Below are positions 1 through 64,000 of a stretch of DNA of 64,000 nucleotides, in pieces. Source of the stretch: Sarcomyxa edulis (Eukaryota > Basidiomycota > Agaricomycetes > Agaricales > Mycenaceae); the NCBI GenBank assembly GCA_009761415.1, contig QUOL01000035.1:1-64000 (forward strand). Direction: 5' to 3'. Every line of letters starts with the position of its first letter. The stretch's first letter is position 1. Made by a program: the position numbers and the translations under genes. Under the pieces are notes generated by a model, which saw only the letters and a list, made by a program, of their open reading frames with translations, did no database searches and had not been told where the DNA came from.

Positions 1-374
1 GTTCGGATGATTATAGGTGGATGAAGCGTTACGAACTTAAACTGTCGCTGTCTACTAAGTCGCCAAAGACAGCCTTTCCAATGTCCGTCTTGAGATGAAC
101 GGAATATAACATGCAGAGAACTTCAACCTCCAGAATAATCTTCAGCCGCGAAACGGCGTCCATGGTGTGTGGAGTGAGGTTCCTCGTTGTATACATGATA
201 CTGAAAGAGCCATTGAGGGGTCGGTGAAGTGGGTCAAATAGTCAAAATGACACACCGTTCAGGCTGTTCCGTAATGGTATATACCCATGTACCATTTTTC
301 AACGCAGTCAGAATGCCGAGACCGCCGTCGGACAAGGCGACCTGTGTGAATACCTGGTATGATAGATCAGTTAT

Positions 375-1187
375 CTAGGGAATATAATCATGGTTGAACA
401 AGAAACGTGCCTGCTGTATGGCTTGTCGTGTGCCGACAGACATGGCCCGGCCATCCAACGCTCCATCGATGTCGATAGTGGAGCCCATTCCTGGGCTGCT
501 TTTGTCCTCGAATGGCATAAGATGCAGATCGGTGTCTCCAGGCCCCATAAGCAACATTTCGTGGTCCGTTTGGACGCGGAAGAATTCTCTCTTGAGACTA
601 ATCTGTGGGATGACCTTAAGCCCCCAATGAAAGCCTTGACGGTCTCCAGTTGATGTGGCGCTTGACTCCTAGCAGCCACTTCATATAAAATGCAGTGTAC
701 CATAGGTAGCGCAAGAGTCGCGAGCCGTTTCTGGTGTTCGAAATTTATGGTGCCTTCATTATATTCCGTGAAAGCGTGATGGTCATGATGCTGCATTTGA
801 GAGTTGTGTAAGCTGATGTCTGGAGGTCAACAAGTATATTCAACTTACCTGGAGCTCCTTCGTGACTATAGCATAGTAAACTGTCCCTGCTCCGTCTGTG
901 GGATGAAGTCTAGAACACCAATGCCCATGAGGCGATCGGATTCATAGACCCGACGGAGGTGCTCTAGGATAGAGCTGGTCTGCAATAGTACATTTTTTGC
1001 AACAACGTTGCCTGTCCCAGATTCATCTGGACAAGTTACGAGGATAAATCACAGACAAAGGATCACTATCGATCACTACTCACGGGTGCTTGTTTTCTTG
1101 AGCGCAGGTTTAACCGTGTGGAGCAAGAAATTTGGGTTGCTAGCCAAGTCGTCAATGATTGCGTTGAGGGAAAGATACTCGGACATG
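375..1187 (-). CDS. Unidentified spliced gene or gene remnant
   Basis: Not recognised. On the minus strand an ATG near 1187 opens a peptide starting MSEYLSLNAIIDDLASNPNF, followed by a good donor (GTGAGT) near 1080. A second coding stretch (about 850-985) contains SSILEHLRRVYESDRLMG and then, one frame away, DGAGTVYYAIVTKELQ followed by a GTAAGT donor. A third (about 375-650) reads GFHWGLKVIPQISLKREF and ends at a stop near 375. The pieces look like real protein, with sensible composition and splice sites, but the second stretch needs a 1-nt frame change, so the gene may be damaged. I cannot assign a domain. It lies downstream of, and on the same strand as, the TOM1 and chitin synthase relics, so it may belong to the same zone of decaying genes. 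Confidence 0.35.
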
Positions 1188-1979
1188 CTTGTAAATCTGG
1201 GTGGTGTACTAGGTGTGTCCTCAGTCTACACACATTCATAAATGAACGATGACTTCTCGTTTTGATCGAGGCATGAGGGGCTTCCCGAATTGGGATGCCA
1301 TAGCCTACGGCCCGGGCCGCTTGACCTTGCGTGACGTAGCCATGGTCTCGTCTCCCCACCAGGACCAAAATTGTCCTATTAATTGACCTTATACATTTTC
1401 CTCTAACACGTCCAACAACTGAAATCTCAACTTCCTCTAGACTCGTTTTCAGGGCGGTTGTCTGACTTTGCAAGTGGATCAAGGGCGCGCACCTCAATTT
1501 TCGACCCATCTCTTATTCTCTGACACCCGCAAACACTTCAAAGTCGCCGTCGTTTTTAGTGCTATTCGATCCTACTCACCGATCCCATCCAATCCTACTC
1601 AGAAACAGCTCCGCTCGCCCACATTAAGACCGTGGCACGTTGAGAGGCAGGAACTCGTCCGACTCATATCATGCGTCTGCAGCTACAGCCCTAGTTCAGT
1701 GACGTCTCCGGTGAGGTTGCCCTGTGGCCATTAATTGAGGTCCTATTATTGATGAGCATTTTTCTGCAACAGTGTCCGTACGTGTATCCAACAAGGTGAC
1801 GGCGAGTATAATTGAATTCTTCACTCAAAAAGAAATATACATCGTATACTGGCACTCACGAGAAGCAAGGGAAATGAAGGTGTGGCATGAAGAAGAATGG
1901 ACAAGTAGAGATCCTGAAAAATGGGGTCTAGTTATAGGACTCGCTGATCCGAGTCGAAGTCCTTGATATGACATCAGCA

Positions 1980-2095
1980 GAGTAATTTACAGCCTCTCTA
2001 TCCTGTTCACGAAGCTTTTTCAGTAGGTCAGAAAACTTGTCAGGATACCACTTGAGAAGCTCCGTCATAACCAAGTCCTTTCGAAATTTATAGTG
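1980..2095 (-). pseudogene. Short coding remnant with a WYPDKF motif
   Basis: Minus-strand translation gives a charged helical peptide, LLKWYPDKFSDLLKKLREQD, ending at a stop within about 40 residues. It directly abuts the end of the TOM1-like similarity, where homology to that family stops. The W-x-P-D-K-F pattern recalls the C-terminal tails of small Agaricomycete hypothetical proteins, but this is from memory. Most likely a fragment of a different gene joined to the TOM1 relic. Confidence 0.25.
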
Positions 2096-3545
2096 GCGAC
2101 GTACGAAGAACTGTCTGTGACTGCATACGCCTTCAAGTGGTTGAATAGAAGTGCGACACCATCACGATTGACAAATTGAGTAGCGACTTTGTGATCGCGC
2201 ATGAGCAAGACGAACAGACGGAGAATTGAAAGTAACTCGCCGCTGGGTAGGTTAAGTATAGCGAGGAGCCGGAGACAGAAATCAAATGATAGAGCGCGCT
2301 TCAGCAAGAGGGGGCCAGTAGAAATGTCCTCCGCGACAATGAGTTCATCTTCTTTGGGTGAAGTGATAGCACGAGGCTCGTTGCTCAACGTCAACAGTGA
2401 TTCGGTGACCAACCGATGTGCAGCCAACCATTTGGGTACGTAGGGATGTTGGTCATCCGTACTGAGAGGATTGGACAGGAGGGCCAACAAATTGTCCATC
2501 TGCGTAGCCCGGAGTTCAGTCCCTAGAAAGGAAGGTGTCTCGCAAAGAACAAGAGCGAGAAGTTGGCATCGATTAGCGAGTGGTTGTTCTTGAACATCAT
2601 ATGCAGAAGGAGAGAAACACTTTGACATTCTCCACGAGATCGCGGACCGACTGCTGCTGATGCGGAGTGACGGGGCGGATGAATGCGATATGAAGGTCAA
2701 AGATCAAGGAAATGTGCTATCGACCAATAATAATGCCTTTCAACCAATTCCAACCCGAAGTGGTTCTTGTGCTTCATCCAGTTCCTTCCGCCACTCCTCC
2801 GTAGATTTTCCTTGGACCACAGGTTCAGCGGACGGAATGAGAGAATCACTAGTAGCAGATGCCTCTGGAACATCGTTGACCGTCGGATCCGCAACAACCT
2901 CGTCATCGCGATAGATGGAGTGTCGATGGGCATAGCCTCGGCTGCAACCCCGTAATTATCAACTGCTGCTTCGATGACAGGAGCGACATCCAGAGGAGCG
3001 GGATTGACATCAGCTGCACTTTCAGGAACCACAGGATCGGGATCAGGGGGCAAGGGGAACGGAAGCAACTCTGTTGCTGCATTATGTAACGTTGTTGTGG
3101 GTCCGCACCAGAGTGCGTTCGGCAGCTGATTGAGGAAACCCCATGTCCGTGAGTTGTCGGATGCGACCTTCGTCAGGTCCATTGATTCTCGGCACTGCTC
3201 CAGATACGATACGCTCTGCAGAAATATCACCTTTTGGTTCCTCGTTCTCGCCATTTGTGGGCTCGAGAACCGTCTGCACTACGGATTTACTGACACTGAG
3301 AGGCGCTGAAATTAACTAAGAGGCTTCCTAAAGATCGCGTACTACAGGCAACGCTGCTAAACGTAGTTTGATGAGGAAACTATGCGTTTCGAAATAGTCG
3401 GGGTCGGTGTCCTTCTTGTCACGGTTCAGGAGCATCACAGTTTGACCCGATTCGAAGAGCGGCTTGGACGAGATGATGGGGTGAAGGAGATGCGGAGCCA
3501 CTTGGAGACCTCCATAGGCATGTACGAGACTCAGACTTTGGGTAA
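2096..3545 (-). pseudogene. TOM1/HUWE1-type HECT E3 ubiquitin ligase, central fragment, broken
   Basis: TOM1/HUWE1 proteins are giant HECT ubiquitin ligases; only a central slice is here. Reading 5' to 3' on the minus strand: a conserved block with KPLFESGQTVMLLNRDKKD and FLIKLRLAALPVVRDL; a UBA domain around 3110-3210 (IRQLTDMGFPQSAAERTL); an acidic linker; DLHIAFIRPVTP; VRDLVENVKVF; then LANRCQLLALVLCETPSFLG, PKWLAAHRLVTESLL and LRLFVLLMRDHKVATQF, in the order expected for the family. The blocks lie in different frames. Right after the UBA, four extra bases (3081-3084) bring in a stop and shift frame; at least two more shifts follow. No HECT domain follows. Homology ends at about 2096. The family assignment is firm from motif order; loss of function is inferred from the frame breaks and truncation. 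Confidence 0.8.
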
Positions 3546-3589
3546 CATCTTAGCAATATGTGAGAGCAAGACAGTATGATGGCGTACCT

Positions 3590-4234
3590 ACTGCTGCATT
3601 GAGACACAACATTCTCATGGAGGTACATAACTCAGTCATGCCTAAAGAGACATCACTGAGCGGACCTGACAGCAGCCGGTAGCACCCTGAGGACGCGAGC
3701 GACACCTTGTCAATTCTGATGACGTAGCGCCAGCTAGGGATTGGTAGAAGACGTGATACGAATGTTCCTCGTAATTAGGGATCTGGGTGAGATGTGATTT
3801 GTCGAGAACATATGTTATGACCTCGGCAGAATTGATGGTAGACTTGATCACGTCCATCAAGTAGAGCTCGACGCAACGGCCGTGTCGTGAACCGTTGGGA
3901 TTCATGGGGGATTCAAAATTTGCAAATAAATCCAGCAGAGAGTCGAGGGCTGGTCAGCAAACTTGCTGTCTTCGCCTTCCCTTTGAGAATGAGTCGAGAG
4001 AGAAGAAACATCAGTACATATGAGAGTAACAAGTCCAGTTACGGAGACGCACCCTGCGACCACATTCATCTTCTCGTGAGCAAATATGCATTTTGCTGCA
4101 AGTTTGAAAGTCGTAATGATTTTGACGAGCGTCGTCAGCGATCGACCAAAGTGTCGTTTTGACTTGGAATACAGGCCGTCCATTCCAGATATACCGTGAT
4201 TAGGAAGAACGAGTGAAGAGACGATGCATGGCAC
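3590..4234 (-). pseudogene. Chitin synthase with myosin-like motor, motor-domain fragment, broken
   Basis: Minus-strand pieces match the myosin-motor-like domain of fungal chitin synthases. FKLAAKCIFAHEKMN lies near 4100. A switch-I-like stretch (MNPNGSRHGRC) near 3900 is followed by VITYVLDKSHL and EEHSYHVFYQSLAGA (about 3740-3830). One frame over come LASSGCYRLLSGPLSD and MTELCTSMRMLCLNAA (about 3595-3700), which in the family follow directly. The frame change after SLAGATSSEL and the missing residues point to a frameshifting deletion. The P-loop and the whole glycosyltransferase part are absent. Downstream on the same strand it runs across what looks like a short intron into the TOM1-like fragment, so the two relics may have been transcribed as a chimera. 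Alternative: a class I/V myosin, but the loop sequences fit chitin synthase better. Confidence 0.7.
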
Positions 4235-4299
4235 ATGATTCGGTGAGTGACTTCAGACTCGCCTTAGAGACCGCTCATGAAGGATCGAGAGCGCGACGA

Positions 4300-5720
4300 G
4301 GACTTTGAGATCCATTTGGGTAGTAAGTTGATCCAGCCTGGTAGTTGAGAATGAGAGGTCGCATCAGAATGAGAAGTCAACCTTTTTACAAGACAGACGG
4401 CCTGAAAAGTACGTGGGTGACATAGCTGGTGTAGATTAACTGAATTCGACGAGAGTGAGAAGGAATTCGATCATCGCGTGATCGATCTGCTAAGTTGGTT
4501 CGCGTCCGAGTCTTAGTATCCTATCCGAGTCCTTTTTTTGACTCCTTTTGATTCTCAACTTCAGTCAACTTCTCGTCGACAGTCCATCCTTAGTGCTGCG
4601 AGTATTCTCTTCCACTTTCATGCTCCGTTCAGCTGACAGAGTCTGGGTAGTGATGCGCTGGCCTCGGGAATACTATTACAGGTTTAGATCCTTCTTTTCC
4701 GAATCAACTTCTACAAATTCGGGCAGGCGCGGCTGTGACAGGGTCACCGTTGTGCGTTGTGGGCTACTATGGACGTATTCTTTCGATGCCTCGTGCTACC
4801 TCATGATACCTCATGATACCTTCCTTCTCAATGGATTCGGAACATACATGCGGTCTATCGAACCCCCGACTCCAACAGCTTTCGTCCCCCTTTTCTAAAC
4901 ATTCGACACTGCCGAATATTTTCAAGCCAGTTATATTCCAGACCATGTCATGATAAGGAAGAACTAGCGCAATCGCTGGGTGCTAATTACGTAGGTTCCC
5001 ATCACCCTTCGATGGGCACCCACCCCAAAAAGCAATTCTCAGTGATCATGGGGGTCGATCGGGCATATCTTGATATCGAATCTACATCTACTTTTACTAT
5101 CTTCCGCGCTGGTTTGGGTATATACTCATAACGGCCTGCTTTTGATGCCAGTAGCTTAGGCAAATGCCCCTCGTCACGGTCACGTGCACCAACCCGCTGT
5201 GCCGAAATATGCCCTCTCCATCGAAAACAAGCACCAGGGCTTTCATAGTCCCGGTGGTTCTCTCAAAAAAAAGTCTACATCAGAATAACCCGGGACCCGG
5301 TCGCATCCAGATCACCAGCAAAAATTCCAGTGTGCCACACCGAAAAGCCGGCTGCAAAGCGTATCGCGTCAACATCTCCGCTTATCTTTCAAGCGTCTGG
5401 ATTTTGTGATCGTTCAAAAGGTGATTATCCACTGATAGATGTGATTACACTGATAAAGCTCATCCGACCACTTAAAACATTTTATCCATCTGCCCCTTTT
5501 TGCACACTCATGCTTGGGCGTTGAAATTCCACAAAATAATCGAAAATCTGCGGAGTCGGCTGGGCTGATTTGTCGGTATTCTCCGCTATCTGTCGCATAG
5601 CCTCCGTCAGGGTATAAAGTATCCCGATAAGTTCCCCATCTTTCTTCTTTACCACCATCATCTCCTCCCATTTTCCCCCGTTTTCGCTTTTCTCCCCCTG
5701 CACTCTAGCTATCCTTGGTT
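4300..5720. other. No recognisable gene
   Basis: Only short open frames without splice-supported continuity. A possible 5' piece of the chitin synthase relic (minus strand, LVALSILHERSLRRV) lies at about 4260-4340. The remainder shows no domain or repeat I can name. Confidence 0.4.
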
Positions 5721-6084
5721 CCACCGTGACCTCGATGTACTCTCTCTTGTCTCTACGCATGCTCCGGCATAGCACAAATCTCTTCCAGGTTAGACCGCCC
5801 CTGCCCATCATCACCCAGACCACCAAGGATCAACATACGTCGTCGCTGGGCTCTGTCGACCCTAGCTCCTCGGATACTGTCTCCACCATCATTGGAGTGG
5901 CACAACTGGTACGTCAACTCACATCCTCTTTATCGCTCACCGTTGTGTTGACATCTTCTCGATATAGGCGTCGACGATCCAACGGCCATCGACGTGGTAC
6001 TGGTTAGCATGTCATATCTTCTCATATTCTCATAATATTAACCACTGCACTGTGTAGTACCTCGACGCTTCCGAGGACACTCTT

Positions 6085-6620
6085 TGGCGACCTTCTTTGG
6101 CGACAATTCTTGGCGACTTCGGCTTTCGCAACTTCGACTTCGAGACACGGTATGGGACATGAGGAGAGGGCAGCCCGGTAAGCATGTTGTGACTCTGTAT
6201 TCAATCGTTACTCTACTAACCGCCTCATCGTATCAGATCTGGATGATCTTGGCGACCCTCTTTGGCGACTTCACATCGAAGCGAAAGTCAAGACGAGAGG
6301 ACCATCGGATCTATGGCGACACATCGATGGTGGCGGGGATTAGATGTCGTTTTGGTGAGTATGCTATACTATCCTTGTATTCTTTATTTGAGCTAACCAC
6401 CATATCGGCGAAGATCTCAAGGCTCATGGCGACCCTCTTTGGCAGCATCTGGCAACATCGACATCGACATCAGGACACCTTCGACATGCCTCGAGACCGG
6501 ATATCTCCAGGCCGAGGAACGACATCCACCAGGCGGGCGCTCTGGCGACGTATCGGGCGACCTTTGGCGACCTCGACTCGATGGCAACCTTCAAGACCAG
6601 GGACGACATCTGGCGACAAA
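6085..6620 (+). repeat. Degenerate TTTGGCGAC minisatellite-like region
   Basis: The core (C/T)TTGGCGAC recurs irregularly, for example near 6085, 6097, 6109, 6246, 6258, 6314, 6426, 6541, 6562 and 6610, often preceded by CCTC or ACC. The spacing is uneven, so this is a diffuse repeat and not a clean tandem array. Confidence 0.55.
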
Positions 6621-6624
6621 AGAC

Positions 6625-6785
6625 CAGAGATCGACGCATGCACCGGCTGTGTATTGCACCCCGTCTTCCAGGACAAGATCCGACACAAAGACCAGGGATC
6701 GACGCATTCACCGGCTGTGATTCAATTATGCACCCAGTCTTCCGACAAAGGGTAGCGTCAAGAGAGGGGATCGACGCATCCACCG
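6625..6785 (+). repeat. Three-fold GATCGACGCAT repeat
   Basis: GATCGACGCAT followed by a CACCG-type extension occurs at about 6630, 6687 and 6768. Two of the copies continue into a CGGCTGTG segment. It adjoins the GGCGAC-rich region and probably arose by local duplication. Confidence 0.5.
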
Positions 6786-7259
6786 ACATTTGTGGCTTGC
6801 ACCCCAAACATCCTCCCTGTTGGCCCCAGCTGCGTCTGGTGTATGTGTTTCACTGTATTTTTCTTGTTTGCGACTTGGGACGTCAATCACGGGCACGAAA
6901 CTAGCTGAGTTTTTCTCTTGTAACATTCATGTTTGTTCAAGACGCTAAAGTCTTTCTACATAACCTCCAGGAGGTTGTGTGGTGAAACCAGTGAGTACAT
7001 TCTGTTATCTCTATCTCTAATACCGCTGACATTTCCATATACTCTCGACAGACTGGCCGACGCGGAGAAGGCGATGTCTGCCTGTGAGTCCTCTAGTCCT
7101 CTGAATTACCCTGATCCTTGTTTTCGCACTACATCTTCGTCCCAGCCTTTTTACCCCTTATTTTCTTCTTTCCAGCTTTGCACAACTCCGCTCTTTCGCA
7201 CGGTACATTTGCCTCCCTCTTTCCACAATGACCAGGGTACTGACATACCTTCTTGTTTT

Positions 7260-8820
7260 TAGACGGCGATATTGACACTGTTAGATTAGGATCGATATTG
7301 TGAGTGATTCGCATGCTGTAGCGCTGATACATCTGCTTTTGGTAGACCTCGAACGACATTGATGTCGTTGAATTTATCGTGAGTCGTTCCTTCCCTCAGG
7401 GACGGTGAGGCTCCGGCCTTGCCGCGTGCAACCTTGTCGCGGTCCCTGGGCTTAAGGGTTGTCCGATCCTGTTTGACGGGGAGGCTTCCTACCAATCGCA
7501 CGTTAAATACCCTCAACATCGTTTTTTCTGGTAACATCTCTACTTCCTTCGACCTTGCCTACTACTGTTGCTCAATCAAATATTCTTATCTAGATCGTGT
7601 GTCTATCTTCGACTGCGACGGATTGCCAGCGCATAGACCAGACGCGTGGGCGCGTTTGGTCACGTGGCATATTTCGGTATAGATAGGTAGCAAGAAAAAA
7701 TGCAATAGATTTTGTGCCATGGGCTTCCTCAAATATCACACAAATTCAGAATAATATTTCTAAGTCATTTTGGGCCTGAAAGTGAAGAAACTCGAGTCTG
7801 TCGGTCTAACCGTATCTTTAGAATGCACGAACGAGGCTTTAGTGTGCCGTGGAAAATTGAGGACAATTGCCCAAAAGGGAAGTTCTGAGGAAATTTCGTA
7901 ACGATTGAGGAGAATCTCCCAAACGGGTCATTTCGAGATTTTTCTGGTAATTTTATCCGGCCTCAATCCCACTATCCAGCCTCAATCCCACTATCGAAAC
8001 GGCTTAGAAATAATACCATTCCCACTATACTAGTATATACTCATGGTTAAGAGACATACCACACGTGGAAGGCCCTTTTCCTAAGCGCCGAATTGCAATG
8101 TGCCGTCCCGTCGACACTTGGAGGAATGCAAGATAACATATGAACTGAAGTAGACTTGCACGTGTAATGTATAGCCGTATGTAAAGATCTAAACGGCAGA
8201 TGGACTCGGAAACTTGAAGTCTCTGCAGTTGGTTCGAGGCCGACAAGAATCGAGATAAAAAAGGAATGAGTAGACTCTCACGGGATGTTCCCTGTAGTTG
8301 AAGCTAAATTATGTTTGTAGAGTGTGCTAGAAAGAGAAGTGACAGTGCCATTCGGTCAGAGAACGTCGAGGCAAAGATATTCCAGCTTGGGCACTTGCAA
8401 AGTGTCCCAGTTCAGATCGAGAGAGAGCGTTGCGAGGACAGATGTGAGAAGAGCGAGAGAATACAAAAGACATTCAATGGAGTCGGTGATAGACGATAGA
8501 AAGCTTTGGATACGACAGAATTGTCGACATCGAGGCTGAGGAGCTGGAACCCAAGTTGGCTGAATTCAAAAGCTTAGGGATCAAAGTTAGCAGTGCGCAA
8601 GAGTGCGCACCGAATTCAATTAGGACCTGGATGAGATTAGTTCAGGGAGTCATGATAAATGGGTTACTCACAGATGTGTATATATACTTCGTATACTAGA
8701 GAACGGGCGAACCAGTACGTTGGAGTTGGAACTTGATGAGGCTACGAATTAATTGAGGTCAATGTGTGTGCTAGCTTAGGGTTGGATCATCGATGCCATA
8801 AAAGATAAGGATAGGGAGAC
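7260..8820. other. No recognisable gene
   Basis: Nothing codes convincingly. A short direct repeat of TATCCAGCCTCAATCCCACT or a close variant lies around 7958-7996. The rest looks like intergenic or fully decayed sequence. Confidence 0.4.
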
Positions 8821-8825
8821 GATCG

Positions 8826-8873
8826 TTTGAGCTACGCAGGCTTTGAGCTACGCAGGCTTTGAGCTACGCAGGC
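8826..8873 (+). repeat. Perfect 3 x 16-bp tandem repeat
   Basis: Three exact consecutive copies of TTTGAGCTACGCAGGC (8826-8841, 8842-8857, 8858-8873). Confidence 0.9.
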
Positions 8874-9394
8874 GGACAAAAATCCTTTGGCTTTGAAATG
8901 GGTAGTCTTAGACCTCGACCTTGAATTAGACTCCCACTTCATCGGACTTTGCCTTGCTCTTGAGCGCTTGAGCTTCGGACTCCTCCTTTGGTCTTTCCCT
9001 AATACAACACTTCCTTTTGCTTTCACTCTGGCTCTGAGCTTTCCCTTTGAGCTTTCGGTAGTCAGTACCCGCATATACCGACATGTGCAAGACCGAGCAC
9101 GCCGAGGAACCCCGCAGTCCCTGCATTTATTACCACACCCAGCGCTCGTATCTGTCGGCGTTCCACGATGACAATGTCACGTTGTTCTTCCTTGCATCTA
9201 AATTCTCCACTGAGTGACTTTGAGGACCTCTGGATCATACGATGTCGCCCGCTCACGGGGAACAACTACCCCATTCCTCGAGTCTCTGCACCCTGTGCAC
9301 GCCGAAAAACAACATCTGCGTTACAGAGTGCTTTAGATCTGGATCCCTTCTTTGTCCTATATCCTGATACTTACAGACACAGCCGAAATTAGAA

Positions 9395-10353
9395 GTGAAT
9401 CACCCCACCCTGTTCCATGTCCCACAAAGTCAAGACGATACGAAGTCAAGCAACGTCTTTCCAACATCCACGTCCGCTGCAAATTCACCGTACTACCGAG
9501 TTGTCGGTCGGGATCAGAGTTGTGGAATCGTACCCAGCCTACGCCCAGTTACGCACAGCCTAGATTCATCGCTCGGTACCATGCTCCTACAGGAACAAAT
9601 TGCTCGTCTGAACCTTGCAGTTGAAGCTGAGGACGGGTATGTAGAAGGCGAAGGAGCTGACGAGTATTATCCAGAAGGTATGTATTGTGCTAAGAGTCCC
9701 TGTAATGTATGTATCCCACTCACGTTCACGCTCAGATACAGAACCCCGAACCCGAACCAAAACACCTCGCCCCGGATGATAAGCCTTCCACCGCCGATGT
9801 CGTCGAACCTGAGTCCACTGAAGAGTATCTGGAATACCCGGCTGAAGACCACGATGATGCTGTCGAAACTAACGCGGACGATAATCCAGAAGTCGTGGAT
9901 GCGGAAGCCGTTCACGAAACCGAGACCACGGATGTCTATGCCGATACCGACGCGGATTCTGTTGATCCCGTTGGTTTAGAATACATCAAATACGAAGAGT
10001 ACGTGGAGACTTCCGAGGAGTACGGCGACGATGGGTACATGAAGCGCCGTCGGAAGATGGTGCTGAATCTGCAGAACCGGAGGTCATCAACGACTCAGTG
10101 GAATTACCGGAAGGAACCCCTCTGCCAGAACTGTCTACTCCTCATGAAACTGAACTTGTTTTGGCCTCAGATGCCGCTGAGCAAAATATAGGTAATGGTA
10201 AGTCATGAATTATGCTTTTCACCTCTAGCAGTGCACTTATCGAGTTTTTCGGGCTTAGAACTCAGCAACATCGACAGCGGTAATTATGAGGAACAAGAAG
10301 ACGAATCTGAAGGGTATGAAGTGCTCGAGCATGTCCGTGATGATACTGGATAG
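9395..10353 (+). pseudogene. Acidic low-complexity protein, frame-damaged
   Basis: An N-terminal part from 9395 leads to ARLNLAVEAEDGYVEGEGAD, then an intron-like GTATGT...CAG. A very acidic segment (about 9735-10038) follows, with VVEPESTEEYLEYPAEDHDD and HETETTDVYADTDADSVDP. Acidic character continues one frame over (about 10040-10195, SEDGAESAEPEVIND) and after a second intron (about 10258-10353, EEQEDESEGYEVLEHV, then stop TAG). The frame change near 10040 and the phase mismatch at the first intron suggest one or two small indels. No domain recognised; acidic tails of this sort occur in chromatin and cytoskeletal proteins, but I do not assign a role. Confidence 0.4.
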
Positions 10354-10445
10354 TCCGCAACTAATGAAGCCCCTACACACAATCTTATTGTCGCCCATAT
10401 TCCCACCCGAAAACGTCTGATCGATCTCCTCACCATGCTCATATA

Positions 10446-11960
10446 TTGGGTCGTTGCGGAGGCGGAAGAGTGCAGAACAACCTGGTGCGGGTAGGGAAGA
10501 ACATGCATATGGTGCCCTCAACTACGGCCGCAGGGAACCGACCGAACGAGAGAGACAGAGAGGTCGGGAAGATGGACGATAGAAAGAGTGGGTGGGAGAG
10601 GACTTCCCCTCGTGATCGTGACAGTGAAAGGTCGGCACTTGAATCACATCCTTCGACACGCGAAGAACAACCTCAGCAAGAACGTCACCAAACCATGAGT
10701 AGGTACGGTACGGGCACTATCGCTGCAGAGGGGTATAAAGAACGTCGAAGACCTACGGCGTCGCTTGCTTCGAGAATTTCCGGTCTCATTTTTGTCCGCT
10801 CCGGACTTTCATATGTTGGGCATTTGTTACCTAATTATAAGTATTTGGTTCAAAGTTTGCCATCAGGATGTAAAATAAACTCTCGTTTCGGTTATAGAAT
10901 GGACGCCCTGCAATGGCTGCGCTTACCAAGTTGCGACTCGGACACTCTCGGGCTTGCTCAAACACTCCGGTTCTATCCATCTTTAGATCTTTGCATGCGA
11001 ATCGTCTTTGGTAGTCCCTTGATTTCTACCCACGAAACCGTAAAATTTCCTCGACAATCGATATCGGCGGTATTTTTAGTTCTTTCCCTCAAGTGGTCGT
11101 CCCCAACGCAGCACTTCCCTGGCACCTTGACAGATCAGGTGTCTTGAAAAAAGAGCCTCCTCATTGGACACATACTCCGAGCGTTACCACAGCTATCGCA
11201 GGACTATGACGATGAGAAGGCCAGACTCCACTAACGTATTCTCTATAGACAAATTGTTCGTGAAGTTAAGTTGAATGGAAGTTTAGGGACGGTTTGCTTC
11301 TTTTTCGACCTCACCGCTGACCTATTATTCGACAGTATCACGCCGTGCGGTAATCTATTAGTTCTGATGATCTCAACCATCTGATTACATCTGCTTGCCG
11401 CAGCAACCCCCACGTTACGGTCGATACCTGCTAAGATGCACCGTCCCGTCTACCAATCAGAAACTCTGGCAACCTTCTTATTGTCTCAGCCAATTGTTAA
11501 GCGGATATAGGTACCTTGAATAAGTTTACATCTTCGGTGCTTGATTTTCTGACGGAGCCCAGATTCCTATTCCCTCTGATAGAATCTCTTGCTCCAATAC
11601 ACTCGTAGCTTCTATCTTATTCTGACCGGCGTCCGGTAGAGAGGCACTCTGGAGGTTCTGGCAGCTTTTTAGGCGTCCAATGACGTTCTTCCGCTCTCAT
11701 CTGGAACAATCTAACCTACATTTCAAAGGCAGGCATATGCGTGCTGTGGATCTGTCCAGAACATGTAAACGAACGTGTGAATTTACTCCAGTACGCGGCT
11801 TTGCCACGAGCTGCCGTTCCTCGAGAAGTTCTATGCCGTGTTGGGCGTGGGTGCTGCATCCTTCATCGATGTACATATACATCGCGATGTCTCCGTCTGA
11901 CTGACGGTTTACATCTTCAGGATTCTGATCCCCTCTCCTTTCCTTCGAGGTGAGTTATTT
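10446..11960 (+). other. Weak coding signal only
   Basis: A 233-codon open frame (10446-11147) begins basic and polar and has no recognisable fold. Short frames follow to about 11960. Splice-like sites are present, but there is no continuous conserved protein, so I do not call a gene here. Confidence 0.2.
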
Positions 11961-12061
11961 CATTTTCTAATCCCGGGTTGATCATCATTAGTCTGAAGAC
12001 TAAACTCTATCTTTCTTTTCGGTGATAGTACGGCAGCCCAAGTACGGCGCCAGGGCGTAAC

Positions 12062-13347
12062 ATGCGCGTCCCCGTAGAGGTCTGCACTTTCATAATCCAA
12101 AGTCTATCCCCCGTCGATCTATCCACAATGTCCACCGTCTCCCGGGAATTTCAGCGCTTGACCGAGCGTCTCCTTTATCGTTCTCTGGAGCTGCATCGCT
12201 ACCGATGCTATTCCATCCTCAAGTGCATCCTTGCCATCACACGAACCCCTCGTCGAGCAGTCCTCGTCCGTTCCATCTCCTTACCTGCAGGGTTTAGCAA
12301 ACGAACCGTCACCCTCTCCGATATTCCTATCTTCCAAAAGCTACTTTCCCATGCTCTAAAAATGTTCGCCAACCTAAAATCACTACACATACGCCGTCAC
12401 GTCGAAATGACAAGCTCGACTTTCCATTTTTATCTCAAATCTTGGATGCTCCACGGATGCACATTCCGCCTACATACGTTCAGCTGCGTGCAGTGTAACA
12501 TGTACTTCGAATGCTTCGCCGAATTCTTCTCGGGACAGCCAGGCATCCAGGATTGGATGTTTGGTTTCAATAAGGAGATTCAGGAGTATGGGGTAGCCAC
12601 TTTCCCTCATGATTTGCTCCCTGAAATTTCTACTGTCGAAATCAACGACTGGCGCATCCTCTCGGTGATGCCTTCGAGGCCTATCAAACGTCTGGCAATT
12701 CGTACGCATTATCTGGACGCAGGCTCACTCTCCAAGCTATGTACTGCATTGGTTCGATTTGGACAGACGGTCACGCATCTGGACATCGAGATGGATGGGA
12801 TGACTGGACATCACTCCGAGCTTGATAGTGGTGGTCCATGGGCCCCGTCGACTTTGATTGAGCTTCTCGGACAGCATCTGCCAAAACTGGAATATTTGCA
12901 GTTATCTCTAGGAACTATCAAGGTCAGGCATATTCCAGCATCACAAATCGCATCAGTCTGATTGATGCTTTCTCCAATCCGTACTAGACCGATGGTTGCA
13001 ATCTGGATGATGTATCGCAGTCTATCTCACGGATGGGATCTTTGAAAACATTCGTCATTGATCCTATAGAGTCTTCCGAAGATGTCTTATGCGGAACCAA
13101 CAAATCGAGGAAGAGGAACCCTCAATGGAAATTCGACACCCATGAAGGTTGTCTCGCGGTTGCGAGACAGTTTATGGCCACCTCCTCGTCCCTCTTTCGG
13201 GTCGCATTCCCTTCCTCCGGCGATCCACACCGTCCGTTTTGTTTTCCGTGTTGCTCTATCTATCTCAGATCCGAGGTAGAAGGTGTGAAACTCGAACGCG
13301 AGATGCTTTTGCGCCGAGAATATCAAAATCTATGGAGGGTCCTCTGA
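12062..13347 (+). CDS. F-box protein, two exons, about 406 aa
   Basis: Exon 1 is 12062-12922 and exon 2 is 12988-13347; the 65-nt intron ends in TACTAG and the join is in phase (287 + 119 codons). The N-terminus carries an F-box (VPVEVCTFIIQSLSPVDLST, then SREFQRLTERLLYRSL, residues about 3-42), the module that docks onto Skp1 in SCF ubiquitin ligases. The rest has irregular leucine-rich spacing (LKSLHIRRHVEM, THLDIEMDG, LPKLEYLQLSL), as in the large Agaricomycete F-box/LRR-like families, where it would select substrates. The start is the first ATG before the F-box. Intact as far as can be seen. The substrate cannot be predicted. Confidence 0.75.
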
Positions 13348-13349
13348 TT

Positions 13350-13768
13350 TGACTCGGACTGGTGGGGCGATTTGCCGAAAAATCCTGAAATTGATGTTAT
13401 AATTCGTCGATACGCTACCTTTGTGTATATACCTGAGTGTAATCTATCATTTGTGACTGCTATGGTGTGCTCGAGTAATACAAGCAATTGGTGAACGATT
13501 GTCGAACGACGTTCCTCAGCTAACGCGGAATTGCCGCGGATTCGGAAGTTGCCGAACCTGGGAAATATGCTGAAGTAATTTACTGAAGCGATTTCACTGA
13601 AGCAATCCGCCAAATCCGCCGCGGATCCGCCAAATCCCCCATACTCCCGTCGGTCTCGGCCGACGTAGACACGCTCACTTCGACTTCTCGCTTCCCCTGG
13701 TCCTGCCTTCGTCGAAAGGCTACACGTTGACAAGCTGGATTGTCTTGGAATATTGCTACCATTTTGCC
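13350..13768. other. Intergenic region upstream of the ABC transporter
   Basis: No gene seen. A run of GCCGCGGAT and CCGCCAAATCC-type short repeats lies at about 13600-13640. Confidence 0.4.
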
Positions 13769-16611
13769 ATGATGGGTCCATCTACATCGGCTTTAAGCCG
13801 TTTGGCAATACGGAAAACCCTCCAGGGGCCATGGCATACGTCATTCAACCCAGTACCACAACCCCATCTATGCTTTCGCGCGGCATTTTCAGTCTATTCG
13901 AGGTCAAATACGACTTCAGTACCCTCCTTAACATTGAATCTAGCGACAGGGATACCTAAAAGGTCATTTTCGCCGAATTGGGGCATTCCAAATCGTTTTT
14001 ATTCGACACCGACCCCTACTGCATCCACGGTAGAAGCAAAGTCTTCTGTGATATCTGATGTACCTAACCCATCACCGACATCGACACCAAAAACACCAAA
14101 ACCATCACTGATCACTCGGATAATCCCACCGACACTAATTGTAAAGGACGTCGAGAGCGCGTCTTCCATGAAGAAAATAGCGTTATTAGCGAAACCGGAA
14201 CGGAAACCATTGCTCCAAGCTATCGGGCTTCTGTTGCTTTCGTCGTCTGTTTCGATGAGTATTCCGTTCACCATTGGGAAATTGATAGACTTTTTCTCGT
14301 CTACAGACCCAGTGCATCCATGTCTTGCAATGTGACAAATTTAGACTCATCTACTTGGCGTTTTTGATTGGCACGTTCAGCAAATTCCTCTCGGTCTCTC
14401 GATCTGGCAGGCTTCCACCGTCCTTCTCTTCCTTTTCACTGCGGGTGCTGTTGCAAATGCCGGCAGAGCCATGCTGATGAGAATGGCTGGTCAGAGGATA
14501 GTTGCACGACTTCGCGAACGGACTTACGCTGCGGCACTTCAACATGAAGTCGAGTTCGTGGAGAAAGGTGAAGGTGATGTCCTCAGCCGACTGAGCGTCG
14601 ATACTAGCATTGTCGGGGAAAGGTGCGTAGTTTACTAATGATCTTGTACTTCTTGCGGTCTTATGAGTCGGTATATTGTCTTCACTAGTGTCACACAAAA
14701 CCTTTCCGACGGCTTGCGGGCTATTGTAATGTCTTCTGTTGGATGTTAGTCTTACTGTGCTATAGACAGCACGACTGCTGATAATATGCTCTGTTTATAG
14801 TGGGCGCCATGATTTATCTCTCTCCTACCTTGACCCTCTTGATGCTGGCTATCGTCCCACCCGTATCTCTTGGTGCCGTACGTCAGCTGACAATTGCGAT
14901 AACATAATTATTGAACTACTTCACAGGTCGGTACCTCAAGAAATTGTCAAACAAGACGCAGGAGGCCATGGGTGAGATGACCAAAGTAGGGGTTTCACGT
15001 GTACATTTCAAGGTCTTATCGCTTCACTTACAAACGCGCCATTTGATTTCGTGTAGGTAGCCTCTGAGTCTCTATCTGCTCTGCGAACTGTACAAGCGTT
15101 CAATGCGCTACCTCAAGAACAAGCAAAATTTCACGAGCGGGTAACTACCGTCCTGACACTGGCGAGGAAAGAAGCGATTGCTAGCGGAATCTTTTTCGGG
15201 AGTACCGGATGGAGTGGAAACGTTACATTGTTAGGCCTTCTTTGCTATGGTTAGTTCCAAGAGCACTCCTTCATTCATTGACTCTGCTCACACAATGCTC
15301 TTGCTCAGGTGGGACACTTGTAGCGGGTGGCGCCATCTCAGTCGGAGATCTCACAAGTCTCCTGCTATACACGGTTTACGTTGGGAGCGGTCTGCAGATG
15401 TTGACGTAAGTTCCCTCCTCTCAAGAAACAATCCGATCTTAACTAAAGTGATGAGTTCAGATCTTTCTTCGTACGTCCACGATGGTCCTATCCGTCAAAC
15501 CCCTTCTTAGAGCATTGATATTCTAGTCCTCCATCATGCGGGGTGTCGGTGCTGGAACCAGGATCTTCGAACTTCTAGATCGACAACCGATTATTCCGCA
15601 CAGCTCTGGGATTGTCTTACCACACACTAGCCGCGGAATAGCGAAATTTGAGGATATACGATTTGAGTACCCGAGCCGTAAAGGCATTGATATTCTGAAG
15701 GACTTCAATCTCGAAGTTGGCGTCGGCGAGAGTGTCGCCATTGTGTGAGTTTTTTTCGCGCATGTCGTATTCCATATATATTGACGCACACTGACAGTGG
15801 GAAGAGTGGAGGTGGGAAATCCTCTATTCACTCCCTACTCCTTCGGTACTATGATCCTATCAAAGGGAGGGTAACTTTTGATGGGCAAGGTATGCTTCGT
15901 ACCCTACGACATCGCATGTTTTCTCATCAATGCTCTATCAGACATTCGAGAATTCACCACAGAATCATGGCGGAATATAATTGGCGTCGTTCCACAGGAT
16001 CCTGTCTTATTTACAGGCACTATTGCATCAAACATTGCTTATGGAAACCCTGATGCGACCCGGGAACAAATTGAAGCTGCCGCACAGGAAGCAAATTGTG
16101 AGTTCGTATGGGGCATGCCGAAGGGTTTTGATACCGAAAGTAAGTCCGAAACCGTCACCTGCACATCAGAACGTTCTGATTGTCTCCTCATAGTTGGTCG
16201 CTTGAGCCTGAGTGGCGGACAGCGGCAGCGCCTTGCTATCGCGCGAGCTTTACTGAAGAAACCGGCCATCTTAGCACTTGACGAAGCTACTAGTTCTTTG
16301 GACGCGACTTCTGAACACAGAGTGCGCTGCTTATGCTTCCAGTGTCGTGCTGCATCTCTAACCTGGTGTCATATAGGTTAATGACGCTATTGATAAGATA
16401 TTGAGATCCAGACAGACAACTTGTCTTTTCGTGGCTCATCGTTTGTCAACGATTGCGAGAGCGGAACGCATCGTGGTTCTTGAAGGTGATGTTCAACATC
16501 TTTTATCTCGATCGCTGCATTGTTAAGTGCCTTAATTAATTAGATGGTCGAATAACGGAGTCGGGAACGGTCTTCGATCGCAAATGCGAAACCAGGATCG
16601 CAAACAACTAG
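13769..16611 (+). CDS. Mitochondrial half-size ABC exporter (Mdl1/ABCB10 type)
   Basis: Predicted half-transporter: one membrane domain plus one nucleotide-binding domain, spread over about 14 exons. The N-terminus is rich in Arg, Ser and Thr and lacks acidic residues, as in a mitochondrial presequence. Membrane-domain landmarks include [29 protein letters not shown]-like [18 protein letters not shown] and [20 protein letters not shown]. The nucleotide-binding domain is complete: Walker [11 protein letters not shown]-loop [12 protein letters not shown], signature LSGGQRQR, Walker [14 protein letters not shown] and H-loop VAHRLST. Family members export peptides or related solutes from the matrix across the inner membrane. 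One exon is only 10 nt (15461-15470); without it the LTSFF/SSIMR junction fails. Translation can be followed in phase from residue 1 to a stop at 16611. The C-terminus after the H-loop is short and its last ~12 residues are uncertain. A start at 13727 is also possible; 13769 suits the presequence better. Confidence 0.85.
15461..15470 (+). other. 10-nt microexon of the ABC transporter
   Basis: ATCTTTCTTC is flanked by AG on the left and GTACGT on the right. Splicing it between the upstream donor (GTAAGT at about 15406) and the acceptor at about 15527 restores a family-typical T-S-F-F-S-S stretch in phase. Skipping it shifts the frame. Confidence 0.7.
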
Positions 16612-16689
16612 AGGGAATCAGTGAAATCAGCCGTGAGTAGAATGGCTCGTATAACTAAATGTCATGCGAGCGCTGATACAGGTCTATAA

Positions 16690-17308
16690 TTGCCAGTGAT
16701 TCTCGAGGAAATTTTGAAGAAACGCATAATGGATTACCTTGAAAAAGAGGGTGAGTTTTTCCACTGCTTTGGGCGTGTGCGAGCTACTCACGACGATAAC
16801 CTCTTGAAGTCCAAAAGGAGATCGAGGCACAGATCGAAAACATGGTGGAGGAACAGGTTCAGGCATGTCTCAAGACACATATCCCGCAATAACTCCAAGA
16901 CGAAGTTGAAAAGCATAAGAACCAGCTTGAAGAGGTCCAGCGAGAGCCCCATAATTCGTGAGTGGGCACGTGGAAGACAACGACCAGGTCATCATATCAT
17001 TCCACAGGGAGAGCAGGCGCGCCAACCTGTTACTTAGACGGACTGATGCCGACAATACGCTGAACACAATCTACATGGCGAACGGGGAAGTCAGCTCTTA
17101 CTTCCCGAAAACTCTGAATGATCTGTTCGAACTGGATGGTGAGTCATCTGGGTGCAAATGCAGTGGCTACAGGACACTCACATGAAGGGATGCCCCAGCG
17201 GTGACATCCAAGGCGCTGGTAGTAGACTACGAGATTCCAGACGTATCAGAATCCAAGGAAAGAAACTTGAATAGGTTCATGCAGTTCTGCGGAGTGTCCT
17301 ATCAAATG
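16690..17308 (+). pseudogene. Agaricomycete conserved hypothetical (coiled-coil), in-frame stop
   Basis: Exons separated by short introns give LEKE, VQKEIEAQIENMVEEQVQAC, LKTHIPQ, stop, LQDEVEKHKNQLEEVQ, RRANLLLRRTDADNTLN, YMANGEVSSYFPKTLNDLFE, then VDYEIPDVSESKERNLNRFM. From memory this order matches a coiled-coil protein family common in mushroom genomes with no known function. A TAA at 16890-16892 interrupts an otherwise open exon where the family has a Gln, a one-base change from CAA. A 5' part is missing or too diverged to see. Probably a recent pseudogene. Confidence 0.55.
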
Positions 17309-17480
17309 GTAGATCTTCTTCCATCGTGATAATATGTCTATTGAGCTTTACTGCGTGATTCTAGGTCAATACAGGCACAAGTACGCGACGAGTCGGACTG
17401 GAAAGAGAGGAAGTGCGCACGTAGATCGTATGCACTATGCACCGCCAACGAAATGCACACACGAACAATGTAGCAATAGT

Positions 17481-18501
17481 TCAGCTTCTTCTGAATCCAT
17501 TCCAAAAACTTTTCTTGATCGTCACGCTCGGGCCTATATCCTGTTCCTTGATGAACTCCTCTGGAGGATGAGATGTCAATCCGTTGCTAGTGTCTAGGCT
17601 TTTGGTCCATTTGTCCACAGATTCCACTAGTCTCTTCTCGAACCACCGCATAACCATGCTCTCCTTCTGCCAGACTCCAGTCGTATATATCGAAAGTGGA
17701 CCAGTAAGATTTAGTTCTGGCCATCGAATCAGAGGTTTCTTTTCAGATGGATCGTCTGGTCCGCTTTGGTGTTGTACTTTCTTCTTCATCCAGTTAGCCA
17801 TCACCACGTCGGTAAAGATGCGATCCCCGACCACAATCAGTTCTTCGTCTCTGACAGGTATCCGTAGAGAGCTGAAATAGGTTCGTATTGACGCTATGCA
17901 CGAATATGAGGGTTTTTGTTCGCTGTGTCGGAGGACTGGAACTCCTAGATGATGGGTGACAGACTCGGCCTGTGGCGTCACGATAGCTGATGTGAATATG
18001 GTCTATACTGGACGGAAAACTGGATTGAAACGGAGCGAACTGACCTGGATTTCACCGGCGTCAGAGCGTGGTCCAGCTGAGTTGCTGACGATGAGCACAT
18101 TGCCCTCCCCAAAAGTTTCACGACACGACTTCCATGCTTCCTAGCGTAAGAGATTTAGTATGGATCGCTTTCATTCCATGGGATGTTAGTATACCTGCAA
18201 GTCCGGAACAAGCGTGTCGCGATAGTCTATAAAGATGGCGTCAACTTCACTGACTATCGTAATGCAGTGGAACAAGGCGAACCAAGCAATTGTCTTTGTC
18301 GAATACAGCACCTCGATACCCTGCTTATACAAAGCTGAAAAGTCAAGATGGCGAATGTCTTTCTGTGCGAGATTCGTGAACACTTGGAAGGAGATCCCAA
18401 TATTGTGGCTTCACACCTTTGACCATGATACCCGGAATAACTAGACGTGGATTGAATAGGAGATGAAAGGGTACTAGTAGACCTGGAATATTCAAGGGCA
18501 T
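17481..18501 (-). pseudogene. GEP4: GEP4-type mitochondrial phosphatidylglycerophosphatase, probable frame slip
   Basis: GEP4 dephosphorylates phosphatidylglycerophosphate in mitochondria, a step of cardiolipin synthesis, using a HAD-type phosphatase fold. Exons on the minus strand: start MPLNIPGLLVPFHLLFNP at 18501; DIRHLDFSALYKQ; motif I VFDKDNCL; YRDTLVPDLQ; EAWKSCRETFGEGNVL; motif II IVSNSAG; VTHHLGVPVLRH; motif III region SEQKPS; motif IV VVGDRIFTDVVMANWM; and a C-terminal tail ending at 17481. All HAD motifs are present. Between SALYKQ and GYRGAVFDKDNCL the frame slips by one base (about 18321-18331), and no intron there repairs it. So the gene is broken, or there is a sequencing error. 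It is arranged head-to-head with the LCMT1 relic, 83 bp between the two starts, suggesting a shared promoter region. Confidence 0.75.
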
Positions 18502-18584
18502 CTTTTGTCGAGAAATCCGAGTAAGCAAAGAAAAAGAGAGAGTCAAGTCGGGCACGCCGGGATTTCCCTTTTTATCTTCTTGCC
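18502..18584. promoter_or_regulatory. 83-bp divergent intergenic region, GEP4 / LCMT1
   Basis: The two start codons point away from each other and are 83 bp apart, so any promoter must be shared or overlap the genes. No clear TATA box is visible. Inferred from layout only. Confidence 0.4.
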
Positions 18585-19453
18585 ATGTTTCCGCCGTCTC
18601 GACCTCAAGACTGTGATGCTCCGATACGACTCACAGACACAGACGCTGCAGTCGCGAGACTCTCCGCTGTTCAAAAGGGCTATCTTCAAGACTTCAAGAT
18701 GAATACGTGAAATATTTGGTCCCTCGAGCGCACCTGCAACCCCCAAGGCCACCTCTCATCAACGTGGGCACTTTCGTACGAACCACTGCCATCGATGACC
18801 TCGTACGACAGTGGTTACGACTATCTGGACAATCAGGAAAACCTTGTCAGATAGTCAGCCTTGTTGCTGGTAGCGATACTAGATTTTGGCGGATTTCCGT
18901 ACGCACTCATACATATATTGCCCGACATTGACATGGAACGAGCCATTAGCTAGACGAGCCCCGATAAAGATCTTCTTGGGACATATTGTCGAACTTGATT
19001 TTCCTGAAATCACTAGCAAGAAGGCTATGGCTATTCGGAAAAGTAAGGAATTGAGCTCTGTACTAGGACAGGACGTGAAACTCGGTCAGTGTCTCTGTAC
19101 TGGAATCTGCGTTGCCTTCTGACACGGATCATATAGCGAATGGCGGAACTGCTTTGCACTCCTAGAAATACCATCTACTGCCCATTGATCTCCGTCTTTC
19201 TCCTAACGAGACATTATCAGCATTGCTGGCTTCTTCAGATTCGACCTCTAGTCTGCCTATCTTATCACGAACTCTCCCTACGCTCCTCTTATTTGAATGT
19301 GTTCTTGTCTACATGTCTCCTTCTGCCTCCTCTGCAATTCTCCAGTGGTTTGTGAATTACCTCTCGCATTCGAATGAGCCATCGTCAGTAAGCGATGACG
19401 ATGGGACAGTGTTGGGAAGCGTCGTATACGAGATGTTTGGTCTGGGCGACTGA
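18585..19453 (+). pseudogene. PPM1: Leucine carboxyl methyltransferase 1 (LCMT1/PPM1), multiply broken
   Basis: LCMT1 uses S-adenosylmethionine to methylate the C-terminal Leu of the PP2A catalytic subunit. Family blocks in order: DTDAAVARLSAVQKGYLQD; EYVKYLVPRAH; INVGTFVRTTAIDDLVRQWL; the SAM loop CQIVSLVAGSDTRFWRI; VELDFPEITSKKAMAIRKSK; LLPIDLRLSPNETLSALLAS; LPTLLLFECVLVYMSPSASS; VVYEMFGLGD. Lesions: a tandem duplication of CTTCAAGA (18684-18691 and 18692-18699) shifts frame right after KGYLQD; the first Gly of the SAM loop is Val; a second frame shift (two extra bases) lies just before VELDFPE at about 18990; a TAG stop sits at 19163-19165; and the C-terminal third is missing after 19453. 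A non-functional relic. Confidence 0.85.
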
Positions 19454-19459
19454 TCAAGA

Positions 19460-21070
19460 CTCGATTTGACTCTCATCTTCGACGTCGCTTCTCATTCACC
19501 TGCGCTCAATTCGTGCGCATCTCGAAGGATACAGATGGGTATCCACTACAAAATGTCTAGGTATAACTTTTACACCTTCAACCAACATCCACCAAGCTGA
19601 AACTGGATTCTAGTCAACTCCACATCTTTGCACGCACGGGTCGTGCTTCATCGCCGATCACACTCGTTCATAGGTCCAGACCGGCTCAGAAAGTATACCG
19701 GACTACTAGAGATAAAACCAGGTACATATGGTTGATCTCAGGGCGCCCAGGCTTAATTTGACTGAAGACCGTTTAAGTACGTTCTACTCGCCACACCGAT
19801 CTCTTCATCACGATCGCAGCTCGTCCACCAACCCTTTCAGAATCGTACTTGAAGCTCTATAGATGGAAGAAAATTAGACACTTCCATCCTGGCAATCGTA
19901 CTTCCCAAGATCAATCCTCAAGAGCTCGTCGATGAGTCTTTGTCGGTGCATTCGTGCATTACAAATCAAACTCGTCTCTCCTTCTGTGGTCAACTACAAC
20001 ACCAATACCATGGGCCTCATCTTAGTCCAATTACGGCCTCACGGCGAGGGTGATTTCAAGACCCTCACGGACGTTCCTCAACGCGTTTCGGGACCCTTCC
20101 TCTATTTTCTCACAGAAGTCTCGCTCGCCTCTCACGTGTGTAGTCGTTCTGAAAGATTAGGGCCCTTTTCAAAAAGATCTGGGCAAGTCCTCATCATTTC
20201 CGAGATTAACGACGCGAAGACACGGCTGCTGTCTTCATTCAGCATATTCCTCGCTTTTTTTGCCCTCTCGTGGCGTCCTTCGTGCACATTCAACTGGCTC
20301 TTTCTCTGGATGGAAGGAATACGACAATCCGTTCAGTCTGAGGTTCAACCTGACCGCTTAATAGGCTTTCAGGACTGTGAATTGACTCTATAGATTCAAG
20401 TCTTCAAACCATTCAGAGGTCCCGGACGACTTGCGCTCCTGAAGATCAAGGAGAAAATCCAGCCCCGACACTCGCTTCGGTGAGTCCCAACCCTGTTTTT
20501 TGACGGATTCACCTCTCACGACAAACCATTCTATTGGCTTTAGGATTGATTCCTCAATTTCAGGGCATATTTGTTGTATCCCTATTCACCTGGGCGCTCT
20601 TTTCACTGGTTGGTAGAGACTCGGTGACGGTAAATGTTGGTCCATAGTAAATAGCACCAGGCTCCGATTATGCATTAGCTCCGTCAAGTTGCTACAGAGC
20701 TCATCCACGTCGGTATTTTTGTCCTTCTCCATATATTTTCTCCATCCATTCACGCGTATCATTATTCAGCAGCTCTTTCAATGGTCGTACTGTCCCAGAG
20801 GCTGCATATTGTGATGCAGAAACGGTCTCCGACTCGTTTCCCACACCTTACCCGACTAACAGACACCTTTACACTCTAACCGGTAAGTTTTACTGTCGCG
20901 CAAACCAGCCACTGGCATCATCGCTTCACATGGACATGACCGTGCACTCGCCTCACAGGGCCATGGACATTCACGTTCAGTGTCGCAGCAACCTTCGTTT
21001 TCGTTGGCCCATCCTCATTCGAGACAACACTCTTTTTCGAGTCGAGTATAATTGTAGGTGGGGGTGCTAG
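19460..21070. other. No recognisable gene
   Basis: The longest frame (19932-20393, +) has no recognisable domain, and its hydrophobic stretches are not convincing membrane segments. Some splice-like sites occur. I see nothing I can name; the C-terminal part of LCMT1 was looked for and not found. Confidence 0.35.
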
Positions 21071-21084
21071 TCATCCAGTGTCTC

Positions 21085-21300
21085 TTCGACCTTCTCTCTC
21101 GCACCAGCCCTCCCATTCTCTTGCCACTCCTCTCTCTCGCGTCAACCCTCCCTTACAGCGCTCTCGCACCAACCTTCCCTCACAGCACTCTCTAGACGAC
21201 CTTCCCTCTCCCTCTCCCACTCTTACTCCCCCTCCCATTCTCATCAACCCTCCCGATCAGTCTCGCGCCAACCCTCCCTCTCCCTCTCCCACTCACGTCT
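21085..21300 (+). repeat. Pyrimidine-rich low-complexity tract
   Basis: CCTCCC, TCTCTC, TCGCGCC and CACTC motifs recur for about 200 bp on the + strand. The translated frames are Pro/Ser-rich only because of this composition. Confidence 0.6.
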
Positions 21301-21539
21301 TTTTTCTGAAGATAGTCTAGAAGGCGCGATGTGGTGTATATCGCGTCTTCTGGTTCTGGAGATGCGCCGTCGAAGCCTAATCCCGAGCCCGATCCAAATC
21401 CTAAGAAGATCGGTACGTATTTCCTCACCCGATCCCATACACATACTCAATACTAACGGTTTGCGTTTGCGTTTCTCCTTAGCTGATACATACACGACTC
21501 ACAAGCACAAGCACATCCACATCCTCTTTCTTTTCCATC

Positions 21540-23125
21540 GGTATATACGACGATGAGGATGGAGGTAGGGGACCATTTACTGTTGCAGAGCCTATTGATA
21601 CTGGAGGAGGAAAAGAGGTTGGCCTACCTCGATCCCGAATCTGAACCTGACTCTGAGGGTGGTGGTGCGAGGGGTGGTATTCTTAGGCATCGAAGAGGAC
21701 TTTTCGTTGCCGTTAGGGTTCCCCATGCCACCGCACCATCAACAACAGCACCAGAAGCAGCAGGCACGGGCGCGGGCGAATTCGCAGCCTTTGGGTATGG
21801 GGTTCGGGCTTGGATTACCGGCAGATCATGAGGTGAATGGGAAGGGGGGGAGCAGAGGGTTGGCAAAGATGAGGAGTTTGCCTAGTATTAGGTTAGGTGT
21901 TGGTGGTGTTGGTGGGTATCGAGGCCCAACACAGGACCGTCCTCGAGCGTCGTATCAATCACAACCACGATATCCTCGAGTTCCGTACCAAGCATCAGAA
22001 AACAATCCCGACGCTGACGAACGCAAACTCGAAGACGACGACGACGGAGAAGAAGAAGAAGACACACGCCTCGACGAACCCATGAACACCCACATCCCAT
22101 CCGCATCCCGACGGTCACTCACCTCTTCCCTAGTTCTTGACGAGTCTAACGCTTTGACGCGTCCACTGGCACAAACCCAGATCTTGGGGTTGGGCGTGTT
22201 GGGTTCGAGTGGTGGTGGGCTTGGGTCGAAGTTGAGGTTGTCTCTGCCTAGCAAGGGGAAGGGGAAGGGCAAGGTACGATGATAAAGCGTCCCCGGCACC
22301 TGAACGTGGGGCTCTCACTCGCGGTCATTGCGCCTCAACACCCTCCACCTCCTCTCCTCATCCAAATTGGTCGCATCACCGCCTGATGTGCACGAGGTCG
22401 TCAAACGGTGTGAGGAAGTGGCGTTGGATGTGCAAGGCGTTAGAGAGAGGCTCTTGAGGATTGGAAGAGTTGGGTTGGTTGTTATCTCGAAATTCTCAAA
22501 CACAACAGCATTGTATTCCACAGAAATCCTCCATACCCTATACATCACGCTTCTATCCCATCCCGATCGCGCCATGCAGCTTCTATCCCTATCCTCTCTC
22601 TCCACCTACAAATCGCCACACCTCGTAGCTCACGATAGCAAACTTCGTACACTCCTCGATGATACTCGGTGGAGAGACGAGCTCACGTCCCTGGATCTGG
22701 CTAACATCAAGCCCGCAGAACCGTGGTGAACTGGTAGACGTCGTCATTCGAGTTTGATGTCGGAGAAGAGAGGTCTATCTCGAGGGGCTGATCGGAGAGC
22801 GGCTGTTCTGTCGTCCGGCCTCAAGCCCAAGGGTTTGTTTATTCACATTGATATTGAGCTCGCGCCAAAACCCTTCCACAACCGACGCTATCTAGTCGCA
22901 GTCCCCTCCTCTCCTTGCCGCTCAACGTTCAACCCTAACCCCACAGCAACACCACGACATCACCAGCACCTCGCAATCACCTGCGTCAAATCTACCATCT
23001 CTTGCCCACATTGCGAGACATCCGTGGTTTTTGGTCGACCACAACAAAACTCGGTAAGTCCTATTGTCTTCTACACTTATCTATACTGTACTGACCTTTC
23101 TGGAATCCTTATAACAGGTCCTCAT
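21540..23125 (+). CDS. Unidentified gene or remnant, low-complexity then helical part
   Basis: A Gly/Gln/Asp/Glu-rich part (about 21659-22282, with HHQQQHQKQQARARANSQ and DDDDGEEEEDTRLDEP) is followed by a more globular, Leu- and Val-rich part (22328-22729, VVKRCEEVALDVQGVRERLL, ILHTLYITLLSHPDRAMQLL, DDTRWRDELTSLDLA). The second part looks like helical repeats. Frames change between segments, so introns or indels are involved. I do not recognise the family and assign no function. Confidence 0.35.
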
Positions 23126-23129
23126 ATCT

Positions 23130-24480
23130 AGGATACAAGCAGGATATACTAGGGGGAATTAGGACACGCAGGAGATTGGAACTTGAGGTAAGCATTTCCC
23201 CTCACTCACTTCGTACTCGTAATCATTTACTGCGACAAGCAGCGTTCATAATCTCTCCAAGAAATCTCGACAATTCTGGGTGTAGTTTAGGGTCTCGGAG
23301 CTCATGCACACCATCTCATCGACCTCGGCGTTCCCCACATGCCCGACGCAGCTGAAGTACATCTCAACGACCAGAACCCTATCTTGCAATCACCCATGTC
23401 TAACAGCAGACACTTTCGACGCACCCCATCACTGTCATCGCATGTCTTGATCTATGGACCTACACTTCCTATGTTCTGGCATCAGCAATTCACGCGCGAT
23501 CGTTTCAAATGCATGACAGACCCCATGTTTGGGAGCACGACCACGACCAGTCTTGCCAGCGGTAATTTCCCATTGGCGTCTCCTTCTGAAATCATCCCTG
23601 GATCCACATTTTCTCGTCCACGCCCCGCAAATCCAGCAAATTTCTCCTCATTCTGGATAAAACCCCGATCTCGGTAGAGTGCTCTCCTCAGATCGTCGTA
23701 AGCCTACCAACAATGCTACTATCTATGCCAATGCCTATATCAACGTCAACGACATGGACGAACCCTAGCCACGCGTTTTGAGTCAACAGGAACCCCCTCC
23801 CCTGCTACAAGACACTATAAGCATCATCGAATCTCTCTAAAACAACGCATCTAGCTCGGTCCATGCATGCCCACCATCATATCATGTTAAGTCAATCGTG
23901 TTTGCCCACCCACGTAGAGAAACGGCAGAGTATCCGAGATCTCTTCTCAATTAGTCCAATCCTCTCGTCTTCGAGCTCCCACTGGCACATCATGTTGGAA
24001 ATACTCACTTGATTCGAAGACGAGGTTCCAGTCAACGGTGAGTTCTCGTCTATTTCTCACCTTTGTATTTCAATTTTAGTACTTTGCACGCTCCTAGGTA
24101 CTTTCGGGACAAGACGAGATGAAGGTCCACCAAAACAACTCTCGCACTACTCCCTTCACCCGTTCTCACACTCAAATGTCGCATCAAGCAGAGTCAAACT
24201 ATTTATATTAGGCTTGTTTCTTCCGTTCTTGCAAGACTCACCTCCTCTACAAATCAACGAGTCGAGTGTCTTGATTAGATATGGGACATCAAAGGTACGT
24301 TTCTGTATTCTCGAAATCGCCCTAGCGATAAATCTATATGACCTGTTGTTTTCGTTCGCTAATCCGCTGCCAGTCCACTTTCCTTAACTCTGTCGGTGTA
24401 CCAGATATCGAAATCTTGGAACACATCGATATTTACCTGATCGGCGGTGAAGCCGAGACGACGTTGACAATGTAGCACTC
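23130..24480. other. No recognisable gene
   Basis: A 112-codon frame at 23339-23677 and a few splice-like sites are present, without a recognisable domain. Confidence 0.35.
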
Positions 24481-24499
24481 GACGCTGCTTACAGATAAC

Positions 24500-25478
24500 T
24501 CGGGGAGCTCGACCCCATCAAACAGTCACTGCTGAGCCGGAGAAGACGAACGTCGAAGTTCGTAAGGCAGTAGCCTCGCCATCAACATATTTTCTCGATT
24601 CCCCTCCCGTTCATAAAACTAGCAAGAAGGGCCGTCGCCCTCCACCATCTGATTCTAGTGAGGGCGAGAGTAGTCCAACCCCAGCTCCTCGTCACAGCCA
24701 TGCATTGCCACAATCTCCAGAGATGCCGCCAACACCCATCCCTGTGAAATACAAGAAGAGCAAAGGGAAACGACGCGAGAAAGAACACGACGTCCAACGC
24801 GAGCACCAAACTCAGGCCCCCGGCCCCGTTTATACACACGCAGTCAGCTTTCAGCAAGCGTCGTCGTCTAGACACGGCATCGAGGCTCACTCAACATCTC
24901 CTCGTCCTCGTCCTCCTCCTTCTATAGGCGACTAGGCGGCCAACATCAACAGGATTCAAGAACGCAATGCACGGATATTTCGCGATATCAAGAGCATCAT
25001 GGATTGGACTCGAGGCATTTGCCCCCTCTGTTGGATATTCAATGAGACAAAGCAATCTCATCCAGCGTACCGTTGCCCGCGGGGAATCTGCGACAATCAA
25101 ACCCCCTACAACCACTTCAAAACGAATTTCAACCGAGTTAAACTTCGCAAGCTTAACATGTGCTGGACCTGCTTCGGGCCTCATGAAGCTCCCGTCTCAC
25201 ATCCTCCGTTCAAGGAGGCACCGTGTCCTACAGATGCTTTGAAACCCATCTTGTATGTCATTTTCGTCTACCCAGTCATTCGAGCATTGATCTTTAAGGC
25301 AATGCACGTCCGAATGCAAAGTTCTTGGACGTTAACGCAGTATATGGAATGGCTTGCTTCCAAGGACCACACTCACAGCGTTGGGAATATGTTCGAAGTT
25401 CTACACGCTTTTTATGCGGTCTCGGAAGCAGGGAAATTACCCAAGGATCTAGGTGCTCCAGTTACTCCGTTCATATAA
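24500..25478 (+). pseudogene. Solo zinc domain resembling the C-terminus of the subtelomeric helicase, in-frame stop
   Basis: A single reading frame runs from about 24500 to 25478, broken by one TAG at 24933-24935. Before the stop: a Pro/Ser/Lys-rich linker (KGRRPPPSDSSEGESSPTPA). After it: NRIQERNARIFRDIKSIMDW, then a Cys/His cluster GICPLCWIFN...HPAYRCP...LNMCWTCFGPHEA...H...C, then a helical part with ILYVIFVYPVIRALIF, WTLTQYMEWLAS and NMFEVLHAFYAV. The C-terminal ~170 residues of the complete helicase at 51088-51577 show the same plan: YCVVCW, H, FISC, YDYCFRCGLPQD, HP, LKCPMEDFVILLVWHI, LWSRAV, LKDFGTW, NAVELISWLW. Likely the remains of a related helicase gene. No helicase motif is visible upstream. 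Confidence 0.6.
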
Positions 25479-25691
25479 AACGGCTTGACCTACGTTCTTC
25501 TTTCTTCGCTACTCTCCTGCTTTCATTTTGCACGTCTGTCCGTCTGCTCTGTTCACTGACTTCCCCGCTTTTTACACTGATTCCGCCGCTTTCTAAATCG
25601 TTGTACTCGTTATCGTATCCACGTCTCTGTGCTGTGTTGCACCGTAGTCTCGTCCTCGTTCCATCGTAGCTTATTGTGAATTTTTGTACCA

Positions 25692-27432
25692 TTAATACGT
25701 AGTCAAATCAATTATATTTGCACATTGCAATACGAGTACAAGGATACGGAACTTGTTTGAATCTTCACTGACGTTTACGCTTTCCCTTCGCCTCCCCTGA
25801 CTTTCTGAGCTTCCCAAGTCTCGTCTCGGCGGTTTCAATCCAGTCCCGCAAATCGTCTGCCTCCTCATGTGTGTTATCCATCTCCAAGCCACCAAGAGCA
25901 TCTTCCATTCTTCTAGCTCGTCGAGGTATTCGTTAGCTACGAGAGTCGTTGTTGACGGTGTAGTTCCGTGAGTGCTGCCGTTGAATAACCAATCGATCTC
26001 CCACTCTAAGCGCGGTTTGACGGTTGAAAAGCCTTCCAAGGTCCAGAGTCGGACAACGCTATGAGCGGTTGGTTCGAATGCGATGGTAGCGTGGAGGTAG
26101 TAGGGTGGAACGAAGAACGTGGTCTGCTTATCGAAAACAATGGCCCTCGCATTGCTTAATTCTTTCAACATGTCTGACGTGATTGCGTTCGCCCCAATAC
26201 GAACGTGATGTTGAGACCAAGTTCTGAGATTCTCCACCGTCGGCTCCCAAAAGATCCAAAGACTAACGCCGTGAACGTGAGTGATGTATTGACCAGCCCC
26301 GTGGAAGTCGATATGGGTCTGGATGATCGCCCCTGCTGGAAGCAGAGTAGAGAACCATGCAGGCGCATCGCCGCCGACAGATGCAGGCTCGCATCGGTAG
26401 GTTGTGAGGATCTGATCAGAGATGGCGAGAGCGCATTGGTCGAGTCCGAATTTGGAGGCTGGGATGCTCATTAGGCCGTACAAACGTTTGTGACTGGGCC
26501 AATCAGGCGTTCCTGTGCAAAGAATAAGAGATGAGAGGACGTCAGGGGGTTCAAGATCCTCCGACGCGGTCCCAGAGGAGAAGTCGATAACGTCGCGATT
26601 TCGAAAGGTGGATGCAAGAAGGTCTGTGAGGACATGCGAGAACGTCGGACGTGTGGGAGAAAGCGCATGGATAGGGTATTGCTCAATCTCGGAAGCCGTC
26701 GAGAGGACATCAGGGTAGGTGCGTAGACTTTCGAGAATCGCCATTCCCTCGATATGCGTCGGTTTGATGTGAACGAGTGGGGGAGATGACCAGCGCTTGA
26801 TGAGTTGGTCAATCTTCTGAAGGCCGTCAAGAGGTGGTAAAGTGATGGGCTTCTCCACCTCCACTACAGCAAAAGTTCAACAAAAAACCGGCTTTTGAGC
26901 ACTGGGATTACTCACCGAGTCTGTCCTTTTCCTGTACATCTTCCCCGCTGATTTCAACCCTTTTCCCTCTGCCAGCGACGGTCCTGAAGTACGAAGAGTT
27001 GCACCAGTAGTATGAGGGCGTATGGGTGGCATCAAAACGAAGACGCATAATAGGTAGAGTTGGGTGTCGACAATTAGGATATGCGATGCCTTTGGTCAGC
27101 GTTATTCCGAGGTCGGCAGGAGTCCATCGATCCTGTTGGCGAATGAATGCAATGCTGGGGTTGGAGAGAGAAGAGATACAGATGTCGCCAATAGTCCCCA
27201 TGGAAGGATCTGGTTTGGCGGCGTTGAAGATGTTGTAGTTGTGAATTTTGCCCGATATCTTGAAAGAAGTTTCCTCTACATAAATCAGTGGAATGATGTC
27301 GAGGATATGTTTGCAATACTCACCTGGAGGTTGCGGTACGTCGGCGTCCATGATGAGGCGCTGTAATGCGGTGAAGCGCTGAACGTCGAAGTTGACGCTC
27401 AAGACGTGAGTCCTGGAATGGTCCAAGTCCAC
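25692..27432 (-). CDS. JmjC-like dioxygenase-fold protein, three exons
   Basis: Exon 1 starts MDLDHSRTHVLSVNFDVQRF at 27432. Exon 2 (about 27277-26932) carries YNIFNAAKPDPSMGTIGDIC and RWTPADLGITLTKGIAYP. Exon 3 (about 26869-25692) contains the catalytic-looking region and the C-terminal tail. Junctions are in phase (KDRL/VEVEKP). In exon 3, QTHIDFHGAGQY supplies an H-x-D pair, VSLWIFW a following beta strand, and VPPYYLHATIAFEP a distal His, the layout of Fe(II)/2-oxoglutarate JmjC enzymes. Members may demethylate histones or hydroxylate proteins. The 2-oxoglutarate-binding Lys/Thr residues cannot be placed securely, so activity is uncertain. No lesion seen. The tail is Arg/Lys/Ser-rich. Confidence 0.65.
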
Positions 27433-27837
27433 CGATCATGATCGGCGGACTGGCCAAGTTCGGACTTTGAATATTTTTATTGTCCTGTTCTCTCTTCGCA
27501 ACGCTCGTCGACACCGCAGACCTCAGTCAACCCAAGACTCTTGGGTTGACTTTTCTATATCTCGATCGTGATTTAGGAGGGGGAAAACCAAGGTGAGCTG
27601 GGCAACATTATTTTGCTACGCCTCATTTCTCGCCCCTACACCTCGTCGCTCTTCGGTGGCAAGTTCGAGGTTAACGACTTCCACCGAAGCGGTGTTGATC
27701 GCGCGGGGTTATCTTCCTGGGCTTGTTCTTGCCCATCACGTCCAACAGGCCTGCAAGCCGCTCTCTTCTCGATGCAGGCCCAATTACTGACGCACCCCTT
27801 CGTCACTCAGCATCGCTCAACTAACCCGTCTTCTACG

Positions 27838-27866
27838 CGTTTTCTACGCGTTTTCTACGCGTCTTC
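27838..27866 (+). repeat. 12-bp tandem repeat, about 2.5 copies
   Basis: TTTTCTACGCG recurs at 12-bp spacing just upstream of the dioxygenase gene, ending in a TCTTCTGCA variant. Confidence 0.75.
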
Positions 27867-28049
27867 TGCAGGCCGCCGCGCGATGAACCCCCGCCCATTT
27901 GAAACAAGCGCCCTAGAGGCACCAAAAGGTGAAGTCCCTCTTCCTCGCTGCATTTCCTTGCTGCTGGCAAACCACCCGCTCTCAGCCTGCATGCTCTGCA
28001 CGGAATCATCCCTGGGTCCAACTGAGCAAGCAGGCTGCAAGCAGATGGA

Positions 28050-29585
28050 TTGCCAGCCGCTCGACTTACCTTCATCGAGCCTCCACAAACACTCACCCAA
28101 ATTCGTTCCATAGGCACGCTCTGGACGATTCGATCCACCCGCTCTGGGAAATCGTTTTCACCATGGAGCGCCGCCACCGTCGACGTCATCTCCCCTGCGC
28201 AGCCGTTTTCTTTCGCACCGCTACTCCAGGCCTCAGAATCTCGGGAGGCAGAGGAGACCAGTGACTCCGAGCGCGAGCCGCCGTCTCCAAATAACAAGAA
28301 GCGCCCGAGGTCCACGTCGCCGATTCTCACGCCTGATCAGTCACTCGGCGCCTTTGAAGAAGAGCAGCGCCGCTCGCCCTTTAAGCCCGCAAACCATCGC
28401 CATCAAAAACGTCGCGCGAAACGTGAGGCGCGCATCCTCGCCAGCGGCCACATTCCCTCAGCATCCACACTCCACAAGATTGCCCAGCTCTCGCAGCCCG
28501 TTGAAACCAAGCTCGACACAGACAAGCTCCCAGCAGCAAAGGGCGGGTACGGCGCTATCAACGCTAGTTACGCCGGAGCAAAAGCGGTGCACACGGTCGA
28601 TGGGTTGATTGGGAAGATGGGATTCACCTTGATAGAATGGGACGGTCGGTGAGTCACTTCGTGTATAGCTGGGAAACGAGCTACTGACTGGCGTATTTAG
28701 TACTCCGAGGCCCATCGTGGACTCAACGCAGCGCATCTTTGCATGCCTCGCGGGACGTCCGGACGATCCCAGCTACGACCAAGCCTGTCAAGACGCATTC
28801 GAGTCCATCGCGCGAGAAGGGCGCGAAGCTCACTTCACGCCAGCAGAGAAAAAGCACCGGCGCGGTCACTACCCAGCCCTTGCAACTGGGATCTCATATG
28901 GGAAAGGGCAGAAAAAGCCAGCCAGGTTAGAGACAGGGGTACATGCGGAGATGCTGGCTAGACTTGTCGGCGACCCGAGCATTGAAAGGTTGGCCAACTA
29001 CGGAAGTGGTGAGAGGCCCAATTACTCACACCGTCCTGCGTTACTAACCCTCCTCCAGCTGCGTTTGCGCTCTGGGCGCCCGACGTTTACAAATACTACA
29101 GATCCCACAACGACGCAATGTACAGTGCGCTCCCCCACCTACGTCCAAACTTCCCTCGCAGCATCTTCTCCGCCGCCACTTTCAACTTCGGTCCCCGCAC
29201 TTGGACTTTCAAGCACCGCGATGCACAGAACTGCCCATTCGGTTGGTGCGCAATTCAATCACTAGGGGTATTCGACTCCAAGAAGAGCGGTCACCTAATC
29301 CTGTGGGATCTCAAGCTAGTCATTGAGTTTCCATCGGGTTCGACAATCCTCATTCCTTCCGCTACTCTCACACATTCAAACGTTCCTGTGCAGGACGGAG
29401 AGCAGCGTGCTTCGTTTACTCAGTACAGTTCAGGGGGACTGTTTCGATGGGTAGATAATGGTTTCCGCACCGAGGGTGAGTTGGCTGCGAGTGATCCAGA
29501 CGAGTATGAGCGAATGTCGAAACTCAAGGAAAGTCGGTGGAAAATGGGTTTAGGCTTGCTATCTACCATCGACAACCTCTTGTAG
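28050..29585 (+). CDS. TET/JBP-like Fe(II)/2-oxoglutarate dioxygenase, three exons, 477 aa
   Basis: Exons 28050-28648, 28701-29008 and 29059-29585 join in phase to 478 codons including the stop. The N-terminal third is basic and disordered (NHRHQKRRAKREARILASGH), followed by PAAKGGYGAINASYAGAKAV. The catalytic core lies in exon 3: FNFGPRTWTFKHRDAQNCPF holds the HxD iron ligands, GHLILWDLKLVIEFPSGST the central strands, LTHSNVPV the distal His, and RASFTQYSSGGLFRW the Arg expected to hold 2-oxoglutarate. This pattern fits the TET/JBP-related family expanded in mushroom genomes; TET enzymes oxidise 5-methylcytosine. Whether this member acts on DNA is not shown. The start is the first in-frame ATG; a later start is possible. 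Appears intact, about 1.4 kb left of the subtelomere boundary. Confidence 0.75.
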
Positions 29586-29678
29586 TACAATTTGTGTAGT
29601 GGTGCATACGTAGATGAACGTCAAAGTTTCACAAAATTCCGTGATAATTTGAGTTCTGGACATCAAGTCTGATTTCTC

Positions 29679-29704
29679 ACCACCACCACCACCACTACCA
29701 CCAT
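29679..29704 (+). repeat. CAC/ACC trinucleotide microsatellite
   Basis: CACCACCACCACCACCAC, then one variant triplet and two more units, downstream of the dioxygenase stop codon. Confidence 0.85.
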
Positions 29705-29821
29705 GACTATGACTCACCTCATTCTACACAAACATCTTCCTTGCTACCACTCAGTGTCTGCTATGACAGCCAACCAAGAAATGCAATCGAGGCTTAACCT
29801 TAGGCACTTAGGGGTGATGAA

Positions 29822-29949
29822 ATGGCGGGATGGTCTCCTTGAGACCCGTGTGTATACTTTGTTTGCTATATACCCTTCAGAGCTCAATGCCCTACTCTTT
29901 TGATAGGTCATTGATGTTCAAATGGCAGGATGGTCTCCTTGAGACCCGT
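29822..29949 (+). repeat. Pair of ~27-bp direct repeats
   Basis: GGATGGTCTCCTTGAGACCC with flanking matches occurs at about 29828-29849 and again at 29928-29948. Within it GGTCTC and GAGACC form a short inverted repeat. Confidence 0.75.
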
Positions 29950-30140
29950 CATTGGCATTGAGAAGCTCCCGCGCTCGTTGAGGGTATGTCTCGTAAAACT
30001 CAGTGCAGCTTTTCACCCACATCTCAGCAATTTTGATCTCAGGGCGGCTATGTCTGCATTTGCAGAACTGGATGCATTCTTACTGTATCCGGACGTGTAA
30101 TCACCGCAACTTGTACAGTGGGCTACTGCCACTCTCAAAA

Positions 30141-30790
30141 ACGGCACGAACCAAAACACTTGCAAGAAAAACCACCGGTGGTATGTACACCTATTCTCTG
30201 TGATGTATATATCTGATCTCCTCATCATATTGATCACTTCCTTCGTTATCTAGGAAAACCCCTCGTAACCTCCTTCAAAAGCAAAACGGAGTGAAACCAT
30301 CGGGACAATTTGGTAGAAAGTCAGTAGGCAAGGCTGACAGTACGAAGAAGCTTAAGCCCCAGATTGGTTACAAAACGGCGAGTTCTGGCAAGGGCAGGAA
30401 AGCAAAGAAACCCCACCGTTCCCGCCCCGGAACCGTTGCTCTCCACGAGATTAGACGTTATCAGAAGTCGACTGAGCTCCTGATTCGCAAGCTCCCCTTC
30501 TAATGTCTCGTTCGCGAGATCGCGCAGGATTTCAAGGTCTGCCGCCATTTGCTGTTTCTTGTGCCTTCTTTTCTGTCTTGTTCCGTTTGTAGCTAACTGT
30601 ATACAAATCTCTTCAGGCTGATCTGCGTTTCCAAGTATCTGCCGTGACAGCCCTTCAAGAGGCCTCAGAGGCGTATCTTGTCTCTCTCTTCGAAGACGTC
30701 AATCTCGCTGCGCTTCACGCGAAACGCGTCATGATTCAACCGAAGGACCTTTTTTTCGCAAGGAAGCTTAGAGGAGAAAAGTGGCTCTGA
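30141..30790 (+). pseudogene. Histone H3-like gene with long N-tail, inactivated
   Basis: Three exons (about 30141-30180, 30254-30536, 30617-30790) encode an H3 relative. The tail starts ARTKTLARKTTGG, as in canonical H3, but continues for about 27 extra residues (including [20 protein letters not shown]) before [20 protein letters not shown]. The histone fold follows: [72 protein letters not shown], and a stop at 30790. Lesions: the expected ATG reads ACG (30141-30143); a TAA at 30501-30503 replaces the conserved Gln after LPF, and the next Arg is Cys, both C-to-T type changes; and the first intron junction is out of phase by one base. The fold resembles H3 more than CENP-A. Probably a pseudogene of a divergent H3 variant. 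Confidence 0.8.
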
Positions 30791-30960
30791 TTTCGTCGGG
30801 CACCGACGAGCTTGGGGTGAAGATCTTTCATCGCTCTTCGAAGCTACTCCCCAGTGGCAGCCGTTTGACCTGATGTGCTGCCTATCGTTTGTTTGACGAG
30901 AATTCATTCTGACCATGCCTCATCTGAGATTCTATGCCGAAGTGTGAAGATCCAAGCTCC

Positions 30961-31025
30961 TATGTTTCTTATCCGGGAATAGGGCGCCCTATTCCACTAA
31001 CCCCGAGGTCATTTCAAGGCAAAAC
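30961..31025 (+). repeat. Left-terminal module of the subtelomeric unit, 65-bp remnant
   Basis: The first subtelomere-type sequence in the window. It starts TATGTTTCTTATCC and contains the perfect 20-bp palindrome GGAATAGGGCGCCCTATTCC (30976-30995). It matches the first 65 bp of the array units at 51896 onward, then is replaced abruptly by another block. Taken as the border between gene-bearing DNA and subtelomere. Confidence 0.9.
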
Positions 31026-31660
31026 TATCCTTCTGATCCTGGAATAGGGTACCCTATTCCATCTTTTCTGGCCTAATTGGGCCTAATTTGGCAAAAAATC
31101 TGTGGAATAGGGCGTTATTTAGCCCCCTATTCCAACACACGAGTGACTTCTTGGAAAAGGGGAATTGAAATTCCCTATTCCATCAGATGTGTTCTGTCTC
31201 AAGATATGTACATTCTATATGTGCCAACTCTCACACATATAGACTCAAAACTGCACCTACACTCTATCACTCTTGTAGAAACCAATCTCTACTCCATCTA
31301 TCTTGGCTTCATATATCTGCTCATTCTCACACATATAGACTTGGTTCAACCATTTGGCTGTTGAAGTCTCAGTCTGCATACATGTTCACCGTCATATATA
31401 GTCATACAAATATAATGTCATACTACATATTACGCCTGAACAATCTGTTATGCGTCAGTAAAGTGATGCTTGGAGAACCGCTCTAGCAATTTTTATATCT
31501 GCTACATTTCAGATATATAAACTTTGTGCGACGACATTTTGATTTCACGGTGCTCTATATTGCTTTACGTACATTCAATTTTGACATGCAATGCATTGCT
31601 GCAGACTCATCAGTGTAGGACAAGTAGTTTATTCACACAACATAGCTTACATCAATTTCA
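31026..31660 (+). repeat. Repeat block R1, copy 1
   Basis: Begins TATCCTTCTGATCCT, followed by the perfect palindrome GGAATAGGGTACCCTATTCC. Further GGAATAGGG...CCCTATTCC and GGGAATTGAAATTCCC inverted repeats follow within 150 bp. Nearly the same sequence recurs at 33789. No defensible protein; AT-rich with CACACATATAGACT direct repeats. Confidence 0.9.
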
Positions 31661-31793
31661 AGAGACCTCACTACAAAGGTCCACAGAATTAAGTTGAGAG
31701 AGATAGCCGAATGGCTTGATACAAATACAAACTCTATTCAAAATCAATACACCTACTGCATTGGGCTGCCTGCAATCTGTATGCATTTCACAA

Positions 31794-32478
31794 GTTGAGC
31801 CAAGGATGGACAAACATCTACCGGATCCAACACTCGAGTGACATTTTTGACGTACAAAGGCATAGGGTCGGGACTTGAAACTGAGTGAGACCAAACGCTC
31901 CAAAGGTTCACCCAACGATGAGTCGAGTTTGACTTGTCATCTGGAACCGTCGACCATGGGAAACAAGTCGAGGAGTGAAACGGCCAAAAACGCGAGTTTG
32001 ACGACGCAGAAGAGATACAAAGACGGAACGAGCTGACGAGTCCCAGCACCAGAGTAGAAGATAGCTATCGGCCGCCGACCGCAGAGCTCGGACGTTAGGA
32101 GTTTGGCAGTTAGGTTCTCGGTAGTTAGCAGTTCGGGTTGAGGATCATAAAAAAAGAAAAGACAAGACGGGTGAGTTGAGAATGGTGGTGATCTGAACGG
32201 TGGACGTCGAGGGAACAAACGCGCGTAGGACTCTGACACTGGGATGGAGCCGTGAGACTGAAGATGGGAATCAGCCGCCAACCGCAAAGCTCGGACGTTA
32301 GGTGTTTGGCAGTTAGGGCCTCGGTAGTTAGGGTTTGAGGATCATAAAAAAAAAGAAAAAAGAAAGTGCGAGAGTCTCAGGGGAACAAACCAGCCGTCTG
32401 ACTCGGACACCGAGACGAAGCCGTGAGACTTGGGGTGGGATTGAGCCGCCGACCGCAAAGCTCGGACGTTAGGTGTTT
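31794..32478 (+). repeat. Repeat block R3, copy 1
   Basis: Starts GTTGAGCCAAGGATGG. Contains degenerate telomere-like stretches (GTTAGGAGTTTGGCAGTTAGG) and A-rich ATCATAAAAAAAAG tracts. The first ~480 bp match 33311 onward, and ~680 bp match 34698 onward. Confidence 0.85.
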
Positions 32479-33079
32479 GGCAGTTAGGCTCTCGGTAGTT
32501 AGCAGTTCGGGTTGAGGATCATAAAAAAGAAAACTAAAACAAGGGTGCGAGCGTTGTACCCAAGTGATTGCCACGATGCGAGACTCAAAAGCAAACGGGA
32601 ACGTCGATGTCAACACGGATACGTCTTTTCTTGATGCGAGACCGGGAGCGACACCCAAACGGTCTGATACAAGAGACAAGATTCCAAATTCAACGGTCGG
32701 TTTTAGTGATTGGATGCGTGTCGCGTTTGTGTAGCAAAGTCCAACTGCGAAATCTTTGAACGGTCGAATGAGTGAGCTTGTCGGCGTCTGACGGTTCGTT
32801 TTCTGGATAGAGTCAGGAAGAGAGGCCTAGGGTTGGAGTGAACGGGACAAAGATGAAGATTGGACGGTGGGTTTGCGTGCTTGAGTCGAGGGAGACGGTG
32901 AAGAACGAGCGGACACGACAGATCTGACCAGAGCTTACCGGGGAATTATATGTGGTGAATTGACGAGATATAGAGTTGCTTCAGTCGTGGGAAAGTGTCC
33001 GTGGGTGACTGGGTGACCGAAAGAATGAGTCGAGCCAACAGGAACCGATCCGAGTCTGGTGAAGGCGACTCGCTTCGAA
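32443..33079 (+). repeat. Subtelomeric filler with telomere-like tract
   Basis: A third copy of the GCCGCCGACCGCAAAGCTCGG / GTTAGG / ATCATAAAAAAG module (about 32443-32535), then about 540 bp found only once in the window. No gene seen. Confidence 0.6.
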
Positions 33080-33788
33080 GACGGTGAGAGAGACGATGCG
33101 TGTTGAGTTTCGAACATGTACGGGTTGTGGCGAGATGATTTCTAGCTCCGATGGTGTTGCGTTCACGGACAGAGATCCCTGCGTCCAAGAGGATTTGACG
33201 TGTTGCGACTTGGAGAGAAACCGGTGGTGACGAGTTGACGGCCCAAGGCAAGTTGGAAAGTGAGTGCGACGGAGGATACAGAGTTGTGACTTGAGCCTAG
33301 GCGTTGTCGAGTTGAGCCAAGGACGGACGGACATCTACCGGATCCGACGCTGACGTTCTTGACGTACAAAGGCATAGGGTCGGGACTTGAAACTGAGTGA
33401 GACCAAACGCTCCAAAGGTTCACCCAACGATGAGTCGAGTTTGACTTGTCATCTGGAACCGTCGACCATGGGAAACAAGTCGAGGAGTGAAACGGCCAAA
33501 AACGCGAGTTTGACGACGCAGAAGAGATACAAAGACGGAACGAGCTGACGAGTCCCAGCACCAGAGTAGAAGATAGCTATCGGCCGCCGACCGCAGAGCT
33601 CGGACGTTAGGAGTTTGGCAGTTAGGTTCTCGGTAGTTAGCAGTTCGGGTTGAGGATCATAAAAAAAGAAAAGACAAGACGGGTGAGTTGAGAATGGTGG
33701 TGATCTGAACGGTGGACGTCGAGGGAACAAACGCGCGTAGGACTCTGACACTGGGATGGAGCCGTGAGACTGAAGATGGGAATCAGCC
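33080..33788 (+). repeat. Repeat block R2+R3, copy a
   Basis: 709 bp that recur at 34467-35175 with the same internal order (offset 1387 bp). The right end is cut off at AATCAGCC by the start of R1 copy 2. Confidence 0.9.
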
Positions 33789-34466
33789 TATCCTTCTGAT
33801 CCTGGAATAGGGTACCCTATTCCATCTTTTTTGGCCTAATTGGGCCTAATTTGGCAAAAAATCTGTGGAATAGGGCTTTATTTAGCCCCCTATTCCAACA
33901 CACGAGTGATTTCTTGGAAAAGGGGAATTGAAATTCCCTATTCCATCAGATGTGTTCTGTCTCAAGATATGTACATTCTATATCTGCCAACTCTCACACA
34001 TATAGACTCAAAACTGCACCTACACTGTATCACTCTTGTAGAAACCAATCTCTACTCCATCTCTCTTGGCTTCATATATCTGCTCAGTCTCACACATATA
34101 GACTTGGTTCAACCACCTGACTGTTTGAGTCTCAGTCTGCATACATGTTCACCGTCATATATAGTCGTACAAATATAATCTCATATCCCATATTACGCCT
34201 GCACAATCTGTTATGCGTCAGTAAAGTGATGCTTGGAGAACCGCTCTAGCAATTTTTATATCTGCTACATTTCAGACATATAAACTTTGTGTGACGACAT
34301 CTTGATTTCACGGTGCTCTATCTTACTTTACGTACCTTCAGTTCCAACATGTAATGCCAGTTCATTGTCATATGCATTGCTACAAAGACGCTCACAAAAA
34401 CACCGTCGCCAGCACCAGTGTAGGAAAAGGAGTTCATTCATACAACATAGCTGACATCAATTTCAA
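33789..34466 (+). repeat. Repeat block R1, copy 2
   Basis: Starts at the same base as copy 1 (31026) although the left neighbour differs. Diverges from copy 1 by scattered substitutions and by a ~50-bp difference near its right end. Confidence 0.9.
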
Positions 34467-35377
34467 GACGGTGAGAGAGACGATGCGTGTTGAGTTTCGA
34501 ACATGTACGGGTTGTGGCGAGATGATTTCTAGCTCCGATGGTGTTGCGTTCACGGACAGAGATCCCTGCGTCCAAGAGGATTTGACGTGTTGCGACTTGG
34601 AGAGAAACCGGTGGTGACGAGTTGACGGCCCAAGGCAAGTTGGAAAGTGAGTGCGACGGAGGATACAGAGTTGTGACTTGAGCCTAGGCGTTGTCGAGTT
34701 GAGCCAAGGACGGACGGACATCTACCGGATCCGACGCTGACGTTCTTGACGTACAAAGGCATAGGGTCGGGACTTGAAACTGAGTGAGACCAAACGCTCC
34801 AAAGGTTCACCCAACGATGAGTCGAGTTTGACTTGTCATCTGGAACCGTCGACCATGGGAAACAAGTCGAGGAGTGAAACGGCCAAAAACGCGAGTTTGA
34901 CGACGCAGAAGAGATACAAAGACGGAACGAGCTGACGAGTCCCAGCACCAGAGTAGAAGATAGCTATCGGCCGCCGACCGCAGAGCTCGGACGTTAGGAG
35001 TTTGGCAGTTAGGTTCTCGGTAGTTAGCAGTTCGGGTTGAGGATCATAAAAAAAGAAAAGACAAGACGGGTGAGTTGAGAATGGTGGTGATCTGAACGGT
35101 GGACGTCGAGGGAACAAACGCGCGTAGGACTCTGACACTGGGATGGAGCCGTGAGACTGAAGATGGGAATCAGCCGCCAACCGCAAAGCTCGGACGTTAG
35201 GCGTTTGGCAGTTAGGGCCTCGGTAGTTAGGGTTTGAGGATCATAAAAAAAAAGAAAAAAGAAAGTGCGAGAGTCTCAGGGGAACAAACCAGCCGTCTGA
35301 CTCGGACACCGAGACGAAGCCGTGAGACGTGGGGTGGGATTGAGCCGCCGACCGCAAAGCTCGGACGTTAGGTGTTT
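34467..35377 (+). repeat. Repeat block R2+R3, copy b
   Basis: Matches copy a for 709 bp and then continues like R3 copy 1 to the GGACGTTAGGTGTTT tract, where it ends at the next block. Confidence 0.9.
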
Positions 35378-36315
35378 AATGGGTGGGAAATTTGACAATG
35401 CCCCATTGTCCGGCTTGGAAAGTTTCAAGCTACGCCTGGCTACGCCCGTATGCAATATGTCAAAAAAGTTATACCGTCATGAGCGTATGCTTCTTGGCTT
35501 CCGGAAAATGCAAAAATCTGATGTGTATGTGTTTGCCTTTGTTTGGTTTCAGCCACAAACATCCAGAGGTGTCAGAAATCTGATTTGGCTGAAAGAACAG
35601 GCTACGCCTGGGTACGCCTTGCTATATACCCACTTTTTTTAAAATGAGGGTTGGCGTACATGGTCAGGTGACCCGTCCCAAGAGTCCATTCATAAAAATA
35701 TATAAGGCGTAGCCTATACCCGCCTATTTAACTTTGGCCAGAATGCCGAAGTTGTATCTAAGCGTAGGGCGCGGGTATCCGTCCAAATCCTTAGGTTTCT
35801 TTTGAAATACTAGCGTATATGTCCAGAGCTGACTACCGCAGAGTTTGGAAATTTTTTTGTGTATATACCTCTGCGCCATTGCCAGTTTACACCCAAATTC
35901 CTATTTTCCACCCATTATATAGCTACGCCAGCACCTGTATAGTGTGCGCCAACCTTGAAACTTTGGGAATATAGTTCTAATATGCATACGCCTACCCTCA
36001 AAAAATTTCATGACCATCGGTCCAGCCAATGAACCTGCAGGAATATTTGGCTTGAATTAATAAGCATTTAACAGCATTATAATTGCATTATCCGTATAAG
36101 ACCAGTTTCAAAGTACAGATTTCAAGAAAAAAACCTTGTTATGAAATGTCATGATTCCGGTCATGATGGTATATGCACATTCCAAAATATTCCCACGGTC
36201 AAGTTTTCAATATTAGCAGTCAGTGTTATTATAATCAGAGTTTACTCTGATTATGCACAAAGACTAGGATTAAGCCTTCAGACAAGAAATCGGAATTAGC
36301 CGCTAACCGCGAAAC
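35378..36315 (+). repeat. Single-copy AT-rich subtelomeric block
   Basis: Seen once in the window. Rich in TACGCC motifs (GGCTACGCC, GGTACGCC, CATACGCC) and ends in a degenerate GGAATTAGCCGCTAACCGCG resembling the end of other units. No coding potential recognised; perhaps another unit family or an old transposon. Confidence 0.5.
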
Positions 36316-36751
36316 TATGTTTCTTATCCGGGAATAGGGCGCCCTATTCCACTAACCCCGAGGTCATTTCAAGGCAAAACGGACGAAAAAGGTGACGGAA
36401 TAGGGCGTTCAGTCACGAAATGTCACGGAATAGGGTGTTTTGTGACGGAATAGGGCGTTCGGTCACGGAATAGGGCGTCCTGTGACGGAATAGGGCGTTC
36501 TTTGACACAACAGTAGGAGCCAGAGCATTTTCCAAATAAGACACTGGCTTGTTATTTGGAACGTCCAAGAATGCAAAAGCGAGTACCAAGACGTGTCTGA
36601 GAGAAAAGTAAAAAATCATGGATCAAAGAGGGAACCATCGAAGTGGAGAAGACGTCAACCATACACCAAGACCAAAGTGAACGGTCAAAGCATCAGTTGC
36701 GACAAAAACGAAAAACCAACTCTGAGAGGCAAGACAAGAAGGCAATCAACC
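36316..36751 (+). repeat. Short-form array unit, truncated at 436 bp
   Basis: Has the same left end as the 1.45-kb array units. It lacks a 117-bp internal segment that every array unit carries as a second, diverged copy of the preceding ~115 bp. It therefore looks like the form before that internal duplication. Cut off at AATCAACC, where the helicase unit begins. Confidence 0.85.
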
Positions 36752-36765
36752 TACTCTAATTAGGG

Positions 36766-36791
36766 GAGGAGACGGGGGGGCCCGTCTCCTC
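36766..36791 (+). repeat. Terminal hairpin of helicase unit, copy 1
   Basis: GAGGAGACGGG, four G, CCCGTCTCCTC: perfect 11-bp arms 14 bp from the unit's left end. Confidence 0.9.
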
Positions 36792-37559
36792 GACCCGATG
36801 CTTGGCAAAATCTGAACAGGCAGAAAGTTGGCTTGGGGTCTCAGGACCTCCCACCCGAAACCGTTTGCCCAAGCCCGTCCGTTCCAGCTCGCAGAAGGCA
36901 AAACGGTCAAAATCCAAGCCAGGCATCGGGAGCGGCTTCGGAAAAGCGATCCAAACAAAATTTCGACTTCACCACTGCATTCGTAGCGGTCAAAAACCTT
37001 GGTAAACTATGTGGGACCGTCCAGGCATACCTTTTTATGCCGTGAAAAGCCTGCAGACAAAGCCAATTCAGGCTACTACTTGTCAGGGCAGGCTTGGCCT
37101 GATTTTTATAGGCTTGGGGAGGCTTGTAGGCTCAGATTCAAGGTGTAAGGTCCCTTTGACCGTACCCCAAAGGATTAAGCTAGCCCGCTTCAACCAAGCT
37201 TGCAAAGGGCCTGTTTGTGTTTGAGTGGCACAGGAACTTCCAGGAGAGACTGAAACAAAGTTGTGCAACAGATACTAAAGCATGTATGCATCAATATACA
37301 GGTTTCTACTGTACTTCTAGAAGACAGGAAATATGTTTTCAAGCATCTCAGATAGAATTCACATATGTGGTGCTTGCCTCCCATTCCAGTGGTGTTAGGC
37401 TTGAAAGTATTACACTGAAGTTAGGTAATTGATTCAATTTGAAGAGATAAAATCACAACATATTTATTGGAGTTAGGATATGTATAGCTGTACATTGAAT
37501 TCTTGGATTTTGGATGGTAAAGTTACAACTGGATGAGACTTGATACAGGGATTATTGAA

Positions 37560-37588
37560 CCAAACAAAACTTTTAAAGTTTTGTTTGG
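37560..37588 (+). repeat. Perfect 14-bp-arm palindrome, copy 1
   Basis: CCAAACAAAACTTT, one T, AAAGTTTTGTTTGG. In copy 2 of the unit (44569-44597) only the central base differs. Related to the palindromes of the satellite that follows. Confidence 0.95.
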
Positions 37589-37670
37589 CTCTGGTCTGAC
37601 AAGTTCTGAAAGACATCACATGTGACTATGGCCCAGACTCTGATCAGTGCCTAGTGATGGTGCCTGTAAG

Positions 37671-38688
37671 CCAAACAATACTTTGAAAGTATAGTTTGGT
37701 CTCCCTGTGATGTCTTACAAAATAAGGTGGCAGTGCTGCTCTAAAGTAATCTGTGCCCCCTTTTTTTGAAACAGATCAGATATAGACCAAATCACATGGT
37801 TGAAATTCCCAATATCTCATAGATGGTGCCTGTAAGCCAAACAATACTTCAAAAGTATAGTTTGGGCTCCCTGTAGTGTCTAATAAATATGTTGAAATGA
37901 GGTGGCAGTGTTGCTTTGAAGTAATTTGTGCCTCTAGACTAAATATAGACTAAATCACATGGTTGAACTTATAAATATCTCATAAATGGTGCCTGTGAGC
38001 CAAACAATACTTTGAAAGTATAGTTTGGCTACTGACTGACAGTTGTAACTGAGGTGGCAGTGCTGTTGTGAAATAATCTGTGCCCCCCTTTTTTGAAACA
38101 GATCAGATATGAACCAAATCACATGGTTGAATTTGTAGATATCTCATAAATGGTGCCTGTAAGCCAAACAATACTTTGAAAGTATAGTTTGGTCTCCCTG
38201 TGATGTCTTAGAAAGTAAGGTGGCAGTGCTGCTCCAAAGTAATCTGTGCCCCCCTTTTTTGAAACAGGTCAAATATAGACTAAATCACATGGTTGAACTT
38301 ATAAATATCCAATAGATTGTACCTGTAAGCCAAACAATACTTTGAAAGTATAGTTTGGCTACTGACTGACAGTTGTAACTGAGGTGGCAGTGCTGTTGTG
38401 AAATAATCTGTGCCCCCCTTTTTTGAAACAGATCAGATATGAACCAAATCACATGGTTGAATTTGTAGATATCTCATAAATGGTGCCTGTAAGCCAAACA
38501 ATACTTTGAAAGTATAGTTTGGTCTCCCTGTGATGTCTTAGAAAGTAAGGTGGCAGTGCTGCTCCAAAGTAATCTGTGCCCCCCTTTTTTGAAACAGGTC
38601 AAATATAGACCAAATCACATGGTTAGACCTGTGGATATCTCATAAATGGTGCCTGTGAGCCAAACAATACTTTGAAAGTATAGTTTGT
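37671..38688 (+). repeat. Palindrome-bearing ~165-bp satellite, seven units, copy 1
   Basis: CCAAACAATACTTT starts at 37671, 37837, 38000, 38163, 38330, 38494 and 38660, i.e. 163-167 bp apart. Each forms a near-perfect 29-bp palindrome with AAAGTATAGTTTGG. Between them lie conserved GGTGGCAGTG, GTAATCTGTGCCCCC and CAAATCACATGGTT segments. Ends about 190 bp before the first helicase exon, so it may include promoter or binding-site arrays. Confidence 0.92.
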
Positions 38689-38876
38689 TCCATCATAAAT
38701 AATTTTAAGGTTTAATTAAAATAGATATGATCACCTGAGATTAATGAATCAAAACAAGTCAAATTTCTCTTTTTCATCTTCTTTTCCATCATCATCAAAC
38801 TTTCACCTAATACTTCTAGATTCAGATCAAAAAGAATAAGGACTATGTAGGTCTATTATGTGAGTCTTTTTGTTAG

Positions 38877-41800
38877 GAGACTAACAATCTTCATCAAATA
38901 AGGCCTGCTTGTTCCATTTGTGGAACCAATGTATCCACTGGACAATATGCAATGTCTACTCATAATATTTCTTATCATTTAGAAAAATATGGTCTAATTG
39001 CAGATGGTAAAAAATCTTTGACTGATTTGTTATTAATGACTGACTGGTACATCTCTATAGATAATTCTTTCATCTTATCACGGCCTAGTCCAGATGGAAA
39101 CATTGCTTGTCCATTTTTGCCTTGCGATACAACATTCTCAAATACTAGGGGTCTTATCAATCATATCAAGAAATGGCATAACGTCAAAACGGCACAGATT
39201 AAAAGTGATCCTATGGTCATCAGAAATATGCATATGTCTGATGATCTCACTGTCAATCAAATGGATATCTATACACCAACAGCACCAGCTATACCAGATG
39301 TCACAAATACAGGTCCAAATCGTCAACGCAGCGACCATAACATCAGTGAAAGACACCACCCATATTCCCGGCCAACCACTACTTCTCCCGCAGTTGTTAA
39401 GCAATCAGCACCTTTGATTACAGTGGAACCAACCTTTTGTAAGCAAGATTTCTTGGTGATGAAGTATATTATGAAATTTAATTTCTGTTTATAGCTCAAT
39501 CTTTAAACGGTCGTCGCTGTTATCTTCTTACATCGACAATTCTGGCCTTATTTTCTCTGCGGATTCACAGCATATTCAAAACAATACACTGCATGATATG
39601 TGGAACAGCATGGATTCCCAACAGTCTCTTGGGTCATTTAAAAAGTCATGGACTTGTTCTGACTTTGGAACAAGTTAATGAACTGCAATTGGAAATCACA
39701 CGGAATCAAGTCTGCGAAACATCTGACATCACACCTCCTGTTCCTGGTGGACCACCAGTCGAAGGCTTGTCAATTACGCACAATGGGCATTGCTGTCAGC
39801 ATTGCAGTTATTGCAGTCCAAAGTTCAGTTCCTTCAAAAAACATTGGGGCCACAAACATCACGACCAAAAAATTCCGGCCCGCGATGCTTTTGAGCATGG
39901 CGACATTCAAACTTTCTTCTCTCCATCTCCACAGCGTTGGTTCAAAGTAAACCCCTCATTGTGCTGTCAGCCGCTCATCGACCCCTTTGCAATCTACGTG
40001 CAAAAACATCTTCCGACTTTGTCACATTCATCGATTATTGCTCCGGCCACACACGCACGTGAACTTCCTCCACTGTTACAAGTCACGGGTTGGCATCTCC
40101 ATCTTCAGGAATACATCACCGATAAAGACAAGGTTGAAGGATTGCGAAGGTTAATGACTCTGCCATCATTGCGGAATTCACCACCATCTCTTATGAAGTT
40201 GAAGGAATTTGTATTTCAATACATGGTGATTGTACGCGACAATGCTAGACAATCAGCTATTGGAATTAAACGTCTTTTGATGGAATGTCCCAGGTATGCT
40301 TCAAAAACACTTGTTTGCTTAAAGTTGATTGAACACATTCATTCTCACAGAAATTCCAGCAACCATGAACATTGGCGCGTTCACTCCGATGATGTAACTT
40401 TGAAAACATACGGCACTCTCCTGATTCAATTTCTCCATGCAATGCTTTTGACCCTTCAAAAGGATCCACCCACAGACTACCAGTTCCCCCTCAATCCCAC
40501 TCAAGTACAAAATGGACTTATGTTACTGGATATTCTCAATGACGGTGAAGGAGATGCTATCGAAGCCATTCATCAATTTTCGTTATGCTTTTTGGCTCCC
40601 CGTGATCTTGCCGGTAATATGGAAAACTATTCTAAATGGGAGGATCCCTTGGAATGTTTGGTTGCCATTTATTGTCTCAATGATGATGGAAACTTCAAGC
40701 GCCCACATGAAGTTACCCAATTGTTTGCCAAATTGAAATACTTCATTCGTGGTGCAACATTGTTGGAAGGAATACGCTATAAGGATCAGTATGACAATGA
40801 CATTTACAAGTGAGTTCAAGTTTTTGTACTGTTAATGAGAGTTAGGGCTCACATTTCTTTTAGATCTGTTGAAGCTCAAGGCATGCACATGTTGCGTTTA
40901 GGCATGCTTTCACCTTACAATACGGTCACGGAATATCAAAGTTACGCTTCATCGCTGGCACTCAACACCACTTCTGTTCCTGCTACCCGTGTATCCGCTG
41001 ATGGATCCCAAATCAGCTACAAAGAGCATACACTACATGTTCCAAAGTGGATTGACGGTCTTCATCAACTTGCCGATGAACTGGAGGCAAACATCGACAG
41101 TTTGTTACGACACCAAATCATTCCAATGGATATTCCAAACGACATAGCTGACGATTGGACGATCGAAACACGCGGCTACAGTTGGATTCATAATGGAACA
41201 TTTCTTGCATCGGAGCGGCCTCTAATCAAGATTCTATTTGAAGACGAGACATTGAAACTGGCACAGGTCGATCGCAACAACGAATTGGTTTTTAACACTG
41301 CGGCAATGCATAAAGTCATGGAACATGCTGCTGAAATTAACCGACAACTTGCTCTGTTCACCTTCACATCACCTGGCCAAGATCCACGAAGTTCAGAGTT
41401 TGCCGATCACAAAATCCAAAACTCCACTCGTCCTCGAACCGTGTTCCGTAGCAATGGAGATATTTGGTTGGTCACCCGTCGAGTCAAAACTGAAAACATG
41501 ATACGTCGGGATGTCTTCATTCCAATCAAGGCTCACCCTAGATTGGCTCGGATTCTGGAAGTTTACCTCCTCATTGTTCGACCTATGGAACGAGATTTTG
41601 CTAGAATCCTGTGGGGTGAAGAAATTGGCCAGTTATATGATGAATACCTGTGGGTTAGGATGGGCAAAAGGGTCGGAGAAGATCAGTTTAGCAGCGACTT
41701 AGAGGATTTTACAGGATCTCACTGTGGTGCCGCAGTCAGCGTCAGACCATATCGTCAACTCACGGTTCAGATTGCACGGACATATCTTGGCTCAGAATAT

Positions 41801-43824
41801 GAGATCGATGAGGATGAAGACGATGTACTGGCAGCACAACGAGGACACGGCCTTGGAACTTCACGCAGGATTTACGCTCCAGAGGTTGGCCATCTTCCGT
41901 GCATGTCCAGTGATCTGCTATTACGGTTTGGACATGTATCAGAAAAATGGTGGGAGTTGACAGGTTTCCGTGAAGGATTTCCAAAGATGCTACCCCTTCA
42001 TATCAGGCGACAGGTTCATGAGACAATTCGGAAACAACAGAACATAGATGCTCCTGCTGATGCCCCTCAGCATCACGCACCTTTCGATCCCACATTCCTT
42101 CTCCAACATCTTACTGCGACTATCACTGCAGAAATCAACAAAATGCAAGTACAATTGGAGGATAAAATGCAAAAGGTAGTGGCAGATGGAATTGCAGAAG
42201 CAATGCAACGTGGTTTTGGCAAGGTTCCAGTGCCTCAACCAGCAGTACGGCAACCTGTCTTTTATCCAGCACCACTGCATCCAGATCATCTACACAATCC
42301 TACTCCTGAACAACCTCTTGCTCCAACATCTTTTGACACAGACGATCTTTACCTGACACATGAGGAACAAGCAGACTTGGATGCGCGTATGGCAGAAACA
42401 AAAAGGACACCAGACATCGAAACATCAGCGTCAACGTGCATTCTACGGGCAACAACACCTGGAGCGGACGAACAACTACAGACACTTCTGCGACAATGTT
42501 TTCCTGATAAAGCAAATCCTACGTTCAAATCGCCATATCAGAAGGAAATGGTCTTAACAGCCATGGATCGCAAACATAATTTCATTGCAATTCTCCCTAC
42601 TGGTGGTGGCAAGAGTTTGGTTTACCTCTTACCTCAGTTTCAGGAACAAAACTTCCACACATTCATTGTCATTCCCAACAAGGCACTGATGACAGATCAA
42701 ATTCAACGGGCACAGCGACTTGGTATACCAGTGACTCAATGGAAAGTCAGCTCAAAAGGTGTTGGAGATTCAAGATTGGTATTTGTGGCATTGGAAACAG
42801 CAGCACATAGGAAGTTTGAACAGTACGCTCAAATATTACTTGTCATTTGTGTAGCTTATTGAATTATATTTTATACAGATACTGGCGCTCTATTGAACAC
42901 AAAGCAATACGTTTAATTATTGATGAAGCTCATCAAATTGTTACTAGTGCCAGCCACCGCCCAGCATTCGAACGGATACTCAAATTGGCTAACTTTGCAA
43001 CACAAAAAATCTATCTGACAGCATCACTTCCCAAAGTTCTAATGCCACATTTCTTGAAAGCGACAGCTCTACCCAACTCGACACTTGTTATTCGTGCCCC
43101 AACATATCAGCCTCAGATCACATACCATGTTGTGACATACGAGACCGCAACTACAACGGCAACAAGGTTCATTGTAGATCTGGCCAACTATCTCACACAA
43201 CAGGTGTTAAACAAGTCTGACGGTACAAAACGTGGTGGAATCATCTTTGTCACATCACAAAAAGATGCGGAAGAACTTGGTACTTCATTTGGCAACTGCA
43301 TATCGCATGCCGGTATGGATGCATCTGAACGTGGGCACAACGAATTGGCATGGACATCAGGACTCAATCAATGGATTGTGGCAACAACAGGAATGATTCA
43401 CGGCATCGATCATCCAGATGCTGGGGTAGCCATCTTCTATCACATCCCATTTGGATTTGTCAACCTGTATCAAGGCGCAGGTCGAACAGGTCGCAACGGA
43501 GAAACATCATACGTATTCCTAGTGCATCAAAATACATGTTACATCCCAGCACCACCAGACACTATCGACCTCCAATGCGCCGACCAAGCAAAAGCATGGG
43601 CTCACAATGAAACGGAATGCAGACGATTTGGAGTAGGAGAGGTCATGGATGGAACAGGGACTCGATGTCGAGATATTCCCAGTGCAGCTCTATGCGACAT
43701 ATGCGATCCAGACACAGAGATTCTCAAAGCTATCGACAATCTTCTTATTGATCCACCACCTACTCTAATTAGGGGAGGAGACGGGGGGGCCCGTCTCCTC
43801 GACCCGATGCTTGGCAAAATCTGA
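38877..43824 (+). pseudogene. Telomere-linked-helicase-like gene, copy 1, 3' truncated
   Basis: Exons 38877-39438, 39495-40809, 40864-42822 and 42879-43824. Zinc fingers, recombinase-like region and all RecQ motor motifs are present, as described for copy 2 at 45886. After LLIDPPP the frame runs into the left end of the second 7-kb unit and stops at 43824 after about 20 foreign residues. The last ~270 residues, including the C-terminal zinc domain, are therefore missing. It could still make a motor-active shortened protein. The two copies differ by a handful of residues, so the duplication is recent or the pair is homogenised. Confidence 0.85.
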
Positions 43825-46800
43825 ACAGGCAGAAAGTTGGCTTGGGGTCTCAGGACCTCCCACCCAAAACCGTTTGCCCAAGCCCGTCCGTTCCAGCTCG
43901 CAGAAGGCAAAACGGTCAAAATCCTAGCCAGGCATCGGGAGCGGCTTCGGAAAAGCGATTCAAACAAAATTTCGACTTCACCACTGCATTTGTAGCGGTC
44001 AAAAACCTTGGTAAACTATGTGGGACCGTCCAGGCATACCTTTTTATGCCGTGAAAAGCCTGCAGACAAAGCCAATTCAGGCTACTACTTGTCAGGGCAG
44101 GCTTGGCCTGATTTTTATAGGCTTGGGGAGGCTTGTAGGCTCAGATTCAAGGTGTAAGGTCCCTTTGACCGTACCCCAAAGGATTAAGCTAGCCCGCTTC
44201 AACCAAGCTTGCAAAGGGCCTGTTTGTGTTTGAGTGGCACAGGAACTTCCAGGAGAGACTGAAACAAAGTTGTGCAACAGATACTAAAGCATGTATGCAT
44301 CAATATACAGGGTTCTACTCTACTTCTAGAAGATAGGAAATATGTTTTCAAGCATCTCAGATAGAATTCACACATGTGGTGCTTGCCTCCCATTCCAGTG
44401 GTGTTAGGCTTGAAAGTATTACACTGAAGTTAGGTAATTGATTCAATTTGAAGAGATAAAATCACAACATATTTATTGGAGTTAGGATATGTATAACTGT
44501 ACATTGAATTCTTGAATTTTGGATGGTAAAGTTACAACTGGATGAGACTTGATACAGGGATTATTGAACCAAACAAAACTTTCAAAGTTTTGTTTGGCTC
44601 TGGTCTGACAAGTTCTGAAAGACATCACATGTGACTATGGCCCAGACTCTGATCAGTGCCTAGTGATGGTGCCTGTAAGCCAAACAATACTTTGAAAGTA
44701 TAGTTTGGTCTCCCTGTGATGTCTTACAAAATAAGGTGGCAGTGCTGCTCTAAAGTAATCTGTGCCCCCTTTTTTTGAAACAGATCAGATATAGACCAAA
44801 TCACATGGTTGAAATTCCCAATATCTCATAGATGGTGCCTGTAAGCCAAACAATACTTCAAAAGTATAGTTTGGGCTCCCTGTAGTGTCTAATAAATATG
44901 TTGAAATGAGGTGGCAGTGTTGCTTTGAAGTAATTTGTGCCTCTAGACTAAATATAGACTAAATCACATGGTTGAACTTATAAATATCTCATAAATGGTG
45001 CCTGTGAGCCAAACAATACTTTGAAAGTATAGTTTGGCTACTGACTGACAGTTGTAACTGAGGTGGCAGTGCTGTTGTGAAATAATCTGTGCCCCCCTTT
45101 TTTGAAACAGATCAGATATGAACCAAATCACATGGTTGAATTTGTAGATATCTCATAAATGGTGCCTGTAAGCCAAACAATACTTTGAAAGTATAGTTTG
45201 GTCTCCCTGTGATGTCTTACAAAGTAAGGTGGCAGTGCTGCTCTAAAGTAATCTGTGCCCCCCCTTTTTGAAACAGGTCAAATATAGACTAAATCACATG
45301 GTTGAACTTATAAATATCCAATAGATTGTACCTGTAAGCCAAACAATACTTTGAAAGTATAGTTTGGCTACTGACTGACAGTTGTAACTGAGGTGGCAGT
45401 GCTGTTGTGAAATAATCTGTGCCCCCCTTTTTTGAAACAGATCAGATATGAACCAAATCACATGGTTGAATTTGTAGATATCTCATAAATGGTGCCTGTA
45501 AGCCAAACAATACTTTGAAAGTATAGTTTGGTCTCCCTGTGATGTCTTAGAAAGTAAGGTGGCAGTGCTGCTCGAAAGTAATCTGTGCCCCCCTTTTTTG
45601 AAACAGGTCAAATATAGACCAAATCACATGGTTAGACCTGTGGATATCTCATAAATGGTGCCTGTGAGCCAAACAATACTTTGAAAGTATAGTTTGTTCC
45701 ATCATAAATAATTTTAAGGTTTAATTAAAATAGATATGATCACCTGAGATTAATGAATCAAAACAAGTCAAATTTCTCTTTTTCATCTTCTTTTCCATCA
45801 TCATCAAACTTTCACCTAATACTTCTAGATTCAGATCAAAAAGAATAAGGACTATGTAGGTCTATTATGTGAGTCTTTTTGTTAGGAGACTAACAATCTT
45901 TATCAAATAAGGCCTGCTTGTTCCATTTGTGGAACCAATGTATCCACTGGACAATATGCAATGTCTACTCATAATATTTCTTATCATTTAGAAAAATATG
46001 GTCTAATTGCAGATGGTAAAAAATCTTTGACTGATTTGTTATTAATGACTGACTGGTACATCTCTATAGATAATTCTTTCATCTTATCACGGCCTAGTCC
46101 AGATGGAAACATTGCTTGTCCATTTTTGCCTTGCGATACAACATTCTCGAATACCAGGGGTCTTATCAATCATATCAAGAAATGGCATAACGTCAAAACA
46201 GCACAGATTAAAAGTGATCCTATGGTCATCAGAAATATGCATATGTCTGATGATCTCACTGTCAATCAAATGGATATCTATACACCAACAGCACCAGCTA
46301 TACCAGATGTCACAAATACAGGTCCAAATCGTCAACGCAGCGACCATAACATCAGTGAAAGACACCACCCATATTCCCGGCCAACCACTACTTCTCCCAC
46401 AGTTGTTAAGCAATCAGCACCTTTGATTACAGTGGAACCAACCTTTTGTAAGCAAGATTTCTTGGTGATGAAGTATATTATGAAATTTAATTTCTGTTTA
46501 TAGCTCAATCTTTAAACGGTCGTCGCTGTTATCTTCTTACATCGACAATTCTGGCCTTATTTTCTCTGCGGATTCACAGCATATTCAAAACAATACACTG
46601 CATGATATGTGGAACAGCATGGATTCCCAACAGTCTCTTGGGTCATTTAAAAAGTCATGGACTTGTTCTGACTTTGGAACAAGTTAATGAACTGCAATTG
46701 GAAATCACACGGAATCAAGTCTGCGAAACATCTGACATCACACCTCCTGTTCCTGGTGGACCACCAGTCGAAGGCTTGTCAATTACGCACAATGGGCATT

Positions 46801-49800
46801 GCTGTCAGCATTGCAGTTATTGCAGTCCAAAGTTCAGTTCCTTCAAAAAACATTGGGGCCACAAACATCACGACCAAAAAATTCCGGCCCGCGATGCTTT
46901 TGAGCATGGCGACATTCAAACTTTCTTCTCTCCATCTCCACAGCGTTGGTTCAAAGTAAACCCCTCATTGTGCTGTCAGCCGCTCATCGACCCCTTTGCA
47001 ATCTACGTGCAAAAACATCTTCCGACTTTGTCACATTCATCGATTATTGCTCCGGCCACACACGCACGTGAACTTCCTCCACTGTTACAAGTCACGGGTT
47101 GGCATCTCCATCTTCAGGAATACATCACCGATAAAGACAAGGTTGAAGGATTGCGAAGGTTAATAACTCTGCCATCATTGCGGAATTCACCACCATCTCT
47201 TATGAAGTTGAAGGAATTTGTATTTCAATACATGGTGATTGTACGCGACAATGCTAGACAATCAGCTATTGGAATTAAACGTCTTTTGATGGAATGTCCC
47301 AGGTATGCTTCAAAAACACTTGTTTGCTTAAAGTTGATTGAACACATTCATTCTCACAGAAATTCCAGCAACCATGAACATTGGCGCGTTCACTCCGATG
47401 ATGTAACTTTGAAAACATACGGCACTCTCCTGATTCAATTTCTCCATGCAATGCTTTTGACCCTTCAAAAGGATCCACCCACAGACTACCAGTTCCCACT
47501 CAATCCCACTCAAGTACAAAATGGACTTATGTTACTGGATATTCTCAATGACGGTGAAGGAGATGCTATCGAAGCCATCCATCAATTTTCGTTATGCTTT
47601 TTGGCTCCCCGTGATCTTGCCGGTAATATGGAAAACTATTCTAAATGGGAGGATCCCTTGGAATGTTTGATTGCCATTTATTGTCTCAATGATGATGGAA
47701 ACTTCAAGCGCCCACATGAAGTTACCCAATTGTTTGCCAAATTGAAATACTTCATTCGTGGTGCAACATTGTTGGAAGGAATACGCTATAAGGATCAGTA
47801 TGACAATGACATTTACAAGTGAGTTCAAGTTTTTGTACTGTTAATGAGAGTTAGGGCTCACATTTCTTTTAGATCTGTTGAAGCTCAAGGAATGCACATG
47901 TTGCGTTTAGGCATGCTTTCACCTTACAATACGGTCACGGAATATCAAAGTTACGCTTCATCGCTGGCACTCAACACCACTTCTGTTCCTGCTACCCGTG
48001 TATCCGCTGATGGATCCCAAATCAGCTACAAAGAGCATACACTACATGTTCCAAAGTGGATTGACGGTCTTCATCAACTTGCCGATGAACTGGAGGCAAA
48101 CATCGACAGTTTGTTACGACACCAAATCATTCCAATGGATATTCCAAACGACATAGCTGACGATTGGACGATCGAAACACGCGGCTACAGTTGGATTCAT
48201 AATGGAACATTTCTTGCATCGGAGCGGCCTCTAATCAAGATTCTATTTGAAGACGAGACATTGAAACTGGCACAGGTCGATCGCAACAACGAATTGGTTT
48301 TTAACACTGCGGCAATGCATAAAGTCATGGAACATGCTGCTGAAATTAACCGACAACTTGCTCTGTTCACCTTCACATCACCTGGCCAAGATCCACGAAG
48401 TTCAGAGTTTGCCGATCACAAAATCCAAAACTCCACTCGTCCTCGAACCGTGTTCCGTAGCAATGGAGATATTTGGTTGGTCACCCGTCGAGTCAAAACT
48501 GAAAACATGATACGTCGGGATGTCTTCATTCCAATCAAGGCTCACCCTAGATTGGCTCGGATTCTGGAAGTTTACCTCCTCATTGTTCGACCTATGGAAC
48601 GAGATTTTGCTAGAATCCTGTGGGGTGAAGAAATTGGCCAGTTATATGATGAATACCTGTGGGTTAGGATGGGCAAAAGGGTCGGAGAAGATCAGTTTAG
48701 CAGCGACTTGGAGGATTTTACAGGATCTCACTGTGGTGCCGCAGTCAGCGTCAGACCATATCGTCAACTCACGGTTCAGATTGCACGGACATATCTTGGC
48801 TCAGAATATGAGATCGATGAGGATGAAGACGATGTACTGGCAGCACAACGAGGACACGGCCTTGGAACTTCACGCAGGATTTACGCTCCAGAGGTTGGCC
48901 ATCTTCCGTGCATGTCCAGTGATCTGCTATTACGGTTTGGACATGTATCAGAAAAATGGTGGGAGTTGACAGGTTTCCGTGAAGGATTTCCAAAGATGCT
49001 ACCCCTTCATATCAGGCGACAGGTTCATGAGACAATTCGGAAACAACAGAACATAGATGCTCCTGCTGATGCCCCTCAGCATCACGCACCTTTCGATCCC
49101 ACATTCCTTCTCCAACATCTTACTGCGACTATCACTGCAGAAATCAACAAAATGCAAGTACAATTGGAGGATAAAATGCAAAAGGTAGTGGCAGATGGAA
49201 TTGCAGAAGCAATGCAACGTGGTTTTGGCAAGGTTCCAGTGCCTCAACCAGCAGTACGGCAACCTGTCTTTTATCCAGCACCACTGCATCCAGATCATCT
49301 ACACAATCCTACTCCTGAACAACCTCTTGCTCCAACATCTTTTGACACAGACGATCTTTACCTGACACATGAGGAACAAGCAGACTTGGATGCGCGTATG
49401 GCAGAAACAAAAAGGACACCAGACATCGAAACATCAACGTCAACGTGCATTCTACGGGCAACAACACCTGGAGCGGACGAACAACTACAGACACTTCTGC
49501 GACAATGTTTTCCTGATAAAGCAAATCCTACGTTCAAATCGCCATATCAGAAGGAAATGGTCTTAACAGCCATGGATCGCAAACATAATTTCATTGCAAT
49601 TCTCCCTACTGGTGGTGGCAAGAGTTTGGTTTACCTCTTACCTCAGTTTCAGGAACAAAACTTCCACACATTCATTGTCATTCCCAACAAGGCACTGATG
49701 ACAGATCAAATTCAACGGGCACAGCGACTTGGTATACCAGTGACTCAATGGAAAGTCAGCTCAAAAGGTGTTGGAGATTCAAGATTGGTATTTGTGGCAT

Positions 49801-50769
49801 TGGAAACAGCAGCACATAGGAAGTTTGAACAGTACGCTCAAATATTACTTGTCATTTGTGTAGCTTATTGAATTATATTTTATACAGATACTGGCGCTCT
49901 ATTGAACACAAAGCAATACGTTTAATTATTGATGAAGCTCATCAAATTGTTACTAGTGCCAGCCACCGCCCAGCATTCGAACGGATACTCAAATTGGCTA
50001 ACTTTGCAACACAAAAAATCTATCTGACAGCATCACTTCCCAAAGTTCTAATGCCACATTTCTTGAAAGCGACAGCTCTACCCAACTCGACACTTGTTAT
50101 TCGTGCCCCAACATATCAGCCTCAGATCACATACCATGTTGTGACATACGAGACCGCAACTACAACGGCAACAAGGTTCATTGTAGATCTGGCCAACTAT
50201 CTCACACAACAGGTGTTAAACAAGTCTGACGGTACAAAACGTGGTGGAATCATCTTTGTCACATCACAAAAAGATGCGGAAGAACTTGGTACTTCATTTG
50301 GCAACTGCATATCGCATGCCGGTATGGATGCATCTGAACGTGGGCACAACGAATTGGCATGGACATCAGGACTCAATCAATGGATTGTGGCAACAACAGG
50401 AATGATTCACGGCATCGATCATCCAGATGCTGGGGTAGCCATCTTCTATCACATCCCATTTGGATTTGTCAACCTGTATCAAGGCGCAGGTCGAACAGGT
50501 CGCAACGGAGAAACATCATACGTATTCCTAGTGCATCAAAATACATGTTACATCCCAGCACCACCAGACACTATCGACCTCCAATGCGCCGACCAAGCAA
50601 AAGCATGGGCTCACAATGAAACGGAATGCAGACGATTTGGAGTAGGAGAGGTCATGGATGGAACAGGGACTCGATGTCGAGATATTCCCAGTGCAGCTCT
50701 ATGCGACATATGCGATCCAGACACAGAGATTCTCAAAGCTATCGACAATCTTCTTATTGATCCACCACC
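43761..50769 (+). repeat. 7,009-bp helicase unit, copy 2
   Basis: Same sequence as 36752-43760 with few substitutions, many of them transitions. Unlike copy 1 it continues past this point into the true 3' end of the helicase gene. The terminal hairpin is at 43775-43800. Confidence 0.95.
44680..45697 (+). repeat. Palindrome-bearing ~165-bp satellite, seven units, copy 2
   Basis: Same seven palindromes at a constant 7009-bp offset from copy 1, preceded by the perfect palindrome at 44569-44597. Confidence 0.92.
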
Positions 50770-51577
50770 TGCATCTGCACCAGTACCAACTCTGCCAATA
50801 CATGCCGACTCGGACGATGAGGAGTTCAAAATGCTATATGATGAATGGGACGACAACACAATCATGAACATTGACCAAAGCTTCTTTGACGGAACAGCGT
50901 CACGGACAACATCACTTGCATCAATACCACTATCCAGCATATCAGAAGTCAACACCACATCTTTGCCAGCGGTATCCCACACATCAATAGCACCACCCAC
51001 AAATGCCAGACCCGGAATATCTGTCCAACTTGACGTCTCCATCTATCACCGGTCCATCCAAACACTAGACGCAAAGGCACGACTTCTCAAAGTCATGGTA
51101 GCATCACTCAGTCCATACTGCGTGGTATGCTGGGCACAACATGGACAGTTCATACCAAGAGACTTCAGTCATAGACCGTTCATCTCATGTCGTCAAGCAG
51201 GCACCAAGTTTGTAGGACATGCACTAGGATGGATCGACTTGAAGAAGATGATGCACTTTGCGAACTACGACTACTGCTTCCGATGCGGACTACCACAAGA
51301 CGACAAGTACATACCGAGCGCGCATCCAAAGTTCAAAGCAGGAGAGAAACTGAAGTGTCCAATGGAAGACTTTGTGATACTACTGGTATGGCACATTCGA
51401 CACGACAAGACGCTTTGGAGCAGAGCGGTACAAGACTTTAACCATGCAGGACTAACGGAACGGATGAAACTCAAAGACTTTGGTACATGGTGCAGCAAAA
51501 CAGACGGAGCAAGCAACTTTTGCAATGCAGTAGAACTGATATCTTGGCTTTGGCTACTCAAAGATCGTAATTACTAG
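45886..51577 (+). CDS. Telomere-linked-helicase-like protein: zinc fingers, recombinase-like region, RecQ motor, zinc C-terminus
   Basis: Exons 45886-46447, 46504-47818, 47873-49831 and 49888-51577 sum to exactly 1842 codons; the true start may lie in an upstream exon. N-terminus: Cys/His fingers ACSICGTN...HNISYHLEKYG, FLPCDTTF...HIKKWH, MICGTAW...HLKSHG and CCQHCSYC...HWGHKHH, resembling OrsD/DUF3505 proteins. Middle: tyrosine-recombinase-like signatures, GQDPRSSEF (Arg 48396), RRVKT (Lys 48495), RPYRQ (Arg 48762), RGHGLG (His 48855) and RRIYA (Tyr 48882). Motor: SPYQKEMV (Q), LPTGGGKS (Walker A, 49605-49625), VIPNKALMTDQ, IIDEAHQ (49931), LTASLP, ATTGMIHGIDHPDAG, YQGAGRTGRNG, all as in RecQ 3'-5' DNA helicases. 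C-terminus: YCVVCW...FISC...YDYCFRCGLPQD...C zinc domain. Such genes sit next to telomeres in many fungi. The sequence is visibly AT-richer than the left half. Confidence 0.88.
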
Positions 51578-51895
51578 ACCACACATAAAGATAGGTAGAG
51601 CATTTATAATTGATAGACATATTGTTAATAGACACTAGACACCAATCTACAAGAAACATGATTGGAACAAGTGCCCCATATGAACATGTAGAGATGAAGA
51701 CAATGGCTACACCAAGACGTGCATGACAGTCAGATCATACTGTCAGATCAGCCAATACAAATGAAATACCAAGCAACATGACAGCGTAATCTGAGACGTG
51801 CTAATAGTCTATATACAATCTTGAAGTACAAGTCACAACCCGGCCAGCCACCCACCGAGTCGGTACCCAACCCCCACCCGTACCCGGACAAAGTC
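51578..51895. other. Spacer between helicase gene and tandem array
   Basis: AT-rich 3' flank of the helicase, then a C-rich stretch (CCCACCGAGTCGGTACCC, CCCCCACCCGTACCCGG) that ends exactly at the first array unit. The C-rich part may be a decayed telomeric or unit end. Confidence 0.5.
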
Positions 51896-53347
51896 TATGT
51901 TTCTTATCCGGGAATAGGGCGCCCTATTCCACTAACCCCGAGGTCATTTCAAGGCAAAACGGACGAAAAAGGTGACGGAATAGGGCGTTCAGTCACGGAA
52001 TGTCACGGAATAGGGTGTTTTGTGACGGAATAGGGCGTTCGGTCACGGAATAGGGCGTCCTGTGACGGAATAGGGCGTTCTCTGACACAACAGTAGGAGC
52101 CAGAGCATTTTCCAAATAAGACACTGGCTTGTTATTTGGAACATCCAAGAATGCAAAAGCGAGTACCAAGACGTGTCTGAGAGAGACAAGTAAAAATCAG
52201 GGATCAAAGAGGGAACCAGAGCATTTTTCAAATAAGACACTGGCTTGTTATTTGGAAACATCAAAAAACGCAAAAGCGAGTGACAAGACGTGTCTGAGAG
52301 AAAAGTAAAAAATCATGGATCAAAGAGGGAACCATCGAAGTGGAGAAGACGTCAACCATACACCAAGACCAAAGTGAACGGTCAAAGCATCAGTTGCGAC
52401 AAAAACGAAAAACCAACTCTGAGAGGCAAGACAAGAAGGCAATCAACCTTCAGCCGTGCAACCCCAAGATCGAGATGAAGTGTATGCATCAGAGACGCAA
52501 AAATATGAGATCAAAGAGGGAACCATCGAAGTGGACAGACCGATACAAGACAAAGAACGGTCAAAACGCAAGTGAAACAGGGATGAAGCCGTTAGACCCG
52601 TAATCGGAATCAGCCGCTACCCCCCCAGCTGGGACGTTAGGGTTGGGGTAGTTAGGCGGTTAGGGTTAGTGTTAGGCGTTAGGGTTAGTGTTAGGTGTTA
52701 GGGTTGAGGATCATATAAAAAAAAAGTGCGAGTTAGTATCAGAGTCAGAGTGTCAGTGTCAGTGTCAGTGCAGACATCAACTCACATACAAAATCAAGAT
52801 AGTCAGACAGTCAGTCAAGTGAGCAACCGACCTATCTCAAACAAGTCAACGAGCGACCGTTTCAAAAATAAAATGTGCATCACAATCAATTGTGGATCAA
52901 GTCAACAGAGTCAGTCAGACCCACATTCCAAATAAGATGACGCCCCACTATTTGAAACTGAGTCACCAACACCAGTCACCAACACCAAGTCTAAGATGAA
53001 TTGTGGATCAAGTCAACATAGTCAGACTCACATTCCAAATAAGACGACATCCCACTATTTGAAACCGAGTCACCAACACCAAGTCTGATGCAAGAACACT
53101 TAGGGTTACAATGTTTCAAATAAGATGACACTCCACTATTTGGAGCCATCGACACCAAGTGAGTCCAAACTAACCCCGAGTAACCCCGTGTGACCCCGAG
53201 TTCAAACGACATGGAAATAACCCCGTGTAACCCCGAGCTCAAACAGCACAGAAATAACCCCGAGTAACCCCGGGCTCATTTACGACAAACGACAAGGAAA
53301 CAACTCCAAGCTACCCCAGCGTCACGCTATGAGAAGCGACCGGATCA
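51896..53347 (+). repeat. Subtelomeric array unit 1 (1452 bp)
   Basis: Reference unit. In order: left-terminal module with palindrome GGAATAGGGCGCCCTATTCC (51911-51930); about six copies of a TGACGGAATAGGGCGTTC-type element; two hairpins TTCCAAATAA...TTATTTGG (about 52112 and 52227) in a 117-bp internal duplication; a GTTAGGG-like tract (52636-52708); AAAAAAAAAGTGCGAG; a GTCAGTGTCAGTGTCAGTG microsatellite; three more CAAATAAG...TATTTG hairpins (about 52928, 53035, 53117); then TAACCCC-type motifs (about 53172-53275). Short open frames in every unit are not credible genes. Confidence 0.95.
52636..52708 (+). repeat. Degenerate telomere-like TTAGGG tract in array unit
   Basis: GTTAGGGTTGGGGTAGTTAGG, then GGTTAGGGTTAGTGTTAGGC, then further TTAGGGTTAG units. 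It recurs in all units long enough to contain it. G-strand on + indicates the chromosome end lies to the right. Confidence 0.85.
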
Positions 53348-54799
53348 TATGTTTCTTATCCGGGAATAGGGCGCCCTATTCCACTAACCCCGAGGTCATT
53401 TCAAGGCAAAACGGACGAAAAAGGTGACGGAATAGGGCGTTCAGTCACGGAATGTCACGGAATAGGGTGTTTTGTGACGGAATAGGGCGTTCGGTCACGG
53501 AATAGGGCGTCCTGTGACGGAATAGGGCGTTCTCTGACACAACAGTAGGAGCCAGAGCATTTTCCAAATAAGACACTGGCTTGTTATTTGGAACATCCAA
53601 GAATGCAAAAGCGAGTACCAAGACGTGTCTGAGAGAGACAAGTAAAAATCAGGGATCAAAGAGGGAACCAGAGCATTTTTCAAATAAGACACTGGCTTGT
53701 TATTTGGAAACATCAAAAAACGCAAAAGCGAGTGACAAGACGTGTCTGAGAGAAAAGTAAAAAATCATGGATCAAAGAGGGAACCATCGAAGTGGAGAAG
53801 ACGTCAACCATACACCAAGACCAAAGTGAACGGTCAAAGCATCAGTTGCGACAAAAACGAAAAACCAACTCTGAGAGGCAAGACAAGAAGGCAATCAACC
53901 TTCAGCCGTGCAACCCCAAGATCGAGATGAAGTGTATGCATCAGAGACGCAAAAATATGAGATCAAAGAGGGAACCATCGAAGTGGACAGACCGATACAA
54001 GACAAAGAACGGTCAAAACGCAAGTGAAACAGGGATGAAGCCGTTAGACCCGTAATCGGAATCAGCCGCTACCCCCCCAGCTGGGACGTTAGGGTTGGGG
54101 TAGTTAGGCGGTTAGGGTTAGTGTTAGGCGTTAGGGTTAGTGTTAGGTGTTAGGGTTGAGGATCATATAAAAAAAAAGTGCGAGTTAGTATCAGAGTCAG
54201 AGTGTCAGTGTCAGTGTCAGTGCAGACATCAACTCACATACAAAATCAAGATAGTCAGACAGTCAGTCAAGTGAGCAACCGACCTATCTCAAACAAGTCA
54301 ACGAGCGACCGTTTCAAAAATAAAATGTGCATCACAATCAATTGTGGATCAAGTCAACAGAGTCAGTCAGACCCACATTCCAAATAAGATGACGCCCCAC
54401 TATTTGAAACTGAGTCACCAACACCAGTCACCAACACCAAGTCTAAGATGAATTGTGGATCAAGTCAACATAGTCAGACTCACATTCCAAATAAGACGAC
54501 ATCCCACTATTTGAAACCGAGTCACCAACACCAAGTCTGATGCAAGAACACTTAGGGTTACAATGTTTCAAATAAGATGACACTCCACTATTTGGAGCCA
54601 TCGACACCAAGTGAGTCCAAACTAACCCCGAGTAACCCCGTGTGACCCCGAGTTCAAACGACATGGAAATAACCCCGTGTAACCCCGAGCTCAAACAGCA
54701 CAGAAATAACCCCGAGTAACCCCGGGCTCATTTACGACAAACGACAAGGAAACAACTCCAAGCTACCCCAGCGTCACGCTATGAGAAGCGACCGGATCA
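53348..54799 (+). repeat. Subtelomeric array unit 2 (1452 bp)
   Basis: Full-length unit, essentially identical to unit 1. Right end CGACCGGATCA, as in unit 1. Confidence 0.95.
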
Positions 54800-55735
54800 T
54801 ATGTTTCTTATCCGGGAATAGGGCGCCCTATTCCACTAACCCCGAGGTCATTTCAAGGCAAAACGGACGAAAAAGGTGACGGAATAGGGCGTTCAGTCAC
54901 GGAATGTCACGGAATAGGGTGTTTTGTGACGGAATAGGGCGTTCGGTCACGGAATAGGGCGTCCTGTGACGGAATAGGGCGTTCTCTGACACAACAGTAG
55001 GAGCCAGAGCATTTTCCAAATAAGACACTGGCTTGTTATTTGGAACATCCAAGAATGCAAAAGCGAGTACCAAGACGTGTCTGAGAGAGACAAGTAAAAA
55101 TCAGGGATCAAAGAGGGAACCAGAGCATTTTTCAAATAAGACACTGGCTTGTTATTTGGAAACATCAAAAAACGCAAAAGCGAGTGACAAGACGTGTCTG
55201 AGAGAAAAGTAAAAAATCATGGATCAAAGAGGGAACCATCGAAGTGGAGAAGACGTCAACCATACACCAAGACCAAAGTGAACGGTCAAAGCATCAGTTG
55301 CGACAAAAACGAAAAACCAACTCTGAGAGGCAAGACAAGAAGGCAATCAACCTTCAGCCGTGCAACCCCAAGATCGAGATGAAGTGTATGCATCAGAGAC
55401 GCAAAAATATGAGATCAAAGAGGGAACCATCGAAGTGGACAGACCGATACAAGACAAAGAACGGTCAAAACGCAAGTGAAACAGGGATGAAGCCGTTAGA
55501 CCCGTAATCGGAATCAGCCGCTACCCCCCAGCTGGGACGTTAGGGTTGGGGTAGTTAGGCGGTTAGGGTTAGTGTTAGGCGTTAGGGTTAGTGTTAGGTG
55601 TTAGGGTTGAGGATCATATAAAAAAAAAGTGCGAGTTAGTATCAGAGTCAGAGTGTCAGTGTCAGTGTCAGTGCAGACATCAACTCACATACAAAATCAA
55701 GATAGTCAGACAGTCAGTCAAGTGAGCAACCGACC
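54800..55735 (+). repeat. Subtelomeric array unit 3, truncated (936 bp)
   Basis: Stops at GAGCAACCGACC, where full units continue TATCTCAAAC; the next unit begins there with TATGTTTC. The truncation removes the distal hairpins and TAACCCC motifs. Confidence 0.95.
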
Positions 55736-57187
55736 TATGTTTCTTATCCGGGAATAGGGCGCCCTATTCCACTAACCCCGAGGTCATTTCAAGGCAAAAC
55801 GGACGAAAAAGGTGACGGAATAGGGCGTTCAGTCACGGAATGTCACGGAATAGGGTGTTTTGTGACGGAATAGGGCGTTCGGTCACGGAATAGGGCGTCC
55901 TGTGACGGAATAGGGCGTTCTCTGACACAACAGTAGGAGCCAGAGCATTTTCCAAATAAGACACTGGCTTGTTATTTGGAACATCCAAGAATGCAAAAGC
56001 GAGTACCAAGACGTGTCTGAGAGAGACAAGTAAAAATCAGGGATCAAAGAGGGAACCAGAGCATTTTTCAAATAAGACACTGGCTTGTTATTTGGAAACA
56101 TCAAAAAACGCAAAAGCGAGTGACAAGACGTGTCTGAGAGAAAAGTAAAAAATCATGGATCAAAGAGGGAACCATCGAAGTGGAGAAGACGTCAACCATA
56201 CACCAAGACCAAAGTGAACGGTCAAAGCATCAGTTGCGACAAAAACGAAAAACCAACTCTGAGAGGCAAGACAAGAAGGCAATCAACCTTCAGCCGTGCA
56301 ACCCCAAGATCGAGATGAAGTGTATGCATCAGAGACGCAAAAATATGAGATCAAAGAGGGAACCATCGAAGTGGACAGACCGATACAAGACAAAGAACGG
56401 TCAAAACGCAAGTGAAACAGGGATGAAGCCGTTAGACCCGTAATCGGAATCAGCCGCTACCCCCCCAGCTGGGACGTTAGGGTTGGGGTAGTTAGGCGGT
56501 TAGGGTTAGTGTTAGGCGTTAGGGTTAGTGTTAGGTGTTAGGGTTGAGGATCATATAAAAAAAAAGTGCGAGTTAGTATCAGAGTCAGAGTGTCAGTGTC
56601 AGTGTCAGTGCAGACATCAACTCACATACAAAATCAAGATAGTCAGACAGTCAGTCAAGTGAGCAACCGACCTATCTCAAACAAGTCAACGAGCGACCGT
56701 TTCAAAAATAAAATGTGCATCACAATCAATTGTGGATCAAGTCAACAGAGTCAGTCAGACCCACATTCCAAATAAGATGACGCCCCACTATTTGAAACTG
56801 AGTCACCAACACCAGTCACCAACACCAAGTCTAAGATGAATTGTGGATCAAGTCAACATAGTCAGACTCACATTCCAAATAAGACGACATCCCACTATTT
56901 GAAACCGAGTCACCAACACCAAGTCTGATGCAAGAACACTTAGGGTTACAATGTTTCAAATAAGATGACACTCCACTATTTGGAGCCATCGACACCAAGT
57001 GAGTCCAAACTAACCCCGAGTAACCCCGTGTGACCCCGAGTTCAAACGACATGGAAATAACCCCGTGTAACCCCGAGCTCAAACAGCACAGAAATAACCC
57101 CGAGTAACCCCGGGCTCATTTACGACAAACGACAAGGAAACAACTCCAAGCTACCCCAGCGTCACGCTATGAGAAGCGACCGGATCA
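55736..57187 (+). repeat. Subtelomeric array unit 4 (1452 bp)
   Basis: Full-length unit; first of the second 1452/1450/937 trimer. Confidence 0.95.
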
Positions 57188-58637
57188 TATGTTTCTTATC
57201 CGGGAATAGGGCGCCCTATTCCACTAACCCCGAGGTCATTTCAAGGCAAAACGGACGAAAAAGGTGACGGAATAGGGCGTTCAGTCACGGAATGTCACGG
57301 AATAGGGTGTTTTGTGACGGAATAGGGCGTTCGGTCACGGAATAGGGCGTCCTGTGACGGAATAGGGCGTTCTCTGACACAACAGTAGGAGCCAGAGCAT
57401 TTTCCAAATAAGACACTGGCTTGTTATTTGGAACATCCAAGAATGCAAAAGCGAGTACCAAGACGTGTCTGAGAGAGACAAGTAAAAATCAGGGATCAAA
57501 GAGGGAACCAGAGCATTTTTCAAATAAGACACTGGCTTGTTATTTGGAAACATCAAAAAACGCAAAAGCGAGTGACAAGACGTGTCTGAGAGAAAAGTAA
57601 AAAATCATGGATCAAAGAGGGAACCATCGAAGTGGAGAAGACGTCAACCATACACCAAGACCAAAGTGAACGGTCAAAGCATCAGTTGCGACAAAAACGA
57701 AAAACCAACTCTGAGAGGCAAGACAAGAAGGCAATCAACCTTCAGCCGTGCAACCCCAAGATCGAGATGAAGTGTATGCATCAGAGACGCAAAAATATGA
57801 GATCAAAGAGGGAACCATCGAAGTGGACAGACCGATACAAGACAAAGAACGGTCAAAACGCAAGTGAAACAGGGATGAAGCCGTTAGACCCGTAATCGGA
57901 ATCAGCCGCTACCCCCCCAGCTGGGACGTTAGGGTTGGGGTAGTTAGGCGGTTAGGGTTAGTGTTAGGCGTTAGGGTTAGTGTTAGGTGTTAGGGTTGAG
58001 GATCATATAAAAAAAAAGTGCGAGTTAGTATCAGAGTCAGAGTGTCAGTGTCAGTGTCAGTGCAGACATCAACTCACATACAAAATCAAGATAGTCAGAC
58101 AGTCAGTCAAGTGAGCAACCGACCTATCTCAAACAAGTCAACGAGCGACCGTTTCAAAAATAAAATGTGCATCACAATCAATTGTGGATCAAGTCAACAG
58201 AGTCAGTCAGACCCACATTCCAAATAAGATGACGCCCCACTATTTGAAACTGAGTCACCAACACCAGTCACCAACACCAAGTCTAAGATGAATTGTGGAT
58301 CAAGTCAACATAGTCAGACTCACATTCCAAATAAGACGACATCCCACTATTTGAAACCGAGTCACCAACACCAAGTCTGATGCAAGAACACTTAGGGTTA
58401 CAATGTTTCAAATAAGATGACACTCCACTATTTGGAGCCATCGACACCAAGTGAGTCCAAACTAACCCCGAGTAACCCCGTGTGACCCCGAGTTCAAACG
58501 ACATGGAAATAACCCCGTGTAACCCGAGCTCAAACAGCACAGAAATAACCCCGAGTAACCCCGGCTCATTTACGACAAACGACAAGGAAACAACTCCAAG
58601 CTACCCCAGCGTCACGCTATGAGAAGCGACCGGATCA
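57188..58637 (+). repeat. Subtelomeric array unit 5 (1450 bp)
   Basis: Full-length unit lacking one C in TAACCCCGAGC and one G in CCCCGGGCTC near its right end. Confidence 0.95.
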
Positions 58638-59574
58638 TATGTTTCTTATCCGGGAATAGGGCGCCCTATTCCACTAACCCCGAGGTCATTTCAAGGCAAA
58701 ACGGACGAAAAAGGTGACGGAATAGGGCGTTCAGTCACGGAATGTCACGGAATAGGGTGTTTTGTGACGGAATAGGGCGTTCGGTCACGGAATAGGGCGT
58801 CCTGTGACGGAATAGGGCGTTCTCTGACACAACAGTAGGAGCCAGAGCATTTTCCAAATAAGACACTGGCTTGTTATTTGGAACATCCAAGAATGCAAAA
58901 GCGAGTACCAAGACGTGTCTGAGAGAGACAAGTAAAAATCAGGGATCAAAGAGGGAACCAGAGCATTTTTCAAATAAGACACTGGCTTGTTATTTGGAAA
59001 CATCAAAAAACGCAAAAGCGAGTGACAAGACGTGTCTGAGAGAAAAGTAAAAAATCATGGATCAAAGAGGGAACCATCGAAGTGGAGAAGACGTCAACCA
59101 TACACCAAGACCAAAGTGAACGGTCAAAGCATCAGTTGCGACAAAAACGAAAAACCAACTCTGAGAGGCAAGACAAGAAGGCAATCAACCTTCAGCCGTG
59201 CAACCCCAAGATCGAGATGAAGTGTATGCATCAGAGACGCAAAAATATGAGATCAAAGAGGGAACCATCGAAGTGGACAGACCGATACAAGACAAAGAAC
59301 GGTCAAAACGCAAGTGAAACAGGGATGAAGCCGTTAGACCCGTAATCGGAATCAGCCGCTACCCCCCCAGCTGGGACGTTAGGGTTGGGGTAGTTAGGCG
59401 GTTAGGGTTAGTGTTAGGCGTTAGGGTTAGTGTTAGGTGTTAGGGTTGAGGATCATATAAAAAAAAAGTGCGAGTTAGTATCAGAGTCAGAGTGTCAGTG
59501 TCAGTGTCAGTGCAGACATCAACTCACATACAAAATCAAGATAGTCAGACAGTCAGTCAAGTGAGCAACCGACC
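58638..59574 (+). repeat. Subtelomeric array unit 6, truncated (937 bp)
   Basis: Same truncation point as unit 3; the 1-bp difference is a 7-C versus 6-C run near CCAGCTGGGACG. Confidence 0.95.
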
Positions 59575-61026
59575 TATGTTTCTTATCCGGGAATAGGGCG
59601 CCCTATTCCACTAACCCCGAGGTCATTTCAAGGCAAAACGGACGAAAAAGGTGACGGAATAGGGCGTTCAGTCACGGAATGTCACGGAATAGGGTGTTTT
59701 GTGACGGAATAGGGCGTTCGGTCACGGAATAGGGCGTCCTGTGACGGAATAGGGCGTTCTCTGACACAACAGTAGGAGCCAGAGCATTTTCCAAATAAGA
59801 CACTGGCTTGTTATTTGGAACATCCAAGAATGCAAAAGCGAGTACCAAGACGTGTCTGAGAGAGACAAGTAAAAATCAGGGATCAAAGAGGGAACCAGAG
59901 CATTTTTCAAATAAGACACTGGCTTGTTATTTGGAAACATCAAAAAACGCAAAAGCGAGTGACAAGACGTGTCTGAGAGAAAAGTAAAAAATCATGGATC
60001 AAAGAGGGAACCATCGAAGTGGAGAAGACGTCAACCATACACCAAGACCAAAGTGAACGGTCAAAGCATCAGTTGCGACAAAAACGAAAAACCAACTCTG
60101 AGAGGCAAGACAAGAAGGCAATCAACCTTCAGCCGTGCAACCCCAAGATCGAGATGAAGTGTATGCATCAGAGACGCAAAAATATGAGATCAAAGAGGGA
60201 ACCATCGAAGTGGACAGACCGATACAAGACAAAGAACGGTCAAAACGCAAGTGAAACAGGGATGAAGCCGTTAGACCCGTAATCGGAATCAGCCGCTACC
60301 CCCCCAGCTGGGACGTTAGGGTTGGGGTAGTTAGGCGGTTAGGGTTAGTGTTAGGCGTTAGGGTTAGTGTTAGGTGTTAGGGTTGAGGATCATATAAAAA
60401 AAAAGTGCGAGTTAGTATCAGAGTCAGAGTGTCAGTGTCAGTGTCAGTGCAGACATCAACTCACATACAAAATCAAGATAGTCAGACAGTCAGTCAAGTG
60501 AGCAACCGACCTATCTCAAACAAGTCAACGAGCGACCGTTTCAAAAATAAAATGTGCATCACAATCAATTGTGGATCAAGTCAACAGAGTCAGTCAGACC
60601 CACATTCCAAATAAGATGACGCCCCACTATTTGAAACTGAGTCACCAACACCAGTCACCAACACCAAGTCTAAGATGAATTGTGGATCAAGTCAACATAG
60701 TCAGACTCACATTCCAAATAAGACGACATCCCACTATTTGAAACCGAGTCACCAACACCAAGTCTGATGCAAGAACACTTAGGGTTACAATGTTTCAAAT
60801 AAGATGACACTCCACTATTTGGAGCCATCGACACCAAGTGAGTCCAAACTAACCCCGAGTAACCCCGTGTGACCCCGAGTTCAAACGACATGGAAATAAC
60901 CCCGTGTAACCCCGAGCTCAAACAGCACAGAAATAACCCCGAGTAACCCCGGGCTCATTTACGACAAACGACAAGGAAACAACTCCAAGCTACCCCAGCG
61001 TCACGCTATGAGAAGCGACCGGATCA
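59575..61026 (+). repeat. Subtelomeric array unit 7 (1452 bp)
   Basis: Full-length unit; first of the third group. Confidence 0.95.
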
Positions 61027-62363
61027 TATGTTTCTTATCCGGGAATAGGGCGCCCTATTCCACTAACCCCGAGGTCATTTCAAGGCAAAACGGACGAAAA
61101 AGGTGACGGAATAGGGCGTTCAGTCACGGAATGTCACGGAATAGGGTGTTTTGTGACGGAATAGGGCGTTCGGTCACGGAATAGGGCGTCCTGTGACGGA
61201 ATAGGGCGTTCTCTGACACAACAGTAGGAGCCAGAGCATTTTCCAAATAAGACACTGGCTTGTTATTTGGAACATCCAAGAATGCAAAAGCGAGTACCAA
61301 GACGTGTCTGAGAGAGACAAGTAAAAATCAGGGATCAAAGAGGGAACCAGAGCATTTTTCAAATAAGACACTGGCTTGTTATTTGGAAACATCAAAAAAC
61401 GCAAAAGCGAGTGACAAGACGTGTCTGAGAGAAAAGTAAAAAATCATGGATCAAAGAGGGAACCATCGAAGTGGAGAAGACGTCAACCATACACCAAGAC
61501 CAAAGTGAACGGTCAAAGCATCAGTTGCGACAAAAACGAAAAACCAACTCTGAGAGGCAAGACAAGAAGGCAATCAACCTTCAGCCGTGCAACCCCAAGA
61601 TCGAGATGAAGTGTATGCATCAGAGACGCAAAAATATGAGATCAAAGAGGGAACCATCGAAGTGGACAGACCGATACAAGACAAAGAACGGTCAAAACGC
61701 AAGTGAAACAGGGATGAAGCCGTTAGACCCGTAATCGGAATCAGCCGCTACCCCCCAGCTGGGACGTTAGGGTTGGGGTAGTTAGGCGGTTAGGGTTAGT
61801 GTTAGGCGTTAGGGTTAGTGTTAGGTGTTAGGGTTGAGGATCATATAAAAAAAAAGTGCGAGTTAGTATCAGAGTCAGAGTGTCAGTGTCAGTGTCAGTG
61901 CAGACATCAACTCACATACAAAATCAAGATAGTCAGACAGTCAGTCAAGTGAGCAACCGACCTATCTCAAACAAGTCAACGAGCGACCGTTTCAAAAATA
62001 AAATGTGCATCACAATCAATTGTGGATCAAGTCAACAGAGTCAGTCAGACCCACATTCCAAATAAGATGACGCCCCACTATTTGAAACTGAGTCACCAAC
62101 ACCAGTCACCAACACCAAGTCTAAGATGAATTGTGGATCAAGTCAACATAGTCAGACTCACATTCCAAATAAGACGACATCCCACTATTTGAAACCGAGT
62201 CACCAACACCAAGTCTGATGCAAGAACACTTAGGGTTACAATGTTTCAAATAAGATGACACTCCACTATTTGGAGCCATCGACACCAAGTGAGTCCAAAC
62301 TAACCCCGAGTAACCCCGTGTGACCCCGAGTTCAAACGACATGGAAATAACCCCGTGTAACCC
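61027..62363 (+). repeat. Subtelomeric array unit 8, truncated (1337 bp)
   Basis: Ends at AACCCCGTGTAACCC, a second and different truncation point, where full units continue CGAGCTC. Confidence 0.95.
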
Positions 62364-63701
62364 TATGTTTCTTATCCGGGAATAGGGCGCCCTATTCCAC
62401 TAACCCCGAGGTCATTTCAAGGCAAAACGGACGAAAAAGGTGACGGAATAGGGCGTTCAGTCACGGAATGTCACGGAATAGGGTGTTTTGTGACGGAATA
62501 GGGCGTTCGGTCACGGAATAGGGCGTCCTGTGACGGAATAGGGCGTTCTCTGACACAACAGTAGGAGCCAGAGCATTTTCCAAATAAGACACTGGCTTGT
62601 TATTTGGAACATCCAAGAATGCAAAAGCGAGTACCAAGACGTGTCTGAGAGAGACAAGTAAAAATCAGGGATCAAAGAGGGAACCAGAGCATTTTTCAAA
62701 TAAGACACTGGCTTGTTATTTGGAAACATCAAAAAACGCAAAAGCGAGTGACAAGACGTGTCTGAGAGAAAAGTAAAAAATCATGGATCAAAGAGGGAAC
62801 CATCGAAGTGGAGAAGACGTCAACCATACACCAAGACCAAAGTGAACGGTCAAAGCATCAGTTGCGACAAAAACGAAAAACCAACTCTGAGAGGCAAGAC
62901 AAGAAGGCAATCAACCTTCAGCCGTGCAACCCCAAGATCGAGATGAAGTGTATGCATCAGAGACGCAAAAATATGAGATCAAAGAGGGAACCATCGAAGT
63001 GGACAGACCGATACAAGACAAAGAACGGTCAAAACGCAAGTGAAACAGGGATGAAGCCGTTAGACCCGTAATCGGAATCAGCCGCTACCCCCCCAGCTGG
63101 GACGTTAGGGTTGGGGTAGTTAGGCGGTTAGGGTTAGTGTTAGGCGTTAGGGTTAGTGTTAGGTGTTAGGGTTGAGGATCATATAAAAAAAAAGTGCGAG
63201 TTAGTATCAGAGTCAGAGTGTCAGTGTCAGTGTCAGTGCAGACATCAACTCACATACAAAATCAAGATAGTCAGACAGTCAGTCAAGTGAGCAACCGACC
63301 TATCTCAAACAAGTCAACGAGCGACCGTTTCAAAAATAAAATGTGCATCACAATCAATTGTGGATCAAGTCAACAGAGTCAGTCAGACCCACATTCCAAA
63401 TAAGATGACGCCCCACTATTTGAAACTGAGTCACCAACACCAGTCACCAACACCAAGTCTAAGATGAATTGTGGATCAAGTCAACATAGTCAGACTCACA
63501 TTCCAAATAAGACGACATCCCACTATTTGAAACCGAGTCACCAACACCAAGTCTGATGCAAGAACACTTAGGGTTACAATGTTTCAAATAAGATGACACT
63601 CCACTATTTGGAGCCATCGACACCAAGTGAGTCCAAACTAACCCCGAGTAACCCCGTGTGACCCCGAGTTCAAACGACATGGAAATAACCCCGTGTAACC
63701 C
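62364..63701 (+). repeat. Subtelomeric array unit 9, truncated (1338 bp)
   Basis: Same right end as unit 8; 1 bp longer in the C run. Confidence 0.95.
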
Positions 63702-64000
63702 TATGTTTCTTATCCGGGAATAGGGCGCCCTATTCCACTAACCCCGAGGTCATTTCAAGGCAAAACGGACGAAAAAGGTGACGGAATAGGGCGTTCAGTC
63801 ACGGAATGTCACGGAATAGGGTGTTTTGTGACGGAATAGGGCGTTCGGTCACGGAATAGGGCGTCCTGTGACGGAATAGGGCGTTCTCTGACACAACAGT
63901 AGGAGCCAGAGCATTTTCCAAATAAGACACTGGCTTGTTATTTGGAACATCCAAGAATGCAAAAGCGAGTACCAAGACGTGTCTGAGAGAGACAAGTAAA
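63702..64000 (+). repeat. Subtelomeric array unit 10, runs off the window
   Basis: First 299 bp of a further unit. The array continues beyond the window. Confidence 0.95.

Follow-up and report, generated by a model that had tools for sequence, protein, structure and literature searches.

The window analysed here, a stretch of 64,000 nucleotides (positions 1-64,000 of contig QUOL01000035.1 of Sarcomyxa edulis), holds from 30961 onward adjoining elements of three families, A, B and C (Table 1). All twelve family A starts are exact sites of TATGTTTCTTATCC on the + strand, in a search that allowed up to one mismatch and for which shuffling gave an expectation of 0.02 sites. This bears out an earlier note on this DNA, in which twelve units were described as beginning at one exact base and ending raggedly on the right: measured from each A start, the next start of an element, whatever its family, lies 65, 436, 936/937, 1337/1338 or 1450/1452 bp further on (by A starts alone, 65 and 436 turn into 5,355 and 15,580). 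The starts have six distinct left neighbours (AGCTCC, CGAAAC, AAAGTC, GGATCA five times, CGACC twice and AACCC twice), where at least five had been claimed, and a further A start lies on the same contig at 86115-86129. The note was right about this start, but it missed that the neighbours at 31026 and 33789 (family C) and at 36752 and 43761 (family B) are laid out alike at their starts, so that three families are concerned and not one. The direction that it took from TTAGGG, with the telomere to the right of the units, is supported by real telomere arrays read at contigs C12 and C20 and by the inner edge of such arrays on contigs C13, C15 and C18, although the TTAGGG-like tracts of the window itself are degenerate and sited within family A units.

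Table 1. Elements, TLH exons and recombinase-like domains in the window (the arrow marks the joint).
Feature	Position	Strand	Remarks
Family A stub, 65 bp	30961..31025	+	left joint AAGCTCC↓TATG
Family C element	31026..33788	+	start C↓TATCCTTCTGATCC, hairpin 31040-31061
Family C element	33789..36315	+	start as at 31026, hairpin 33803-33824
Family A unit truncated at 436 bp	36316..36751	+	hairpin 36331-36350
Family B element, first copy	36752..43760	+	start CC↓TACTCTAATTAGGG, hairpin 36766-36791
TLH exons, first copy	38952-39438, 39495-40809, 40864-42822, 42879-43760	+	gene cut at 3' end
Tyrosine-recombinase-like domain, first TLH copy	40865..42064	+	100% identical to that of the second copy
Family B element, second copy	43761..51895	+	hairpin 43775-43800
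TLH exons, second copy	45961-46447, 46504-47818, 47873-49831, 49888-51577	+	upstream start of gene provisional
Tyrosine-recombinase-like domain, second TLH copy	47874..49073	+	spliced residues 602-1001; R776, K809, R898, H929, Y938
Family A unit, 1452 bp	51896..53347	+	GGATCA at end, then next start
Family A unit, 1452 bp	53348..54799	+	
Family A unit truncated at 936 bp	54800..55735	+	CGACC↓TATG
Family A unit, 1452 bp	55736..57187	+	
Family A unit, 1450 bp	57188..58637	+	
Family A unit truncated at 937 bp	58638..59574	+	
Family A unit, 1452 bp	59575..61026	+	
Family A unit truncated at 1337 bp	61027..62363	+	TAACCC↓TATG
Family A unit truncated at 1338 bp	62364..63701	+	
Family A unit extending beyond window	63702..64000	+	

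Families B and C are laid out like family A, with C↓TA, about 12 more bases and a hairpin, and the start tags of A and C are unlike that of B. Blocks are repeated in the window with near identity, 99.6% over 7,013 bp between the two family B copies and 99.9% over 6,632 bp in a further pair, and the second family C element carries a MITE-like insert and one joint (34461/34462) that falls off the C rule, away from any element start. In family B the hairpin stems covary when tested against shuffles; further pair types in this test did not rise above the shuffles (198/500 as high), folding is poor in one B variant (z 0.49), and the stability of the family A hairpin does not go beyond that of shuffles (z -0.93). 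The layout also arises by chance: scanned for without the C rule, it was found in the same family C palindromes read from the opposite strand of the window and in other sequence of several other contig tips, where a few of the hits had the C. An Rfam search of 30900-64000 found no hammerhead or other known fold, just nine copies of one match with an E-value of 0.72, far under its cut-off.

Family B carries a telomere-linked helicase (TLH) gene, and no gene of this kind was seen in families A and C. Pfam matches in four TLH ORFs are OrsD (E 3e-8), DEAD and Helicase_C, and the protein has the RecQ type, near-telomere location and OrsD domain of the telomere-linked helicase family; OrsD is also found in many TLH relatives, one of which bears the name tlh2-like. 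The third exon has 14 strong copies near contig ends, all 14 pointing outward. It encodes a predicted tyrosine-recombinase domain fused to the RecQ-type helicase, an assignment drawn from protein comparison, a structural model and the familiar motifs and chemistry of integrases. The residues R, K, R, H and Y are retained in 114 of 116 fungal relatives, and the set expected in an integrase-type fold is present except for the H of HxxR, a motif that the relatives do not retain (residue 895 varies, with S, A, G and R among those seen). The TLH dN/dS is 0.05. The predicted fold is closest to XerH and Cre, and XerH, Cre and XerD top the structural list of VIA-align, which realigned only Foldseek's own candidates; plain Foldseek gave no significant match with the model (best E 0.96, protelomerase TelK), the model has pLDDT <50 at residues 311-341, which hold H and Y, and an NCBIfam search with the recombinase piece returned no match.

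Across the genome there are 260 family A starts, the 100 listed all facing outward near contig ends, and all listed starts of the three families sit near contig ends. The examined contig-end loci yielded 38 distinct junctions for A (39 including one later 61-bp stretch), 24 for B and 10 for C, 72 together, with the element side of each family cut at one identical base, in support of the note's suggestion that units are attached by a fixed terminus and have ragged distal ends. Family B starts follow CC in all 24 distinct junctions, and the uncut target copies, where known, have CC in 12/12 and CC-T in 10/12. Telomere repeats were found capping broken copies. A BLAST search for A, B or C pieces beginning mid-unit gave 81 segments, 43 of which began at base 1-2; by inspection, though not each was checked, the other 38 seem to come from splits at repeats inside units, from A-like stretches of divergent sequence within C elements, from telomere repeats and from a single noisy contig tip.

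Exceptions to the C rule are found among the A starts, 79 of the 260 being preceded by A and one by T. We take these 79 to be a single tandem junction multiplied by duplication, though they break the rule, and the fullest family A end runs into one junction, GAT[C/T]A↓TATG, in 25/25 readable copies. Block duplication after attachment is real too, as the note had assumed for identical truncation points. One ancestral array with unequal crossing-over, which the note had named as a possible refutation, is ruled out as the sole cause by the 72 distinct junctions. Nor does it predict the joint at 30961, where the sequence to the left (2 kb tested) is matched nowhere else, be it in the window or the examined contig-end loci, apart from a 30-bp inverted repeat within that sequence.

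Since the family B protein is predicted to be both a recombinase and a helicase, the attachment of the elements to chromosome ends is likely to proceed through recombination of DNA and not through the copying of RNA. On balance we think that the start layout, usually C or CC followed by TA, about 12 bases and the hairpin, is cut and joined to ends by TLH, in view of the layout common to the families, the C/CC rule with its target preference, the outward orientation, the covarying B hairpins, the telomere repeats on broken copies and the conserved recombinase residues, together with the predicted fold. The enzyme activity, a single-strand intermediate, the form of the donor and the order of events we infer. 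A chromosome end would become exposed or partly unwound and be turned single-stranded by the helicase part of TLH, and the recombinase part would then cut the outward-running strand, after C for families A and C and after CC, mostly before T, for family B. The piece distal to the cut would be lost, and a donor element would be joined in its place by its free start, which would be recognised via the 13-14-base tag and hairpin; the donor may be another chromosome end, bringing all sequence distal to its hairpin, or an excised copy. Telomerase would cap the resulting end, and the next joining would cut inside the latest element, of which a stub ragged at its distal end would remain, while identical stubs in arrays would come from later block duplication. 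Families A and C, whose tags differ from that of B, are assumed to be passengers mobilised in trans by TLH. The CC-T preference would also fit 3-base pairing by a primer or end-joining at 3-base microhomology.

Homologous or microhomology recombination acting alone, with an ancestral joint spread and shortened by break-induced replication, unequal crossing-over and end-joining and with TLH as a passenger or recombination helper in the manner of yeast Y' elements, is in our view unlikely. To our knowledge, yeast Y' elements spread by homologous recombination and have no recombinase domain or fixed hairpin start. Like family B, they are subtelomeric repeats carrying a helicase, and they are reported to be amplified upon loss of telomere replication (PMC4522978). 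The near-identical blocks, the A-preceded starts, the single junction of the fullest A ends and the joint at 34461/34462 would all suit recombination alone, as would three left neighbours common to two families, which inter-array recombination could cause. However, the distinct junctions are spread over three starts with the element side always at the same base, whereas donor start points of microhomology events are expected to vary, and the same layout recurs in three families of unlike sequence.

The note had likened the units to HeT-A and TART, and a fixed proximal terminus with ragged distal ends is indeed what telomeric retrotransposons have. HeT-A, TART and Coprina are, like MoTeR, FoTeR and Terminons, chromosome-end elements with truncated copies, and head-to-tail arrays are also reported for Terminons. 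Such elements are retroelements encoding a reverse transcriptase, FoTeRs and Terminons being joined to telomere repeats, whereas here the units have no reverse transcriptase, they are joined to C/CC and the gene runs outward. A HeT-A-like mechanism is argued against by this outward orientation, the reverse of what is expected if an element is templated by its own mRNA and attaches through its 3' end, with a sense strand running toward the centromere. It is also argued against by the predicted tyrosine-recombinase domain of TLH and by the reverse-transcriptase searches: Pfam found none in the four TLH ORFs, and none of the 111 RVT_1 matches listed for the genome lies on this contig, in line with the note's remark that none is visible. 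The listed matches could supply an enzyme in trans, of telomeric non-LTR or Penelope-like type, that extends a C/CC-ended 3' end on an RNA whose 3' end complements the fixed start, the hairpin being an RNA fold. Terminons are reported to attach through a structured 3' end (PMC6431247). Pairing of C, CC or CCT with the RNA 3' end would account for the target preference, and the proximal terminus, distal ends and head-to-tail arrays fit; even so we regard attachment by RNA as improbable, with a template that would need to be antisense to the TLH gene, the Rfam search without a known fold and the recombinase domain left without a role.

Attachment by a Helitron-type HUH Rep in trans, joining the element to a chromosomal 3' OH with the hairpin, some 13 bases in from the terminus, as its signal, as in Helitron 3' ends, recalls HUH systems in its hairpin near the fixed end beside a short target preference and could draw on 33 Helitron_like_N matches in the genome, but we give it very little credence, since none of these lies on this contig or in the TLH ORFs, many lie inside contigs while all listed starts are near contig ends, and the termini lack the CTRR terminus and A↓T target that are Helitron hallmarks.

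Like the elements proposed here, Cryptons and Starships are DNA elements with a tyrosine recombinase and no reverse transcriptase; both of their ends are defined and their location is internal, whereas here every start that could be placed is near a contig end and the recombinase is fused to a RecQ helicase. Searched with Pfam up to E 1, the four TLH ORFs show neither of the Crypton domains GCR1_C and DUF3504. Cryptons are characterised by short direct repeats at both ends and a circular intermediate, and CryptonS elements are reported to have 5-6-bp terminal direct repeats; here there is one fixed end only. Telomere resolvases (protelomerases) form closed hairpin chromosome ends at a palindrome. 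An analogy may be offered by integron cassettes and CTX phage, in which a tyrosine recombinase acts on folded single strands at a hairpin-borne site, with exchange of one strand, as proposed here; these are bacterial, and a circular cassette or phage enters the chromosome interior, whereas here elements are joined to ends.

TLH genes at fungal chromosome ends have been on record since at least 1998, and subtelomeric TLH repeats are described in Ustilago (UTASa), Magnaporthe (TLH), Fusarium (TLHcr) and Agaricus bisporus var. burnettii (RecQ). Like family B, they carry a multicopy RecQ-type helicase gene adjoining telomeres, with many truncated copies; the recombinase domain, fixed hairpin start and attachment rule proposed here are not mentioned in the published descriptions searched, which go no further than suggesting a role in telomere maintenance. 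With a conserved recombinase domain and a precise joining rule, that role becomes a testable mechanism. More tentatively, and with the odds somewhat against it, fungal TLHs may act as transposases for a hitherto unrecognised class of DNA elements that join chromosome ends, a tyrosine recombinase-RecQ fusion cutting at CC-T and ligating a hairpin-tagged element, for an RNA-free extension and reshuffling of ends beside telomerase. If true, this would be a DNA-only counterpart to telomeric retrotransposons and a site-specific engine of subtelomere turnover, and would give a direct reading to the induction of TLH genes reported in telomerase-negative Ustilago survivors (PMC10532341). In an open-access library without preprints, no paper was found that combines tyrosine recombinase, RecQ helicase and telomere in fungi, and the titles, abstract starts and passages searched there turned up no link between TLH and a recombinase. 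A scan of viral contigs for relatives of TLH gave six loci, whose matches are confined to the helicase part (residues 1114-1470) and have 24-28% identity.

The starts of families A, B and C, the three kinds of outward-facing subtelomeric element, all open with TA, preceded by C except at tandem A joints, and in all three a hairpin lies 14-15 bases into the start. The twelve fixed A starts claimed in the earlier note proved exact at 12 of 12 sites, the same base opening every family A unit in the window, and the DNA immediately to the left of the element region has no match elsewhere in the sequence compared. The note had also proposed a search of this genome's chromosome ends, and there the fixed start recurs: across 35.6 Mb in 40 contigs we found 260 A, 32 B and 26 C starts, and on the contigs other than C29, whose first 64 kb form the window, all starts among the matches listed (for family A, 100 of the 260 individually, plus all 80 without a preceding C) face outward near a contig end.

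Positions of elements and neighbouring features (in the window unless another contig of the same genome is named)
Feature	Position	Description
F-box-like gene	12062-12961	among ordinary genes on the proximal side of the arrays
ABC-transporter exon	15881-16381	among ordinary genes on the proximal side of the arrays
Element region, beginning	30961	elements from here on face outward
Family A starts		12 sites, TATGTTTCTTATCC; hairpin a perfect 20-bp palindrome
Family C starts	31026 and 33789	TATCCTTCTGATCC; hairpin a perfect 22-bp palindrome
Family B starts	36752 and 43761	TACTCTAATTAGGG; hairpin an 11-bp stem with a 4-base loop
Rule-breaking joint	34461/34462	family C sequence meets ACGGTGAGAG, present also at about 33074
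MITE-like insert	35377-35919	in the second family C element; terminal inverted repeats match, TAATGGGTGGGAAA and TTTCCACCCATTATA
Degenerate TTAGGG/TTAGTG tract	52637-52705	in family A; same position in other A units
Shortest stubs	C7:715835-716025 (locus L019); C40 near 1652 (locus L079)	14-15 bases, ending at the hairpin base
Recombinase-domain relatives	C30:3253-4071 and C30:44390-45208	two, weak (25%)

When flanks within 3 mismatches of 20 were merged, the sequence compared held 38 distinct A, 24 B and 10 C junctions, with a preceding C in 37, 24 and 10 of them, respectively, and CC in 24/24 for family B (in the window as a whole, 5.4% of dinucleotides are CC). Genome-wide, C precedes all 32 B starts and no other base does; A starts follow C in 180 cases, A in 79 and T in one. 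The fullest A end was readable in 25 copies (overlapping loci may count a copy twice), and each of them passes into the next A start by GAT[C/T]A joined to TATG; we therefore treated the 79 as a single multiplied junction, extending this by inference to the unreadable copies. The same bases occur in uncut left neighbours, which could be compared where an uncut copy exists elsewhere in the compared sequence (for family A, drawn from 39 junctions, one stretch having been added): in its commonest form the neighbour has C at the joint in 22/26 cases for A and 8/8 for C, and CC in 12/12 for B, followed by T in 9/26, 2/8 and 10/12, respectively. Their presence in uncut targets indicates that C or CC belongs to target and donor alike, the core shared in family B being mostly CC-T. 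Each of three left neighbours in the loci compared, GAGCAACCGACC, AATAGGGCGCCC and CGCTACCCCCCC, is followed at one cut point by two families: A and B in two cases, A and C in the third. This would fit a favoured target or the exchange of one start for another.

A scan of the window for the start layout gave 11 matches on the forward strand, all of them element starts, and none on the reverse; the remaining 5 of 16 starts were missed because A, not C, stands before them. Once the requirement for C was dropped, matches also came from the C palindromes read on the opposite strand and from unrelated sites at the tips of several further contigs, a few of these sites having C, so the layout by itself is not proof. 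Covariation was assessed for 21 of 25 B starts (10 distinct sequences, nine stem pairs), in which the 13-base tag is invariant and the stem variable. Paired cells amount to 94.4%, six pairs are altered on both sides (equalled in 2/500 shuffles), the covariation score was matched by none of 500, and 17 cells are altered on both sides versus no more than six in any version with the pairing slid; further pair types were unexceptional in number (198/500 shuffles as high). As single-stranded DNA, one B and one C start of the window gave strong folding energies, and the A start and one further B variant did not.

A tyrosine recombinase remains bound to the cut strand as a 3'-phosphotyrosyl and frees a 5' hydroxyl. 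If TLH, the RecQ-type helicase with a predicted tyrosine-recombinase domain encoded by family B, acts in this way, it would cut the outward-running strand at a chromosome end after CC and join it to the 5' hydroxyl that a donor presents once cut between its own CC and TA, giving a constant TA start, C or CC retained from the target, and replacement of all distal sequence. The helicase part would supply single strands and the hairpin would mark the donor, which could be either an entire distal arm or an element that has been excised; both would yield the same joint. RNA-templated extension of chromosome ends also fits the geometry, as well as pairing at C or CC, but requires an antisense template and a reverse transcriptase from elsewhere. 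There is no doubt that homologous recombination remodels the arrays, but alone it leaves the fixed start unexplained.

The shortest stubs, as on C7, have 14 bases; the C40 stub consists of the 14-base B tag and one extra base, and a 29-base stub from these loci ends in mid-palindrome. Telomere repeats cap broken sequence within a TLH exon on C12 and within an A unit on C20 and C15, and on C13 and C18 they cap different sequence; the terminal telomere of C15 starts at a degenerate tract like that of family A. At a C20 locus (L040), a short interstitial (GGGTTA)n array separates a family A stub of about 80 bp from different sequence, suggestive of a once-capped end that was later extended. Telomerase is likely at work in this genome, since a telomerase RNA-binding domain was found on C34.

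At the rule-breaking joint, AAGACGG flanks both sides, which suggests formation by microhomology or deletion. Those of the seven closest matches to TLH that are named proteins come from Infundibulicybe, Gymnopilus, Pleurotus and Mycena, so the genome is likely that of an agaric-type fungus. Some relatives of about 840-960 residues (P0019, P0024, P0026 and P0037 among them) align with the recombinase region, many of them carrying OrsD as well, and their precomputed Pfam domains include no helicase; in these the recombinase-helicase fusion may be split or truncated. A separate recombinase gene family may be represented by the two C30 sequences that weakly resemble the TLH recombinase domain.
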